A stretch of DNA of 64,000 nt, taken from NCBI RefSeq assembly GCF_032814565.1, contig NZ_CP136521.1, forward strand, positions 2,824,501 to 2,888,500. Direction: 5' to 3'. This document shows positions 1 through 64,000 of this stretch, piece after piece. Source of the DNA: Hwangdonia lutea (lineage in GTDB: Bacteria; Bacteroidota; Bacteroidia; Flavobacteriales; Flavobacteriaceae). Under the pieces are notes generated by a model. The model made no database searches. It was not told the DNA's origin and saw nothing but the letters and a program-made list of their open reading frames with translations. The position numbers and the translations under genes are program-made. Numbering within the stretch: position 1 is the first letter of the stretch; the number at the start of each line of letters is the position of its first letter.

Positions 1-759
1 GTGAAGCATCCAATTAAAGGCGTTATAACCTACCCATAAATTTGGTTTTGAATAAGCTGGAAACGGTTCATCGTTGATAAGCTCTATAACCTCACGGGAT
101 TTTTTTGATGGGTCATCGTTTTTGTCGCTACATTCATATCGGAACAATTTCGTTTTTTCCAATATGTCTTTTACAAATGCCTTGGTATCGATAAGTTCGA
201 TTTCTTCCATTTCCCTGAATTTCCTTGTGATTTCGTAGTATTCATTATTTAGAAACTTATCAAATAGCAAGTTCAATTTCGGCATTATTAAATCTGTATT
301 GTTTTTGCTGTGCTTTATTGAAAATGCTATTTCTGATTGAGCAACGTGCAAGCCATTGGTGCATACTTCTCTATAAAATCCAAAATGCCCGGAAGTCTTT
401 TCGCTTCCGTCATAGGAATTTTTGAAACGCAACATCGGTAATATCTTATCCTGTTCATTCTTCAACGAAAACTGATTATGGTCCTCGATTATAAAGTCGG
501 CAATGAAAGACCTGTCATTTCTGTTAATCGTGCGTTTATGATATTTCAGATTGGCATCCAGTAATAGCTGTTCGGCTTTTTTGAAAAACAATTCATTTGG
601 AATATGGCCATAACTGTTCGAGACCACATTCACAATTTTGTCATTGGAAATAACGGCATTTTCAAGTCCTCTTCGAGACTCCATACCAGTAATAATTTTT
701 AACGATTTCATTTCATTTGAAACGAAAATTTCATCTTGTTGTAAACGATTTAAATACAT
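1..759 (-). CDS. DUF932-type plasmid/phage-like protein, C-terminus cut by window edge
   Basis: Reading the minus strand from the ATG at 757-759 gives 253 codons with no stop before the window edge, so the gene is real but incomplete. The protein begins MYLNRLQQDEIF and contains CTNGLHVAQSEIAFSIKHS near residue 140, which resembles the conserved part of DUF932, a family common on plasmids, phages and conjugative elements of Bacteroidota. The molecular function of that family is unknown. It lies downstream of the 135-residue gene on the same strand, with a terminator between them. The context points to the end of an integrated element. The family assignment is by eye and moderate; the open frame is certain. 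Confidence 0.62.
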   Translation of the reverse strand, partial: MYLNRLQQDEIFVSNEMKSLKIITGMESRRGLENAVISNDKIVNVVSNSYGHIPNELFFKKAEQLLLDANLKYHKRTINRNDRSFIADFIIEDHNQFSLKNEQDKILPMLRFKNSYDGSEKTSGHFGFYREVCTNGLHVAQSEIAFSIKHSKNNTDLIMPKLNLLFDKFLNNEYYEITRKFREMEEIELIDTKAFVKDILEKTKLFRYECSDKNDDPSKKSREVIELINDEPFPAYSKPNLWVGYNAFNWMLH

Positions 760-798
760 AATATTTGATTTTAGACCTGTCTGAAGACAGATATGATT

Positions 799-833
799 AA
801 AAAAAGAAAGCCTACTCTTGCGAGCAGGCTTTC
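799..833 (-). terminator. Intrinsic terminator after the 135-residue gene
   Basis: On the minus strand a hairpin with arms AAAGCCTGCTC and GAGTAGGCTTT (one mismatch, CGCAA loop) is followed by a run of seven T. It lies just past the stop of the minus-strand gene 856-1263 and before the DUF932 gene, so the latter probably has its own promoter or relies on read-through. Confidence 0.75.
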
Positions 834-855
834 ACATTTGAAGACATTAGCTTCA

Positions 856-1263
856 TTAAAGTTCAAATTTTAGAATCTGTTCTTCAATCTCTGATTTACG
901 TTGTTCCAAAGTGGACTGTAAATGTGTAGTTACCAACTTGATTAAATTCGTGTTGGTCGTCTTGAATTCCAGATTACGTGAGTCCCTTATATGGAAGGAA
1001 CTCGAACCATCCTGATTGTAATTGAACTTGGTAAGCTCGTTCAATGTTTCCGTCAACCGTTCACGTTGATTAGCCAGACCTCTCAATTTTTCAAACTTTT
1101 GAATTCTGTCATCCAAATTAATCTCTGGTTTTTTGGCTACCACGAGCTTTTCCGGTGTAACAGCTTTTCCGATAGCTTCCTCGGTCAACTTCTTTTGAAC
1201 TTCCTTTTTAACGGTTGCATTTACTTTTTTTGCTGTTCCGTTTGATTTTACTTTTGTTTCCAT
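856..1263 (-). CDS. Hypothetical mobile-element-associated coiled-coil protein
   Basis: This 135-residue protein starts at a clear ATG. The first 45 residues are rich in Lys, Val, Thr and Glu and look disordered. Residues 50-135 look helical, with heptad-like spacing (DDRIQKFEKLRGLANQRERLTETLNEL and a charged C-terminal helix). There is no signal peptide, membrane segment or recognisable catalytic motif. It precedes a DUF932-type gene in the same direction, an arrangement I associate with cargo regions of Bacteroidota conjugative elements. I do not recognise a named family. A shorter frame on the opposite strand inside it is a shadow. Function unknown. Confidence 0.6.
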   Translation of the reverse strand: METKVKSNGTAKKVNATVKKEVQKKLTEEAIGKAVTPEKLVVAKKPEINLDDRIQKFEKLRGLANQRERLTETLNELTKFNYNQDGSSSFHIRDSRNLEFKTTNTNLIKLVTTHLQSTLEQRKSEIEEQILKFEL

Positions 1264-1613
1264 AATTAAATGATTTTAGATTAAACAATATTTGAGCAAA
1301 ACCCAAACGGAAGACAAAATTTTAGAGTGGAAAGGAAACGGAATAAATAAGCGAGGGAAGAAGCGATGGCTTTATGCCGTCCCTTTTCCGAAAAATATTT
1401 TGCGACGTTTATATTTCGGTAATATTGTATGAATACTCTCTACCTCAAATTTTTCTATAGAAGTTCATCACTTAAAAGACCTAGAAATAGTTGATTACTC
1501 GATTTAATGTGTTTCCAGAATGATTAACTTAAAGATATTTAGTAGAAATGATAAGGCATAATGAACCAAATTTGAAGCAGTATTAAGAGTCATAAAATAA
1601 ATGACTTTTTATG
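1264..1613. other. Intergenic, no gene seen
   Basis: This stretch lies upstream of the minus-strand gene 856-1263. No open frame of useful length or convincing RNA fold was found. A GA-rich segment near 1320-1375 stands out in base composition, and the remainder is AT-rich. It probably holds the promoter of the minus-strand gene. Confidence 0.4.
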
Positions 1614-1644
1614 TTGGTTTGAAATAATACAAATTATATATTTG
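1614..1644 (+). promoter_or_regulatory. Candidate Bacteroidota-type promoter
   Basis: TTG at 1614-1616, a 20-base spacer, then TATATTTG at 1637-1644 match the TTG-N17..23-TAnnTTTG consensus of flavobacterial housekeeping promoters. No coding gene starts nearby. Transcription from it would run into the terminator at 1789-1819. Confidence 0.5.
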
Positions 1645-1767
1645 CACCATCAGAAAGTAAAGCTTTTTACTTTAAGTTCATTTATCATATCGTCAACAAA
1701 TCGGCTAACAGTTAGGTTCCGGAATCTGTAAATAGTTGATATATATAATATTATGGGGAAAGGGTAT

Positions 1768-1785
1768 AATCCTGCCACCCCGACT
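1768..1785 (+). other. Putative att site: 18-base tRNA 3'-end fragment
   Basis: AATCCTGCCACCCCGACT matches what is expected for the T-loop-to-discriminator end of a flavobacterial tRNA-Pro (3' T-stem strand CCTGCC, acceptor strand CACCCCG). The matching 5' strands GGCAGG and CGGGGTG are absent upstream, so this is only a 3' fragment. A terminator follows at once, as after a tRNA gene. Integrative elements commonly recombine at tRNA 3' ends and leave such a copy. With DUF932-type genes on the left, this is probably one end of an integrated element; the other end is outside the window. Confidence 0.45.
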
Positions 1786-1788
1786 ATA

Positions 1789-1819
1789 GAAGCTGAACAA
1801 TTTTGTTCAGCTTTTTTTT
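1789..1819 (+). terminator. Intrinsic terminator
   Basis: The perfect 9-bp stem AAGCTGAAC / GTTCAGCTT around loop AATTTT is followed by an unbroken T run to 1819. It would end the candidate RNA that starts near 1651, and would originally have ended a tRNA transcript if the fragment at 1768-1785 is an att copy. Confidence 0.85.
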
Positions 1820-1962
1820 GTGCTTAATTTTTTTTGAAGCATTATTTCTCATATTAAAAAGAATAAAATTACAATCACATATATTTTATCGGTAAAAATT
1901 GCATTTTATCGATATGGGTTTTATATTAGCCCAATTCAATAAACGAAAAAATTTAGGTTTTA

Positions 1963-2346
1963 ATGTTGATTATGAATAATGTAAAGAGCCCATATTTAGA
2001 CTTGCAGCCTTTAAAAGAGGACACTAAAAATAACAAAGACATATATGTAAAGCTCATTGAGCTATTTTTAATGAGTATTGATGAGTATATCGAGGTTATG
2101 GATAAGGAGTTAAACACATTAAACTGGCCTAAATTGTTTAGTGTAACCCATAAAATGATTTCCAGTATAAGGATGTTTGGCGCTTCTGGGCTTGAACCCA
2201 TAATGCTTGAATTGGAGTGTGATTTTAGAGACCAAAATAACTTAGAACGTATTCATAAACACGTAAATTCTACCTTAAATATATTTAATCAAGTAAAAAA
2301 AGAATTGCAAACAGAACTTAAATTAATTGAAAATGACGAAACATAA
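1963..2346 (+). CDS. Stand-alone histidine phosphotransfer (Hpt) domain protein
   Basis: The 127 residues form a single helical Hpt-like domain. The phosphoacceptor motif is HKMISSIRMFGASG, with His63 as the likely phosphorylated residue, and a C-terminal helix pair follows. A second possible start is the ATG at 1972. Hpt proteins pass phosphate between receiver domains in multistep relays. The gene overlaps the following receiver gene by 14 bases, so the two are probably co-translated and work together. No kinase is encoded on this strand; the histidine kinase of the convergent operon (3141-4664) or a hybrid kinase elsewhere may be the donor. The sequence is diverged, so the assignment is good but not certain. 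Confidence 0.75.
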   Translation: MLIMNNVKSPYLDLQPLKEDTKNNKDIYVKLIELFLMSIDEYIEVMDKELNTLNWPKLFSVTHKMISSIRMFGASGLEPIMLELECDFRDQNNLERIHKHVNSTLNIFNQVKKELQTELKLIENDET

Positions 2347-2698
2347 AATTGTTATAGCAGAGGATAATCCTACACTTTTATTGTTGTTAAAGTTTAAATT
2401 AGAAAATGAGGGGTTTGAGTTGCTTACTGCATCAGATGGAAAAGAAGCAATGGCATTAGTAGAAAACCAAAATCCAGACTTAGTTTTAACCGATATTATG
2501 ATGCCATTTAATGATGGCCTTGAGGTGATAAGCCATATAAGAAACAAACTAAAAAAAGAAACTCCGGTTATTATTTTTTCAACTGCCGGTCAAGAACAAA
2601 TGGTTCTTAAGGCTTTTGAACTTGGTGCCAATGATTTTATGCCAAAACCATTTAGTCCAGAAGAACTAATTGTTAGAGTAAAACGCTTTTTAAACTAA
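2333..2698 (+). CDS. Single-domain response regulator (receiver)
   Basis: A 121-residue CheY-like receiver with all key residues: acidic pair Glu10/Asp11 (AEDN), phosphoacceptor Asp54 (LTDIMMP), Ser83/Thr84 (FSTAG) and Lys105 (PKPF). There is no output domain. The ATG at 2333 is preferred over an in-frame TTG at 2327 because it gives the usual short N-terminus before the first strand. It overlaps the upstream Hpt gene by 14 bases. It may act as a phosphate acceptor or sink, or by protein-protein contact. It converges with the second receiver gene 2735-3154, leaving only 36 bases between stops. Confidence 0.9.
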   Translation: MTKHKIVIAEDNPTLLLLLKFKLENEGFELLTASDGKEAMALVENQNPDLVLTDIMMPFNDGLEVISHIRNKLKKETPVIIFSTAGQEQMVLKAFELGANDFMPKPFSPEELIVRVKRFLN

Positions 2699-2734
2699 GA
2701 TAATTTATTAAAGCCTGTTTAACGGATATTTTAC

Positions 2735-3154
2735 TTAGTTTAAGTATTTATCTCTTAAATCTAAAACAGTATCTTTTGTAAGTGGCTTGCTTAGAAAATC
2801 TTTAATATGAGTGATTTTATTGGCAAGGTTTTTATCATCAGGGTTTAAAGATGAGGTTAACATAATTATAAGGTGTTTTCCTTTTTGGTCATCAGAAATC
2901 TTATCGTATTCTTCAATAAATTCGAAACCATTCATGGCCGGCATATTAATATCAAGAAAAATCAAATCTGGTTGGGGGTATGAGTTTTCTTTTGAGTTGT
3001 AAAACCCTTTAGAGGTTAAGTAGTCTAATCCTTCTTGACCGCTTTGAACGGCATGAATAGTGTCGGTAACATTTGCTAAACCAATAATTATTTTATGGAA
3101 TTCGTTTGTTGCTTTGTCATCATCTATTAGTAAAATAGAATTAAATTTTTTCAT
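2735..3154 (-). CDS. Single-domain response regulator, Rcp1-like
   Basis: A 139-residue receiver domain with acidic residues Asp11-Asp13, phosphoacceptor Asp68 (FLDINMP), Thr100/Ser101 (LTSS) and Lys123 (LSKP). The extended loop before the phosphorylation strand (SKENSYPQPD) is typical of the Rcp1-like receivers that partner kinases without a DNA-binding regulator. Its start overlaps the end of the histidine kinase gene by 14 bases, so the kinase is almost certainly its partner. There is no output domain, so its target is unknown. Confidence 0.9.
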   Translation of the reverse strand: MKKFNSILLIDDDKATNEFHKIIIGLANVTDTIHAVQSGQEGLDYLTSKGFYNSKENSYPQPDLIFLDINMPAMNGFEFIEEYDKISDDQKGKHLIIMLTSSLNPDDKNLANKITHIKDFLSKPLTKDTVLDLRDKYLN

Positions 3155-4664
3155 GTTTTTTTATTTGTTTAAATATAGTGAAATAAAATGTAGACCCTTT
3201 ATTTAGCTCAGATTCAATCCAGATTTTCCCTTGGTGCATTTCAACAATTTTTTGGCAAACGGATAGCCCAATTCCAGTACCTTTGTAATCGTCTTTATTG
3301 TGCAAACGTTGAAAAATAACAAACACTCTTTCAAAATGTTTAGCCTCCATACCGATGCCATTATCGGAAACGGAAAACAACCAATAATCGGATTGCTCTT
3401 TTATTTTTATTTCGATGCGTGGTGATGTGTCTTGTTTTCTAAATTTTAGTCCATTACTAATTAAGTTTTGAAATAGCTGCTTCAATTCAAATTCTACACC
3501 ATTAATAACGGGTAATTTATCAGATGTAACGGTTGCATTGGTTTCGTTAATTATCAGCTCAAAATCCAATAAAATATCATTTACCAATGTATTGCAGTCA
3601 ACCTTTTTTATTGGTCTTTCTTTACCTAATCGGGAGTAATCCAATAAATCCTTTATTAAAGTCTTCATTCTTAACGATGCGTCTTCAACATGTTTCATGT
3701 ATTTTAAGGCTTCATCGTCTAATTGCGTTTTATATAATTCTCCAACCAATCCAATATAGCTAGACATGGTTCTTAACGGTTCTTGTAAATCATGAGATGC
3801 CACATAAACAAATTGTTCGAGTTCCTTGTTCATCAATTTTATTTGATTAATCTGCTGCTCCTGCTCGCTAAAACTCTTTTTAAGTGCCACGCTCATTTTA
3901 TTAAACGAGTTACCTAGGTCTGCCAGTTCACTATGGCCTTTAATTTGGATTTGCTCGTTTAATTTACCTTGACTAATTTTTAATGCCGCTTTTTTGAGCT
4001 TGAAGATAGGGTTTGCAATAGAGTAAATTACTTGTATGGTAATAAGTAAGCCTAATATAATACCTACCAGTCCTGTAACGAAAATGATTTTTGATACGGA
4101 ATTTAAATTTCTTGATAGTTCTATGCTATAGGTTTCAAAAGAACGGTTATAGTTCATGTGGAGTTGCCTTATATCTCTATCTAACGAGGCGTACAAATTG
4201 TCGATATGATTTTCCCATATCTCTTTTACTTTATTTGAATTTGTTTGGTTGTTAAATTGGTTAGTAAGAAGGTTGTTTATTTTGTTTGATGCTTCTATGA
4301 GTGCATCTGTATTAATAATTACTTTCTCTATAAGCGCTCTATCTACAGCGGTTTCGGGTAAATCTTCTTTTAAAATATACAGCTCTGTTTTAATATGTGT
4401 AAGTTCTACCTCAATAATGCCTTTAAATCTGTTAATGGTGTTTATTTGGTCGTTGCCATTTAGCCTGTTACTGGTTATTAGGTTTAATTCCTTATTTATA
4501 GATTCGTATTTGGTTAAAATGTTTATTGCAGGCGTTATTTTAGATTGAAGCGTGCTATAGGTTTGGTTGGCGCGATAGGTGATGACGTAATTCAGGATAA
4601 TCTGAGTGAGTAAAACCAATATTAAAACACTAAAGGCTAAAATTAATTTTTGTTTTATTTTCAT
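3141..4664 (-). CDS. Membrane-bound sensor histidine kinase
   Basis: 507 residues. A transmembrane helix at about 8-28 and a second at about 193-213 bracket a helical periplasmic sensor of about 165 residues resembling four-helix-bundle receptor domains. A HAMP segment follows (about 214-265), then a short coiled coil. The HisKA motif VASHDLQEPLRT has phosphoacceptor His291. The ATPase domain shows N box LISNGLKF, G1 box DNGIGM and G2 box GTGIGLSVCQKI. Upstream, 12 bases away, is a periplasmic binding lipoprotein that may present a ligand to the sensor domain; downstream is an overlapping receiver. The input signal cannot be read from the sequence. Confidence 0.93.
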   Translation of the reverse strand: MKIKQKLILAFSVLILVLLTQIILNYVITYRANQTYSTLQSKITPAINILTKYESINKELNLITSNRLNGNDQINTINRFKGIIEVELTHIKTELYILKEDLPETAVDRALIEKVIINTDALIEASNKINNLLTNQFNNQTNSNKVKEIWENHIDNLYASLDRDIRQLHMNYNRSFETYSIELSRNLNSVSKIIFVTGLVGIILGLLITIQVIYSIANPIFKLKKAALKISQGKLNEQIQIKGHSELADLGNSFNKMSVALKKSFSEQEQQINQIKLMNKELEQFVYVASHDLQEPLRTMSSYIGLVGELYKTQLDDEALKYMKHVEDASLRMKTLIKDLLDYSRLGKERPIKKVDCNTLVNDILLDFELIINETNATVTSDKLPVINGVEFELKQLFQNLISNGLKFRKQDTSPRIEIKIKEQSDYWLFSVSDNGIGMEAKHFERVFVIFQRLHNKDDYKGTGIGLSVCQKIVEMHQGKIWIESELNKGSTFYFTIFKQIKKHEKI

Positions 4665-4676
4665 ACTAAAGCGATG

Positions 4677-5816
4677 CTATCGTTTAACTTTAACCGTTGG
4701 GTTTTTTTTAGACTCGTATTTGTATAATGAGAAATAAATTCCTTTTGATGCGCCCTCATTTGTAATGGCTATATTTCCGCATATTCCTTGAAAATAATGA
4801 ACACGATATAGCGAGGTTCTAAGCCAATCATCAAAGGATTGGTCTTTTTTCTTGTCTTTATTTATGTTTCTCAATTGGGTTAAAACCAAGTTCATGGCAT
4901 CATATGCCTGCATGGGTGGCCATATGGAAGTTGGTTTTTTACCATACCTGTTTTTAAACGCAGTTAAAAATTCATTGGCCAAAATGTAATTGCCATCCGA
5001 AATGGTAAAGAAAGGGTATTCGGTATCAACAATGGCACCTTCAGAGTTTGTATAAAACTCGGGGTCTAGTAATACCGTCGAACCAAAAAACGGAGCGATT
5101 ATCCCTAGTTCTCTCGCTTGTTTCATGGCAAAACCAAATTCCTTGTAACCAAAGAAAACATAAGCATCATAATTAGCTTCTTTTAAAGCTTGTAGTTGAC
5201 TTGTAAAATCGACTTGCCCTTTATCGGTCGTGATAATTTTAAGGTGTAAGTTATGGTCTTCTAAAAGCCGTTTTACTTCGTTGGCACCTCGCGTCATAAA
5301 ATCATTCGGATATTGAAAAAGTGCTACTTTTTTAAAGCCCAATTCAATAAGCCTAATTGCTACAAGCCCATTGGCTTCTTCTGTAGATTTTGCAATATTA
5401 AATGTGTTTTTATTTAATGAGGACAGTAGTTTATCATTGTTTAATGGGTTGATAAGAATAACCTTATCTTCAATAATTTTATCTTGTACGGCAACGGTTC
5501 CGTCGGTATTGCTAATAAAAAGGACGTCAATATTATGCTTGTCCCGTAAATTCTTGTACGCCGGAATAGCGTTATCTTTTTCCCATTTATCATCTTCAAT
5601 AAATAAGTTTACTTTGGGTTCGTTATCTAATCGCGAAACGTTGTATTGCTCTACGGCAAGTTGCATGGCTTTAGATGGGTCTACACCCAAATCGGTGGCT
5701 CTAACCGATAGCGGGCCTATGTAACCGATGTTTATTTCTTCAATTTTTGAGGTATCACAGCTATTAAAACTTGTTGCGATAAGTAGTGTGATTAAGAAAA
5801 TGTAAATTGATTTCAT
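4677..5816 (-). CDS. ABC-type branched-chain-amino-acid-like substrate-binding lipoprotein
   Basis: 379 residues with a lipoprotein signal (SFNSC, lipidated Cys20) and a Peripla_BP_6/LivJ-like two-lobe fold: the start INIGYIGPLS is typical, and alternating segments such as VALFQYPNDF, YDAYVFFGY and PFFGSTVLLD fit. No permease or ATPase gene is nearby, while a histidine kinase follows 12 bases downstream. This binding protein therefore probably serves as a ligand sensor for the kinase rather than for transport. Ligand unknown; amino acids, amides or small organic acids are usual for the fold. Confidence 0.82.
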   Translation of the reverse strand: MKSIYIFLITLLIATSFNSCDTSKIEEINIGYIGPLSVRATDLGVDPSKAMQLAVEQYNVSRLDNEPKVNLFIEDDKWEKDNAIPAYKNLRDKHNIDVLFISNTDGTVAVQDKIIEDKVILINPLNNDKLLSSLNKNTFNIAKSTEEANGLVAIRLIELGFKKVALFQYPNDFMTRGANEVKRLLEDHNLHLKIITTDKGQVDFTSQLQALKEANYDAYVFFGYKEFGFAMKQARELGIIAPFFGSTVLLDPEFYTNSEGAIVDTEYPFFTISDGNYILANEFLTAFKNRYGKKPTSIWPPMQAYDAMNLVLTQLRNINKDKKKDQSFDDWLRTSLYRVHYFQGICGNIAITNEGASKGIYFSLYKYESKKNPTVKVKR

Positions 5817-5830
5817 ACTGTTTAGCTTTT

Positions 5831-6091
5831 TTAAAACGTCATTTTATATTCTAATCCATAACCAAGGCCGTAATTATTACTTGGTAAAAAATCGTTTTTT
5901 CTATATTCCAAGGCTATTAAAGAAGCCTTAATACCACAACATTTATTGTTTTGTTTGGCGTAAAATATGCTTAAATCTGTTTTGATTTCCAGGTTGTAAA
6001 AATTTGATCCAGAAAAATATAGAAGTTTATAAAATAATTTTGCTAATACACTTGTAGGTAGTGTTTTAGTGTGCGTTGAATTAATAGTCAA
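5831..6091 (-). pseudogene. Possible remnant of an outer-membrane barrel protein, 86 codons
   Basis: The open frame can only begin with TTG, and the sole internal Met is third from the end. Residues 30-86 alternate polar and aromatic residues and end NNYGLGYGLEYKMTF with a terminal Phe, as outer-membrane beta-barrel proteins do. There is no signal peptide. It ends 14 bases before the binding-protein gene on the same strand, so it could be the first gene of that operon, or the decayed tail of a larger gene. Low confidence that it is expressed. Confidence 0.25.
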
Positions 6092-6279
6092 GTTAATTGT
6101 TTTTTAGGGCGATAATTTATTGCTCCGGCAATATAAAATATTTTATGCAATATTAAACATTTAAATTAATTGATACACTTCTGATGGGTTACAACTTGAG
6201 TTGTTTGTGTCTATAAACCTACTCTATCTTTTAATAAAAACTGTTGATAACTTCTATGTAAGCATTGAGGCAAAAAAGC

Positions 6280-6287
6280 TACTTTTG
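6280..6287 (+). promoter_or_regulatory. Promoter -7 element for trxB
   Basis: TACTTTTG matches the Bacteroidota -7 consensus TAnnTTTG and lies 22 bases before the trxB start codon. A convincing -33 element at the usual spacing was not found. Confidence 0.5.
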
Positions 6288-6309
6288 TACCTATTAAAAT
6301 TTTTTAAAT

Positions 6310-7260
6310 ATGTCTGATACAATTGAAAAAGTAAAATGCTTAATTATAGGGTCTGGACCTGCAGGTTATACAGCTGCAATTTATGCAGCTCGCGCTAATA
6401 TGAAACCCGTTTTATATCAAGGAACTCAACCTGGTGGACAATTAACAACCACCAACGAAGTTGAAAATTACCCCGGGTATCCCGATGGTATAACGGGGCC
6501 AGAAATGATGATTGAATTCCAAAAGCAAGCTGAACGTTTTGATACCGATGTGCGTAACGGATGGATTACCAAAGTGGATTTTTCGGGTGATGTGCACAAG
6601 GTTTGGGTAAATGATGAAAAGGAAATCCATTGTGATACCGTTATTATTTCAACAGGAGCATCAGCGAAGTATTTAGGCTTAGAATCAGAACAAAAATATT
6701 TAAACCTCGGTGGCGGTGTTTCGGCTTGCGCGGTTTGTGATGGGTTTTTCTATAAAAACCAAGAAGTTGTTATTGTTGGCGCCGGAGATTCAGCTTGTGA
6801 GGAAGCTCATTACCTATCAAAACTCTGTACCAAAGTAACTATGTTGGTAAGACGCGATGTGTTTAGAGCCTCAAAAATTATGGCGGCACGAGTAAAAAAC
6901 ACCGGAAACATTGAGATATTATTCAATACCGAAACCGATGAGGTTTTAGGCGACGGACAAGTGGTAACTGGCGTTCGTGTGTTCAACAATAAAACCAATG
7001 AAAAGCACGAGATTCCAGCAACAGGATTTTTTGTAGCCATTGGCCATAATCCAAATACAGAAATTTTTAAGGATTACTTAAATTTGGATGAAACAGGTTA
7101 TATTATTAATGTGCCTGGAACATCAAAAACAAATGTTGATGGTGTTTTTGTGTCCGGTGATGCGGCAGATCATGTTTACCGACAGGCCGTAACAGCTGCA
7201 GGAACAGGCTGTATGGCAGCTTTAGATGCAGAGCGTTATTTGGCTGCAAAAGAAGGCTAA
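6310..7260 (+). CDS. trxB: Thioredoxin-disulfide reductase
   Basis: 316 residues, normal length for the bacterial low-molecular-weight enzyme. The FAD-binding motif GSGPAG is at 14-19, the redox-active pair is C140-A-V-C143 (SACAVCDGFF), the NADPH-binding motif GAGDSA is at 157-162, and the C-terminal FAD motif is VFVSGDAADHVYRQ. It reduces thioredoxin with NADPH in the cytoplasm and so supports ribonucleotide reduction and disulfide repair. It has its own promoter and is a housekeeping gene, divergent from the sensor operon. The identification is secure. Confidence 0.97.
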   Translation: MSDTIEKVKCLIIGSGPAGYTAAIYAARANMKPVLYQGTQPGGQLTTTNEVENYPGYPDGITGPEMMIEFQKQAERFDTDVRNGWITKVDFSGDVHKVWVNDEKEIHCDTVIISTGASAKYLGLESEQKYLNLGGGVSACAVCDGFFYKNQEVVIVGAGDSACEEAHYLSKLCTKVTMLVRRDVFRASKIMAARVKNTGNIEILFNTETDEVLGDGQVVTGVRVFNNKTNEKHEIPATGFFVAIGHNPNTEIFKDYLNLDETGYIINVPGTSKTNVDGVFVSGDAADHVYRQAVTAAGTGCMAALDAERYLAAKEG

Positions 7261-7383
7261 ATAAATAAAGGAGAATCAGTTTATTGATTCATTTTAATCG
7301 TGTTCACAGTCAGTTGTTGTAAGGCTTGGAAATTGATTAATTTGATTCAAGTTTTATCGATGCTATTTTAAAAGTGTTAGTTT

Positions 7384-8895
7384 ATGTCCAATACGTTAAA
7401 AAAAATGTTTCGAAAGAAACCAAGCACATCCAATCTCGAGGCCTATTTCAAGCCTTTCAGAGAGCAGATTATTGGCATAAACCAAACCTTTGAATCGCCA
7501 TACGGCCAAAAGAAAATTATTTATGCCGATTGGACCGCGAGCGGAAGACTTTACAAATCCATAGAAGATAAACTACTTAACGATATAGGGCCATACGTGG
7601 CCAACACACATACCGAAACATCCGTTACGGGTTCGGCAATGACCTTAGCCTATCACGATGCGCGACACATCATTAAAAAGCATGTCAACGCTTCAAAAGA
7701 CGATGTTCTCATTACCGTTGGCACGGGCATGACCGGGGCGATTAACAAGTTCCAGCGTATTTTGGGGCTAAAAATAAACGAAAACCTAAAGGACCACACA
7801 CAGGTTCCGGAGGAGAAACGCCCCATTATTTTTGTGTCCCACATGGAGCACCATTCCAATCAAACCTCATGGTTGGAAACCATTGCAAGGGTTAAAGTGA
7901 TCCCTTCAAACGATGAGGGTTTGCCCTGCATCAATAAATTAAAGGAATTAATTGAAACGCATAAGGATTGCCCCATAAAAATTGCGGCCATTACAGGTTG
8001 CTCCAACGTTACGGGCATCCGTACAAACTATCACGACGTGGCTCGTGTAATGCACCAAAACAATGGCCTGTGCTTTGTGGATTTTGCGTGTTCGGCACCG
8101 TATGTAAGCATCAATATGCACCCAGAAAACGAGGATGCGTATTTGGATGCCATTACCTTTTCCCCACATAAATTTTTGGGTGGCCCGGGATCGTCGGGAG
8201 TTTTAATCTTCAACAAAAAACTGTATAAAAATCTGGTACCGGATAACCCCGGTGGCGGAACGGTGAGCTACACCAACCCTTGGGGGGACCACGATTATAT
8301 TGACGATATTGAAACACGTGAAGACGGCGGAACCCCCGGTTTTTTACAAGCCATTAAAATAGCGCTGTCCATTCGATTGAAAGAAAAAATGGGTGTTAAA
8401 AACATTTTGGACAGGGAGCACGAGCTCAATGCCATTATTTTTAAACGCCTTAAAAACATTGAAAACCTACGTATTCTCGCCGAAAACCACACCGATAGAT
8501 TGGGCGTGTTTTCATTTTATATTGAAGATGCGCATTACAATTTAATAGTAAAACTTTTAAATGACAGGTTTGGTGTGCAAACCCGTGGCGGATGTAGTTG
8601 TGCCGGCACTTACGGGCACTATTTGCTGAATGTGGATGAGCCCACATCAAAATCCATAGAGAAAAAAATACTCGATGGCTGCCTTATCGAGCGCCCGGGC
8701 TGGGTGCGCATGTCCATTCACCCAACGATGACCAACAACGAAGTGCACCTTATTTGCGATGCCATTGAGGCGGTTTCCAAAAACCATAAAGATTGGGGTA
8801 AGGATTATGAATATAGCGCCATTAAAAATGAATTTATCCATAAAGGAAACCATCACATTGAAAAAGATATTATTCGAAATTGGTTTAAATTATAG
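7384..8895 (+). CDS. Class V aminotransferase-fold PLP enzyme (cysteine desulfurase/selenocysteine lyase-like)
   Basis: 503 residues, cytoplasmic. The substrate loop YADWTASGRLY lies near residue 47. The PLP-binding segment is FSPHKFLGGPGS with Lys263, the motif FVDFACSAPY supplies the PLP-nitrogen Asp, and a Cys-rich segment RGGCSCAGTYGH stands where SufS/CsdB enzymes carry the catalytic Cys. It is about 100 residues longer than SufS, with a C-terminal extension. No Suf or Isc genes are adjacent, so a role in iron-sulfur assembly is not implied. It follows trxB by 123 bases and ends at a terminator. The fold is certain; the substrate is not. Confidence 0.85.
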   Translation: MSNTLKKMFRKKPSTSNLEAYFKPFREQIIGINQTFESPYGQKKIIYADWTASGRLYKSIEDKLLNDIGPYVANTHTETSVTGSAMTLAYHDARHIIKKHVNASKDDVLITVGTGMTGAINKFQRILGLKINENLKDHTQVPEEKRPIIFVSHMEHHSNQTSWLETIARVKVIPSNDEGLPCINKLKELIETHKDCPIKIAAITGCSNVTGIRTNYHDVARVMHQNNGLCFVDFACSAPYVSINMHPENEDAYLDAITFSPHKFLGGPGSSGVLIFNKKLYKNLVPDNPGGGTVSYTNPWGDHDYIDDIETREDGGTPGFLQAIKIALSIRLKEKMGVKNILDREHELNAIIFKRLKNIENLRILAENHTDRLGVFSFYIEDAHYNLIVKLLNDRFGVQTRGGCSCAGTYGHYLLNVDEPTSKSIEKKILDGCLIERPGWVRMSIHPTMTNNEVHLICDAIEAVSKNHKDWGKDYEYSAIKNEFIHKGNHHIEKDIIRNWFKL

Positions 8896-8949
8896 TTAAA
8901 AACGAAATTGTAATTTTAATTATTTTTCAATTGTAATAAGCACAGTAAA

Positions 8950-8983
8950 CAACTCCGAAATAACACTGTTTTGGAGTTTTTTT
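8950..8983 (+). terminator. Intrinsic terminator after the class V aminotransferase gene
   Basis: The stem AACTCCgAAA / TTTtGGAGTT, with a loop of about 11 bases, runs into a T tract. It separates the housekeeping gene from the laminarin locus regulator. Confidence 0.8.
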
Positions 8984-9040
8984 ATGGAGTAAAACCATGT
9001 AAAAAATGCCATTTGTTATTGCTTTTTTGTCTTACAAAAA

Positions 9041-9060
9041 ACCATACAAAAACCATACAA
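9041..9060 (+). promoter_or_regulatory. Tandem ACCATACAA repeats before the locus regulator
   Basis: ACCATACAA occurs at 9041 and again at 9052, one helical turn apart (period 11), about 70 bases before the regulator start. Related ATACAA motifs lie before SusC (near 11962), before the GH149 gene (20719) and in the duplicated promoters near 30561 and 32567. They could be operators for the regulator itself. Inference only. Confidence 0.3.
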
Positions 9061-9129
9061 CGTATTAAAGAATGTAATTAGTTAAAGGATTTGTGCTATA
9101 TTGGTAACGCAACATTAACTGCATTACTC

Positions 9130-11937
9130 TTGAAAAAATTATTTTGCCTTACTACACTATTATATTTTTTGTGCTCATTTATATTGGTTGCACAAGAAAT
9201 GCCTCCCATTGATATTTACACACCAAAATCTTACGGCGCAGAAAATCAAAACTGGTCCATTGCGCAATCAAAAGACAAGTATATTTATGTTGGCAATAAT
9301 AAAGGTCTGCTGGAATTTAATGGTGCCAATTGGCGTTTATACCCATCGCCAAACGAAACTATAATTCGATCTGTTAGTGTTTTTGACGATGTTATTTACA
9401 CCGGTTGTAGTAAAGAGTTCGGTTATTGGCAAAGAAACAAGTTTGGAGATTTATTTTACACTTCGCTTTCGCAAAAGCTTCAAATCGAATTTTTAGAAGA
9501 GGAAGAGTTTTGGAATATAATAAATCTGGACGAGTACATTTTGTTTCAGTCTTTAGAAAGAATTTACATCTATAATAAAAACGATGCAACGTATTCCGTG
9601 ATTGAGTCTGAGACCACCATTTATAAAATGTTCAAGGTAAACGGTAGTATTTATTTTCAGCAAACCAAGAATGGCTTGTATAAAATTGAAAATGGCAAGT
9701 CTAAATTAATTTCAAACCATGCGGTATTAAAAAATAATTTATTGGTTAGTGTTTTCAACCATAAAGAAAAACTTTTAATAGAAACTGAAAACAAAGGCTT
9801 TTACATTTTGGATAACAACAAACTTGAGCAGTGGGATATCCCTGCATATAAATTGGTGCCCGAAAGTGGTGTTTATCGAAGTGCGAAATTGCGAGATGGC
9901 AGTTTTGTGCTTGGAACCCGATCGAATGGGATTTTTCATTTAACCGAAGATGGGGAAATCATTTATCACATCAACATCATTAACGGTTTAAGCAATAATA
10001 CGATACATGCCATTTTTGAAGATGCCGAAAACAACATTTGGCTCGCTTTGGATAACGGTATTAATTGTATAAATATTAAGTCTCCCTTTAGGATTCATAA
10101 CGATAAAGAAGGGAAAATTGGTACCGTGTATGCATCGGCAGTGTATAAAGATTACTTGTATTTAGGCACCAACCAAGGCTTGTATTTTAAGTCTTTTAAT
10201 TCTGATGATGAATTTGAATTTATTGAAGGTACACAAGGCCCTGTGAGATGTTTGGTAGAACTTAACGATACCCTGTTTTGCGGGCACGATACCGGCACAT
10301 TTATTATAGACAAAAATAACGCGGATTTGGTTGTTGATATTCAAGGGACATGGAATATTATACCCATTAATAATTCCAAGAACCTATTGCTTCAAGGTAA
10401 TTACGACGGACTAAATGTAATTGCGAATGTAAATGGCAAATGGGTTTTGAGAAATAAAATAGAAGGCTTTGATATTTCAAGTAAGTTTTTTGAAATTTAT
10501 AATAACAATATTTTTGTAAGCCACGAGTCCAAAGGCATTTATAGACTAAAAGTTGATGAGGATTTTACAAAAGCTACCGAAGTTATCAAGGATTCAACGA
10601 TTGGAAAAGGATTGAATTCTAGTGTGATAAGGTACAATGATGCCATCTTTTACGCCTATAAAAAAGGTGTTTTTAGGTACCATCCTGAAGAAGCGCAATT
10701 TGTTAAAGATTCTGTTTTAAATGGTTTGTATTCGCAAGACGAATATACCTCTGGAAAGCTCATATCGGACAGAAAAAACAACATCCTTTGGAGCTTTTCC
10801 AAAAAAAATCTGAGCTATGTTTCCCCGGGAAAACTGAGCAGTGTGCAAAAAGTAAAAAAAATATCTTTATCTACGGCATTGCCCAAAGGTTTAACAGGTT
10901 ACGAAAACATTTCATATTTACAAAACAACAAACATTTAATAGGCACATCAACAGGTTACCTTGTTTTGGATTTGGATAAGTTAAAAGAAAAAGAGTATAG
11001 CGTATCCATAAATTCAATAACAAAAAGCGATTTAAAAGATAGCCTTCAAGTTGTAAACAAGCATATTGACGGCAGTTTTAAAAACAAGAATAATAGTATA
11101 GAATTCACATATAGTGTTGCAGAATTTAATAAATATTTAGACACCGAGTATCAATACCAATTAAAAGGCATTTATCCTGAGTGGAGTAATTGGTCTGCCA
11201 ACTCAAGTGTCCTTTTTAAAAACTTGCCTTATGGCGATTACGTTTTTAACGTTAGGGCTAAGGTGGGTAATACAGCAACAAACAATACGGCAACATATAG
11301 TTTTACCATTGGAAGACCATGGGTTTTATCAAACGTGGCCATCGCTATTTATGTATTCTTATTTTTATTGATTACCTTATTAATGCATAATTTGTACAAG
11401 CGGCACTATAGAAAACAACAAGCAAAGTTAATGCAAAAAGCGGCCAGGGATTTAGAGTTAAAGGAACTGGAGAATCAACAACAGCTGATGCGCTTTAATA
11501 ATGAAAAATTAAGACAAGATATTGAAAGTAAAAACCGAGAGTTAGGCATCTCTACAATGAGTTTAATAAAGAAGAATGAGTTTTTAAATAATTTGAAAAA
11601 GGAATTAAAAAGCGTTTCGGAAAACGATAAAAACTTGAAATCTGTAATTAGAATTATAGATAAAAACCTGAACAACACAGACGATTGGCATGTATTTGAA
11701 GAGGCGTTTAATAATGCCGATAAAGACTTCTTAAAAAAGATCAAGGCCATACATCCTTCGCTTACCTCAAACGATTTAAGGCTTTGTGCTTATCTGAGGT
11801 TAAATCTTTCATCAAAAGAAATAGCGCCACTGCTTAATATTTCACCAAGAAGTGTTGAAGTAAAACGATATAGATTGCGAAAAAAAATGGATTTACCGCG
11901 CGAGTCCAGCTTAACAAATTACATTCTTGAAATTTAG
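9130..11937 (+). CDS. Membrane-spanning propeller/LuxR-type transcriptional regulator
   Basis: About 935 residues from the TTG at 9130, chosen because it begins a normal signal peptide (Lys-Lys-Leu-Phe-Cys..., ending FILVAQ); the frame is also open to a TTG at 9091. Order: signal peptide; a long periplasmic region of two-component-regulator-type propeller repeats (IYVGNNKGLLEFNG, FEDAENNIWLALDNGINCIN); a Y_Y_Y domain (YQYQLKGIYPEWSNWS); one transmembrane helix; a coiled coil of about 90 residues; and a LuxR-type helix-turn-helix (SSKEIAPLLNISPRSVEVKRYRLRKKM). There is no kinase, so it is a one-component regulator sensing a periplasmic oligosaccharide, presumably laminarin fragments, and controlling the adjacent locus. 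Confidence 0.88.
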   Translation: MKKLFCLTTLLYFLCSFILVAQEMPPIDIYTPKSYGAENQNWSIAQSKDKYIYVGNNKGLLEFNGANWRLYPSPNETIIRSVSVFDDVIYTGCSKEFGYWQRNKFGDLFYTSLSQKLQIEFLEEEEFWNIINLDEYILFQSLERIYIYNKNDATYSVIESETTIYKMFKVNGSIYFQQTKNGLYKIENGKSKLISNHAVLKNNLLVSVFNHKEKLLIETENKGFYILDNNKLEQWDIPAYKLVPESGVYRSAKLRDGSFVLGTRSNGIFHLTEDGEIIYHINIINGLSNNTIHAIFEDAENNIWLALDNGINCINIKSPFRIHNDKEGKIGTVYASAVYKDYLYLGTNQGLYFKSFNSDDEFEFIEGTQGPVRCLVELNDTLFCGHDTGTFIIDKNNADLVVDIQGTWNIIPINNSKNLLLQGNYDGLNVIANVNGKWVLRNKIEGFDISSKFFEIYNNNIFVSHESKGIYRLKVDEDFTKATEVIKDSTIGKGLNSSVIRYNDAIFYAYKKGVFRYHPEEAQFVKDSVLNGLYSQDEYTSGKLISDRKNNILWSFSKKNLSYVSPGKLSSVQKVKKISLSTALPKGLTGYENISYLQNNKHLIGTSTGYLVLDLDKLKEKEYSVSINSITKSDLKDSLQVVNKHIDGSFKNKNNSIEFTYSVAEFNKYLDTEYQYQLKGIYPEWSNWSANSSVLFKNLPYGDYVFNVRAKVGNTATNNTATYSFTIGRPWVLSNVAIAIYVFLFLLITLLMHNLYKRHYRKQQAKLMQKAARDLELKELENQQQLMRFNNEKLRQDIESKNRELGISTMSLIKKNEFLNNLKKELKSVSENDKNLKSVIRIIDKNLNNTDDWHVFEEAFNNADKDFLKKIKAIHPSLTSNDLRLCAYLRLNLSSKEIAPLLNISPRSVEVKRYRLRKKMDLPRESSLTNYILEI

Positions 11938-12085
11938 GTACTATACATTAATATTTTAGACCTATACAACACCACAACATTTATAAAAATAACGTTTATT
12001 TAACATGAATTTGTTTTTTAATTATGCGTTAGTAAAACCCTGCATTCATTACGGTTCTCATAATAAATGCTGCATTTTTTTGCTA

Positions 12086-12099
12086 TGTATACTTTTTGT
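12086..12099 (+). promoter_or_regulatory. Shared motif TGTATACTTTTTGT upstream of SusC
   Basis: TGTATACTTTTTGT lies 80 bases before the SusC start. Near-identical copies occur at 30687 and 32690, before the two type IX-secreted genes of the locus. It resembles an off-spaced TAnnTTTG element and may be an activator-dependent promoter or an operator. Confidence 0.4.
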
Positions 12100-12165
12100 T
12101 TGGGTGAAAAATAGGGATACATCAATGGTATACATTAATTTTATCTAAACTAAAAAACTAATTCT

Positions 12166-15100
12166 ATGAGACACAATCTCTTTAAAATTCTAACACTTTT
12201 TTTTATAGCATATTCGAGTGCTCAAAATGTAAATGTTAGTGGAAATGTTCAAGACGATACAGGTTACCCTATACCGGGAGCAAATGTATTGGTTAAAGGT
12301 ACCAATACGGGTACCGTTACAGATTTTGATGGCAACTTTATTATTAATGATGTTCAAATTGGTTCAACACTAATCTTTAGTTATATAGGTTATATAACAC
12401 AAGAAGTTGTTGTGGCGAACAGCGATAATTTAAACATTCAATTATTGCCAGACATCGCGCAACTTAGTGAAGTGGTAGTTGTAGGTTATGGTACCCAAAA
12501 AGTTACGAAAGTATCTGGTGCAATTTCTACGGTAAAATCAGAATCTATTGAAAAGATAAAACCTTTAAGGGTTGAAGAAGCATTACAAGGTAGCGCTTCG
12601 GGTGTTTCTGTAATTCAAAGTGGTTCACCAGGAAGTAAACCAACCGTATTAGTTCGCGGTATCCCTTCTTTTTCAGGTGTTGACCCCGTTGTTATTATTG
12701 ACGGTGTACCTCAATCCTTAGATGATTTAAACGCTATCAGTTCTGCCGATATTCAATCAATTAATATTTTAAAAGATGCGGCATCTACAGCCATTTACGG
12801 TGTTAAAGGTGGTAACGGTGTAATTGTAGTTACAACTAAAGGCGGAAGAAAAAACCAAAAAACCGAATTTAATTACAACACTTATACAGGTGTACAATCT
12901 GTAATTAGAAAAATTGGTTTATTGAATGCCACCGAATATGCTGTTATGGCTAATGAAGGAAGCACGGTAGCCGGAGGGAATTTAATTTTCCCAGATATTT
13001 CTAATTTAGGAATGGGCACCGATTGGCAAGATGAAGTTTTTAAAAATGCTACCGTAAACTCGCATACATTATCGGCTAGAGGCGGATCGGAAACTGTAGG
13101 TTACTTTTTATCAGCAGGCTATTTAAGTCAAGGCGGTGTTGTAGGCGGTGATGATAAATCTAATTTTAATAGAGTAAACTTTACGGCAAACTTAGATTTT
13201 CAACTAACTTCTAAATTAAGATTCTTAAGTAACACAAGTTATGCGAATATAAAAAGCAAAACCATAGCTGAGAATTCATTTAATTCTATTTTAGGAAATG
13301 CTATAAATTTCGACCCAACGGTACCGGTATATAACAATGATCCTAACGATTTTGCAACTTACGGTTACAGTAACTTATTGCTATCTGAGATTTTTAATCC
13401 GGTACAGCGATTGAATGATACCTATAATGAAAACAATGGAAACAAGTTGTATGGTAAATTCGAATTACAGTACGATATATTGGATAATCTTAAAATATCG
13501 TCGCGTTTTGGTTACACCAAATGGGATTTAGTAGGTAAAAGTTTTTCTCCTTTAGCGTATTACGGGCCCAATAACGTATCTAGCCAATATTTGCCAGATG
13601 GCACGGTGCCCATGCAAACTGTTGATAATGGCGATGGTACAACAAGTACAATCCCGTCGTTCCACAATAGTGTTAGTGAATATACGGCTTCAAATTTTAA
13701 TTATACGTTCGAAACATTTGCCAGTTATAATTTTAGCTTAAACGATGTCCATAATTTTGATGTGGTTTTAGGTTTGGCTCGAAGTAAATCTACAGGACAT
13801 GGTTTTGGTGCCAGCAGACAAGATGTAAGAGATAACTCTTGGGCTTGGGCGGATATTAGTGCTGCTACGGGTGTAAATACCAAATTAAACACCAATGCCT
13901 ATACAGGGTATAGCTACCAAAACTTAGAGCGTAGAAACATGTCTTTCTTTAGCAGGGTTAATTACGATTATAAAGACACGTATTTAGCATCGTTTTCTGC
14001 AAGACGAGATGGCTCTATAGCTTTTGGTGATGATAATAAGTTTGCCAATTTCTTTGCAGGCTCTTTAGGATGGGTTGTAACCAACGAAGATTTCTTCAAT
14101 TCAGAGTCTATTAATTTCTTAAAGATTAGAGGAAGTTATGGTACAGTTGGTAACGAAAACGTAAATCCGCAATATGTGGGTATTTCGGTTGGCGGACCAA
14201 GTTATAACTCTACCGCAAATAGTAATGGATATACCTTTGGAACCGAGTTTGTTCCTGGTGCTACGGTAAATTCATTTAGCAACCCAACATTAAGTTGGGA
14301 GGAGCAAACACAATATAATGTAGGGTTTGATGCTACCTTATTTGATAACCTATCTATAACTGCCGATTATTTTAACAAGTCTGTTGAAGGATTGTTATTT
14401 ACAGATGCCCCGCCACTTTATGCGGGTACTTCAGAACCTGTTACATCAAACATTGGAAGTACGGAAAGTAAGGGTTTAGATTTAACTTTAGGGTATAGGA
14501 CAAACGGAGACGATTTTAAATTCAATACCTCATTCACGTTCACAACGTCTAAAAACTTGGTAACCGCAACAAATACCGATGGTACTGCATTTGTACCGGG
14601 TGGTGGTTATTTTAATGGTCAAGCCCATAATGCAACACGCTTCCAAAAAGGCTTTACACCGGGGTATTTCTATGGTTTTGAAACCAATGGGTTATTCCAA
14701 AATCAAGCTGAAATTGATGCGCATGCCACACAAACCGGTGCACAGCCAGGAGATATTCGCTTTGTAGATATCAATAACGACGGCATCATAAATGATGATG
14801 ATAAAACAAAAATTGGAGATCCGTTTCCTGATTTCACTTTAGGTTGGAATTTAGGATTTGAGTACAAAGACTTCGATTTAAGCATGTTTACTTACGCTTC
14901 TGTTGGAAACGATATATTTAGAGCCTACGAGCGTAATGCCATATACACGAATAAAGACAGAAGTATTTTAAACCGATGGACAGGAGAAGGCACGACAAAC
15001 GACGCTAAAAATCCACGATATACTTTTGCCGATTCCAATAGTAATATCAGGCCATCAGACCGATATATTGAAGACGGTAGTTTTATTAAAATTAAGAGTT

Positions 15101-15306
15101 TAATTTTAGGATACACACTACCAGAGAACTCCAATAATGTATTTAGTAAAGTGCGTATTTATGCGCAAGCTAAAAACTTATTAACACTTACGGAATATAC
15201 AGGCTACGACCCTGAGATATCCGGTGGTATTTTAGATACAGGTATAGACAGAGGTGCTTATCCGCAGGCAAGAACATTTCTAATTGGTTTAGACCTTAAA
15301 TTTTAA
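12166..15306 (+). CDS. SusC/RagA-family TonB-dependent transporter (laminarin locus)
   Basis: 1046 residues: signal peptide 1-19, carboxypeptidase-regulatory-like domain about 23-107 (GNVQDDTGYPIPGANVLVKG, FDGNF), TonB-proximal segment EVVVVGYGTQ, plug domain about 110-230 (VLVRGIPSF, INILKDAASTAIYGVKGGNGVI), then the 22-strand barrel ending in FLIGLDLKF with terminal Phe. It imports oligosaccharides across the outer membrane with energy from TonB. The SusD partner follows after 19 bases. The laminarin assignment rests on the downstream GH16, GH17, GH30 and GH149 genes, not on this sequence itself. Confidence 0.95.
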   Translation: MRHNLFKILTLFFIAYSSAQNVNVSGNVQDDTGYPIPGANVLVKGTNTGTVTDFDGNFIINDVQIGSTLIFSYIGYITQEVVVANSDNLNIQLLPDIAQLSEVVVVGYGTQKVTKVSGAISTVKSESIEKIKPLRVEEALQGSASGVSVIQSGSPGSKPTVLVRGIPSFSGVDPVVIIDGVPQSLDDLNAISSADIQSINILKDAASTAIYGVKGGNGVIVVTTKGGRKNQKTEFNYNTYTGVQSVIRKIGLLNATEYAVMANEGSTVAGGNLIFPDISNLGMGTDWQDEVFKNATVNSHTLSARGGSETVGYFLSAGYLSQGGVVGGDDKSNFNRVNFTANLDFQLTSKLRFLSNTSYANIKSKTIAENSFNSILGNAINFDPTVPVYNNDPNDFATYGYSNLLLSEIFNPVQRLNDTYNENNGNKLYGKFELQYDILDNLKISSRFGYTKWDLVGKSFSPLAYYGPNNVSSQYLPDGTVPMQTVDNGDGTTSTIPSFHNSVSEYTASNFNYTFETFASYNFSLNDVHNFDVVLGLARSKSTGHGFGASRQDVRDNSWAWADISAATGVNTKLNTNAYTGYSYQNLERRNMSFFSRVNYDYKDTYLASFSARRDGSIAFGDDNKFANFFAGSLGWVVTNEDFFNSESINFLKIRGSYGTVGNENVNPQYVGISVGGPSYNSTANSNGYTFGTEFVPGATVNSFSNPTLSWEEQTQYNVGFDATLFDNLSITADYFNKSVEGLLFTDAPPLYAGTSEPVTSNIGSTESKGLDLTLGYRTNGDDFKFNTSFTFTTSKNLVTATNTDGTAFVPGGGYFNGQAHNATRFQKGFTPGYFYGFETNGLFQNQAEIDAHATQTGAQPGDIRFVDINNDGIINDDDKTKIGDPFPDFTLGWNLGFEYKDFDLSMFTYASVGNDIFRAYERNAIYTNKDRSILNRWTGEGTTNDAKNPRYTFADSNSNIRPSDRYIEDGSFIKIKSLILGYTLPENSNNVFSKVRIYAQAKNLLTLTEYTGYDPEISGGILDTGIDRGAYPQARTFLIGLDLKF

Positions 15307-15325
15307 CATCCAAAAATAAATTAGT

Positions 15326-16828
15326 ATGAAAAATATAAAAAACAGTATAGTATTAACCATGATACTTTCAATCTTTGTTGGTTGTTCAGATGTTGTTGAA
15401 TTCGACCCGCACGATGAGTATCAAGTTACCGAGGCTGATTATCTGCAAACAGAATCAGACTACCGGACTATGGCAGTGAGCTGTTATACACCAACACAAT
15501 GGTTAAATCAAATGGTGGTTATTGGCGATATTGCATCAGATAATGCCGTTGCAGGTGGCGAAAACGCTTCTGATGTATTATCGTTGCAAAATATTGATGA
15601 TTACGATTATCAGCTTTTAGCAAACAATTCAACACTTCAAGATTTATGGCTATCGGCTTACGAAGGAATCAATAGAACCAATTATTTAATAAGTTACAAA
15701 GATGTTAATCTATTGGGTAACACCGTAAATTTTGAAGGTAAGGAAGCACTTTTTGGCGAAGTTCGTTTTTTAAGAGCTTATTATTATTTCAATTTGGTTA
15801 GAATGTTTGGTGATGTGGTGTTGTTTACCGATCGTAAATTAGGCATCACAGATTTTGGAACATTACAAAGATCGCCTAAAGCAGAGGTATACGCACAAAT
15901 AGAAACCGATTTAACAAATGCTATTAGTGTTTTGCCAACATCGGCTTCGCAGCAAGGGCGTATAACAAAATATGCCGCTCAAGCTTTATTGGGTAAAGTG
16001 TATTTGTATCAGGAAAAATTTGACTTAGCGGCACCTATGCTCGAAAATGTGGTAAATGGTCCATTTAGCTTAGTGCCTAATTTTGATGATATCTTTTTAT
16101 TTGAAGGTGAAAATGGCCCAGAATCAATTTACGAAGTACAATACTCAAACGGTTCACCGTATTATAACTGGGGTGGGCAAACAAGAGGTCAAGGTAATTA
16201 TGCTGTACAGCAATGTGGTGTAAGAGGTTTAAGTGGTTCTGCAGATATGCCATACAATGCCGGTTGGAGTACAAATTTACCAACACAGGATTTAGCAGCT
16301 GCTTATGAAGATGGCGACCAAAGAAAAGACGCTACTGTTTTTGATGTTGCTGCTTATGCCGCAGATAACCCAAGTCTTAATGTTACTTTTCAAGTGGCAC
16401 CTTTTAAAAATACCGATTTGTATAATAAAAAGTATTTACCAAGAAAAGGACAAACTAGCGGACAAATAGAATTGAATTACGAAAACAATCAACGTATTAT
16501 CCGTTTTGCAGACGTGTTATTAATGGCAGCAGAAGCTAATTTAAGAGCGTCAAATGGTAGTGCTGCTAAAGCACAAACCTATTTGGATATGGTAAGAGAT
16601 AGAGCTTTTGGCGATACAAACCATAGAGTTACTGCAACCGTGCAAGCTATATGGGATGAAAGACGATTGGAGTTGGCTATGGAAGGCGATCGTTTTTTCG
16701 ATTTAGTGAGAACAGGTCAAGCAGCTACAGTTTTAGGAAGCGGTTATAGCACAGCTACAAAAGGATTGTTCCCTATACCTCAAAGAGAAATTGATCTTTC
16801 AGGATTAACACAAAATGACGGCTATTAA
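15326..16828 (+). CDS. SusD/RagB-family surface glycan-binding lipoprotein (laminarin locus)
   Basis: 500 residues with lipobox IFVGC and an early acidic segment (SDVVEFDPHDEY). SusD hallmarks are present: FLRAYYYFNLVRMFGDVVLF near residue 150, TPR-like helices, and the C-terminal IIRFADVLLMAAEANLR with WDERRLELAMEGDRFFDLVRTGQA and FPIPQREIDL. It caps the SusC barrel at the cell surface and captures glycan. It lies 19 bases after SusC and 19 before the next gene, so it is in the same operon. Confidence 0.95.
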   Translation: MKNIKNSIVLTMILSIFVGCSDVVEFDPHDEYQVTEADYLQTESDYRTMAVSCYTPTQWLNQMVVIGDIASDNAVAGGENASDVLSLQNIDDYDYQLLANNSTLQDLWLSAYEGINRTNYLISYKDVNLLGNTVNFEGKEALFGEVRFLRAYYYFNLVRMFGDVVLFTDRKLGITDFGTLQRSPKAEVYAQIETDLTNAISVLPTSASQQGRITKYAAQALLGKVYLYQEKFDLAAPMLENVVNGPFSLVPNFDDIFLFEGENGPESIYEVQYSNGSPYYNWGGQTRGQGNYAVQQCGVRGLSGSADMPYNAGWSTNLPTQDLAAAYEDGDQRKDATVFDVAAYAADNPSLNVTFQVAPFKNTDLYNKKYLPRKGQTSGQIELNYENNQRIIRFADVLLMAAEANLRASNGSAAKAQTYLDMVRDRAFGDTNHRVTATVQAIWDERRLELAMEGDRFFDLVRTGQAATVLGSGYSTATKGLFPIPQREIDLSGLTQNDGY

Positions 16829-16847
16829 TAACTAAAAAAACAAATTT

Positions 16848-18932
16848 ATGAAAACATTAAAATATATTTTTAGCACGATTTTAATTATAACTTTGGTATG
16901 GAGTTGTGAGGAAAACGTGTTTGGTGATACAGATTTCCTTGAAAGCACTAAGGCGCCCACAAATCTTTCGGCTGCAGTTAGTGTTTCACAGGACAATTCC
17001 GGGGCAGTAACCATTACACCATTAGGTGAAGGGGTTGCAAGTTATAGTATTGACTTAGGCGATGGCTCTGACATAGAAGAAGGAATTACCCCAGGCAATA
17101 GTGTTGAGCATGTTTATGAAGAAGGAACGTATGATGCAACCATCACAGCAGCTAGCGTAAACGGATTAACAACATCCATCACTCAGCCTATAGTGGTGTC
17201 GTTTAAAGCACCGGAAAATCTGGTTGTAACCATCGAGAACGATGCCGCAATCTCTAAGCAGGTTAACGTATCGGCAACAGCAGATTTTGCGCTATCTTTT
17301 GAAGCGTATTTTGGAGAACCGGGAAATGATGAACCTGTTCCTTTTAATATTGACGAAACGATATCATATCAATATGCAGAAGCTGGAACATACACCATTA
17401 GAGTGGTAGCTATGAGTGCAGCCATTGCAACTACCGAGTATACGGTAGATTTTGATGTAACCGCGATTTTACAACCATTGGAAGCTGCTCCTGCGCCTAT
17501 TAGAGCACAGGCGGATGTGATTTCAATCTATAGTGATTCTTATACAAATCCAGACCCCATTGATTACAATCCAAATTGGGGGCAATCAACAACCTATACT
17601 CAAATACAGGTTGATGGAAATAACATGATTCAATATGGCGATATTACTTATCAAGGTATCGATTTTTCTAGTGTGGCTGTTGATGCTTCGGCTATGGAGT
17701 ATATTCACGTTGATGTATGGACGGCACAAGCAGATTTTAATGCAAAAATATCTCCTATTAGTGCAGGACCAAATGAAACCGCTTACGATTTAGAGTTAAC
17801 TCAAGATCAATGGACGTCTTTTGATATTCCTTTATCTGCCTTTACAGATCAAAATCCATTGGTAGACTTTTCAAATATTATTCAATTTAAGTTTGAAGGA
17901 GCACCATCAGAAGGCGGTACTATTTTTATAGACAACCTTTACTTTTATAAAGTACCAACAGCCGTAGATACAGGTATTGTAGGAACATGGAAATTGTCTC
18001 CTACAGCTGGTGCACTAGGTGTAGGCCCATCAGTTGGAGATATCAGTTGGTGGAATTGCGATGACACCTGCGTTTCAGACAGAGCTTGTTATTATGATGA
18101 TGCTTATGTGTTTAATCAAGACGGCTCTTTCCAAAATGTTTTAGGTACAGATACTTGGGTTGAACCTTGGCAAGGTGGTAGTGATGCTTGTGGAGCACCT
18201 GTGGCACCTCACGATGGCTCAAACGCTGCAACTTACGTTTATGATGAAAATGCAGGAACGGTAACTTTAAACGGAGTAGGTGCTTTTATAGGCTTACCAA
18301 AAGCAACCAATACAGGCGAACTTACTAGTCCTGGCGATGCACCAGCATCAGTTACTTACAACGTTACTTTTGTCGACCCAAATACATTATCGGTATATAT
18401 TGAAACCGGTGCAGGTGTATTCTGGCAGTATACTTTAGTAAGAGATGGGGTGGTTAGTTCACCATTAACAGGAACATGGCAAATGGCACAAGAGGCAGGG
18501 TCATTAGGTGTAGGACCAGCTTTAGGGGATATCTCATGGTGGAACTGCGACGATGCTTGTGTTTCAGGAAGAGCATGTTACTACGATGATGCTTATGTGT
18601 TTGGAGCCGACGGTTCTTTTCAAAATGTATTGGGAACCGATACGTGGGTAGAACCATGGCAAGGTGGTAGTGATGCCTGTGGAGCGCCTGTAGCACCACA
18701 CGATGGCTCAAATCCGGCAACATTCACCTACGATTCCGGCATATTAACATTAAATGGCGTAGGTGCTTATATTGGCTTGCCCAAAGCAACAAATACAGGC
18801 GAACTTTCTAGCCCTGGCGATGCACCAGCATCAGTTGCTTATAATGTGTCTTTTATAGATAATAATACTATAAGTGTGTCTATTGAAGCTGGAGCAGGTG
18901 TATTTTGGCAATATAAGTTAGTAAGAATCTAA
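16848..18932 (+). CDS. SusE-position multidomain glycan-binding lipoprotein
   Basis: 694 residues, lipobox LVWSC with Cys20. Two PKD/Ig-like domains (about 33-119 and 120-206; IDLGDGSDIEEG) are followed by a beta-sandwich module (about 214-369; DVISIYSDSY, NPNWGQS, IFIDNLYFYK) and two near-identical modules (about 378-533 and 541-694) with a conserved Trp/Cys-rich core (DISWWNCDD, CYYDDAY, FQNVLGTDTW). No catalytic motif is seen. The position after SusD and the lipid anchor suggest a surface laminarin-binding protein. The 214-369 module also occurs twice in the protein at 32846-34411, and the repeated module is related to residues 130-317 of the next gene's GH16. I do not match these modules to a numbered CBM family. 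Confidence 0.85.
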   Translation: MKTLKYIFSTILIITLVWSCEENVFGDTDFLESTKAPTNLSAAVSVSQDNSGAVTITPLGEGVASYSIDLGDGSDIEEGITPGNSVEHVYEEGTYDATITAASVNGLTTSITQPIVVSFKAPENLVVTIENDAAISKQVNVSATADFALSFEAYFGEPGNDEPVPFNIDETISYQYAEAGTYTIRVVAMSAAIATTEYTVDFDVTAILQPLEAAPAPIRAQADVISIYSDSYTNPDPIDYNPNWGQSTTYTQIQVDGNNMIQYGDITYQGIDFSSVAVDASAMEYIHVDVWTAQADFNAKISPISAGPNETAYDLELTQDQWTSFDIPLSAFTDQNPLVDFSNIIQFKFEGAPSEGGTIFIDNLYFYKVPTAVDTGIVGTWKLSPTAGALGVGPSVGDISWWNCDDTCVSDRACYYDDAYVFNQDGSFQNVLGTDTWVEPWQGGSDACGAPVAPHDGSNAATYVYDENAGTVTLNGVGAFIGLPKATNTGELTSPGDAPASVTYNVTFVDPNTLSVYIETGAGVFWQYTLVRDGVVSSPLTGTWQMAQEAGSLGVGPALGDISWWNCDDACVSGRACYYDDAYVFGADGSFQNVLGTDTWVEPWQGGSDACGAPVAPHDGSNPATFTYDSGILTLNGVGAYIGLPKATNTGELSSPGDAPASVAYNVSFIDNNTISVSIEAGAGVFWQYKLVRI
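17982..18440 (+). repeat. Intragenic tandem duplication, copy 1
   Basis: This segment encodes residues of about 379-531 of the SusE-position protein and recurs at 18471-18929 with a period of 489 bases. The two copies share long identical peptide stretches and high DNA similarity, pointing to a recent in-frame duplication of one binding module. Confidence 0.9.
18471..18929 (+). repeat. Intragenic tandem duplication, copy 2
   Basis: Second copy of the module at 17982-18440, ending the protein. Differences are mostly synonymous or in loops (for example the start SPTAGALGVG versus AQEAGSLGVG). Confidence 0.9.
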
Positions 18933-18944
18933 AAAAATTAAATT

Positions 18945-20621
18945 ATGAAAAACATAAAATATTATATCGGAATGTTTCTGGCACTAGCTTTTGTATTTAC
19001 TAGTTGTCAAGATGATGATATCTCAATGGGCGAATTAATTGCCCCGTCTAATGTAACCATTTCTGCAGAAGTTATTGGAGTAGATGCAAGTAACCCAAAT
19101 GGGGATGGCTCTGGATTTGTAGATTTTTCTGCAACGGCAGACAATGAAATAAGTTACCATTATGATTTTGGTGATGGTAAATCCGAAATATCTTCTACAG
19201 GAAAAATAACCCATAGATATACAACCACGGGAGTGAATACGTATACGGTTGTTGTTAGTGCCATTGGCGCAGGAGGAGTTAAATCGAGTACTTCTTTGGA
19301 AGTTGAGGTGTTTAGTTCATTCTCCGACCTTGAAGCTGTTGATATGATGGCTGGAAAAGTAATTGGAGGCACTAAAACATGGTATTGGGCTTCTAATTTA
19401 CCCACTCATGTTGGTTTAGGTCCTGTTGAAGATGACTATGGAGGAGGTGAGTTTGCTTGGGAAGCGTGGTGGAATTCCATTGGACCTTGGGACGAAGAAA
19501 AATCATGTATGTACACAAACGAATTTGTATTTACACGATTAGAAGAAGGCTTAACATTCGAGCAAACCGTTGGTCCTGCATTTATACCAGGAACTTATGC
19601 TGGTGATTTAGGTGTTGCTGGCGATACCTGCCATGATGAAACCGTAGCGACAACCATGTTTGGTGTTAAAAATGTATCCTTTGCACCGTCTTCATCAAAA
19701 GCGGCCCTTGAAGGATCGTATAACGAAGCGCCTTACAGAGGGACTAGTTTTGAAATTGCCGATGGCGGATTTATGGGATGGTTTGTTGGAGCACATACTT
19801 ATGATATTATTTCAATTACCGATGATTTTTTAATTGTTAGAATTATTCAAACCGGTAACGGATTTGCATGGTATCATAAATTCACCTCTGTAAAACCAGA
19901 AGAAGGCGCGGTAGAGGAATTTGAATCTCAGTACAACACACTGGTTTGGTCTGATGAGTTTGATACAGACGGTACTCCCGATCCGGCAAACTGGACCTAC
20001 GATACCGGCGCTGGTGGCTGGGGGAACCAAGAAGTACAAACATACACTACCAATGCAGAAAATGTAACGGTTAGCGGTGGTTCTCTTATTATAACAGCAA
20101 AAGCCGATGGAAGCGGAGGTTATACCTCAGCAAGAGTAAAATCTCAAGGTTTACAAGCGTTTACTTACGGAAGAGTTGAGTTTAGAGCCAAATTACCAAG
20201 CTCTCAAGGAACTTGGCCTGCATTGTGGATGTTGGGCGAAAGCTTTTCTACCGTTGGTTGGCCAAGGTGTGGAGAGATTGATGTGATGGAGCAAACAGGT
20301 TGGGACAAAGGAACAACTTTAGGCACATTGCACTGGTTCGATACAGGAACAAACGGCAACGCGTCTTATGGCGAAACAACATCGATAGGCGATGCGTCTT
20401 CAGAGTTTCATTTATATTCTTTAGAATGGACCGAAGACAAGTTAACCGTGATGCTTGATAATGTTGCCTTTTTCCAAATGGATAACAACGCTGGTTTACC
20501 GTTTAACGACGATTTCTTTTTTATCATGAACATTGCCATGGGTGGCACCTTAGGTGGTGATATCGACCCAGCATTTACTCAAGATACCATGGAAATTGAT
20601 TATGTGAGAGTTTATCAATAA
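18945..20621 (+). CDS. GH16 endo-beta-1,3-glucanase (laminarinase) lipoprotein
   Basis: 558 residues: lipobox VFTSC (Cys21), PKD domain about 30-123 (YHYDFGDG), a Trp-rich module about 130-317 related to the repeats of the preceding protein (WEAWWNS, CMYTNEFVF), and the GH16 domain about 330-558. The GH16 active site is GEIDVMEQ with Glu444, Asp446 and Glu449, the ExDxxE form of laminarinase-type GH16 enzymes. It cuts internal beta-1,3 bonds of laminarin at the cell surface. It lies 12 bases after the binding-protein gene, and a terminator follows, closing the first transcription unit SusC-SusD-SusE-GH16. Confidence 0.94.
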   Translation: MKNIKYYIGMFLALAFVFTSCQDDDISMGELIAPSNVTISAEVIGVDASNPNGDGSGFVDFSATADNEISYHYDFGDGKSEISSTGKITHRYTTTGVNTYTVVVSAIGAGGVKSSTSLEVEVFSSFSDLEAVDMMAGKVIGGTKTWYWASNLPTHVGLGPVEDDYGGGEFAWEAWWNSIGPWDEEKSCMYTNEFVFTRLEEGLTFEQTVGPAFIPGTYAGDLGVAGDTCHDETVATTMFGVKNVSFAPSSSKAALEGSYNEAPYRGTSFEIADGGFMGWFVGAHTYDIISITDDFLIVRIIQTGNGFAWYHKFTSVKPEEGAVEEFESQYNTLVWSDEFDTDGTPDPANWTYDTGAGGWGNQEVQTYTTNAENVTVSGGSLIITAKADGSGGYTSARVKSQGLQAFTYGRVEFRAKLPSSQGTWPALWMLGESFSTVGWPRCGEIDVMEQTGWDKGTTLGTLHWFDTGTNGNASYGETTSIGDASSEFHLYSLEWTEDKLTVMLDNVAFFQMDNNAGLPFNDDFFFIMNIAMGGTLGGDIDPAFTQDTMEIDYVRVYQ

Positions 20622-20637
20622 TTAATTTGAGGGTTTT

Positions 20638-20671
20638 TTAAAAGGTCGGTTTTCCAACATCCGGCCTTTTT
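20638..20671 (+). terminator. Intrinsic terminator after GH16
   Basis: The stem AAAAGGTCGG / CCGGCCTTTT, with one G-T pair, is followed by T residues. It divides the outer-membrane module of the locus from the GH149 gene and those after it; read-through or a second promoter near ATACAA (20719) would serve the latter. Confidence 0.75.
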
Positions 20672-20737
20672 ACTCCATCCCTTATTCAAATAGCGCTTTG
20701 GTCACTTAGTCGCATGCAATACAAACGATTATAATTA

Positions 20738-23700
20738 ATGAACAATACAGTTTTAACAGAAGATAAAAACGTTTCAAACCACAGCCAAAAAGTAAAGAAC
20801 GGATTGGTGGATTTTGAAGGCGAAACGTATTATAAGATTTCCAATAGTGATGCTATGCGACCATTTTTTATGAGTATCGTTAGCGATTCAAACCATTGGA
20901 TGTTTATATCTAGCAATGGTGGTTTATCGGCCGGAAGAAAAAATTCTGAATCTTCATTATTTCCTTATTATACCGATGATAAAATCACCGAACTTGCCGA
21001 TGTTACGGGTAGCAAAACCATCTTTCAAATTCATTTAAAAGGAAAAACCTATGTGTGGGAGCCTTTTTCGGAAAGGCAAACGGGACTTTATCAAATTACC
21101 AGAAATATATATAAAAACAAATACGGCAATAAGGTTGTTTTCGAGGAAGTTAACAAAGATTTAAGGCTAACGTTTAGGTATCAATGGAGCTCAAGTAACC
21201 AATTTGGTTTTGTAAAAAAATCGACCCTTCAAAATAACTCCGATAAAATTATAAACATCACGTGTTTAGACGGTTTGCAAAATATTTTACCCGCTGGAGT
21301 AACTTCCGATATGCAAAACGCATACAGCAATTTGGTTGATGCTTACAAAAAGAATGAGTTATTGCCAGAAGTTGGTTTAGGAATATTTTCGTTAAGTGCC
21401 ATTATTGTTGACAAGGCAGAACCAAGTGAAGCTTTAAAGGCGAACACGGTATGGTCTGTTGGGGTTGAAAATCCAACATATTTAATATCATCATTGCAAC
21501 TTAATGATTTTAGAAAAGGACATGCGGTACGGCAAGAAGAAGACATTCGAGCCGAAAAAGGCGCGTATTTTACGGTTTCAAATATAGATTTACAAGCCAA
21601 TTCAGATGAAAATTGGAGATTTATTGCCAATGTAAATCAAACTATTTCAGGAATTACTCAAATTTCCGAACTCATAAAAAATGAAAACAATATTGTTGGT
21701 TTGATTGAAAATGATGTTGATTTGGGTACAGAAAACCTAGTAAAATTAACCACCGCTGCTGATGGTTTGCAAGTAACCGAAGACCCTTTAACAAACACAA
21801 GGCACTTTGCAAATACGCTTTTTAACATCATGCGTGGCGGTATTTTTGATGACGATTACAATATTGAAAAACAAGATTTTGTAAAGTACCTCTCAAAAGC
21901 CAATAAAAAAGTTTATAACAAAGAACAAAAAACCTTAGACGCTTTACCGGAATTTTTTCAGTTAAAAGATATTAAAGCTTTCGCTGAACAAAGCACGGAT
22001 AAAGATTTTAAACGCTTGTGTTTCGAATATTTACCATTAAAATTTAGCCGAAGACACGGCGACCCAAGCAGGCCTTGGAACAAGTTTTCAATAAATACAA
22101 AGAGTGAAATTGATGGCTCTAAAATTTTAGATTACGAAGGCAATTGGCGCGATATTTTCCAGAATTGGGAAGCGCTTGCACATGCCTATCCAGAATTTAT
22201 TGAGGGCATGATTCACAAATTTTTAAACGCCACAACTTTTGAAGGTTACAACCCGTACCGCGTAACAAAAGGCGGATTTGATTGGGAAGTTATCGAGGAA
22301 GACGATCCGTGGTCGTATATAGGCTATTGGGGCGATCATCAAATTATATACCTTCTAAAGTTTTTGGAGTTTATTGAAAAGCATTACCCAAATAGATTGG
22401 AAAAATTATTCAACCAAAATATTTTTGTGTATGCCAATGTGCCCTATAAAATTAAGAGTTACCAAAACACATTATTAAATCCAAAAGACACCATTGATTT
22501 CGATTACAAACTGAATGCAAAAATCAATGAAAGAAGAGCAGAAATAGGAGCAGACGGTGCCTTGCTTTTAGATAAAAATGCATCCATTTACAGGGTCAAT
22601 TTAATTGAAAAATTATTGGCGACCGTATTGGCAAAACTGTCTAATTTTATACCCGAAGGCGGTATTTGGTTAAACACCCAACGCCCCGAATGGAACGACG
22701 CCAACAACGCTTTGGTGGGCAACGGTGTTTCTATGGTTACTTTGTATTACTTAAACCGTTTTTTAAATTTCTTTGAAACGGTGGTATCGAACTTGGAAAC
22801 CGAACAGGTAGAAATATCTTCAGAATTAAGGGTGTTTTTTAATCAAGTGGTTGCCACATTCCAAAATAATAAAAATATACTTTCTGGGCCTATTTCAAAT
22901 AAAGACAGAAAAACAGTTTTAGATGGTTTAGGAAACGCAGGCAGTACATACAGAAACACAATTTATGAAAACGCTTTTTCAAGCGATAAATCTTCAATAA
23001 ACAAAACAGAGCTTTTAGAGTTTATTGATGTTACAAAATCGTATTTACAGCACACCATTGCAGCAAACAAACGCGCAGATAATTTATATCATGCCTATAA
23101 TTTAATGACGGTTGAAAATAACGAAGAAGTTTCCATTTCATATTTATCCGAGATGCTTGAAGGTCAAGTTGCCGTTTTAAGTTCGGGTTATTTGGCGCCA
23201 AAAGAAGCCTTGGATTTATTGGACGGATTAAAATCTAGCGCCCTCTTTAGAGCAGACCAATACAGCTATATTTTATACCCGAATAAAGATTTGCCGAGGT
23301 TTGATAAAAAGAATAATATTCCTTCTGAAAATGTGGAGAAATCACAATTATTAAAGCAATTGGTTGATGATGGAAACACGCAGATTATCGAAAAAGATAT
23401 TTTAGGAAACTTCCATTTTAACGGAAACTTTAATAACGCCAATAGTTTAAAAGAAGCGTTGGATGAGTTATCGGATGAAAAATATAAATCGCTAATTGAA
23501 AAAGACCAAGCACTCATTTTAGATGTTTTTGAAGATGTTTTTAATCATAAAGCTTTTACAGGGCGCTCGGGAACATTTTTTGGTTACGAAGGATTGGGGT
23601 CTATTTATTGGCACATGGTTTCCAAATTGTTATTGGCAGTTCAAGAAAATGTATTGTTAGCTATAAATACCAATGAAAGCGACGAAATAATAGGGCGACT

Positions 23701-24196
23701 TTTGGACCATTATTACGAAATTCAAGCCGGTATAGGGGTGCATAAATCACCAGAATTATATGGCGCATTTCCAACCGATCCGTATTCGCATACGCCAGCA
23801 ACTAAAGGCGCACAGCAACCAGGAATGACAGGACAGGTTAAAGAAGATGTGTTGAGCAGATTTGGAGAATTAGGCGTTTTTGTTGAAGACGGAAAACTGT
23901 TTTTTAATCCACGATTATTACGGAAATACGAGTTTTTAAAATCATCAAAAACGGTGCAATACACCAGTGTAAATAAAGAAGAGAAGACCATTCATTTGGA
24001 GGCCGACGCATTGTGTTTCACCTATTGTCAAATTCCAATAATTTATAAAATTTCAGATAACGAAACCATCAAAGTTGTGTTTAACAATAACACGATTCAA
24101 GAGTTTCAAAAATTAAGTTTAGATAAAAACATCTCAAAAATGATTTTTGAAAGAACGGGTGATATTAACCGCATTGAAGTTTCAATTATAAAGTAG
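20738..24196 (+). CDS. GH149-type beta-1,3-oligoglucan phosphorylase
   Basis: 1152 residues with no signal peptide, hence cytoplasmic. Length and motifs fit GH149, the family founded on Euglena and bacterial beta-1,3-glucan phosphorylases: SRRHGDPSRPWNKF at 437-450, LDYEGNWRDIFQNWEAL at 464-480, SYIGYWGDHQIIYLLKFLE about 535-553, and a long helical region consistent with an (alpha/alpha)6 barrel. The N-terminal 250 residues are beta-rich, as in GH94-like enzymes. It would split imported laminari-oligosaccharides with phosphate into glucose 1-phosphate, saving ATP. The GPH symporter downstream would supply the substrate. GH94 or GH161 are alternatives; both usually differ in length and motifs. 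The assignment is from memory of the family. Confidence 0.78.
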   Translation: MNNTVLTEDKNVSNHSQKVKNGLVDFEGETYYKISNSDAMRPFFMSIVSDSNHWMFISSNGGLSAGRKNSESSLFPYYTDDKITELADVTGSKTIFQIHLKGKTYVWEPFSERQTGLYQITRNIYKNKYGNKVVFEEVNKDLRLTFRYQWSSSNQFGFVKKSTLQNNSDKIINITCLDGLQNILPAGVTSDMQNAYSNLVDAYKKNELLPEVGLGIFSLSAIIVDKAEPSEALKANTVWSVGVENPTYLISSLQLNDFRKGHAVRQEEDIRAEKGAYFTVSNIDLQANSDENWRFIANVNQTISGITQISELIKNENNIVGLIENDVDLGTENLVKLTTAADGLQVTEDPLTNTRHFANTLFNIMRGGIFDDDYNIEKQDFVKYLSKANKKVYNKEQKTLDALPEFFQLKDIKAFAEQSTDKDFKRLCFEYLPLKFSRRHGDPSRPWNKFSINTKSEIDGSKILDYEGNWRDIFQNWEALAHAYPEFIEGMIHKFLNATTFEGYNPYRVTKGGFDWEVIEEDDPWSYIGYWGDHQIIYLLKFLEFIEKHYPNRLEKLFNQNIFVYANVPYKIKSYQNTLLNPKDTIDFDYKLNAKINERRAEIGADGALLLDKNASIYRVNLIEKLLATVLAKLSNFIPEGGIWLNTQRPEWNDANNALVGNGVSMVTLYYLNRFLNFFETVVSNLETEQVEISSELRVFFNQVVATFQNNKNILSGPISNKDRKTVLDGLGNAGSTYRNTIYENAFSSDKSSINKTELLEFIDVTKSYLQHTIAANKRADNLYHAYNLMTVENNEEVSISYLSEMLEGQVAVLSSGYLAPKEALDLLDGLKSSALFRADQYSYILYPNKDLPRFDKKNNIPSENVEKSQLLKQLVDDGNTQIIEKDILGNFHFNGNFNNANSLKEALDELSDEKYKSLIEKDQALILDVFEDVFNHKAFTGRSGTFFGYEGLGSIYWHMVSKLLLAVQENVLLAINTNESDEIIGRLLDHYYEIQAGIGVHKSPELYGAFPTDPYSHTPATKGAQQPGMTGQVKEDVLSRFGELGVFVEDGKLFFNPRLLRKYEFLKSSKTVQYTSVNKEEKTIHLEADALCFTYCQIPIIYKISDNETIKVVFNNNTIQEFQKLSLDKNISKMIFERTGDINRIEVSIIK

Positions 24197-24204
24197 AATT
24201 TAAA

Positions 24205-25476
24205 ATGACAACAACGCTAAGAAATACATTGATTTTGTCCATTTTAATTGTAATGGCTGGCTGTGGAAATAAGCAAAAAAAAGAAGAAAACAACGTGGCA
24301 ACAGAAAAACAGATAACAGCAAAAGATATTTTAGGGAATCCTGATTATTTGGCTATTTCTTATGGAGGTTACAGGCAAACGTCGCGGGATATTCAGCCCA
24401 CGATTGAAGAGCTTAAAGACGATATGAAGATTCTTGCCGCTATGGGTGTAAAAATATTGCGCACCTATAACGTGCAGTTGCAGCAGGCTCCAAACTTGCT
24501 AAAAGCTATTAGGCAACTGAAAAACGAAGATTCAAGCTTTGAAATGTATGTTATGCTTGGCGCGTGGATAGATTGTAAAAACGCCTGGACAGACCAAGCC
24601 CCAGACCATAATGTGGAAAGCGAGCAAAATGCAGGCGAGATAGATAGGGCGGTAGCATTGGCAAAAGCCTATCCGGATATTGTAAAGGTTATTGCCGTGG
24701 GCAACGAAGCCATGGTGCATTGGGCAACCAGTTATTACGTGCAGCCAAGCGTCATTTTAAAATGGGTGAATCATTTACAGGATTTAAAGCAAAAAGGAGA
24801 ACTTCCTAAAGATTTATGGATTACAAGTTCAGATGATTTTGCCTCTTGGGGCGGTGGCGATACGATTTACCATACACCAGATTTAGAAAAGCTGATTAAG
24901 GCCGTAGATTATATTTCTATGCATACCTATCCGTATCATAATTCACACTATAATCCAGAGTTTTGGAAAGTGCCGGAAAATGAGCAAAATTTAACGGATT
25001 TAAAAAAGACAGATGCAGCGATGTTGCGGGCTTTTGAGTTTGCAAAAAAGCAATACAATGATGTTTACAAATACGTGAAAAGCATTGATGCATCAAAACC
25101 AATTCATATTGGCGAAACAGGATGGGCAACGGTTTCAAATGGGCATTACGGTAAAGATGGGTCTCGTGCTACAGATGAATACAAATCAGGACGCTATTAT
25201 GAGTTAATGAGGACTTGGACAAACAAAGAAAATATCTCTTGTTTTTACTTTGAAGCTTTTGATGAACCGTGGAAAGATGCCAGAAACCCGTTAGGTTCAG
25301 AAAATCATTTCGGACTTTTCAAGGTCGATGGTCAAGCTAAATACGCGCTTTGGGATTTGGTTGATAAGGGTGTTTTTGAAGGTTTAACCAGAAATGGAAA
25401 CCCTATAACAAAAACCTATGATGGCGATAAAGATGCTTTAATGAAAGACGTTTTGGTGCCGCCAATAAAAGAATAA
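24205..25476 (+). CDS. GH17 beta-1,3-glucanase-like lipoprotein
   Basis: 423 residues with lipobox VMAGC (Cys20). The GH17 barrel shows an early strand LAISYGGYRQ, the acid/base motif VIAVGNEAM (Glu168) and the nucleophile motif IHIGETGWAT (Glu304), with FYFEAFDEPWK near the end, as in other clan GH-A GH17 enzymes. It is probably periplasmic or surface-anchored and shortens beta-1,3-glucan oligosaccharides. It starts 8 bases after the GH149 gene and is followed by a 2-base gap to the next gene, so it is in an operon. GH17 laminarinases of Formosa laminarin loci are the natural comparison. Confidence 0.9.
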   Translation: MTTTLRNTLILSILIVMAGCGNKQKKEENNVATEKQITAKDILGNPDYLAISYGGYRQTSRDIQPTIEELKDDMKILAAMGVKILRTYNVQLQQAPNLLKAIRQLKNEDSSFEMYVMLGAWIDCKNAWTDQAPDHNVESEQNAGEIDRAVALAKAYPDIVKVIAVGNEAMVHWATSYYVQPSVILKWVNHLQDLKQKGELPKDLWITSSDDFASWGGGDTIYHTPDLEKLIKAVDYISMHTYPYHNSHYNPEFWKVPENEQNLTDLKKTDAAMLRAFEFAKKQYNDVYKYVKSIDASKPIHIGETGWATVSNGHYGKDGSRATDEYKSGRYYELMRTWTNKENISCFYFEAFDEPWKDARNPLGSENHFGLFKVDGQAKYALWDLVDKGVFEGLTRNGNPITKTYDGDKDALMKDVLVPPIKE

Positions 25477-25478
25477 AG

Positions 25479-26486
25479 ATGAAAAACTATATCGTACTAT
25501 TTGTAATGCTTTTTGCTTTTGCATCGTGTAAAAACGAAGCGCAAAACCCTGTGGTTTCGGTGAGCGAGCGTCAAATTCTTGTAAACGGTTCACCCTATCT
25601 TATAAAAGGAATTTGCTATCATCCTGTTCCAAAAGGAGGCGATAAAAGGGATTTTAGCACCTTAGCCCAAGATTTAGACTTAATGGTCGAGGCGGGCATT
25701 AATACCATTCGCATTTATGCGCCTATTGACGATAAAGCCGTTTTAGATGACATTCATGCTGCCGGAATTAAAATAATTTTGGGTTTTGGGTACAACCAAA
25801 AAGGAAAGTTCGATATACTTTCAGGAACTTATATCGATTATGTAAATAAGTATAAAAATCACCCGTCCATTTTAATGTGGGAATTGGGTAACGAATACAA
25901 TTACCATCCGGAGTGGTTCAGAGGCGATATTAAAAATTGGTATATAGCCATGAATGATGCCGCAGACCGTATCCATAAAAACGACAGCAAACATCCCGTA
26001 ACAACGGCTCACGGCGAGCTGCCCGATGCATTGGCATTGTCAATGAGTCCAAATATCGATGTTTGGGGCATGAATGTGTACCGATGGGACGATCCGTCAA
26101 CCATTTTTTCGCAGTGGGAAGCTGTTAGCGATAAACCCATGTATTTATCCGAAGCTGGAAGCGATAGCTATATGACGATTTCTAAGGCAGGATTCGAGAA
26201 AGGCATTAATGAAAAAGCACAGGCAGCGGCCAACAAAAACATTTTAGATAAAATTTTTGAAAACCAAGACGTTTGCTCGGGTGTTACCATGTTTTCGTTT
26301 ACCGATGGCTGGTGGAAAGCAGGAAATCCCGATAAGCAAGACATTGGTGGTTGGGCGCCCAACAGTAGCGGCGTACCTTATGATGGAGCACCAAACGAAG
26401 AGTTTTGGGGTATTGTGGATATCGAAAGAAACAAAAAAGAAACATTTAGTGTTGTAAAAAATAAATATAATCAGTTAAAAAACTAA
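25479..26486 (+). CDS. Single-domain clan GH-A glycoside hydrolase lipoprotein, family unresolved
   Basis: 335 residues with lipobox FAFASC (Cys17). The frame begins VSERQILVNGSPYLIKGICYHPV, which resembles the start of a GH2 C-terminal barrel, and carries an acid/base motif WELGNEYN (Glu139) and a candidate nucleophile YLSEAGSDS (Glu225). The N-terminal jelly-roll and Ig domains of true GH2 enzymes are missing, so it is a barrel-only enzyme. Its place between GH17 and GH30 suggests action on beta-glucan oligosaccharides, but linkage cannot be read from sequence. A GH2-like, GH5-like or newer clan GH-A family is possible. Confidence 0.82.
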   Translation: MKNYIVLFVMLFAFASCKNEAQNPVVSVSERQILVNGSPYLIKGICYHPVPKGGDKRDFSTLAQDLDLMVEAGINTIRIYAPIDDKAVLDDIHAAGIKIILGFGYNQKGKFDILSGTYIDYVNKYKNHPSILMWELGNEYNYHPEWFRGDIKNWYIAMNDAADRIHKNDSKHPVTTAHGELPDALALSMSPNIDVWGMNVYRWDDPSTIFSQWEAVSDKPMYLSEAGSDSYMTISKAGFEKGINEKAQAAANKNILDKIFENQDVCSGVTMFSFTDGWWKAGNPDKQDIGGWAPNSSGVPYDGAPNEEFWGIVDIERNKKETFSVVKNKYNQLKN

Positions 26487-26490
26487 GGAA

Positions 26491-27987
26491 ATGAAGCAGT
26501 GTAATTATTTAACAATTTTTATAATGGCAATCGTATTATCGAGTTGTAATGTGAAAGATAAGACGTTGGATTTTGAGGTTTACGAAACATCAGAAAGTGG
26601 TAATAAGCTAACCAAAATTACCGAATTTAAAACATTGGATAGCGTAGTTAAAATAACTTTAAATCCCGAAAAAACGCTTCAAACCATTACGGGCTTTGGC
26701 GGTTCTTTTACGGAGTCTTCAGCTTATTTGCTGAACAAGTTGAGCCAAAAAAACCGCGATACCATTCTGCAAGCTTATTTTGGTGAAGAAGGCGCACGCT
26801 ATTCATTAACAAGAACCCACATTAGTTCCTGTGATTTTTCATTGAATAATTACACCTACGCACCAGTTGAAGGTGACATGGAATTGGAAAATTTCTCAAT
26901 TGAAGAAGATCGTGACGATTTAATTCCAATGATAAAAGATGCAATGGCGATTTCAAAAGATGGTTTTAAAATTATAGCCTCACCTTGGACCGCACCACCA
27001 TGGATGAAAGATAACAATGCCTACGTTGGCGGCAATTTATTGCCAAAATATTACGATACATTTGCCTTGTTTTTCTCAAAATATCTAGATGCTTACAAAG
27101 CTGAGGGCATTGATATTTGGGGTGTAACACCTGTTAACGAGCCTCACGGAAATGGCAATAATTGGGAAAGTATGCATTTTACGCCCGAGGAAGAAACGGA
27201 CTTTGTTCAAAATCATTTGGGACCAAAGCTTGAAGCTGATGGTAAGGGAGCTGTTAATATTCTTGGTTACGATCAAAATAGAGCCGGTTTAAAAGAATGG
27301 GTCGATGCCATGTTCGCTACCGATGAGTCTTCAAAATATTTTGCCGGTACTGCCATTCATTGGTACGAGAGCACTTATGATTATTTCCCCGAAGCTTTAC
27401 AATACGCGCACAACAAGGCACCAGATAAATACTTGATTGAAACCGAAGGCTGTATAGATTCACAAATACCTGTTTGGCAAGACGATGCTTGGTACTGGAA
27501 AAAAGAGGCCACAGATTGGGGCTACGATTGGAGAGAGCCGGAAAAAAAATATTTACATCCAAAATACGCACCGGTAAATCGTTATGCTAGAGATATTATT
27601 GGCTGTTTAAACAATTGGGTTGATGGTTGGATAGACTGGAATATGGTTTTAGACCGACAAGGCGGACCAAACTGGTTTGAAAATTGGTGTGTTGCTCCGG
27701 TTATTGTAGACCCTGAAAAGGATGAGGTATACTTTACGCCACTTTACTATACCATGGCTCACTTTAGCAAATATATTAGGCCTGAGGCTAAAGTTATTTC
27801 GCATGATAATTCAGATGAATCGCTTATGGTAACAGCTGTTAAAAATCCTGATGAATCCATCGTATTGGTGTTATTCAATGAAGGTGATACTGCCAAAAGT
27901 TTCCATATAAATTTAAACGAACAGTCTATCGATTTTTCAATAAATGAAAAAGCCATTCAAACCATAGTCATTCCAAGTCAACAATAA
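26491..27987 (+). CDS. GH30 beta-1,6-glucanase-like lipoprotein
   Basis: 498 residues with lipobox VLSSC (Cys19). GH30 features include TITGFGGSFTESSAYLL, SPWTAPPWMKDN, acid/base motif VNEPHG (Glu217), nucleophile region IETEGC (Glu319 likely) and the C-terminal beta domain. GH30 enzymes in laminarin loci of Formosa remove beta-1,6-linked glucose side chains, which clears the backbone for GH17 and the phosphorylase. It starts 4 bases after the preceding gene. Exo versus endo action on beta-1,6-glucan cannot be decided here. Confidence 0.92.
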   Translation: MKQCNYLTIFIMAIVLSSCNVKDKTLDFEVYETSESGNKLTKITEFKTLDSVVKITLNPEKTLQTITGFGGSFTESSAYLLNKLSQKNRDTILQAYFGEEGARYSLTRTHISSCDFSLNNYTYAPVEGDMELENFSIEEDRDDLIPMIKDAMAISKDGFKIIASPWTAPPWMKDNNAYVGGNLLPKYYDTFALFFSKYLDAYKAEGIDIWGVTPVNEPHGNGNNWESMHFTPEEETDFVQNHLGPKLEADGKGAVNILGYDQNRAGLKEWVDAMFATDESSKYFAGTAIHWYESTYDYFPEALQYAHNKAPDKYLIETEGCIDSQIPVWQDDAWYWKKEATDWGYDWREPEKKYLHPKYAPVNRYARDIIGCLNNWVDGWIDWNMVLDRQGGPNWFENWCVAPVIVDPEKDEVYFTPLYYTMAHFSKYIRPEAKVISHDNSDESLMVTAVKNPDESIVLVLFNEGDTAKSFHINLNEQSIDFSINEKAIQTIVIPSQQ

Positions 27988-28026
27988 AATCACCTGCATC
28001 TTTGCTAACTAAAAACTAAATAAAGT

Positions 28027-29436
28027 ATGTCTAAAACGAATAAAGTACCCATGGGGCAAAAAATAGCTTTCGGGATTGGTATGTTCGCTAACCAAATGTT
28101 TCCCGCTATTTTGGGCATTTTTATGGTAGTTCTAGTGCAAGATTTAGGTTTTCCGGGGTGGATGTGGGGTATCCTGTTTTTCCTTCCAAGAGTGTTTGAT
28201 GCTTTTACCGACCCAATTATGGGTTTTATATCAGACAATACAAAGTCAAAATGGGGAAGACGCAGGCATTATGTGTTTCTTGGCGCCTTAATTATGGGCA
28301 TCTCGTTTGTTGCCATGTGGCAATTATACAGGGCAGATGGTTTAGATTATAATTTTACTTACTTTTTAATTTGGTCGTTTGTTTTTTATTTGGGGTTAAC
28401 CATTTTTAGTGTGCCTTATGTGGCGATGGGTTACGAAATGAGCAACGATTTTCATGAACGCACAGATATTATGGCCATTGCCCAGTGGATAGGGCAGTGG
28501 GCTTGGGTAATTGCGCCTTGGTTCTGGGTGTTTATGTACGATCAAAACCTGTTTGAATCCGCCGATGTAGCCACAAGAAGTTTGGCTGTTTGGGTAGGAA
28601 TCGCTTGTATGGTTTTTGCCATGGTACCGGCAATTTTTATTAAAAGCAAATCAACAATTAATGAGAATTATGCAGCTTTAAATTTTAAGACCGTTGGCGG
28701 TAGTTTAAAAAAGATTTTCGAAGGATTTAAAGAAGCCTTTAAGTCGGTGCCTTTTCGGCAATTATGCATCGCCACGTTTTTTATTTATAACACTTTTTAC
28801 ACCATAGCAAGCTTTTCATTTTTTATTGTTGTTTACCATTTGTTTGGAGGCGATGCGGGAGCAGCGGGTATTTGGCCTACTTTATTTGGTAGCGTTGGCG
28901 CTTTGGCAACCACCTTTATAGTTATTCCAATAATTACTGCAATGTCTAAAAAAATAGGGAAAAAGAAAGCCTTTATAGTCTCTCAAACAATCTCAATTAT
29001 AGGGTATATTCTACTTTGGTTTTTGTTTATTCCAGGCAAACCGTATATGTTTTTATTTGCGCTTCCGTTTTTTTCCTTTGGTATCGGAAGCCTGTTCACA
29101 TTAATGATGTCGATGACTGCAGATGTTATTGATTTGGACGAACTAAACACAGGACAACGACGCGAGGGCGTTTTTGGCGCTATTTATTGGTGGATGGTTA
29201 AGTTCGGTTTTGCCATCGCTGGATTGTTAACAGGAACTATTATGTCGGCAGTTGGTTTCGATCCAAATTTAGCAACACAACCCGAAGGTGCCGTTTTGGG
29301 GCTTAGGGTGTTTTATTCAGGATTTCCAATCGTAGGAACTTTAATTGCTATTTATGTGATGCGTAATTATGATTTAACCGAAGAACGAGCCAATGAAATA
29401 AGCGAGCAGTTAGAAAAACGTAAAAGCACCGTATAA
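28027..29436 (+). CDS. GPH-family sugar:cation symporter (MFS)
   Basis: 469 residues, very hydrophobic, with about 12 transmembrane helices. The N-terminal GMFANQMFPAIL and the loop FTDPIMGFISDNTKSKWGRRRHYVFLGA are the signature of the glycoside-pentoside-hexuronide symporter family, and MTADVIDLDELNTGQRREGVFGAIYWWMVK near residue 360 is typical too. It should carry laminari-oligosaccharides across the inner membrane to the cytoplasmic GH149 and GH17. It sits between GH30 and the cytoplasmic GH17 in the same operon. Confidence 0.93.
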   Translation: MSKTNKVPMGQKIAFGIGMFANQMFPAILGIFMVVLVQDLGFPGWMWGILFFLPRVFDAFTDPIMGFISDNTKSKWGRRRHYVFLGALIMGISFVAMWQLYRADGLDYNFTYFLIWSFVFYLGLTIFSVPYVAMGYEMSNDFHERTDIMAIAQWIGQWAWVIAPWFWVFMYDQNLFESADVATRSLAVWVGIACMVFAMVPAIFIKSKSTINENYAALNFKTVGGSLKKIFEGFKEAFKSVPFRQLCIATFFIYNTFYTIASFSFFIVVYHLFGGDAGAAGIWPTLFGSVGALATTFIVIPIITAMSKKIGKKKAFIVSQTISIIGYILLWFLFIPGKPYMFLFALPFFSFGIGSLFTLMMSMTADVIDLDELNTGQRREGVFGAIYWWMVKFGFAIAGLLTGTIMSAVGFDPNLATQPEGAVLGLRVFYSGFPIVGTLIAIYVMRNYDLTEERANEISEQLEKRKSTV

Positions 29437-29446
29437 ACACAGTATT

Positions 29447-30358
29447 ATGTCACTCAAAACAGAAAACATATTATCGCTCTCTGGTGGCAATCATGACAAT
29501 AAAACGACAAAAGGATTGCAAAATACATTTCGTAGAGTACTAAAAAGCGGCATGCACGGTATTTGCTTTAGTGCTTATGAAGAGGGGCAAGAAGCTGGAG
29601 ATCAAATTACCGAAAAGCAAATTAGAAGGCGTATGAAAATCATTAAACCATACACCAACTGGATTCGTACTTTTTCATGTACCGATGGCAATGAACTTAT
29701 TCCGGTAATTGCTAAGGAATTTGGCATAAAAACAATGGTGGGCGCTTGGTTAGGTAGTGATGCCGATATTAATAAAAGGGAAATAGCGGGTCTAATTAAA
29801 CTCGCAAAGGAAGGCTATGTAGATATTGCGGCCGTTGGAAACGAAGTGATGTACAGGGGCGATTTAACCGAAGCGGAGCTTTTAAGTTTTATGCACCAAG
29901 TTAAAGCAGCTATTCCAGAAGTTCCTATGGGTTATGTTGATGCGTATTACGAGTTTGCAAAACGCCCAAAAATCACTGAAGCTTGCGATGTCGTTTTAGC
30001 AAATTGTTATCCTTATTGGGAAGGCTGCAGTTTGGAATATGCTTTAATTTACATGAAGGATATGTTTTATAGAGCATTAAAAGCGGGCAAGGGAAAAAAA
30101 GTTATAATTACCGAAACTGGATGGCCTAGTCAAGGTTCAGGGTTGCATGGCGCAGTACCATCGTACGAAAACGCCATAAAATATTTTATTAATACGCAAG
30201 AATGGGCCAAAGAAGACCAAATTGATGTGTTTTATTTTGCATCTTTTGATGAATCTTGGAAAGTTGGAACCGAAGGCGACGTAGGCGCTTATTGGGGTTT
30301 ATGGGATAAAGATGAAAAACTAAAATATAAAAACAATATTCTTGGTTTTAATACCTAA
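29447..30358 (+). CDS. Cytoplasmic GH17 beta-glucanase-like enzyme
   Basis: 303 residues with no signal peptide, unlike the GH17 lipoprotein upstream. Acid/base motif IAAVGNEVM (Glu133) and nucleophile motif VIITETGWPSQG (Glu224) are clear, followed by FYFASFDESWK and WGLWDKDEKLKYK. It starts 10 bases after the symporter gene, so it likely acts inside the cell on imported beta-glucan oligosaccharides, as hydrolase or transglycosylase, alongside GH149. It closes the main operon; the 482-base stretch after it has no gene. Confidence 0.9.
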   Translation: MSLKTENILSLSGGNHDNKTTKGLQNTFRRVLKSGMHGICFSAYEEGQEAGDQITEKQIRRRMKIIKPYTNWIRTFSCTDGNELIPVIAKEFGIKTMVGAWLGSDADINKREIAGLIKLAKEGYVDIAAVGNEVMYRGDLTEAELLSFMHQVKAAIPEVPMGYVDAYYEFAKRPKITEACDVVLANCYPYWEGCSLEYALIYMKDMFYRALKAGKGKKVIITETGWPSQGSGLHGAVPSYENAIKYFINTQEWAKEDQIDVFYFASFDESWKVGTEGDVGAYWGLWDKDEKLKYKNNILGFNT

Positions 30359-30542
30359 CAATTCTTTCTTCAAAAAAGCGATAATTTTCTTTTAATATCG
30401 GTTTTAATATACTTAGGAGTCATCACCAAATCCAAACGGATATTTTAATATTACAGAAATTAAATACCCTAAACGGTGCTGTAATTATCTTTCTGTCAAG
30501 CTAATCGGAAATAAAAACTTTATTCTTACGGTTCAGCTTAAA

Positions 30543-30570
30543 CATTCACCACTACATCACCCATACAAAT
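30543..30570 (+). repeat. 28-base promoter repeat, copy 1
   Basis: Identical to 32549-32576. It lies 298 bases before the GH16 start codon, against 297 for the other copy. It contains the ATACAA motif. Confidence 0.85.
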
Positions 30571-30686
30571 TGGGATTTCTCAACCAGAAAAGCTTTTTTT
30601 TAGAATAGGTGGTATTCCTATTAAACCTCTATTATTAGTGTGCTTTGTTTTACTGAAAACGCAGTAAATTAGAATTTTGATTGTGT

Positions 30687-30700
30687 TGTATGCTTTTTGT
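30687..30700 (+). promoter_or_regulatory. Shared motif TGTATGCTTTTTGT
   Basis: One base differs from the copies at 12086 and 32690. It lies 154 bases before the start codon of the secreted GH16 gene and probably marks co-regulation with the SusC operon. Confidence 0.4.
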
Positions 30701-30840
30701 AGTGCTGTTATATGTGAATTTCATAAAGTTTTATTAATAAATTTATTAAAGTGATAAACTCAGTGTTTGTTTAGTGTTAAACAAAGCGTAATATTAATAC
30801 TGATTTTGTTTTTTTTAATATTAATTCTTAAAACTAAATT

Positions 30841-32379
30841 ATGATGAAAAAAATTACATTATTTCTTTCAAAAATCAAATGGTCTATTATGGCATTGGTA
30901 TTTATGGCGAATGTGTCTGCTTTCGGACAAACCCCTGGAGGCGATTGGTATTTAAAATGGAGCGACGAGTTTAACGGGAACTCCTTAAATACGAACCATT
31001 GGAATGTTGAAGTTGGAAACCTGAATATTAACAATGAATTACAAACCTATACTGCCGATAGGGTAACTGTTGGCAATGGACATTTAACCATATTTGCTTC
31101 TTGGGATTTTCAAGAAAACCGGATGGAATCAGGACGAATAAATTCGGCTGATAAAATAGTATGGGATGAAGGCTATACCGAGGCCAGAATAAAATTTGAA
31201 GACTGGGACTGGAATGGTAAAGATGCGACTTTTGCTGCATTTTGGTCTCTGGGAGAAAGTTTTGGAAATCCCAATATAAGTGCTCACAATGTCAATGGTG
31301 GTTCAGCATGGCCTAGTTGCGGGGAAATCGATATGATGGAAATGGTGCCCAATCATGATGCTATTTCTACCATTCATTACAATCCATCATTAGACTATAA
31401 TGGCGATGGTGATTCAGACGTTCAAACCTGGCCACACAACTGGGTTTATCATACCGTAAGTAGGCCTGCCCCAGACTGGACGCAGTGGCACACCTTTGGT
31501 TGCGAAAAAACAGACACCGAACTTAAGTTTTATATAGATGGTGTCTATTTTGGTTCCCATTATTTAGATGATACGAGGAAAGAGTATCACCAACCTTTCT
31601 TTTATATTTTAAATGTGGCCATCGGTGGTGATTTGGCGGGCAATCCTCCTAACAATTATGACGTTTATGTAAAAATGAATGTTGATTACGTGCGTTATTA
31701 TAAACGTCCTTGGACGATTTCATTAAAAGGCAGCAACAACAAATTTGTGAGTTCCAATAATGGGACATCAGGCATGATGTGTGATCGCCCAAGCGTTGGA
31801 GACTGGGAAAAATTTGATATTATTGACCGAGGTGACGGAAAAGTGGCTATAAAAGGATCTAACGGAAAATATGTAAGCTCTAATAATGGTGCATCGCCAA
31901 TGATGTGCGACCGATCAAGCATTGGCGGGTGGGAAGTATTTACCTGGGTTGATTTGGGCAACTCGCAATTTGCTTTAAAAGGAAGTAATGGGAAATACGT
32001 AAGTTCTGAAGGTGGTAACGCTGGAATGATGTGTAACCGTTCGAGCATCGGTGCCTGGGAAACATTTAACTATCAAACAACTTCCCACGCCGCTAAAAAT
32101 AGCGCCAAGGATAAACAATTATTATCTGATGATATGGATGAAAAGTTAATATCGGATATTAAGGTATTTCCAAACCCCGTAATAAACAAGCTAAACATTA
32201 ATACTAAAGAAAAAAATTATACATTATCCGTTTTCGATATGCTAGGAAAGCAAGTTTATGAAGCTTCTGAAATAAATGGTGCCACTACAATTAATGTAGA
32301 AAAAATGAACTCCGGATTGTATGTTATAAAAATAAACTCCAAAAACGGCTCGCACACACAACTCGTAGTGGTTAATTAA
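30841..32379 (+). CDS. Type IX-secreted GH16 laminarinase with fascin-like repeats
   Basis: 512 residues; start at 30841 or at the adjacent ATG 30844. Signal peptide to about residue 30 (SAFGQ); GH16 domain about 35-290 with active site GEIDMMEM (Glu162, Asp164, Glu167); three beta-trefoil/fascin-like repeats about 293-415 (SLKGSNNKFVSSNNG, AIKGSNGKYVSSNNG, ALKGSNGKYVSSEGG, each followed by MMC[DN]R); C-terminal type A sorting domain about 435-512 (VFPNPVINKLNI ... LYVIKI). It should be released or surface-attached through the type IX system and cut extracellular laminarin. The repeats may bind glycan. It has its own promoter and terminator. Confidence 0.92.
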   Translation: MMKKITLFLSKIKWSIMALVFMANVSAFGQTPGGDWYLKWSDEFNGNSLNTNHWNVEVGNLNINNELQTYTADRVTVGNGHLTIFASWDFQENRMESGRINSADKIVWDEGYTEARIKFEDWDWNGKDATFAAFWSLGESFGNPNISAHNVNGGSAWPSCGEIDMMEMVPNHDAISTIHYNPSLDYNGDGDSDVQTWPHNWVYHTVSRPAPDWTQWHTFGCEKTDTELKFYIDGVYFGSHYLDDTRKEYHQPFFYILNVAIGGDLAGNPPNNYDVYVKMNVDYVRYYKRPWTISLKGSNNKFVSSNNGTSGMMCDRPSVGDWEKFDIIDRGDGKVAIKGSNGKYVSSNNGASPMMCDRSSIGGWEVFTWVDLGNSQFALKGSNGKYVSSEGGNAGMMCNRSSIGAWETFNYQTTSHAAKNSAKDKQLLSDDMDEKLISDIKVFPNPVINKLNINTKEKNYTLSVFDMLGKQVYEASEINGATTINVEKMNSGLYVIKINSKNGSHTQLVVVN

Positions 32380-32400
32380 TGGTTTTAAAACACATTGCTA

Positions 32401-32437
32401 AAAAGCTGTTTCGTTTACTTCGAAGCAGCTTTTTTTG
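32401..32437 (+). terminator. Intrinsic terminator after the secreted GH16
   Basis: AAAAGCTGtTTCG pairs with CGAAgCAGCTTTT around a short loop and is followed by a T run. Confidence 0.8.
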
Positions 32438-32548
32438 TACACTTTATTACAGGAATACAAATTAATTTACGTCCGATTATGTACTGCAATCAGCTTTTCT
32501 TCAGGGTAATATAAAGTAATGGATAAATTGCCTGCAATAAAATATGTC

Positions 32549-32576
32549 CATTCACCACTACATCACCCATACAAAT
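32549..32576 (+). repeat. 28-base promoter repeat, copy 2
   Basis: Identical to 30543-30570 and at the same distance from its start codon (297 versus 298 bases). Confidence 0.85.
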
Positions 32577-32689
32577 AGCGATATCTCAACTAGTAAAGCA
32601 TTTTCATAGAAAGGTTATAAACCGTAATAAAGCCCTGTAATTGCACTGTGTTTTGTAAAAAACTCGGTAAAGCATGGTTTTTATTGTGT

Positions 32690-32703
32690 TGTATACTTTT
32701 TGT
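32690..32703 (+). promoter_or_regulatory. Shared motif TGTATACTTTTTGT
   Basis: Identical to the motif at 12086-12099 before SusC. It lies 156 bases before the start codon of the next gene. Confidence 0.4.
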
Positions 32704-32845
32704 AGTGCTGTTAAATGTGAATTTCACACAATTTTGTCAATATATTTATAAAAATGACAAAGTTGGTTTTTAGTAGGTTGAAGTTTGACCTCCCGTAAAT
32801 ACTGGTTTTGTTTAAATATTAACTAATTCATAAAACTAAATTACG

Positions 32846-34411
32846 ATGAAAAAAATTACCTTATTACTTATCTTTTTGACTGTGTCTATTGGATTTGCGC
32901 AGCCAACAACCAATGCTACCGATCCGCAGGCTAGGGATGCAGGAGATGTTATTTCTATTTTTAGTGGTGCCTATACCGATGTGGCTGGGTCGAATTTCAA
33001 CCCAAACTGGGGTCAATCTGGTTTTGGCACTGCAAATACGGCTTTCGATCCCGGGACGGGAAATAACGTGTTAGCTTATCCCAACTTTAATTATCAAGGG
33101 ATTCAATTTGGATCTACCCAAAACATCACAGGAATGGAATTCTTGCATGTCGATATTTATATCGATGGAACATTCAATCCTAATGTATTTGTGATTAGTT
33201 CAGGTGCTGAAATTGCCCATGCCATAACAAATACGGGAGCAAATACATGGATTAGTGTAGATATCCCGGTATCTGGAATTACGGGTGACACTTCTAATGC
33301 TATTCAGTTCAAGTTTGACGGTGGCAATGGATCTACTGACGCTATCTATGTAGATAACTTATATTTTTGGAAGGCAGCAACAGACCCTGCAACAGATGCA
33401 ACATTAAGCGACCTGCAGGTTGACAACGTTACGATTACTGGCTTTGGATCAGCTACAACTTCTTATGATTATTCCGTTCCACCGGGAACCTCAGTAGTAC
33501 CGCAAATTACTTTGGCGACTACAACCAATGCCGGTGCATCACGTGTTATAACTCAAGCGTCTGGTATTCCCGGAACAGCTACGGTGGCGGTTACAGCTTC
33601 AAATGGGATAGATACGGAAACATATACAGTTAGTATTTTTGCTAGTGGCCCTCCAACAGCTGCTCCATTACCCCCAAATAGAGCACCTGTCGATGTGAAG
33701 TCGATTTTTAGTGACGCCTATACCGGTATTACAATTGATACTTATGATACACCATGGTGTCCTGGAACAACAACAGAAGAGTCGATTTCCGGTAATGCCA
33801 TGAAAAAAGTTAGTGGCTTAGGTTGTGAGGGTGTAGAATTCATAAACGGTAGATTTGACGCTTCAGAATTTACTCATTTTCACATGGACATTTTTACAGA
33901 GACAGCAACCATGGATAAGAGTTTCAATATTAAATTTTCCAACTGGGATAATGGCACCTCAGAATCTAACGCTATAGAATATTCTGTAACCAATGCAAAT
34001 TTCTTAACCAATCCCAATCCAGGTACATGGATATCTTTAGATATACCTTTATCTGATTTTACCGCTGGAAGTAGAAATGATATAACACAGTTTATAATAA
34101 CATCAGATTTGGGAACTGTTTATTATGATAATTTATACTTATATAAAGGAACGCCTTTAAGTACCGATGACTTCGAATTATCTCAATTCAAAGCATACCC
34201 CAACCCAACCCATGATAGTTGGACAGTGACATCAAAAAATCAAAAGATAACAGCCGTTCAAGTGTTTGATGTTTTAGGAAAACAAGTCATAGCACTTTCT
34301 CCAAATTCAAGCGAAGCCAACATTTATGGATCGGGCTTAAAAACCGGATTGTATTTTGCACTAATACGTGCCGAGAATAGTTTACAAAGTATAAAGCTTG
34401 TAAAAAAATAA
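32846..34411 (+). CDS. Type IX-secreted non-catalytic protein with two putative glycan-binding modules
   Basis: 521 residues. Signal peptide 1-19 (SIGFAQ). Two copies of a beta-sandwich module, about 25-176 (DVISIFSGAYTD, NPNWGQS, IYVDNLYFWK) and 275-434 (DVKSIFSDAYTG, SLDIPLSDF, VYYDNLYLYK), are separated by a cadherin-like domain about 180-266. A type A sorting domain closes it (AYPNPTHDSWTV ... LYFALIRA). The module is clearly the same as residues 214-369 of the SusE-position lipoprotein. No glycosidase motif is present. I infer an extracellular laminarin-binding protein. Expression is probably tied to the GH16 gene through the duplicated promoter. Confidence 0.85.
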   Translation: MKKITLLLIFLTVSIGFAQPTTNATDPQARDAGDVISIFSGAYTDVAGSNFNPNWGQSGFGTANTAFDPGTGNNVLAYPNFNYQGIQFGSTQNITGMEFLHVDIYIDGTFNPNVFVISSGAEIAHAITNTGANTWISVDIPVSGITGDTSNAIQFKFDGGNGSTDAIYVDNLYFWKAATDPATDATLSDLQVDNVTITGFGSATTSYDYSVPPGTSVVPQITLATTTNAGASRVITQASGIPGTATVAVTASNGIDTETYTVSIFASGPPTAAPLPPNRAPVDVKSIFSDAYTGITIDTYDTPWCPGTTTEESISGNAMKKVSGLGCEGVEFINGRFDASEFTHFHMDIFTETATMDKSFNIKFSNWDNGTSESNAIEYSVTNANFLTNPNPGTWISLDIPLSDFTAGSRNDITQFIITSDLGTVYYDNLYLYKGTPLSTDDFELSQFKAYPNPTHDSWTVTSKNQKITAVQVFDVLGKQVIALSPNSSEANIYGSGLKTGLYFALIRAENSLQSIKLVKK

Positions 34412-34431
34412 GTAAAACCATATATGTTTTA

Positions 34432-34464
34432 AAACCCTATAAACGCTGTTTATAGGGTTTCTTT
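34432..34464 (+). terminator. Intrinsic terminator ending the laminarin locus
   Basis: AAACCCTATAAA pairs perfectly with TTTATAGGGTTT around a 5-base loop, followed by CTTT. The T tract is short. Confidence 0.75.
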
Positions 34465-34587
34465 ATGCGCCATGATTCTTTTTTAACGCTGTGTTCTCTT
34501 AACATAATATCAATAGATTAAAATGCTGTGTTAAATTAATTTAGGTGTTAAAATTTTGAATTACTAATAATATTTCTTTAATATTGC

Positions 34588-34604
34588 ATTATGTATTACA
34601 TAAT
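34588..34604 (+). promoter_or_regulatory. GntR/FadR-type operator before the second SusC
   Basis: ATTATGTATTACATAAT is a 17-base perfect palindrome apart from its central base, with the core TATGT-ATT-ACATA. FadR-subfamily regulators typically bind GT-N3-AC palindromes. The same core occurs at 41410 and 51028. It overlaps the end of a weak -7-like element (TAATATTG), fitting repression. Confidence 0.7.
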
Positions 34605-34653
34605 ACTTAATAAGAAAAACTAACGTTATTTAACTAATTCAAATCATTTTAGT

Positions 34654-37600
34654 ATGAAAAAAAGAAAGCTTAATATCAATTATTTGATATTTATTTTGCT
34701 TTTTTCTTTACCAATTCTAACTTTTGGTCAAGAAAAAACCATTACGGGAACCGTGGTTTCTGCTGGAGACAATATGCCATTGCTAGGTGCAACGGTTATT
34801 GTAAAAGGTACAACTACAGGGGCGTCAACAGATTTTGATGGACAGTATACCATTAATGCCAACACAGGCGATGTTCTTGTGTTTAGCTACGTTGGGTATG
34901 CAGCCACCGAAGTTACTGTTGCAGACGAAACAGTTATTAATGTGTCTTTAACCGAAGATGCGGCAATGCTGGACGAAATTGTTATTACAGGTTATGGTAA
35001 GCAAACCAGAGCCACATTAACAACTTCGGTATCTAAATTAGATACACAAATTTTAGAAACATCAACACGATCTAATGCTGCAACGGCATTACAAGGAACC
35101 ATTGCCGGTTTAAGAGTAACAAATACTACCGGGCAACCAGGGTCTACCCCACAAATTGTGTTACGTGGTGGTACTAATTTTGATGGATCAGGATCCCCAT
35201 TAATATTAATTGATGGTATCCCAGGGTCGTTTTACGCTTTAAACTCAGACGATATAGAATCTATCGAGGTGTTAAAGGATGCAGCAGCTACCGCAATTTA
35301 CGGTGCTAGATCTGCCAACGGTGTTATTTTGGTTACCACAAAAACTGGTAAAGTTGGAAAATCTTCTATCAACTACAGATATAAGTACAGTACCAACAAC
35401 GAAAGAAACGACCAAAAATACATTGGTGCAGCAGACCATATTAATTACAACAGACAATCTATTGCTTGGTTTAGAGAGGTTGCTGGTAACCCTGGTGCTT
35501 TTGGAGCATTTTTAAATGGAAACCACAGTGCGGCAACAGGTAACAATACAACCAACGATCCGTTTACTACACAGCTTTTAACGCCTTCAAATCAATATTT
35601 ATTAAGCCAACCGGGGTGGATGTCTATTCCAGATATTTTAGATCCTAGCCAAGAAATACTATTTTTCGATAACAAAGGTGTTGGCGATAGAATTTATCAA
35701 AATAGCGAATCAATCGACCACTATTTGTCTTTTGATGGTGGTAACGAAAAAGGGACTTACTATTTAGGCTTGGGGCTTTTAGATAACGACGGCTTAATTT
35801 TAGGCTCAGGATTTAAAAGATATTCAGGTAAATTTAGTGGGTCTTATCAAGTAACCGATAATATTAGAGTAAACTCGAATATTTTATATTCACACTCTAA
35901 TTTAAATTTAAGTCCTTTGGGTGGAGAAGATACTGTTTTTAGAAGATTCCAAGGACAGGCTTCAACCTCAAGAACTTTTGATAGTAACCCTGATGGAACT
36001 TGGTCTGACCAATATGCCGTAGGACAAAACCAAGGTTTTGGTAATCCACTGTATTACCAAGATAAATTTGTTAGAAAAAACTTAGAGCAACGTTTATCGG
36101 CATCGGTTGGTATTAATTGGGATATTATTGAAGACTTAACCTTAGCCGTAACAGGAAGTCATTTTACAATCAATAACCACAACGAAAGATTTAATAGAGC
36201 TTATCGCGTAGGTAGTACTACTGGGCCATTACGTACAGGTCGTGAAGCTGGGGTGAGTTTAGGCAGAACATTAAGAAACCAGTTAACAGGTACATTAAAC
36301 TATACCAAAAAATTTGGCAATCATAATTTCAATGCTTTAATTGGTGCAGAGTATTTTAAGGATAACGGATTTAGTACGGGCGCCGGAACAAGAAACTCTC
36401 CAACAGATTTAATTGAAACACTTAATGCTGGAGCAGAAGCCGATGGTATTCCTTCAAGTTTTGAATCTGAGTACGTGATAACATCTACTTTCGGTAGACT
36501 GCTTTATGATTTTGATGATAGATATTTATTTCAATTTAATTACAGATATGATGGTACTTCAAGATTAGGTAACAATAAATTTGATTTTTTTCCAGGGGTA
36601 TCCTTCGGATGGAATGTACATAACGAATCTTTCTTTGAAGAGTCTTCTTTAAGCAACACTATTTCTAGATTAAAACCAAGATTAAGTTATGGTCTCGCTG
36701 GTAACATAGATGTATTAAGCAATTATGGTGTTTATGGCTCTTACGGATCACAGGGAGTTTATAATGGGCAAACAGGCTATGCAAATTCATCTTTACCAAC
36801 CTTAGATTTATCTTGGGAAAAATCAACAACATTTAATGTCGGATTGGATTTATCATTATTTAATAGCAGATTATCATTTATTGCCGATGTATATTCAAGA
36901 GATATAAAGGACAAACTGGCTAATCTTACACTACCTTACTATACAGGCTTTGGTGGTATATTAACCAATAATGGAACCATTAGAAACAAAGGTTTTGAGT
37001 TGCAAGTAAATGGCGATATTATTAGAACTGATGATTTAACTTGGAATGTTGGGGCAACCTTTACAACCAATAGAAACTATGTGGTAAAACTGCCCGAAAA
37101 CGATAACGATTTAAACAGACAAGGCGGCACATTAATTTGGAACCCCAATACACAACAAGAAGAATGGGTAGGTGGTTTCCAAGAAGGACAACGTTCTGGT
37201 CACGATTTGGTAGTAGCGTTCGAGCAAGCAGGTATTTATGCGTCACAAGCTGAAGCCGATGCCGACAATGCCATTACAGATACCTATATGCCAGGAACTA
37301 GCCGTAACCAACGTTGGGCTGGTGATGTAAAATGGGTAGATCAAAATGGCGATGGTGTTATTGATGGTTTAGACAGAAAAGTTATTGGACGTACAACACC
37401 AGACTTTGTTGGTGGTTTAACAACAAGTTTACAATACAAAAACTTCAATTTATTTGTTAAAACCGATTTCGCAACCGGACATTTGGTATGGAACCATATT
37501 AGAAATAAAGGTTACGGTCAAACACAAGGTAACTTAGCACAACCTATTGAAGTGTTGGATTCTTGGACTCCAACAAATACCGATACCGATTGGCCACGTT

Positions 37601-37908
37601 TTGTATTTGTTAACGGTGCCAAAAACGTTTGGAGAGGTAGCGAAGGTGCAAGTAGCTTGCAAAATTTTGCAAACAATAAGTTTTGGGAAAAAGGCGATTA
37701 CTTGGCATTGCGCGAAATAACCTTAAGTTATAATGTACCAACAGAACATTTTAACGATGTTATTAAAAGATTGAACATATATGTAACAGGTACTAACTTA
37801 CACTACTTTAAAAGTATGAGTGGTGATACACCAGAAGTTGGTGGTGTACAATATGGAGAATTTCCAGTTCCTAAAACATTTACAATAGGAGTTAACGTAA
37901 CATTTTAA
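34654..37908 (+). CDS. SusC/RagA-family TonB-dependent transporter (sialoglycan locus)
   Basis: 1084 residues: signal peptide ending LTFGQ, carboxypeptidase-regulatory-like domain about 27-110 (ITGTVVSAGDNMPLLGATVIVKG), EIVITGYGKQ segment, plug domain (IVLRGGTNF, IEVLKDAAATAIYGARSANGVI), then barrel ending FTIGVNVTF. It should import a glycan released by the enzymes downstream. By position and the adjacent sialic acid genes it corresponds to NanO of Bacteroides and Tannerella, though it may take a larger sialylated or desialylated oligosaccharide. It lies 50 bases after a GntR operator. Confidence 0.94.
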   Translation: MKKRKLNINYLIFILLFSLPILTFGQEKTITGTVVSAGDNMPLLGATVIVKGTTTGASTDFDGQYTINANTGDVLVFSYVGYAATEVTVADETVINVSLTEDAAMLDEIVITGYGKQTRATLTTSVSKLDTQILETSTRSNAATALQGTIAGLRVTNTTGQPGSTPQIVLRGGTNFDGSGSPLILIDGIPGSFYALNSDDIESIEVLKDAAATAIYGARSANGVILVTTKTGKVGKSSINYRYKYSTNNERNDQKYIGAADHINYNRQSIAWFREVAGNPGAFGAFLNGNHSAATGNNTTNDPFTTQLLTPSNQYLLSQPGWMSIPDILDPSQEILFFDNKGVGDRIYQNSESIDHYLSFDGGNEKGTYYLGLGLLDNDGLILGSGFKRYSGKFSGSYQVTDNIRVNSNILYSHSNLNLSPLGGEDTVFRRFQGQASTSRTFDSNPDGTWSDQYAVGQNQGFGNPLYYQDKFVRKNLEQRLSASVGINWDIIEDLTLAVTGSHFTINNHNERFNRAYRVGSTTGPLRTGREAGVSLGRTLRNQLTGTLNYTKKFGNHNFNALIGAEYFKDNGFSTGAGTRNSPTDLIETLNAGAEADGIPSSFESEYVITSTFGRLLYDFDDRYLFQFNYRYDGTSRLGNNKFDFFPGVSFGWNVHNESFFEESSLSNTISRLKPRLSYGLAGNIDVLSNYGVYGSYGSQGVYNGQTGYANSSLPTLDLSWEKSTTFNVGLDLSLFNSRLSFIADVYSRDIKDKLANLTLPYYTGFGGILTNNGTIRNKGFELQVNGDIIRTDDLTWNVGATFTTNRNYVVKLPENDNDLNRQGGTLIWNPNTQQEEWVGGFQEGQRSGHDLVVAFEQAGIYASQAEADADNAITDTYMPGTSRNQRWAGDVKWVDQNGDGVIDGLDRKVIGRTTPDFVGGLTTSLQYKNFNLFVKTDFATGHLVWNHIRNKGYGQTQGNLAQPIEVLDSWTPTNTDTDWPRFVFVNGAKNVWRGSEGASSLQNFANNKFWEKGDYLALREITLSYNVPTEHFNDVIKRLNIYVTGTNLHYFKSMSGDTPEVGGVQYGEFPVPKTFTIGVNVTF

Positions 37909-37919
37909 ATAATAAAAAA

Positions 37920-39428
37920 ATGAAGAAGTATATATATATATTTATAGCTGTAATGACTTTTAGTGCTTGCGAGAGTGAACTTGAATTAACAAGCCCTAGT
38001 CAATTAACAGCAGCAGGTTTTTGGGATACCGAAGAAGGTGCAAAAACCGCACATACAGGATTGTATGCCAACTTAAGATCATCAGCGGGAACGCTATGGT
38101 TATTAGGGGAAATAAGAAGTGATATTTGGGGCGGACGAACTTACGAGTCGCCATCAAACGAATCATTAATAGAATCTAACATTACAGTGGCTACAGCACC
38201 TTTTGGTGGATGGGCAGGTTTGTACACAAGAATTCACAGAATTAATGATTTTTTAGTGAACTTACCTAATGTAGAGTTTACCGATGAATCGGAAAAAGGA
38301 CATTTATTGGGTCAAGCCTATGGTTTACGTGCATTGTACTACTATACCTTGCTTAAAACATGGGGCGATGTACCTATTATATTAGAGCCATTTACCGATA
38401 TCGATCCAGCAGGTTTAAGTAGAGCAAGATCACCTCAAACAGAGGTTATGGCTCAAATTAAATCGGATATAGCAGCATCTTTAAGTGCCTTTGGATCTGA
38501 TGATAGCTACTGGGAAGGAAGTAGAAACTTTTGGTCTAAGGCTGCAACCTTAGCGCTTAAAGGCGATGCGTTTATCTGGTCAGGAAACCTTTTAGGTGGC
38601 GGCAGTGCAGATTTTACTGAAGCTAAAACTGCTTTACAGCAAATCGCTTCTTTAGGTGTAAGTTTAGAGCCAAGTATCGATAACCTATGGGGTGTATCAA
38701 ACGAAGGTAACAACGAGTTCATTTTTGCTTATCAATATAAGCAAGACGAAGCAGAGAACTTTTACAATAGCTTAACAGGTAGAAGTACCGAAATTAACCC
38801 TCAGTTTAATGCAGCAGGCGAATCGATGAGCGATTTTATAATTGCTGGAGCAAACCGATATGGTCAATCTGAGAAAACCATTTTACTTTTAGATGATAAT
38901 GATGATGCTCGTAAAGATGCGACCTTTATTAGATTGTATACTGATGATAACGGAGGCGCTGGATACCCAACGTACAACGAGCCTACATATTTTGGTTCTA
39001 TATTTAATAAATTTTTAGGAGAAGTAAATGGCAGTGAGCGTATTTTTGAAAACGATGTACCGTTATACAGATATGCCGATGTACTTTTACTATTGGCCGA
39101 AGCAAAAAATCATTTAGGTGAAGACCCATCGGGTGAGATTAACCAAATTAGAGCTAGAGCTTACGGTGCCAATTATGTACCTGCAACCCATGCTTACGTT
39201 AACAGTACGCAAACCGATAACGCCAACGCTATTTTAAACGAGCGTTACAAAGAGTTTATTGGCGAAGGTAAGCGCTGGTGGGATTTAAGAAGAGCTGGAG
39301 ATAGTTTTGTTTACGATAACATAGTTTATATTTCTTCAAGCGATAGCCAGTTGTTGTTATTACCAATCACAGAAGACATGATAGGTAGGAACCCATTATT
39401 GGACCAAACTCCTGGATATACAAACTAG
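37920..39428 (+). CDS. SusD/RagB-family surface glycan-binding lipoprotein (sialoglycan locus)
   Basis: 502 residues with lipobox TFSAC (Cys17). SusD features: LGQAYGLRALYYYTLLKTWGDVPIILEP near residue 125, the C-terminal LYRYADVLLLLAEAKNHLG, and ILNERYKEFIGEGKRWWDLRRAGD. It starts 11 bases after SusC and is followed by a strong terminator, so SusC and SusD form a bicistronic unit. It would be the functional counterpart of NanU if the substrate contains sialic acid. Confidence 0.94.
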   Translation: MKKYIYIFIAVMTFSACESELELTSPSQLTAAGFWDTEEGAKTAHTGLYANLRSSAGTLWLLGEIRSDIWGGRTYESPSNESLIESNITVATAPFGGWAGLYTRIHRINDFLVNLPNVEFTDESEKGHLLGQAYGLRALYYYTLLKTWGDVPIILEPFTDIDPAGLSRARSPQTEVMAQIKSDIAASLSAFGSDDSYWEGSRNFWSKAATLALKGDAFIWSGNLLGGGSADFTEAKTALQQIASLGVSLEPSIDNLWGVSNEGNNEFIFAYQYKQDEAENFYNSLTGRSTEINPQFNAAGESMSDFIIAGANRYGQSEKTILLLDDNDDARKDATFIRLYTDDNGGAGYPTYNEPTYFGSIFNKFLGEVNGSERIFENDVPLYRYADVLLLLAEAKNHLGEDPSGEINQIRARAYGANYVPATHAYVNSTQTDNANAILNERYKEFIGEGKRWWDLRRAGDSFVYDNIVYISSSDSQLLLLPITEDMIGRNPLLDQTPGYTN

Positions 39429-39456
39429 ATTAGTGGCAATTGTTTGAGTTAGTTTG

Positions 39457-39496
39457 AAAAGAGAGTTTTAGTTTAAAAAACTTAACTCTCTTTTTT
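39457..39496 (+). terminator. Intrinsic terminator after SusC-SusD
   Basis: AAAAGAGAGTT pairs with AACTCTCTTTT around an A/T-rich loop and continues into T residues. Confidence 0.85.
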
Positions 39497-39630
39497 ATCT
39501 TACAAAACCAACAAAACACCATAATATTATTAATTTCGCTTTATGAAACTTCCATAGCGAGAATTCGATACCCAGGGATATGATTATATGGAAGCTACAT
39601 GTGACCATTGAACAACAATAATTATAACAC

Positions 39631-40557
39631 ATGAAAATAAAAAATTTAGTAGCAGCGGTTTATGCCCCAATGCATAAAGATGGTTCGCTAAATACTGATA
39701 AAATTAAGGATTACAGTCAGTTTTTAATCAACAATAAAATCTCTGGAGTATTTATGAATGGCTCTACTGGAGATTTCGCATCATTATCAACGGCAGAGCG
39801 AAAGCAAATAACACTGGCTTGGTCTCAAAACAAATCCGAGGATTTGTGTTTAATAGACCATGTTGGTCACACCAATCTGCGAGAAGCTAAAGAACTTGCG
39901 AAATATGCTGCCGATAAGGTAGATGCCATTTCAGTATTGGCACCATTTTATTTTAGGCTAAATACCATTGAAAAATTAGTGCAATACTGTAAAGAAATTG
40001 CTGCTTGCGCTCCTAATTTACCGTTTTATTATTACCATATTCCGGTATTATCTGGAGCAAATTTAAATATGAACGAATTTTTAATTAAAGCAGAAAGCGA
40101 AATACCAAATTTAGCTGGAATTAAGTTTACCAATAATAACTTAATTGATTTTCAGCACAGCAAAAAGGTGTCAAACGGAAAGTTTAATATACTTTTTGGT
40201 TATGATGAATTGTTTATAAACAGTTTACCCATTGGAGCTACAGGATGGGTGGGCAGCACATACAACCATTTGGCGCCATTATATTATAAAATAAAAGACC
40301 TTTTTGAAAAAGGGCAAATGGCCGAAGCGGCTGCGTTACAAAACAAAGCCATCAGATTTGTTGAGATTTTAGATGGTAAAGGCGGATTTAACGGTGTGGC
40401 AAAAGGCTTTATGAGAGTGTTGGGTATAGATTGCGGCCCAAGTAGATTTCCGCATACCACATTAACCGATGCTGATTATAAAGTAATTAAAGAAGAATTA
40501 GATACTGCGGGTTTAACGGATTTGTTTAGCAAATTTGATGAATCCTTGGTAAATTAA
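39631..40557 (+). CDS. nanA: N-acetylneuraminate lyase
   Basis: 308 residues, DapA/NanA aldolase family, cytoplasmic. Motifs: GSTGDF near 44-49 (pyruvate carboxylate binding), FYYYHIPVLSG at 132-142 with catalytic Tyr about 135, and LAGIKFT with Schiff-base Lys165. The YYHIP form is typical of N-acetylneuraminate lyases rather than dihydrodipicolinate synthase, and the neighbours (AGE epimerase, sialidase, sialate esterase) agree. It splits N-acetylneuraminate into N-acetylmannosamine and pyruvate. It is a single gene between two terminators, convergent with the GntR repressor. Confidence 0.9.
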   Translation: MKIKNLVAAVYAPMHKDGSLNTDKIKDYSQFLINNKISGVFMNGSTGDFASLSTAERKQITLAWSQNKSEDLCLIDHVGHTNLREAKELAKYAADKVDAISVLAPFYFRLNTIEKLVQYCKEIAACAPNLPFYYYHIPVLSGANLNMNEFLIKAESEIPNLAGIKFTNNNLIDFQHSKKVSNGKFNILFGYDELFINSLPIGATGWVGSTYNHLAPLYYKIKDLFEKGQMAEAAALQNKAIRFVEILDGKGGFNGVAKGFMRVLGIDCGPSRFPHTTLTDADYKVIKEELDTAGLTDLFSKFDESLVN

Positions 40558-40579
40558 GTAGAGTGTTTGTTTAGTTTTT

Positions 40580-40615
40580 AAAAGTCAGCTTTAAATTAAT
40601 TTAAAGTTGGCTTTT
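40580..40615. terminator. Bidirectional terminator between nanA and gntR
   Basis: An A/T-rich hairpin (AAAAGTCaGCTTTAAA / TTTAAAGttGgCTTTT) sits between two convergent genes with A and T tracts on its outer sides, so it can stop transcription from either strand. Confidence 0.65.
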
Positions 40616-40628
40616 ATGTTTTTATACC

Positions 40629-41354
40629 TTAAGATTTAATTGTGTTTAGCACTTTATCAAAGTGCGGTTCAAGATGGTTTCTCATGGCTTCCCTAAAGGT
40701 TTCGGCATTACCGTCAATTAAAATATTTAATAAATCGCGATGCGTAACAAATTTACCTTTCGAGTATTTAAAATCTTCAGCGCCATGAGGCATATTGTCG
40801 TGTACATAATTAAAAACCGGTAACAGTAAATCTTGAAATCTCTGCAGTGTGGAGTTTTTCGACATTTCGTATAATTTCCCATGAAATGCAATTTCGTTTT
40901 TTAAGCTAAAAAGTACGGTATTTTGCTCTTCTTTTTCTTGTTTGGAAACAATTTTGTCCAAGGCTTCAAGATCTGCTTTGGTTTTTCTGGCAAACAATAA
41001 ATCGGCCATTCCCATTTCCAGTATTAACCGAAGTTCAAAAATATCAGTCAAAGCTTCTTCTCCTAACAAATTGTATTCAATGGCTTTTTCAAAATTCTGA
41101 ATAATATCGGGCTGGGTCAATATCATGCCGCTGCGCTTTTTAGATTGAATAACACCAATGGTTCTCAATCTTAAAAGAGCTTCGCGTATCACGGTACGAC
41201 TCACGCCAAGGGCTTCTGCAAACTCCAATTCCTTAGGTATAGAATCGCCAATCTTTAAGTTATTTTCTTTAAAATACTCCTTTAATCTTAATTCTACTTT
41301 GTCCACTAACGATAAGTTTTCAAGCGGAGCAATTTTACTAAGTTTGGTTTTCAT
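40629..41354 (-). CDS. GntR-family (FadR subfamily) transcriptional regulator
   Basis: 241 residues. Winged helix-turn-helix about 15-80 (PKELEFAEALGVSRTVIREALLRLRTIGVIQSKKRSGMIL) and an all-helical FCD effector domain about 95-235 with His residues at metal-ligand positions (FHGKLYEM, THRDLLN, NHLEPH). It is transcribed away from the AGE epimerase gene, and the intervening 127 bases contain the palindrome TATGTCATACATA. The same palindrome occurs before SusC and before GH2. It is probably the repressor of the sialoglycan locus, released by a sialic acid catabolite. Functional analogue of NanR, though not necessarily an orthologue. Confidence 0.9.
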   Translation of the reverse strand: MKTKLSKIAPLENLSLVDKVELRLKEYFKENNLKIGDSIPKELEFAEALGVSRTVIREALLRLRTIGVIQSKKRSGMILTQPDIIQNFEKAIEYNLLGEEALTDIFELRLILEMGMADLLFARKTKADLEALDKIVSKQEKEEQNTVLFSLKNEIAFHGKLYEMSKNSTLQRFQDLLLPVFNYVHDNMPHGAEDFKYSKGKFVTHRDLLNILIDGNAETFREAMRNHLEPHFDKVLNTIKS

Positions 41355-41409
41355 TTAATTTATTTGTTAAAAAGAAGTCTTACAAGGGTATAATTTCTTA
41401 TTTTTGTAT

Positions 41410-41422
41410 TATGTCATACATA
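41410..41422 (+). promoter_or_regulatory. GntR/FadR-type operator in the divergent region
   Basis: TATGT-CAT-ACATA lies 56 bases before the regulator start and 60 before the AGE epimerase start. One site could control both the regulator itself and the sialic acid operon. Confidence 0.7.
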
Positions 41423-41481
41423 TAAAAGTAAGACATTTTTATTTAAAATAAAAGGCTAATATAAAAAAATCTTGTTTTAAG

Positions 41482-42648
41482 ATGAATTTTTCTACACTTT
41501 ATAAAAATACGTTGCTTGAAGATGTTGTTCCGTTTTGGGAAAAACACGCCATAGATTATGACAACGGAGGTTATTTTACATGCTTGGATACCAAAGGAAA
41601 CGTGTACGATACCGATAAGTTTATTTGGCTTCAAGGGCGACAAGCGTGGACGTTTTCAATGCTTTACAACAAAGTTGAAAAAAACGAGAAATGGCTGGCT
41701 ATAGCTAAAAACGGCATCGATTTTTTACGCAAGTATGGCATGAATGAAAAAGGCGATTTCTATTTTTCCGTTACAAAAGAAGGTAAGCCTTTAGTGCAGG
41801 CTTATAACATTTTTTCCGATTGTTTTGCAGCCATGGCATTCAGTCAATACGCTATCGCTTCGGGTAATGAGGAGGTAAAGGAATTGGCTAAAAAAACGTA
41901 TTTTAATATTCTTAGTAGAATTGATAATCCGAAAGGGAAATACGAAAAAAATACAGACACCAGACCATTAGTTGGTTTTTCGCTGCCCATGATTTTATCT
42001 AATTTAGTATTGGAACTCGAAGCCGTTTTAGATGCCGACGAAGTAGAAAAAACAATAGATTACAGCATCCAACAAGTTATGGAGGTGTTTTTAGATAAAA
42101 AATCAGGGCTTATTTTCGAGAATGTTTTACCTAACGGCGAACATCACGATAGTTTTAATGGACGCTTATTAAACCCCGGACATGGTATTGAAGCCATGTG
42201 GTTTATGATTGATATTGGCGTACGTAAAAACGATAAAGCCCTTATTAATAAAGCAACCCAAACAATTCTAAACATTTTAGAGTACAGTTGGGATGAAAAA
42301 TACGGTGGAATTTACTATTTTATGGATTCAAAAGGACATCCACCGCAACAATTGGAGTGGGATCAAAAACTATGGTGGGTGCATTTGGAAACCTTGGTAG
42401 CATTGGCAAAAGCTTACGAGCAAACCCAAAACCCCGATATTTTAAAATGGTACCATAAAGTACACGATTATGCTTGGTCACATTTTTCAGATCCTGAAAA
42501 CGGTGAGTGGTTTGGGTATTTAAACCGCCAAGGCGAGGTGTTGTTAAACCTAAAAGGCGGCAAGTGGAAAGGCTGTTTCCACGTGCCAAGGGCCATGTAC
42601 CAATGTTGGAAAGCTTTTGAAAAAATTGAAGCAAAAAAAAATAATTAA
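41482..42648 (+). CDS. N-acylglucosamine 2-epimerase (AGE family)
   Basis: 388 residues, (alpha/alpha)6 barrel of the AGE family, cytoplasmic. Motifs: [21 protein letters not shown] near 55-75, [17 protein letters not shown] near 225, and [23 protein letters not shown] near 285, carrying the catalytic His residues. It would interconvert N-acetylmannosamine from the lyase and N-acetylglucosamine, as NanE does in Bacteroides fragilis. It starts the operon epimerase-sialidase-esterase next to a GntR operator. Cellobiose epimerases share the fold, but the neighbours favour the acylhexosamine role. Confidence 0.9.
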
Positions 42649-42665
42649 ACCTAAATATTTAAAAG

Positions 42666-43802
42666 ATGATAAGAAGTACTGTTTTATTAATGATGATTGT
42701 ATTGCTTAGTTCGTGCAAGGGGAAAGTTAATACAGAAAAAAAGGAAAATACCGAACCTGTGAAGGAAAACCCAGAATTGGTGGCTCTGTTTAATGCAGGT
42801 ATGGAAGAAGGGGTTGCTTGTTACAGGATTCCGGCAATCGTTACAGCACCAAATGGCGATGTAATAGCGGCTATCGACCAACGTGTTCCGGGTTGTGGCG
42901 ATTTAAAATGGAGTAAAGACATTAATATCATTATTCGCCGAAGCAGCGATAACGGTAAAACCTGGACACCCATTGAAATGGTCATTGATTTCCCCGAGGG
43001 TGAGTCGGCTTCAGACCCTTCAATGATTGTAGATAATGTTACAGGCGATATTTTTATGTTTTATAATTATATGAATTTAGATACCGAAAAAGACATCTAT
43101 TATTTACATGTAATGAAAAGTTCCGATAACGGAAAAACTTGGAGCAAACCCGAAGATATCACTTCGCAAATCGCAAAACCCGAATGGCACAAAGATTTTA
43201 AATTTATAACATCGGGCCGTGGTATTCAAACACGCTCAGGAAAATTATTGCACACCATGGTAAACTTAAACAGCGGATTGCATGTTTTTGGTAGCGACGA
43301 CCACGGGAAAACATGGTATTTTATTGACACGCCCATTCAACCTGCAGACGAGTCTAAAATTATCGAACTCGCCGACGGTACTTTAATGATTAACGCCAGG
43401 GTAAACAACAAAGGCATGCGTTATGTGCACACTTCTAAAGACGAAGGAAAAACTTGGGAAACAAACCCAGCACCAGAATTAATCGACCCAGGTTGTAACG
43501 CCAGCATCATTCGGTATACATCAAAAGCCGATGGATATGATAAAAATAGAATCCTGTTTTCGAATGCACAATCTGAAAAAGGACGTGTAAATATGTCGGT
43601 TCGCATTAGTTACGATGAAGGAAAAACGTGGAGCGAAGGCAAAACAATTTACCCGGGCTCATCGGCATATTCATCATTAACCATTTTGGAAAACGGCGAT
43701 ATCGGATTGTTCTTTGAAAAAGATGAATACAAAAACAATGAGTTTATTAGCTTTTCATTAGATTGGCTAACCGATGGAAAAGACACCTATAAAAAACCAT
43801 AA
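42666..43802 (+). CDS. GH33 exo-alpha-sialidase lipoprotein
   Basis: 378 residues, lipobox LLSSC (Cys17). Sialidase marks: YRIPAIV with Arg54, five Asp boxes of SxDxGxTW type at about 93, 152, 210, 257 and 315, a likely third active-site Arg313 (SVRISYDEG), nucleophile Tyr335 (SSAYSSLTI), and a Glu-rich end (LFFEKDEY). It releases terminal sialic acid from glycoconjugates at the surface or in the periplasm. It follows the epimerase gene by 17 bases and precedes the sialate esterase by 11. Confidence 0.93.
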   Translation: MIRSTVLLMMIVLLSSCKGKVNTEKKENTEPVKENPELVALFNAGMEEGVACYRIPAIVTAPNGDVIAAIDQRVPGCGDLKWSKDINIIIRRSSDNGKTWTPIEMVIDFPEGESASDPSMIVDNVTGDIFMFYNYMNLDTEKDIYYLHVMKSSDNGKTWSKPEDITSQIAKPEWHKDFKFITSGRGIQTRSGKLLHTMVNLNSGLHVFGSDDHGKTWYFIDTPIQPADESKIIELADGTLMINARVNNKGMRYVHTSKDEGKTWETNPAPELIDPGCNASIIRYTSKADGYDKNRILFSNAQSEKGRVNMSVRISYDEGKTWSEGKTIYPGSSAYSSLTILENGDIGLFFEKDEYKNNEFISFSLDWLTDGKDTYKKP

Positions 43803-43813
43803 TGCTATAATAA

Positions 43814-45886
43814 ATGCCTATAAAGTTTATTTATTTTATTGCATTCTCACTAACATTAATTTTGCCAACACAAGCCCAAAAAACCAAAGTAGCCTGTGTT
43901 GGCAATTCAGTTACTTATGGTGCAGGTATTAAAGATAGGGACGTTAATTCCTATCCGGCGCAGTTGCAAAAATTGCTCGGTAGTAACTACGAGGTGGGCA
44001 ACTTTGGGTACTCCGGAGCGACTATGCTTAAAAACGGACATAAACCCTATTGGACAAAAAATGAGTTTAAGCAGTCTCAAGAATTTGCGCCGAACATAGT
44101 AATCATTCATTTAGGTTTAAACGACCAAGGCAACAACAATTGGCCAAAACACAACGATGAATTTATAGCCGATTATTTGGACATGATTACGATTTATAAA
44201 AATCTGCCATCAAAACCCAAAGTGCTAATTTGTAAAATGACACCCACTTTTTCGGGACATCATTGGTTTGAAGAAGGCATGCGCGAAAACTTTAAAGCCA
44301 TTCAAAATAAAATTGAAACCATCGCCAAAACAGCCAATGTAGATTTAATAAATCTGCATGAGCCATCATATCGATTTCCAGAATATTTCCCAGATAATTT
44401 ACATCCCACCAAAGCGGGTGCTACCGTAATCGCCCAAAAGGTTTATGGCGCTATTACGGGTGATTTTGGCGGATTAAAACTTCCAAAATTTTATGGCGAA
44501 AACATGGTGTTTCAGCGTAACGAACCCATTGTTGTTTCGGGCACCGCTAATGCAAATGATGAAATTACCGTACTTTTAAACAACCAAAAAGTAACAACAA
44601 AAGTAGCCAAAAATGGCGCTTGGAAAATCATAATGCCAGCGATGAAAGCTGGCGGGCCTTATGCATTTGAAATCCAATCGAAACAATCTGAAAATATTAA
44701 TTTCAACAAAGTTTACATTGGCGAAGTTTGGTTGGCTTCGGGGCAATCTAATATGGATTTTAAGGTCCATCAAATGCAATCGGCCAAAACCGTTTTAAAA
44801 GATTCGTTAAACCCCAACATCTTCGTCATGTCCATGGATCCCAAAGTTTTGGGTGGTCATGTTTTTACTAAAGAAGAACTGGCACTTTGCAATACCAACG
44901 ATTATTATAAATATTCGGCTTGGAGCAACGATAATGATGATGTTTTAAAGAATTTTTCGGCCGTGGCCTATGCCTTTGCATTCAATCTTCAAAAGGAATT
45001 AAACGTTCCCATTGGCGTTATTTGCAATGCTATTGGGGGCTCGCCCATCGAAAGTTGGATTAGCAGGGCGACTTTGGAGCAAACCCACGAAACCATAAGT
45101 ATGCTTAATGATAATTGGAAAAATCCGTTGATGGGGACTTGGAATGCCTTCCGGAAAACCGAAAATTTCGGACACAATAAAAACTTGAATGCAAGACACC
45201 CTTACGATCCTACTTTTTTGTTTGATTCAGGTGTTTTGCCGTTAACAAATTTCAATTTCAAAGGCGTGATTTGGTACCAAGGCGAATCGAATGCCGAACG
45301 CGAAAATTTGTACGCGCGCCTTTTTAAAATGTTGGTAGCCGATTGGCGCATGCAATTTAACAAACCCGATTTGCCATTTTACTACGTGCAATTAAGTAGC
45401 ATTAATCGCCCAAATTGGGGTGCGTTTAGAGATTCGCAGCGTAAGTTGTTAGCTGTTGAAAATACCGGAATGGCAGTATCTTCGGATGTTGGACATAAAA
45501 CTGATGTGCATCCAACCCAAAAATGGGTGGTCGGCGAGCGATTGGCCAAAGTAGCATTGGCAAAATCTTATAATAAATCCTTGGTATTTTCTGGACCGTT
45601 GTTAGATTATGTAAACGTGATGGGCAATACACTAGAAGTCCACTTTAAATATGGCGAAGGACTAAAAACGATTGACGGTACTGCGGTAAAAGACATAGAA
45701 ATAGCCGGAGAAGATAAAGTTTTTGTGAAAGCTAATACGAGTATTAAAGATGATGTGTTAATTGTTTGGTCTGAAAAAATTACAAATCCACGATTTGTTA
45801 AGTACGGCTATTCGTCCTTTACCAACGGGAATATTATTAATAACAGTCATTTACCAGCCTCAACATTTTCAAATGAATTAGATTAA
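43814..45886 (+). CDS. Two-domain sialate O-acetylesterase (SGNH plus SASA domains)
   Basis: 690 residues with signal peptide ending PTQAQ. Residues about 24-215 are an SGNH hydrolase (GNSVTYG with Ser32; DNLHP with Asp194 and His197). Residues about 222-690 are a sialate O-acetylesterase domain (GEVWLASGQSNMDF with Ser312; VIWYQGESNAE). Each half carries a complete-looking nucleophile motif, so there may be two active sites. Two-domain esterases of this type (EstA of Bacteroides, NanS of Tannerella) remove O-acetyl groups that block sialidase. It lies in the same operon as the sialidase. Confidence 0.9.
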   Translation: MPIKFIYFIAFSLTLILPTQAQKTKVACVGNSVTYGAGIKDRDVNSYPAQLQKLLGSNYEVGNFGYSGATMLKNGHKPYWTKNEFKQSQEFAPNIVIIHLGLNDQGNNNWPKHNDEFIADYLDMITIYKNLPSKPKVLICKMTPTFSGHHWFEEGMRENFKAIQNKIETIAKTANVDLINLHEPSYRFPEYFPDNLHPTKAGATVIAQKVYGAITGDFGGLKLPKFYGENMVFQRNEPIVVSGTANANDEITVLLNNQKVTTKVAKNGAWKIIMPAMKAGGPYAFEIQSKQSENINFNKVYIGEVWLASGQSNMDFKVHQMQSAKTVLKDSLNPNIFVMSMDPKVLGGHVFTKEELALCNTNDYYKYSAWSNDNDDVLKNFSAVAYAFAFNLQKELNVPIGVICNAIGGSPIESWISRATLEQTHETISMLNDNWKNPLMGTWNAFRKTENFGHNKNLNARHPYDPTFLFDSGVLPLTNFNFKGVIWYQGESNAERENLYARLFKMLVADWRMQFNKPDLPFYYVQLSSINRPNWGAFRDSQRKLLAVENTGMAVSSDVGHKTDVHPTQKWVVGERLAKVALAKSYNKSLVFSGPLLDYVNVMGNTLEVHFKYGEGLKTIDGTAVKDIEIAGEDKVFVKANTSIKDDVLIVWSEKITNPRFVKYGYSSFTNGNIINNSHLPASTFSNELD

Positions 45887-45904
45887 TTTAAAACTTTGGC
45901 TTAT

Positions 45905-46291
45905 ATGAAGAAAACGAGAATTTACTTAATAATTATTGCAATTTTATTTCTAACAATTTCTTGCGTTCAGAAAAACGAAAAATCCGACAAAAAAGAAATA
46001 ACGAATAAAAAAACTGAATCACAAAAAAGACCATTAGCCGATTACAAATCACAAAAATTAATAACGTTTTACAAAGATTATGGAGGTGAAATTTCTGGTT
46101 TTACATTAGTTCATACCAATAAAATTTTTAACGCTGTAATTTTTAAAACTAAAGAAAAGAGAGCTTACGTTGTGGAGTTAGACACAACAATCACTTATCA
46201 TCCAAAACCCAAGGGAAAAATTGGCGAAATCCTTGATTTTAATCAACTTGGAATTGACAACAGTATTATTAAAAAAATAGAATTTAAATAA
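45905..46291 (+). CDS. Small hypothetical lipoprotein
   Basis: 128 residues from the ATG at 45905; an in-frame TTG at 45896 is less likely. Signal with lipobox LTISC, then a Lys/Glu-rich linker (KNEKSDKKEITNKKTESQKR) and a compact C-terminal region (FYKDYGGEISGFTLVHTNKIFNAVIFKTKEKRAYVVELD). No known domain recognised. It is more A-rich and Lys-rich than its neighbours and sits inside the enzyme operon, so it may be a late insertion or an accessory protein. Function unknown. Confidence 0.7.
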   Translation: MKKTRIYLIIIAILFLTISCVQKNEKSDKKEITNKKTESQKRPLADYKSQKLITFYKDYGGEISGFTLVHTNKIFNAVIFKTKEKRAYVVELDTTITYHPKPKGKIGEILDFNQLGIDNSIIKKIEFK

Positions 46292-46346
46292 AATTGCTGG
46301 TTTTAGGCAACTTATTTTATACAAATACAATAAACATAACATCAAA

Positions 46347-47528
46347 ATGAAATCAATTTACCTTTTTTTAGTAGTATGCTTTTTATCAGCAAGCTCGATT
46401 TACGCTCAAAAATTTGAAAACTTAGCCTTAACACCACCCATGGGTTGGAATAGCTGGAACACTTTTGAATGTGAAGGCGTTAACGAAACCGTGATTAGGG
46501 AAATGGCTGATGCCATGGTAGAAAAAGGTTTAAAAGATGTTGGTTACGAGTATATTGTAATTGACGATTGCTGGCAAATAGGACGCGATGACAATGGGTA
46601 CATTATTGTTGATAAAGAAAAATTTCCATCCGGAATAAAGGTTTTAGCCGATTATGTGCATTCTAAAGGATTAAAATTCGGAATATATTCTGATGCCGGC
46701 ACCATGACCTGTGCACGTCGCCCTGGAAGTAAAGGTTTTGAATACAAAGATGCGGAAACCTATGCGAAGTGGGGTGTCGATTATTTAAAGTACGATTGGT
46801 GTTTCACCGAAGGTCAAGATGCTAAAACCTCTTATAAATTAATGCGTGATGCTTTGTATAAAGCGGGCAGACCCATTGTTTTTAGCATGTGCGAATGGGG
46901 CGAAAACAAGCCTTGGGAATGGGCAGAAAACGTTGGGCATTTGTGGCGTACAACCTTAGATATTGATATGAACGGGCGTTATGATGGAAACGTTAACGGT
47001 AACCTTTTTGGTTGGTCAGATTTAGTAGATATGCAAGTGGGCTTGGAAAAATATGCAGGTCCAGGGCATTGGAACGACCCCGATATGCTTGCCGTTGGGA
47101 ACGGCGATATGCCCATAAACGAAGCCAGAGCCCATTTTAGTATGTGGGCTATGTTAGCGGCGCCTTTAATGGCTGGGAACGATTTGAGGAACATGTCGTT
47201 TAGCGATCAAGAAATATTGACTAATAAAGAGCTCATTGCTATAAACCAAGATGTTTTAGGCAAACAAGGCTTTAAGGTAGTAGATTTAGGGAATTTTGAG
47301 GTTTGGCAAAAACCATTATCAAATGGCGATATGGCGATTTGCTTGTTTAATAGGGAGATTAAAAACACAAAATACCAAGTTAATTGGAATCAAATGAATA
47401 TCAAGGATTTTTCCGGGGCATATACCATTAAGAATTTATGGCAGAATAAAGTAATCGGCACGACCGACACCAATTTTTTAATTGAAGTTCCTGCTAGAGA
47501 TGTTGTGGTATTTAGATTAACGAAATAA
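46347..47528 (+). CDS. GH27 alpha-galactosidase / alpha-N-acetylgalactosaminidase-like
   Basis: 393 residues with a signal peptide ending SIYAQ. GH27 hallmarks: TPPMGWNSWNTFECEGVNE, VIDDCWQ, nucleophile motif YLKYDWCF (Asp150), acid/base region LWRTTLDID (Asp205 likely), and GPGHWNDPDMLAVGNG. The C-terminal beta domain is present. It removes terminal alpha-linked galactose or N-acetylgalactosamine; in a locus with sialidase and hexosaminidases, a blood-group-like or other O-glycan cap is a plausible target. Specificity cannot be decided by eye. Confidence 0.92.
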   Translation: MKSIYLFLVVCFLSASSIYAQKFENLALTPPMGWNSWNTFECEGVNETVIREMADAMVEKGLKDVGYEYIVIDDCWQIGRDDNGYIIVDKEKFPSGIKVLADYVHSKGLKFGIYSDAGTMTCARRPGSKGFEYKDAETYAKWGVDYLKYDWCFTEGQDAKTSYKLMRDALYKAGRPIVFSMCEWGENKPWEWAENVGHLWRTTLDIDMNGRYDGNVNGNLFGWSDLVDMQVGLEKYAGPGHWNDPDMLAVGNGDMPINEARAHFSMWAMLAAPLMAGNDLRNMSFSDQEILTNKELIAINQDVLGKQGFKVVDLGNFEVWQKPLSNGDMAICLFNREIKNTKYQVNWNQMNIKDFSGAYTIKNLWQNKVIGTTDTNFLIEVPARDVVVFRLTK

Positions 47529-47541
47529 TAAAAGTTTAAAT

Positions 47542-49584
47542 ATGTTGGATTTTTTTAAAGTTAAAATTTTTATTTACATAACGCTTTTGGGTTTTGTTAC
47601 CAGTGGTTGTGCGGATTCCAATCCTGTGAATTTTGAAGATAAATATCCTATAATTCCAACGCCTCAAGAAATCAATTATGGCAATGAGGAAATTCAATTT
47701 GAAAATATCAATATTCAAACCTCCGATTTTGAAAATGAAAAAAATTTGTTAACTGATTTTTTTCAATCAAAAAACATAAAAACGGATACCAAAGGGCTAA
47801 GCATTACACTTAATAAAAGGAGTGTTGAAAACGAAAACGATGAAGCCTATGCTTTAACTATTTCAGATGAAATCGTTATTGTCGCTGCAACTCATAAAGG
47901 CATTTATTACGGCATTCAAACCTTAAAGCAAATCTTTAGACAACAAGGTGAAACGGGCATCTTTCCACAGCTTACAATAACCGATTGGCCTGTATTTAAA
48001 ATCCGTGGTTTTATGCACGATACGGGTAGGAATTTCCAGTCGGTTCCACAGTTAAAAGAGCAAATTGAAGTGTTAGCCCAATATAAGTACAATGTATTTC
48101 ATTGGCATTTAACCGATAATCCGGGGTGGCGATTAGAGAGTAAAATTTACCCAGAATTACAGGCAGAACACGCCACGTTACGTCAAAAAGGCAATTTTTA
48201 TTCGCAGGAAGATTTTAAGGATATTCTTGAGTTTTGTAAGGAAAGAAAAATAACGGTTATTCCAGAATTTGATATTCCTGGGCATACGGATGCGTTCAGA
48301 AAAGCATTGCAAATTGATGAAATGCGCGACCCAAAAGTGAAACCCATTTTATTGGATTTGTTTCAGGAGCTCATGGATTTAACCAGCGCCGAAGATGTGC
48401 CATACATCCACATGGGGACGGATGAAGTTAGAAATGATTTCGAGCGCGTTTCCAACGATGTTATTTTTGAAATTATGAATTTAATCAGAAAAAATAATAG
48501 AGAAGTCATTGTTTGGAAAGAGGGGATAGTGGTAAAAAAAGACTCGACTTCTATAAATCAACTTTGGGCCTATCATGAAGGACGAAAAGGTCATCGTTTT
48601 ATAGATTCCAGAAGTAATTATATCAATCATTTAGACCCTTTTGCAGGAATGGCACGTTTATATTTTCAACAGCCAACCAGACAGCCAAAAGGCGATTCGT
48701 TGGCACTTGGCGGTATTTTAGCAGCGTGGCCTGATAATAATATCAACCACGAACGCGATATATTAATTCAAAATCCTATTTATCCTTCCATGGTATTTTA
48801 TTCGGATGCTATTTGGAATGGCAGGGCAAAAGACTATCCGGAATATTGGGCAAAATTGCCACCGAAAAACACTAAGGAATTTAATGATTTTAAAGCTTTT
48901 GAAAAAAAGGTAATTGCTCACAGAGACTTGTTTTTTAAAGGAAAAGAATTTCAATACATCAAACAAACCGATAAACATTGGAAACTTATCGGGCCTTTTA
49001 ACCATCAAGGTAATGTTGAAACATCCTTTCCCGTTGAGGAAAGTATAAAAGAAACTTACAATGTTGACGGAAAGCACTTTACTTGGACAGATAACCATAC
49101 TGGCGGCACCATTCATCTAAAACACTTTTTTGGGTTTCCGGCGGTTACCGACGCCAAACAAGGCACCTATTATGCCTATACTAATATTTATGCGCCCGAC
49201 GATAGAATTCAAGATTTCTGGGTAGGCTTTCAAGGGTGGTCGCGCTCAGGTGGCCGACGTGTTGGTCCTTTTCCAAATCAAGGTGATTGGCACACCACAA
49301 AACCAAAAATTTGGGTAAATAACACTGAAATTGAGCCACCTGTTTGGAAACAGCCTAATTTAGGCACAAAAACAGATGAGATTCCGTTTATTGATGAAGA
49401 CTATTTTTATAGAAGCCCAACCAAAATTCATTTAAAAAAGGGTTGGAATAAAGTGCTTTTAAAAATACCCCAAGATAGAAACTCATGGAAATGGATGTTT
49501 ACCTGTATTCCAGTAAACATTGCAGAAAATGGCGTTAGAGAAGTGCCCGAATTAAAATATAGCACTAAATTTGAGAATAACTAA
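47542..49584 (+). CDS. GH20 beta-N-acetylhexosaminidase lipoprotein
   Basis: 680 residues with lipobox VTSGC (Cys23). N-terminal GH20b-like domain about 35-150, then the GH20 barrel: RGFMHDTGRNF, FHWHLTDNPGWRLES, IPEFDIPGHTDA, and the catalytic Asp294-Glu295 pair in HMGTDEV. A C-terminal region of about 200 residues (FNHQGNVETSFP, FWVGFQGWSRSGGRRVGPFPNQGDW) looks like an added beta-sandwich, possibly carbohydrate-binding. It removes terminal beta-linked GlcNAc or GalNAc. It lies 13 bases after GH27, in the operon. Confidence 0.92.
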   Translation: MLDFFKVKIFIYITLLGFVTSGCADSNPVNFEDKYPIIPTPQEINYGNEEIQFENINIQTSDFENEKNLLTDFFQSKNIKTDTKGLSITLNKRSVENENDEAYALTISDEIVIVAATHKGIYYGIQTLKQIFRQQGETGIFPQLTITDWPVFKIRGFMHDTGRNFQSVPQLKEQIEVLAQYKYNVFHWHLTDNPGWRLESKIYPELQAEHATLRQKGNFYSQEDFKDILEFCKERKITVIPEFDIPGHTDAFRKALQIDEMRDPKVKPILLDLFQELMDLTSAEDVPYIHMGTDEVRNDFERVSNDVIFEIMNLIRKNNREVIVWKEGIVVKKDSTSINQLWAYHEGRKGHRFIDSRSNYINHLDPFAGMARLYFQQPTRQPKGDSLALGGILAAWPDNNINHERDILIQNPIYPSMVFYSDAIWNGRAKDYPEYWAKLPPKNTKEFNDFKAFEKKVIAHRDLFFKGKEFQYIKQTDKHWKLIGPFNHQGNVETSFPVEESIKETYNVDGKHFTWTDNHTGGTIHLKHFFGFPAVTDAKQGTYYAYTNIYAPDDRIQDFWVGFQGWSRSGGRRVGPFPNQGDWHTTKPKIWVNNTEIEPPVWKQPNLGTKTDEIPFIDEDYFYRSPTKIHLKKGWNKVLLKIPQDRNSWKWMFTCIPVNIAENGVREVPELKYSTKFENN

Positions 49585-49596
49585 TGCGTTTTAAAA

Positions 49597-50247
49597 ATGA
49601 AAAAAATACTTATAGCGCTTTTTCTTATATCGGCTAATATTGGTTTTGCCCAACAATATTCAGACCATTACCACAAGCGGAAAGCATTATTTGAAAAAGA
49701 GGCCGATACAAAAAACGAAATCATTTTTTTAGGCAATAGCATTACTGAAGGTGGTGATTGGAAAAGTCTATTTCCCAACCAAAATGTGATAAACAGAGGG
49801 ATTAGTGGCGATGTTACCGATGGGATTTTATACAGGTTAAAAGAGGTAACAGCATCAAAACCTTCAAAAGTGTTTTTGTTGATTGGTACGAATGATATGG
49901 CGCGTGGAAAAAGCATCGACTATGTTTTAGAACATACTGAAAAAATCATTTTACAGATTAAAAAACAATCAAAAGACACCAAAATCTATTTACAAAGTAT
50001 TTTACCCATCAACCCTCATGTGGGCCAAAAGTTTTCGGGACATAAAAACAATCATCAAAAAATCATAGAAGCAAATCAACGCTTAAAAATATTAGCAAAA
50101 AAACACCATTTAAAATATATCGATTTGCACAAAGCCATGCGAAACGGCAAAAAGCACATCAAACCAAAATACACTTACGATGGGTTACATTTAAGTGAAG
50201 CAGGTTATAAAAAATGGAAACAAGTTATCCGTAAATATGTTAAATAG
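49597..50247 (+). CDS. Secreted SGNH/GDSL-family esterase
   Basis: 216 residues with a signal peptide ending IGFAQ. SGNH blocks: FLGNSITEGGDW with Ser48, NRGISGDVTDGILYRL (Gly block), LIGTNDMARG (Asn block), and DGLHLSEAGYKKW supplying Asp and His. It resembles the acylhydrolases that remove acetyl groups from glycans. In this setting it may deacetylate a hexosamine or sialic acid that the two-domain esterase does not reach. Its stop lies 1 base before the next start codon. Confidence 0.88.
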   Translation: MKKILIALFLISANIGFAQQYSDHYHKRKALFEKEADTKNEIIFLGNSITEGGDWKSLFPNQNVINRGISGDVTDGILYRLKEVTASKPSKVFLLIGTNDMARGKSIDYVLEHTEKIILQIKKQSKDTKIYLQSILPINPHVGQKFSGHKNNHQKIIEANQRLKILAKKHHLKYIDLHKAMRNGKKHIKPKYTYDGLHLSEAGYKKWKQVIRKYVK

Positions 50248-50248
50248 A

Positions 50249-51022
50249 ATGAACAAAAAACCACGACCCTACGTATTGGCAGAAACCAATTTTAAAACGG
50301 TAAAAGACGAAAATTATACCGTTGCCGTTTTACCTTGGGGCGCCACCGAAGCGCATAATTATCATTTGCCTTATGCTACAGATAATATTTTAGCAGAATC
50401 GGTTGCTATTGAGGCGGCAAGTATAGCGTGGAGTAAAAATGCGAAAGTGGTTGTTTTGCCAACCGTTCCGTTTGGAGTAAACACGGGGCAGTTGGATGTG
50501 CCCTTGTGTATAAACATGAATCCGAGTACGCAGTTGGCGGTTTTAAAGGATGTTGTTGATGTGCTACAGCGTCAAAACATTCAAAAATTGGTTGTTTTAA
50601 ATGCACATGGCGGTAATAATTTTAAACAGTTTATAAGGGAGCTATCGGTTGAATTTCCAAGTGTGTTTGTCTGTGCCTTAAATTGGTGGCAAGTTGAAAA
50701 CGGAAACGATTACTTTGTTGAACCCGGGGATCATGCCGGCGAATTGGAAACCGCGGTGACAATGCACATAACACCACATTTGGTATTGCCCTTAAGTGAA
50801 GCCGGTGATGGGGCTGCCAAACAGTTTAAATTAAAAGGTTTAAAAGAAGGTTGGGTAACGTCGCAACGCCAATGGACATCGGTTACAAAAGACACTGGTG
50901 TTGGAAATCCTAAACGGGCAACCCCAGAAAATGGCGCACGGTTTTTTAAAGCAGTGAGCCAAAAAGTAGCTTCATTTTTCGAAGACCTCCACCATGCCGA
51001 TTTAGACGATATGTATACCTAA
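50249..51022 (+). CDS. Creatininase-family metal amidohydrolase, substrate unknown
   Basis: 257 residues from the ATG at 50249; upstream in-frame starts at 50237 (ATG) and 50195 (GTG) overlap the esterase gene. There is no signal peptide. Metal-binding motifs of the creatininase fold are visible: LPWGATEAHNYHLPYATDN (Glu34, His36, Asp45), LNAHGGNN, and GDHAGELETA. Family members hydrolyse creatinine, formamide-containing intermediates or other cyclic amides. Creatinine is not expected here; an amide on a sugar or a deacetylation step inside the cell is possible. It ends the operon before a GntR operator. Confidence 0.85.
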   Translation: MNKKPRPYVLAETNFKTVKDENYTVAVLPWGATEAHNYHLPYATDNILAESVAIEAASIAWSKNAKVVVLPTVPFGVNTGQLDVPLCINMNPSTQLAVLKDVVDVLQRQNIQKLVVLNAHGGNNFKQFIRELSVEFPSVFVCALNWWQVENGNDYFVEPGDHAGELETAVTMHITPHLVLPLSEAGDGAAKQFKLKGLKEGWVTSQRQWTSVTKDTGVGNPKRATPENGARFFKAVSQKVASFFEDLHHADLDDMYT

Positions 51023-51027
51023 ATTCA

Positions 51028-51040
51028 TATGTCAAACATA
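51028..51040 (+). promoter_or_regulatory. GntR/FadR-type operator before GH2
   Basis: TATGT-CAA-ACATA, third copy of the palindrome core. It ends 22 bases before a TATATTTG -7 element, so it would cover the -33 region and block polymerase. Confidence 0.7.
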
Positions 51041-51062
51041 AGACAATCGAGTTGTTTTTGGC

Positions 51063-51070
51063 TATATTTG
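51063..51070 (+). promoter_or_regulatory. Promoter -7 element for the GH2 unit
   Basis: TATATTTG matches TAnnTTTG exactly and lies 45 bases before the annotated GH2 start, just after the operator at 51028. Confidence 0.6.
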
Positions 51071-51073
51071 TAG

Positions 51074-54241
<3,168 letters not shown>

Positions 54242-54295
54242 TTCAAACTATTAGCGTACTATTTTAAAATTAATTTTTACCACATATTATTATTG

Positions 54296-54348
54296 AACAC
54301 AGTCGGAGCACAAAAAAACAACTATACTTTTGAGGCTTCGACTGTGTT
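54296..54348. repeat. Imperfect long stem-loop in the GH2-GH27 gap
   Basis: AACACAGTCG (54296-54305) pairs perfectly with CGACTGTGTT (54339-54348); inner bases pair less well. The T tract after it is weak. It may be an attenuating hairpin, an mRNA-stabilising end or a mobile palindrome of the flavobacterial REP type. Confidence 0.55.
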
Positions 54349-54395
54349 GTTATAACAAATACCTCATTTTAATTATATCAACTAACCAAATAAAA

Positions 54396-55649
54396 ATGCA
54401 TAAATACATTCTGCTATTAACATTAATGTTTTTAATGTCTTGCCAAACCAAAGGCAATAAAAATGATATTTTAACTTCGCATCAAAAGGAATCAAAGTAT
54501 ACCCTAAAACCCCAAACCCCTATTATGGGTTGGTCCAGTTGGAATAATTTTCATGTCAACATAAACGAAGACATCATCAAAGCGCAAGCCGATTATATGC
54601 TGTCATCAGGAATGGCTGAGGCTGGCTATTCGTACATAAATATTGACGACGGTTTTTTTGGCGGCCGTGATTCTGAAGGTAATTTATTGGTGCATAAAGA
54701 GCGGTTTCCCAATGGGATGAAAGTCATTTCAGATTACATTCATTCCAAAGGTTTAAAAGCAGGTATTTATGCTGAAGCTGGCATTAATACCTGTGCGTCT
54801 TATTGGGACAAAGACACTATTGGAGCAGGGTCGGGGCTTTTTGGTCACGACAGAAAAGATTTAAAATTAATGCTGAAAGACTGGAATTACGATTTTATAA
54901 AAGTTGATTGGTGCGGTGGCGATTGGTTGGGATTGGATGAAGAAACCCGATATACACAAATAGCAAACATTATAAAAGAGATTAAACCCAACACTGTTTA
55001 CAACATTTGCCGATGGGAATTTCCGGGTGAATGGGCGCTTCAAATAGCCGATTCTTGGCGGATTTCGGGTGATATTTCCAATAAGTTTGAATCCATTTTA
55101 CACATCATCGATTTGAATGCCGATTTATGGAAGTACGCTTCCCCAGGACATGTAAACGATATGGATATGTTACAAGTGGGGCGTGGCATGAGCTACGAAG
55201 AAGACAAAACCCATTTTAGCATGTGGTGCATGATGAACTCACCACTTTTAGCCGGTAACGATTTACGAAGCATGAGCCATGAAACCATTTCCATATTAAC
55301 AAATAAAGAATTGATAGCCTTGAACCAAGACCCATTGGTGTATCAAGCGCGTCGTTTAATAGATCATGGCGATTTGGAAGTTTGGGCAAAACCATTAATT
55401 CATACCATGAGCGGAAAGGTGGCAGTCGCATTGCTCAATAGATCAAATAAAACAGAAACTATGTCTTTTGATTTAGATACCGTTGGAATCGATGTTTCAA
55501 AAGGGTATTCGTATCGCGATTTATGGGCGCAAAAAGATTTTGAGAAAACAAGTGAAAAAAGCTTGTCTTTTCAAGTCCCAAAACATGGCGTGGTGGTTTT
55601 AAAAATCGAAGGTGTTTCAAAACCATTTAATGTGTTTCAGAATAAATAG
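54396..55649 (+). CDS. GH27 alpha-galactosidase-like lipoprotein
   Basis: 417 residues from the ATG at 54396, preferred because it begins a lipoprotein signal (MHKYILLLTLMFLMSC, Cys16); an upstream in-frame start at 54330 adds an unlikely cytoplasmic lead. GH27 motifs: TPIMGWSSWNNF, NIDDGFF, nucleophile FIKVDWCGGD (Asp171) and acid/base region SWRISGDI (Asp226). It differs from the first GH27 (for instance NIDDGFF for VIDDCWQ), so the two probably act on different alpha-linked caps. Some diverged GH27 enzymes act on beta-arabinopyranosides, which remains possible. Confidence 0.88.
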   Translation: MHKYILLLTLMFLMSCQTKGNKNDILTSHQKESKYTLKPQTPIMGWSSWNNFHVNINEDIIKAQADYMLSSGMAEAGYSYINIDDGFFGGRDSEGNLLVHKERFPNGMKVISDYIHSKGLKAGIYAEAGINTCASYWDKDTIGAGSGLFGHDRKDLKLMLKDWNYDFIKVDWCGGDWLGLDEETRYTQIANIIKEIKPNTVYNICRWEFPGEWALQIADSWRISGDISNKFESILHIIDLNADLWKYASPGHVNDMDMLQVGRGMSYEEDKTHFSMWCMMNSPLLAGNDLRSMSHETISILTNKELIALNQDPLVYQARRLIDHGDLEVWAKPLIHTMSGKVAVALLNRSNKTETMSFDLDTVGIDVSKGYSYRDLWAQKDFEKTSEKSLSFQVPKHGVVVLKIEGVSKPFNVFQNK

Positions 55650-55661
55650 CGTAAAGTATGA

Positions 55662-55731
55662 TGTCAGGTTGAGCGCAACCGAAACCCTATAAATAAAAGT
55701 TCAAAGCGTTTTTACGGCGCTCAAGGTGACA
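55662..55731. repeat. REP-like extragenic palindrome
   Basis: TGTCAGGTTGAGCGC at the left and GCGCTCAAGGTGACA at the right form an imperfect inverted repeat over 70 bases in the gap between GH27 and GH2. Repeats beginning TGTCA..TTGAGCGC with a GA-rich centre are widespread in flavobacterial intergenic DNA. It would form a stable hairpin in mRNA. Only one copy was seen in this window. Confidence 0.6.
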
Positions 55732-55757
55732 CTATTACTAAAAGTCAAACTCAGAAT

Positions 55758-58232
55758 ATGAATATTTCAAAATACAAATTCCTAAAATACACAATTAATG
55801 GCAATAGGCTCTTTATTTCTATCCTAATAGGAATTGTTTTTATATGTTCTGTTTCTGGTCAAACCGACAGACAAGTTATAACCCTTGAGAAAAACTGGAA
55901 ATTCATTAAAGCCGATGTAAAAAACGCACAACAAATTGCTTTTGACGATTCCACATGGGAAACCGTTACCGTACCTCACGATTGGGCAATAAAAGGACCG
56001 TTTGATAAAGAAATAGACAAACAAACCGTTGCCATTGTTCAAAACGGTGAAAAGGTAGCTACCGAAAAAACAGGGCGTACAGGCGCATTGCCATACATTG
56101 GTGTGGGTTGGTATCGCAATCAATTTTCGCTACCAAATTTCAGCTCAGAAAAAAAAGTCATTTTGCTTTTTGAAGGCGCCATGAGCGAACCGGAAATTTT
56201 TCTAAACGGTAAAAAAATAGGCAGTTGGAATTACGGTTATAGCTATTTTTATTTCGATATTACCGAGCACATTCTTGCAAATCAACCAAACACATTAGCC
56301 GTTAAACTAACCAATGTGGGGTTGTCTTCACGTTGGTATCCCGGGGCAGGTTTGTATCGTAATGTACGGCTTATTGTAAAAAATAAAACAAGCATCAACC
56401 AATGGGGCACGTTTATAACGACGCCGCTAATCACTAAAAATTTGGCGAAGGTACATGTGAAGACCAAAGTGTCTGGAAAACAGCTTAAATTGGTTACTAC
56501 AATTAAAGATGCTGATGGTAAAATAGTAGCAACCAATACCACTGAAACCATTTTCGATAACGAATTTGAACAAAACATAGCCGTTAAAAATCCTGTTTTA
56601 TGGAGTCCAGAGAATCCTTATTTATATACGGCTGTTTCTCAATTATATGCTGAAAATATTTTAAAGGATGAAACTGAAACGCGTTTCGGGATTCGGGACA
56701 TTAACTATGAAGCTGAAAGAGGATTCAGTTTAAACGGCAAAATCACCAAATTTAAAGGCGTATGTCTGCATCACGATTTAGGGCCTATTGGTACTGCAAT
56801 TAATAAATCCGCTTTGCGCCGACAACTTCGTATTTTAAAAGATATGGGCGCGAATGCCATCAGGAGTTCACACAATATGCCATCTTTAGAGCAACTTGAA
56901 TTATGCGACGAAATGGGCTTTCTGTTTTTAGCTGAAAGTTTCGATGAATGGGCAAAACCAAAAGTAGAAAACGGCTACCACCGCTTTTTTGAAACCGATG
57001 CGGAAAAAGACATTGTAAATTTAGTGCACGCCACACGAAACCACCCAAGTATCGTCATGTGGAGCTCGGGTAACGAAGTCCCCGACCAATGGGGCAGCCA
57101 AGGCGCTAAACGTGCTAAATGGCTGCAGGATATTTTTCATCGTGAAGACCCGACCCGACCAGTTACCGTGGGCATGGATCAAGTAAAAGCAACCATGGCA
57201 TCTGGCTTTGGTGCGGTGCTTGACATTCCAGGGTTAAACTATCGAACGCATTTATATGAGGAAGCTTATGAAGCTTTTCCGCAAGGATTGATTTTAGGCT
57301 CCGAAACAGCTTCAACTGTTAGCTCGCGAGGGATTTATAAATTTCCTGTTGAAGCATTTAAAATGAAGCAATACGACGATTTTCAGTCATCATCTTACGA
57401 CTTGGAAGCCTGTAGTTGGTCTAATATCCCAGATGAAGATTTTGTGCTTCAAGATGATAATCCATGGGTAATCGGCGAATTTGTGTGGACCGGTTTTGAT
57501 TATTTGGGAGAACCCACGCCGTATGATACCAAATGGCCATCACGCAGTTCGTATTTTGGTATTAACGATTTGGCGGGTTTGCCAAAAGACCGCTATTATT
57601 TATACCGAAGCCGATGGAACACTGAAGACGAAACCCTGCACATTTTACCTCATTGGAATTGGGAAGGACGAGAAGGAGAAACCACGCCCGTATTTGTTTA
57701 CACCAGTTACAACAGCGCTGAATTGTTTATAAACGGGAAAAGCATGGGCATTAAAAAAAAGAACAACAGTACACCAAAACACCGGTACCGCTTAATGTGG
57801 ATGGATGTAAAATACCAACCCGGTACCATAAAAGTGGTAGCTTTTGATGATGACGGAAACCCTGCTGCAGAAAAAGAAATACACACGGCAGGAAAACCTT
57901 ATAAATTAGTTTTAGAATCAGATAGAAAAACAATAAAAGCTGATGGCAAGGATTTGGCTTTTGTAACCGTTTCGGTGGTCGATAAAAACGGCATACCTTG
58001 TCCAACTGCCACCAATCAATTAAAATTTAAAATAAAAGGCGACGGTATTTTTAAAGCGGCCTGTAATGGCGATGCCACCTCACTAGAACCTTTTCACTTG
58101 CCAACCATGAAATTATTTAGTGGTAAATTGGTAGTTTTGGTACAATCTAATTCTAATGCAGGAAAAATAAATTTAACAGTTTCCGGTAACGGTTTAAAAA
58201 CAGAAAAAATAATCATTCAAACAAAAATTTAA
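55758..58232 (+). CDS. GH2 beta-galactosidase, shorter type
   Basis: 824 residues. A hydrophobic segment at about 18-34 ending SVSGQ serves as a signal peptide after a longer than usual N-terminus. Domains: jelly roll about 45-205 (WKFIKADVKNAQQ ... TVPHDWAI; GLYRNVRLIVKN), Ig-like about 212-312, TIM barrel about 315-600 with acid/base Glu440 (MWSSGNEVPDQW) and nucleophile Glu516 (ILGSETAST), then DUF4982-like and Ig-like C-terminal domains (PCPTATNQLKFKIKGDG). This architecture is common among exo-beta-galactosidases of gut and marine Bacteroidota acting on host or algal glycans. It follows the GH27 gene after a palindrome. Confidence 0.92.
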   Translation: MNISKYKFLKYTINGNRLFISILIGIVFICSVSGQTDRQVITLEKNWKFIKADVKNAQQIAFDDSTWETVTVPHDWAIKGPFDKEIDKQTVAIVQNGEKVATEKTGRTGALPYIGVGWYRNQFSLPNFSSEKKVILLFEGAMSEPEIFLNGKKIGSWNYGYSYFYFDITEHILANQPNTLAVKLTNVGLSSRWYPGAGLYRNVRLIVKNKTSINQWGTFITTPLITKNLAKVHVKTKVSGKQLKLVTTIKDADGKIVATNTTETIFDNEFEQNIAVKNPVLWSPENPYLYTAVSQLYAENILKDETETRFGIRDINYEAERGFSLNGKITKFKGVCLHHDLGPIGTAINKSALRRQLRILKDMGANAIRSSHNMPSLEQLELCDEMGFLFLAESFDEWAKPKVENGYHRFFETDAEKDIVNLVHATRNHPSIVMWSSGNEVPDQWGSQGAKRAKWLQDIFHREDPTRPVTVGMDQVKATMASGFGAVLDIPGLNYRTHLYEEAYEAFPQGLILGSETASTVSSRGIYKFPVEAFKMKQYDDFQSSSYDLEACSWSNIPDEDFVLQDDNPWVIGEFVWTGFDYLGEPTPYDTKWPSRSSYFGINDLAGLPKDRYYLYRSRWNTEDETLHILPHWNWEGREGETTPVFVYTSYNSAELFINGKSMGIKKKNNSTPKHRYRLMWMDVKYQPGTIKVVAFDDDGNPAAEKEIHTAGKPYKLVLESDRKTIKADGKDLAFVTVSVVDKNGIPCPTATNQLKFKIKGDGIFKAACNGDATSLEPFHLPTMKLFSGKLVVLVQSNSNAGKINLTVSGNGLKTEKIIIQTKI

Positions 58233-58235
58233 AAG

Positions 58236-59810
58236 ATGAAATTATTTCGCATTCTTATTGCTTTCATTTGTGTAACTGCCATTTTTGGATGTCAAAATAA
58301 ATCCAATTCAAAACAAACGGAAACACAAATCAATACAAAACCAAATATCATTTACATACTGGCAGACGATTTGGGTTATGGCGATTTAGGTGTTTACGGA
58401 CAAACAAAAATTGAAACCCCAAATATTGATGCCTTGGCAAAAGAAGGCATGTTATTTACTCAGCATTACACAGCTGCTCCTGTGTGCGCGCCAGCACGAG
58501 CATCCTTATTGACAGGAAAACATGGCGGGCAAGCAAGTATAAGAGGAAACGATGAGTGGGCAGCACGCGGAAAAGTCTGGGATTATTTTGAAATGTTAAA
58601 AGATTCTACCCTGGAAGGGCAACGTCCCATGCCCAAAAACACCACAACTATCGCCCAATTGTTAAAAACAGCCAATTATAAAACGGGCATCGTTGGAAAA
58701 TGGGGCTTGGGTGCACCGCATACCGAGTCTATACCAACCAAAATGGGCTTCGATTACTTTTTTGGGTACAATTGCCAGCGAATTGCACATACGTACACGC
58801 CAACACATCTTTATGAAAACGAAAAGCGGTTTCACTTAAAAAACGATACTATAGCGCCACATTCAGGAACAGGAAATGATGGTGACCCATTAGCAGAATC
58901 AACCTATGAGAAATTTTATCAACCCGATTATAGCCCGACTTTAATTTTCGATAAAATGATGGGTTTCATCGAAACAAATAAAAAAGAGCCTTTCTTTATG
59001 TATTGGGCGAGTCCTATTCCTCACGTGCCGTTACAGGCTCCAAAAAAATGGGTAGATTATTATGTGAAAAAATTTGGAGATGAAAAACCATATTACCACA
59101 AAGAAAAAGGTAACTATTTTCCAACCCGATATCCGCATGCTACTTATGCGGCAATGATATCTTATTTGGATGAAAACGTGGGGAAGCTGGTATCCTATTT
59201 AAAAAATGAAGGTTTATATGATAACACTTTAATTATTTTTACATCAGATAATGGACCATCCAATCATGGCGGAGGAGATTCACAGTGGTTCAATAGTTCA
59301 GGATTATTTAAAAATAAAGCTGGAAGAGTTAAAGGCTTTACTTACGAAGGTGGTATTCGTGTGCCCATGATTGCTACTTGGCCTGCTAAAATTAAAGCCG
59401 GAACTAGCAGTAATCATATTTCAGCATTTTATGATGTGTTGCCAACATTTAACGAGATAGCAAATGTAAAAACGGATTATAAAAGTAACGGAATTAGCTT
59501 TTATAATGCACTTACAAATCCACAAAACCAAAAAGAACATGATTATTTATACTGGGAATTTGCAGGATATAATGGACAAGTTGCCGTAAGAATGGGCAAA
59601 TGGAAAATGATTTGGAAAAACATTAAAAAAGGAAATAAAGAAGTTGAGTTGTATGATTTGGATGCGGATATAAAAGAGGAAAACAATATTATGGCCCAAC
59701 ATCCAGAAATGCTTGAAAAATTCTTTGAAATTATTAAAAAAGAACATCAAACACCTGAAAATAAATCCTTTGTAATTGAAGGCGTAGAGAACCTTGTTAA
59801 TCAAAAATAA
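58236..59810 (+). CDS. Formylglycine-dependent sulfatase lipoprotein (S1 family, possibly S1_16-like)
   Basis: 524 residues with lipobox IFGC (Cys19). Sulfatase marks: metal-binding ADDLGYGDLG near 43-52, the maturation motif CAPARASLLTGKH with Cys84 to become formylglycine, GKWGLG, and TSDNGPSNHGGG. The long insert around GNDEWAARGKVWDYFEML is like galactose or N-acetylgalactosamine sulfatases of subfamily S1_16, as I remember them; the subfamily needs a database check. It removes sulfate esters that block the galactosidases and hexosaminidases of the locus. It starts 3 bases after the GH2 gene. Confidence 0.9.
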   Translation: MKLFRILIAFICVTAIFGCQNKSNSKQTETQINTKPNIIYILADDLGYGDLGVYGQTKIETPNIDALAKEGMLFTQHYTAAPVCAPARASLLTGKHGGQASIRGNDEWAARGKVWDYFEMLKDSTLEGQRPMPKNTTTIAQLLKTANYKTGIVGKWGLGAPHTESIPTKMGFDYFFGYNCQRIAHTYTPTHLYENEKRFHLKNDTIAPHSGTGNDGDPLAESTYEKFYQPDYSPTLIFDKMMGFIETNKKEPFFMYWASPIPHVPLQAPKKWVDYYVKKFGDEKPYYHKEKGNYFPTRYPHATYAAMISYLDENVGKLVSYLKNEGLYDNTLIIFTSDNGPSNHGGGDSQWFNSSGLFKNKAGRVKGFTYEGGIRVPMIATWPAKIKAGTSSNHISAFYDVLPTFNEIANVKTDYKSNGISFYNALTNPQNQKEHDYLYWEFAGYNGQVAVRMGKWKMIWKNIKKGNKEVELYDLDADIKEENNIMAQHPEMLEKFFEIIKKEHQTPENKSFVIEGVENLVNQK

Positions 59811-59824
59811 ATACTAATCACATT

Positions 59825-61423
59825 ATGAAATTAATAAACCATTTGGCTGTAATTGGCAGCATCTTTTTGTTTGTTGGATGTAAAGATAAAACGGCTACAA
59901 ACGAAACTGATAAAAAACCCAACATCGTTTTTATCATGTCTGATGACCATGCCTATCAAGCCATTAGCGCCTATGATGATAAATTGATACAAACCCCAAA
60001 CATCGATCGTATTGCCAACGAGGGTATGTTATTTACCAATGCCACGGTTACCAACTCCATTTGCGCACCATCGCGAGCTGTTATTTTAACAGGTAAACAC
60101 AGTCATATAAATGGTAAAATTGACAACTTAAGTAAGTTTGATACGACTAATGTTACCTTTCCGCAAATCCTCCAAAAAGCAGGCTATCAAACAGCTATGT
60201 TTGGTAAACTTCATTTTGGAAATAACCCAAAAGGCTTTGATGAATTTAAAATTTTACCCGGACAAGGGAGTTATTACAATCCGAGGTTTATCACCCAAAA
60301 AGGCGACACGATAATCAAGGGTTATGTAACCGATATTACAACGGATTTGACTTTAGATTGGATGAAAAACCGCAGAGACCCCAACAAGCCTTTTATGCTT
60401 ATGTACCTGCACAAAGCACCACACCGCGCTTGGTTGCCTAACAAAAAGCATTATACCGAGTTCACCAAAAAAACATTCCCCTTACCGGAAACCTTGTTTG
60501 ATGATTACAATACACGAAGTACAGCTGCAAAAACTGCCGAAATGGGCATTTTTAAACACATGTCCTTAATTAACGATGTAAAGCTCAGGCCAGAAACCGT
60601 AAAGGAACTCGGTATAAAACAATGGAGCAGATTGGGGCAAAGTATTGGTAGATTAGATTCGGTGCAACGTGCCGATTGGGATGCCGTGTACAATCCCATT
60701 GATGAAGATTTTAAAAAACGCTACCCAACCATGAACGATTCAACCTTTACCGTTTGGAAATACCAACGCTATATGCAGGATTATTTAGGAACCATTGCAT
60801 CGGTTGATGAAAATGTTGGTCGAGTATTGGATTATTTGGATGAAGAAAAACTAGCCGATAATACCATTGTGGTTTACACTTCCGACCAAGGATTTTACCT
60901 AGGAGAACACGGTTGGTTTGATAAGCGTTTTATGTACAACGAATCTTTTAAAACACCACTTTTAATTAAATGGCCAAATAAAATAACCGCAGGTATTACC
61001 GAAGATGAAATGGTGCAGAACCTGGATTTCGCACAAACCTTCCTTGAGGTTGCTGGTGTTAAAGCACCAAAAGAAATGCAAGGTGAAAGCTTAGTGCCTT
61101 TATTAACAGGAAAAAAAGAGGCTTGGGATAGAGAGGCTGTATATTATCATTATTACGAATATCCTGCAGAACACGCCGTAAAAAGACATTATGGCATTGC
61201 TACGAAAGAGTATAAGTTAATCCATTTTTACCACGATGTAAACGAATGGGAACTTTACGATAGTAAAAAGGACCCTAATGAGGTTAACAATGTTTATAAC
61301 GACCCTGAATATGCCGATGTTGTAAAAGAAATGACTCAAAAATTAAAAGAAGTTAGAAAAAAATATAAAGACTCTGAAACTTTAGACAATTATTATATTG
61401 AGCTTTACAATAAGAAAAAGTAG
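59825..61423 (+). CDS. Formylglycine-dependent sulfatase lipoprotein (S1 family, possibly S1_11-like)
   Basis: 532 residues with lipobox LFVGC (Cys19). Motifs: FIMSDDHAYQAISAY (metal ligands), SICAPSRAVILTGKHSHING with Cys80 for formylglycine, GKLHFG, HKAPHRAWLP and YTSDQGFYLGEHGWFDKRF. The CAPSR form with KHSHxNG is like N-acetylglucosamine-6-sulfatases (S1_11) of Bacteroides and the human GNS enzyme. It differs strongly from the preceding sulfatase, so the pair probably deals with two sulfate positions, for example on galactose and on GlcNAc. No anaerobic or FGE maturation enzyme is in the window. Confidence 0.9.
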   Translation: MKLINHLAVIGSIFLFVGCKDKTATNETDKKPNIVFIMSDDHAYQAISAYDDKLIQTPNIDRIANEGMLFTNATVTNSICAPSRAVILTGKHSHINGKIDNLSKFDTTNVTFPQILQKAGYQTAMFGKLHFGNNPKGFDEFKILPGQGSYYNPRFITQKGDTIIKGYVTDITTDLTLDWMKNRRDPNKPFMLMYLHKAPHRAWLPNKKHYTEFTKKTFPLPETLFDDYNTRSTAAKTAEMGIFKHMSLINDVKLRPETVKELGIKQWSRLGQSIGRLDSVQRADWDAVYNPIDEDFKKRYPTMNDSTFTVWKYQRYMQDYLGTIASVDENVGRVLDYLDEEKLADNTIVVYTSDQGFYLGEHGWFDKRFMYNESFKTPLLIKWPNKITAGITEDEMVQNLDFAQTFLEVAGVKAPKEMQGESLVPLLTGKKEAWDREAVYYHYYEYPAEHAVKRHYGIATKEYKLIHFYHDVNEWELYDSKKDPNEVNNVYNDPEYADVVKEMTQKLKEVRKKYKDSETLDNYYIELYNKKK

Positions 61424-61485
61424 TTGTTTTATTTAGTCTATTGTGTTGATAATTTTTTAAAGTTTTCAAAATATATTAAATAAAG

Positions 61486-61528
61486 AAATCCCGTTCGGTA
61501 AATTTTCTACCAAACGGGATTTTTTTTT
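61486..61528. terminator. Strong terminator between convergent units
   Basis: AAATCCCGTTcGGTA pairs with TACCaAACGGGATTT and is followed by a run of T on the plus strand. A second palindrome (CACTAG...CTAGTG, 61531-61556) follows. The two lie between the plus-strand sulfatase and the minus-strand GH84 genes. Confidence 0.85.
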
Positions 61529-61601
61529 ATCACTAGCTTTTTTTAAAAAACTAGTGGGGTTAGGTTTTTAAATCATTATCCTGCTTTAAAACAAAGTATT
61601 T

Positions 61602-63794
61602 CTACTTGATTTTAACCGTAAATTTTTTAATTTTTCCGTTTAAAGTTTCGTTTGATGCATTTTTCATTCGAACAAATTTCACTTTAGCATTAATAGATGC
61701 TTGTAGCGATGCGTCTTTTTGTTCTGTTTTTATTTCAGACCATTCTTTACCATTAGTTGAAATTTCTAGGTTTAAGTTATTGTAAATCAACGATTTTTCT
61801 AATTGTAAAACCAATTTATTCACGCGAATTTCTTTCTGCAATTCAAATCCAAAATAGGCCTGAGGCGATAAGCGGATAATTTCCAATGGCGGATTTAGTG
61901 CCAGTGTTCTATCTCTTAAAGTAACTTGTTGATTTTTTAACTGCTCAATATTTGTAAATAGTTTATGAGGATTGTAATTGGCATCTACTTCTAAGTTTTT
62001 ACCAAACGCTTTATTATAGGTTTTTGTAAGGTGTACAAAACTTTTATCGATTAAAGGCGCGATAACCAAAGTAGCTGTTTTAATTCCCGGTTGATATGGA
62101 TTTTGATTTTCTTCGCGATCAATCTTATACATTTCTGCTTTAATGGCTTTTACGGCTTGGTAACTTCTTTCAAAAGCATCGCTATTTTTTGCTTGCAGTG
62201 CTGTATGCATATGTAACATGGCTAATCCCGATTGACCCAATAATTTAAACTGTTGAACCCAATGGCGTATTTCATCTAAAAGTATTGGATTGTCTTTGCT
62301 GTTTAACAAAATATACGAGGCCTCGACCATGGTTTGGAATTCGTTTCGAACCGTCTCAAAGTTTTCAATCGTGTTGTCTGCTTCAAGATCGTTTAAAAAT
62401 GCTTTGGCTATGGGTGAAAAACTAACCGATTCTTCACGGCGGTAACGGTGACCGTTTGGACCTAAATCACTATTATGTGTCGCGAAAATTTCCAAGGCCT
62501 TATAACTTTTGGGCATTACAACTTTTAAAGCCTGTAGCCAATTTTTTTCAGGCTGATATTCAGACATATTCCAAGTATAATCGGCAACGCCATAAATAGC
62601 AATTTTAGAGGCTTCGGCATGCTCCATTGGGTTGGATACAAATCCAGATACATCTTGGGCAATATCTTTTCCGTTGCCATAAGCTGGCCCCAAAAGCATG
62701 TGGTTTCTAACATAATCTGAAACGGGAAAATTCCACCAAATAAAGGCATTACGATTTATTTTCGTGTTAATCCAATTCATGGTTTCCGTATCGATATCGG
62801 CCACTACGGTGTTGCCGGTCCACATAATTCTTATGGAAGGGTGCAGTTCTTTACCTAAAGTTTCCAAATAGCCACCTTCGGGTTTAGACCAACCTTTGTT
62901 ATATTCCGTAGGGCACATAATTAAAGGTTTAACATCTGTTTTCTTTTTGATAAATTCAGCATGTAAAAAATTCAATAATTCGGCTTGTTGCTTGGGATTG
63001 GTGCCTTCACCGGAAATATCATCAAAAAATACGGCATAAGCGCGTACGCCTAAATCGTACATCAATTCAAATTTATGGAGTAGGGCTTTTCGGTCTTCAT
63101 TGTGCCATTTAATATCTTTTCCTGGATGAATGGCCCAAACAAAATCTACGTGGTTTAATGCTGCTCTATCAATCAGTTTTTTTAATTGAATTGCTTCCTT
63201 TTCGGGATATGGTTTTCTCCAATTAGGCGAGCTGTGGTACGGGTCGTCTTTAGGACCGTAAATGTAGGTATTCAGTTTGTTTTCGCCGTAAAAATCTATT
63301 TGCCGCATGCGATGCTTAAAACTCCATGGGGTGCCATAAAATCCTTCAACGGTGCCGCGAGCAGCTACATCTGGGTAGTCTAGAATGTCTCCTAAAGGAA
63401 TTGTCTTATTTTTTAGTAGCGCCATCAAGGTTCTAACGCCATAATAAGTACCTCTGGCATCTCGACCAATAACGGAAATCTGTTTTTTGGATATATTAAT
63501 ATGATAGCTTTCAGCCTTTTTTGGCACCTTGTTTTTTAGTTTTTTGGGAAATCTATCATTGACACCGCCTATTTGAATTGAAAAGCCTTTGTTTGAGATG
63601 TTATCATTTGTAAAATAGGTAGATAACAAATTTTGTATGGCTTTATCCGTGCTTTTTTGCTGAATATGAAATAGGGCAGGCGTATCAAAATAGTCGCCAA
63701 TAACCACATGCTGAGGTTTGGGATTAATGTTTAAATTTTGTGCAAAACCAAATCCAACGGTTAAAATTAGAAGTGTAAAAAATGAATGACGCAT
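61602..63794 (-). CDS. GH84 beta-N-acetylglucosaminidase
   Basis: 730 residues with a signal peptide ending FGFAQ. N-terminal GH20b-like domain about 22-140 (SVIGRDARGTYYGVRTLMALL), GH84 barrel about 145-440 starting RGTVEGFYGTPWSFKHRMRQIDFYG, with the catalytic Asp258-Asp259 pair in FFDDISGEG, IMCPTEYNKGW, and WWNFPVSDYVRNHMLLGP. Helical domain about 450-590 and a C-terminal beta domain follow. Bacterial homologues act on terminal beta-GlcNAc by substrate-assisted catalysis. It lies downstream of a second GH20 on the minus strand and adds to the hexosaminidase capacity of the locus. Confidence 0.93.
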   Translation of the reverse strand: MRHSFFTLLILTVGFGFAQNLNINPKPQHVVIGDYFDTPALFHIQQKSTDKAIQNLLSTYFTNDNISNKGFSIQIGGVNDRFPKKLKNKVPKKAESYHINISKKQISVIGRDARGTYYGVRTLMALLKNKTIPLGDILDYPDVAARGTVEGFYGTPWSFKHRMRQIDFYGENKLNTYIYGPKDDPYHSSPNWRKPYPEKEAIQLKKLIDRAALNHVDFVWAIHPGKDIKWHNEDRKALLHKFELMYDLGVRAYAVFFDDISGEGTNPKQQAELLNFLHAEFIKKKTDVKPLIMCPTEYNKGWSKPEGGYLETLGKELHPSIRIMWTGNTVVADIDTETMNWINTKINRNAFIWWNFPVSDYVRNHMLLGPAYGNGKDIAQDVSGFVSNPMEHAEASKIAIYGVADYTWNMSEYQPEKNWLQALKVVMPKSYKALEIFATHNSDLGPNGHRYRREESVSFSPIAKAFLNDLEADNTIENFETVRNEFQTMVEASYILLNSKDNPILLDEIRHWVQQFKLLGQSGLAMLHMHTALQAKNSDAFERSYQAVKAIKAEMYKIDREENQNPYQPGIKTATLVIAPLIDKSFVHLTKTYNKAFGKNLEVDANYNPHKLFTNIEQLKNQQVTLRDRTLALNPPLEIIRLSPQAYFGFELQKEIRVNKLVLQLEKSLIYNNLNLEISTNGKEWSEIKTEQKDASLQASINAKVKFVRMKNASNETLNGKIKKFTVKIK

Positions 63795-63851
63795 GGTTTT
63801 AAGCCTTTGTTTATATGATTATATTAGGGTTTATAATAGTCGAATTTTGTT

Positions 63852-64000
63852 TTATTTATAATCCTTGTAATAGTTAATGCCCAAAGCGTCCCAATGGGTT
63901 TGTATTTTCTTAAGGGCTACTTTAAAACTGTTGTAATCTTTCTTTTCAAGCGGTGTCCAACCTACTTCGGCGTATGCCGCAATTCTTGGGAAACTTTGTC
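63852..64000 (-). CDS. GH20 beta-N-acetylhexosaminidase, C-terminal end only
   Basis: Reading inwards from the right edge on the minus strand gives 49 codons to a TAA at 63852-63854. The segment QSFPRIAAYAEVGWTPLEKKDYNSF is the characteristic end of the GH20 barrel (FPR-x-AA-x-AE-x-xW), followed by a helix and the stop. It ends 57 bases before the GH84 start, in the same direction, so the two are probably co-transcribed. The rest of the gene lies beyond the window. Confidence 0.8.
   Translation of the reverse strand, partial: QSFPRIAAYAEVGWTPLEKKDYNSFKVALKKIQTHWDALGINYYKDYK

Follow-up and report, generated by a model that had tools for sequence, protein, structure and literature searches.

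Does the laminarin locus of Hwangdonia lutea, in which a module recurs in two non-catalytic proteins, encode a new family of laminarin-binding modules, as the first-pass annotation had proposed? Laminarin serves marine microalgae as one of their major carbon stores, and binding at the cell surface is among the factors that determine which bacteria capture it. We analysed a stretch of 64,000 nucleotides of this genome (the window; NZ_CP136521.1, positions 2,824,501 to 2,888,500), whose features are collected in Table 1. By Pfam, the locus holds one GH16, one GH30 and two GH17 enzymes. Pfam GH16 did not match the enzyme at 30841, which matches Por_Secre_tail and FRG1/DUF7910, is similar to the GH16 at 18945 (54 bits, best stretch) and carries an EIDMME motif. 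Formosa enzymes of the same GH30 and GH17 families break down laminarin, according to the available part of PMC6246565.

Table 1. Features of the laminarin locus (window positions; MOD, WW and GN are the modules discussed in the text)
Feature	Position	Strand	Basis or remarks
SusC-like transporter	12166..15306	+	sequence reading; SusC-SusD-SusE order kept in relatives
SusD-like protein	15326..16828	+	sequence reading; same order in relatives
SusE-position surface lipoprotein, 694 aa	16848..18932	+	lipobox (VWSC), two PKD-like domains, MOD, two WW modules
MOD copy 1 (residues 209-372)	17472..17963	+	phmmer, own profile, AF2 model
WW module 1 (residues 378-533)	17979..18446	+	family of the N-terminal module in the GH16 at 18945
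WW module 2 (residues 541-694)	18468..18929	+	about 79% identical to WW module 1
GN, N-terminal module of GH16 lipoprotein 18945-20621	19329..19910	+	between PKD and catalytic domain
GH17 enzyme	24205..25476	+	PF00332, 30.1 bits, barely above cut-off 28.2
GH30 enzyme	26491..27987	+	PF02055
GH17 enzyme, downstream of MFS sugar transporter (28027-29436)	29447..30358	+	PF00332, PF13347
GH16-like enzyme, repeat domain and type IX tail	30841..32379	+	immediately precedes the secreted MOD gene
Type IX-secreted protein, 521 aa	32846..34411	+	signal peptide, MOD, linker of about 90 aa, MOD, sorting tail
MOD copy 2 (residues 19-180)	32900..33385	+	phmmer, own profile
MOD copy 3 (residues 268-437)	33647..34156	+	phmmer, own profile; apart from copy 1 in tree
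Type IX secretion sorting tail (residues 451-521)	34196..34408	+	Por_Secre_tail / TIGR04183

Both open reading frames were as first described, and the lipoprotein gene lies directly downstream of the SusD-like gene. The module (MOD) spans about 160 residues and occurs once in the SusE-position lipoprotein and twice in the type IX-secreted protein, with the motifs DVISIYSDSY...DNLYFYK, DVISIFSGAY...DNLYFWK and DVKSIFSDAY...DNLYLYK; its bounds, set by its own profile, are slightly wider than those first drawn. Pairwise phmmer comparison of the copies gave 93.4, 59.8 and 38.9 bits, scores that were not approached by the maxima of 200 shuffles per pair (6.1, 8.3 and 12.8 bits). Chance resemblance is thus ruled out and, judged by sequence, the three copies are true homologues; they are also all that a whole-genome search of H. 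lutea found. No catalytic family matched either protein, the matches being to PKD in one and to the type IX tail in the other. The three motif-bearing copies described at first were borne out. Neither Pfam nor NCBIfam gave a match over MOD in the two proteins. The lipobox and second PKD-like domain of the lipoprotein, and the signal peptide of the secreted protein, were assigned by sequence reading.

The C-terminal part of the lipoprotein consists of two WW copies, homologous to the GN module of the neighbouring GH16 (hhalign, 99.4 percent), a kinship absent from the first-pass annotation. The GN family is also found in a Christiangramia GH16, where a multi-row GN profile detects it (E 4.4e-37) and a 3-row profile missed it. 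We take this GH16-linked family to be CBM103. The WW pair shares the lipoprotein with MOD, but there is no profile homology between them (hhalign, 0.5 percent against GN and 0.2 percent against WW), which rules out MOD as a member of the GH16-linked family.

The AF2 model of copy 1 (17466-17963; pLDDT 96.8) is a beta-jelly-roll. The best Foldseek matches were CBM11 with mixed-linkage glucan (6r31, E 7e-7), CBM29 and CBM30, and by VIA the Z scores were 13.6 for CBM30, 13.3 for CBM11 and 10.4 for 8QX6, discussed below. When the PDB was searched by sequence, the window proteins and a 3-row profile returned chance or tail matches only, and a 121-row MOD profile reached CBM11 at E 0.06. At E <= 1, Pfam CBM_11 matches seven of the 121 MOD members (best 2e-4) and neither of the whole window proteins. 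Pfam CBM models found nothing on the two window MOD proteins, and copy 1 alone gave no match to CBM_11, its sole match being CIA30 (12.9 bits). The CBM11 of Clostridium thermocellum Lic26A-Cel5E (1v0a, 6r31), although the top Foldseek match, is only 14 to 20 percent identical to MOD and belongs to a clostridial cellulosome enzyme, whereas MOD belongs to surface binding proteins. For the whole lipoprotein the best Foldseek match was SGBP-B of Bacteroides (7kwb, E 1.4e-8; see also 6e57). SGBP-B is a lipoprotein next to SusCD and built as a string of domains, as in the window; its full-length TM-score against our lipoprotein is, however, only 0.11, and its domain set differs.

The 121-row alignment was built from 223 stretches (130 residues or longer, E <= 1e-12, without the window copies), thinned at 78 percent identity to 126, of which 118 were kept together with the three window copies; the eight rows left out are divergent copies of the Balneola lineage (L055, L059) and Thalassomonas (L080). 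H81, D83 and an aromatic residue at 85 (numbering of the 166-residue construct) are kept in 115, 117 and 115 of the 121 members. They alternate along one strand, which suggests that they are exposed.

Another relative is X584, whose solved structure is 8QX6 (PDB title 'Novel laminarin-binding CBM X584') and which we take to be CBM102 (Zuehlke et al. 2024). X584 resembles MOD in its beta-jelly-roll, in the type of surface protein and kind of GH16 locus in which it is found, and in remote profile homology: hhalign gave a probability of 95.7 percent with only 91 columns aligned, and by VIA the MOD model aligned with 8QX6 over 136 residues (Z 10.4, rmsd 3.4, 10 percent identity). It occupies the slots of MOD on the same PKD stem and shares an open frame with MOD in 61 of 153 MOD frames, a count that includes redundant loci and four doubly called domains. 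This profile-profile kinship, and the fact that CAZy has by now assigned numbers as far as CBM113, would fit a MOD that falls within a recognised CAZy family (a broadly drawn CBM102, or one from CBM104 onward) and hence is not new. We consider this unlikely, since the X584 profile scores the window MOD at 16.0 bits (E 0.062 at Z 100,000, under ordinary family thresholds) and the MOD profile scores 8QX6 at 6.0 bits, and the branch that parts MOD from X584 is fully supported in the tree. These scores and the tree split rule out that MOD is X584 itself. In addition, X584 sits in a homologous Christiangramia surface protein of 904 residues with four X584 copies, in a genome where MOD found no match, which argues against MOD being CBM102; a PDB search with one X584-bearing Christiangramia relative gave no match at E <= 1. 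By sequence comparison, MOD is thus a distant sister of X584, yet a separate family.

We analysed the genomic company of MOD. It occurs in 190 of the 397 Flavobacteriaceae genomes sampled, including 114 of the 130 that bear GH17 (together in 114/397; odds ratio 17.9, p 2e-30), against an odds ratio of 1.87 for an alginate-lyase (PL7) control. Among the best 80 loci of 312 relatives, which are close to the query, GH16 was present in 73, and 58 of 98 MOD genes came directly after SusD. From the 76 MOD-positive, GH17-negative genomes we hand-picked 45, with 40 strong-match loci from 35 genomes (G185:C18, G067:C9, G067:C12, G007, G240, G288 and G319 were left out); this set and the 80 loci are not independent, because some loci, judging by gene order and the lengths of their contigs, are in both (for example L028/L179, L034/L180, L044/L181). 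GH16 was present in 34 of these 40 loci versus none of 40 control SusD loci; it was called where phmmer matched the catalytic part of one or other window enzyme, a criterion that may overlook further GH16 types in either set. The controls came from 10 of the 35 genomes, hand-spaced among the matches listed with MOD loci excluded beforehand, and by similarity to the window's genes held SusC in 40/40 and SusD in 35/40. MOD thus keeps company with beta-glucan genes.

The remaining six loci (L182, L186, L187, L191, L192, L213) carry no GH16. L191 has GH81, L182 is a 5.4-kb contig, and no glucanase was seen in L186 and L187 (both SusCD loci), L192 or L213. The one MOD protein found beside GH81 is a MOD+WW protein outside any SusCD locus, weak MOD relatives (E 1e-10 and 2e-8) occur in PL7 alginate-lyase loci, and MOD is found in loci of four other phyla, several of them only metagenome-assembled contigs. 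'Laminarin', the ligand first named, is narrower than the evidence, because MOD occurs in GH16 loci of genomes that lack a Pfam GH17, once beside GH81 and in a few loci where no glucanase was within range, and has weak relatives in alginate-lyase loci. The modules of L186 and L187 and these weak relatives would suit a general glycan-binding module whose ligand is set by the locus, laminarin in the window and other glycans elsewhere. We are doubtful of this reading, as MOD was in 0/40 control SusD loci (known MOD loci having been removed beforehand) and, in the tree, several of the L186/L187 modules cluster with modules that are fused to GH16 in the same genomes. The weak relatives lie on the MOD side of a quick tree, which suggests that the ligand of MOD can shift.

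The architectures of MOD proteins bear on what the module does. In 39 aligned proteins the module that comes first behind the stem is always MOD, and the C-terminal pair varies (WW, X584, CBM4-like); these rows were hand-chosen for carrying the stem, so the 'constant stem' describes the chosen set. Since MOD keeps a fixed place in stem proteins, its context also reflects, in part, the SusE position and not the ligand. Such constancy might be expected of a structural spacer or docking domain, once a binding module, with the C-terminal pair doing the binding. This is improbable, for there are other layouts: MOD itself forms the exchanged pair in stem-MOD-MOD-MOD proteins, reaches up to seven copies per protein, is the main content of secreted proteins, and is fused to GH16 without a stem. 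H81, D83 and aromatic 85 would also be kept beyond the needs of a spacer. The GH16 fusions number four proteins from two lineages, with an EIDxxE motif.

MOD is, therefore, quite probably a non-catalytic beta-jelly-roll module whose ligand is beta-1,3-glucan (laminarin and closely related polymers), a candidate binder as judged from sequence and model. The predicted glucan binding, the role suggested by the first-pass annotation, has good support from context, fusions, fold and the laminarin-linked sister X584, and stands as a prediction; we infer the binding, its ligand, the binding face and the surface location of the MOD proteins. The MOD of the lipoprotein would come first among the binding units of a surface glycan-binding protein beside the SusCD importer, carried on a stem of two PKD-like domains. 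The two MODs of the secreted protein may form a secreted or cell-surface glucan tether beside the secreted or surface GH16 and GH17 enzymes.

The novelty claimed at first stood in part: measured against Pfam, NCBIfam, PDB sequences, X584 (presumed CBM102) and the GH16-linked module (presumed CBM103), a new family is supported, not proven, with X584 as a distant sister, and MOD may deserve a family of its own. A literature text search for CBM102, CBM103 and MOD by name, with subscription papers mostly outside its scope, found none; a phage-family scan and a plasmid search gave nothing useful. The available parts of the Maribacter, Muricauda and Formosa laminarin papers contain no description of the module; in that of the Maribacter paper, laminarin binding by the GH16_3 N-terminus is deduced from homology to Bacteroides SGBP-B. 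CBM113 (UKD), in the accessible part of PMC13235733, is described as a barrel of nine strands with alginate and cellulose as ligands, and MOD is unlike it by that description alone.

We give about even weight to a broader proposal: that MOD founds a new CBM family for beta-1,3-glucan, represented in roughly half of the Flavobacteriaceae genomes sampled and in four other phyla, and that it also provides the invariant opening unit of a plug-in surface protein. In such a protein, a constant lipobox-PKD-PKD-MOD stem would be followed by a tandem pair in which unrelated binding modules (MOD, X584, CBM4-like or of the GH16-linked type) replace one another, as if retuning glucan recognition. Exchange of binding modules on one stem thereby becomes directly testable. 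If MOD binds beta-1,3-glucan, a module that Pfam and NCBIfam miss in the window proteins, present in 190/397 genomes, would become a marker of laminarin use. It would also improve the reading of proteomes in which laminarin-locus proteins are labelled 'PKD-domain' or 'hypothetical', as in the available part of PMC6246565.

The first-pass annotation had described three copies of a module with shared motifs near its start and end. All three, with the motifs it gave, are present in the window, one in the 694-residue lipoprotein and two in the 521-residue type IX-secreted protein, and their mutual homology is far above chance; the module (about 160 residues, hereafter MOD) is real. A search of the Hwangdonia lutea genome found no fourth copy, and neither Pfam nor NCBIfam gave a match over MOD in either protein. 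Downstream in the locus, the 1152-residue protein is followed by GH17, a TIM-barrel enzyme, GH30, an MFS transporter and a second GH17. The 1152-residue protein, which has no Pfam match, has homologues in 35 of the 80 named loci; a comparison of gene order with Formosa suggests that it may be the GH149 phosphorylase of PMC6246565. Residues ~290-415 of the secreted GH16-like enzyme carry a threefold repeat (KGSN.K.VSS..G....C.R) that matches FRG1/DUF7910; it is probably a beta-trefoil, and could be another glucan-binding module.

Features of the locus and its neighbourhood (window positions)
Feature	Position	Remark
SusC	12166	first gene of the locus; named by sequence reading
SusD	15326	after SusC; named by sequence reading
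Lipoprotein, 694 residues	16848	after SusD
Pair of WW modules	17979-18929	C-terminal part of the 694-residue lipoprotein
GH16 lipoprotein	18945	after the 694-residue lipoprotein
N-terminal module of GH16	19329-19910	
Protein of 1152 residues	20738-24196	between GH16 lipoprotein and GH17
Secreted GH16-like enzyme	30841-32379	after the second GH17
Secreted protein, 521 residues	32846	last of the locus, after the GH16-like enzyme
Second SusCD pair, then N-acetylneuraminate lyase/dihydrodipicolinate synthase-like gene	34654-40557	by sequence reading only

In a 121-member alignment (numbering of a 166-residue construct), S20, W116, D156 and N157 are invariant, and Y26, W38, H81, D83 and Q140 nearly so. 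H81, D83 and an aromatic residue at 85 alternate with hydrophobic residues on one predicted strand, and thus would point outward. With the AlphaFold2 model of MOD (mean pLDDT 96.8, pTM 0.92), Foldseek against the PDB placed CBM11 with a mixed-linkage tetrasaccharide at the top, then CBM29, CBM30 and a xanthanase; VIA-align gave Z 13.6 with CBM30 and 13.3 with CBM11. Carbohydrate-binding modules make up most of the top matches, but the lists also contain non-binders (an assembly factor of complex I is one), and a common fold alone is no proof of function.

At row 38 of the VIA-align matches (Z 10.4) stands 8QX6, with the PDB title 'Novel laminarin-binding CBM X584'. Residues 244-391 of the Christiangramia echinicola SusE-position protein match 8QX6 by sequence (E 7e-47), directly N-terminal to three MODs. 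The Christiangramia genome G403 encodes the 8QX6 stretch (100 percent identity over 148 residues) as the fourth and last X584 module of a 904-residue protein, which is built on the same PKD stem and encoded between SusD and GH16. The N-terminal module of that GH16, missed by a 3-row profile, belongs to the family of the window GH16 module; a search of G403 for MOD gave no match. Zuehlke et al. 2024 (Environ Microbiol) reportedly described, in C. forsetii, a surface protein bearing four CBM102 modules and a GH16_3 with a single CBM103. As the four-plus-one layout of G403 fits this description, we take G403 to be putatively C. forsetii, X584 putatively CBM102 and the GH16-linked module putatively CBM103; literature text searches for CBM102 and CBM103 gave no match. 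Profile-profile comparison aligned X584 with MOD (95.7 percent probability over 91 columns), and MOD with neither the GH16-linked family, the WW family nor the PKD stem. Sequence search did not merge X584 and MOD (16.0 bits in one direction, 6.0 in the other), and a quick tree of 84 rows separated them by a fully supported branch. Judged by sequence, MOD appears to be a sister of X584, not a member.

We hand-picked 39 SusE-position proteins for their stem, which consists of a lipobox, two PKD-like domains and the first MOD. At the C-terminal end most carry a tandem pair, whose kind differs: WW modules (the type of the window protein), MOD, X584 or CBM4-like modules. The last match Pfam CBM_4_9 in L008, L056 and L075; in L021 they are CBM4-like by alignment, and DUF642 was the sole hit at E <= 1e-4. 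Across 120 loci, some entered twice, the commonest layouts of the 139 MOD proteins were stem-MOD-WW-WW (23), MOD-MOD-MOD (17), stem-MOD-MOD-MOD (14) and stem-MOD-X584-X584 (13); Christiangramia proteins can have the opposite order, with X584 before MOD. Such interchange of unrelated modules, one of them a reported laminarin binder, at the same positions argues strongly, if indirectly, for a common ligand. The WW pair and the GH16 N-terminal module form one family (hhalign 99.4 percent), present also on the Christiangramia GH16 and presumably CBM103. At L019, L020, L024, L028, L032, L034, L043, L179 and L189, two adjacent genes (~300 and ~370 residues) replace the single GH16 lipoprotein, so that the N-terminal binding module would be a separate protein.

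Gene context points to beta-glucan. MOD was found in 190 of 397 Flavobacteriaceae genomes and GH17 in 130, together in 114 (odds ratio 17.9, p 2e-30), compared with 1.87 (p 0.008) for the control, PL7 alginate lyase (101 genomes, 60 with MOD); kinship among the genomes makes these p values too small, but leaves the contrast between GH17 and PL7 unaffected. The GH17 association persists in both PL7-positive and PL7-negative genomes. In the named loci, which are the best 80 of 312 relatives and thus near the query, GH16 was in reach in 73, GH17 in 26, GH30 in 18 and at least one of them in 74; in two of the others, L038 and L047, the contig ends beside the MOD gene. To counter this bias we sampled 40 MOD loci from 35 genomes without Pfam GH17; 34 had GH16, whereas none did among 40 control SusD loci taken from 10 of the same genomes (p 2e-16). 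By similarity to the window GH17, two of the 40 MOD loci have a GH17-like gene; the control loci held X584 in two cases and MOD in none. MOD is also fused to GH16 with the EIDxxE motif in four proteins of two lineages. In L191, which has no SusCD in reach, MOD and WW occur together in a coiled-coil protein (4407-10543) that adjoins a GH81-CBM6 protein, GH81 being a beta-1,3-glucanase family. The laminarin loci of Formosa, whose GH30 and GH17 enzymes have demonstrated activity on laminarin (PMC6246565), share their enzyme families with the locus of the window.

Some loci are at odds with a beta-glucan ligand. By similarity to the window enzymes, no glucanase is in reach in the SusCD loci L186 and L187, whose SusE-position proteins have five MODs (1513 residues; 7292-11830) and seven (1465 residues; 7288-11682); a GH95 gene lies immediately upstream in L186, and of the genes beyond it a minority could be identified. 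Some of these MOD copies cluster in the quick tree with GH16-fused copies from the same genomes, so their ligand may still be beta-glucan. Neither SusC nor GH16 is within reach of the MOD genes of L192 and L213; the contig of L182 is short. Weak relatives (E 1e-10 and 2e-8), carried by SusE-like proteins (L258, 9016-10497; L259, 8072-10009), occur in SusCD loci adjoining PL7 genes. They fall within the MOD side of the quick tree on long branches and form an alginate-locus branch of the same superfamily; at the margin of the family the ligand may therefore differ.

The earlier proposal of a new laminarin-binding family is partly supported: MOD of the window proteins has no match in Pfam or NCBIfam and is distinct from X584 and the GH16-linked module, the two presumably named already for such loci, which makes a CBM family of its own plausible, though not proven. 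The lipoprotein of the window is a surface protein of the known SGBP kind, and MOD very probably binds beta-1,3-glucan.
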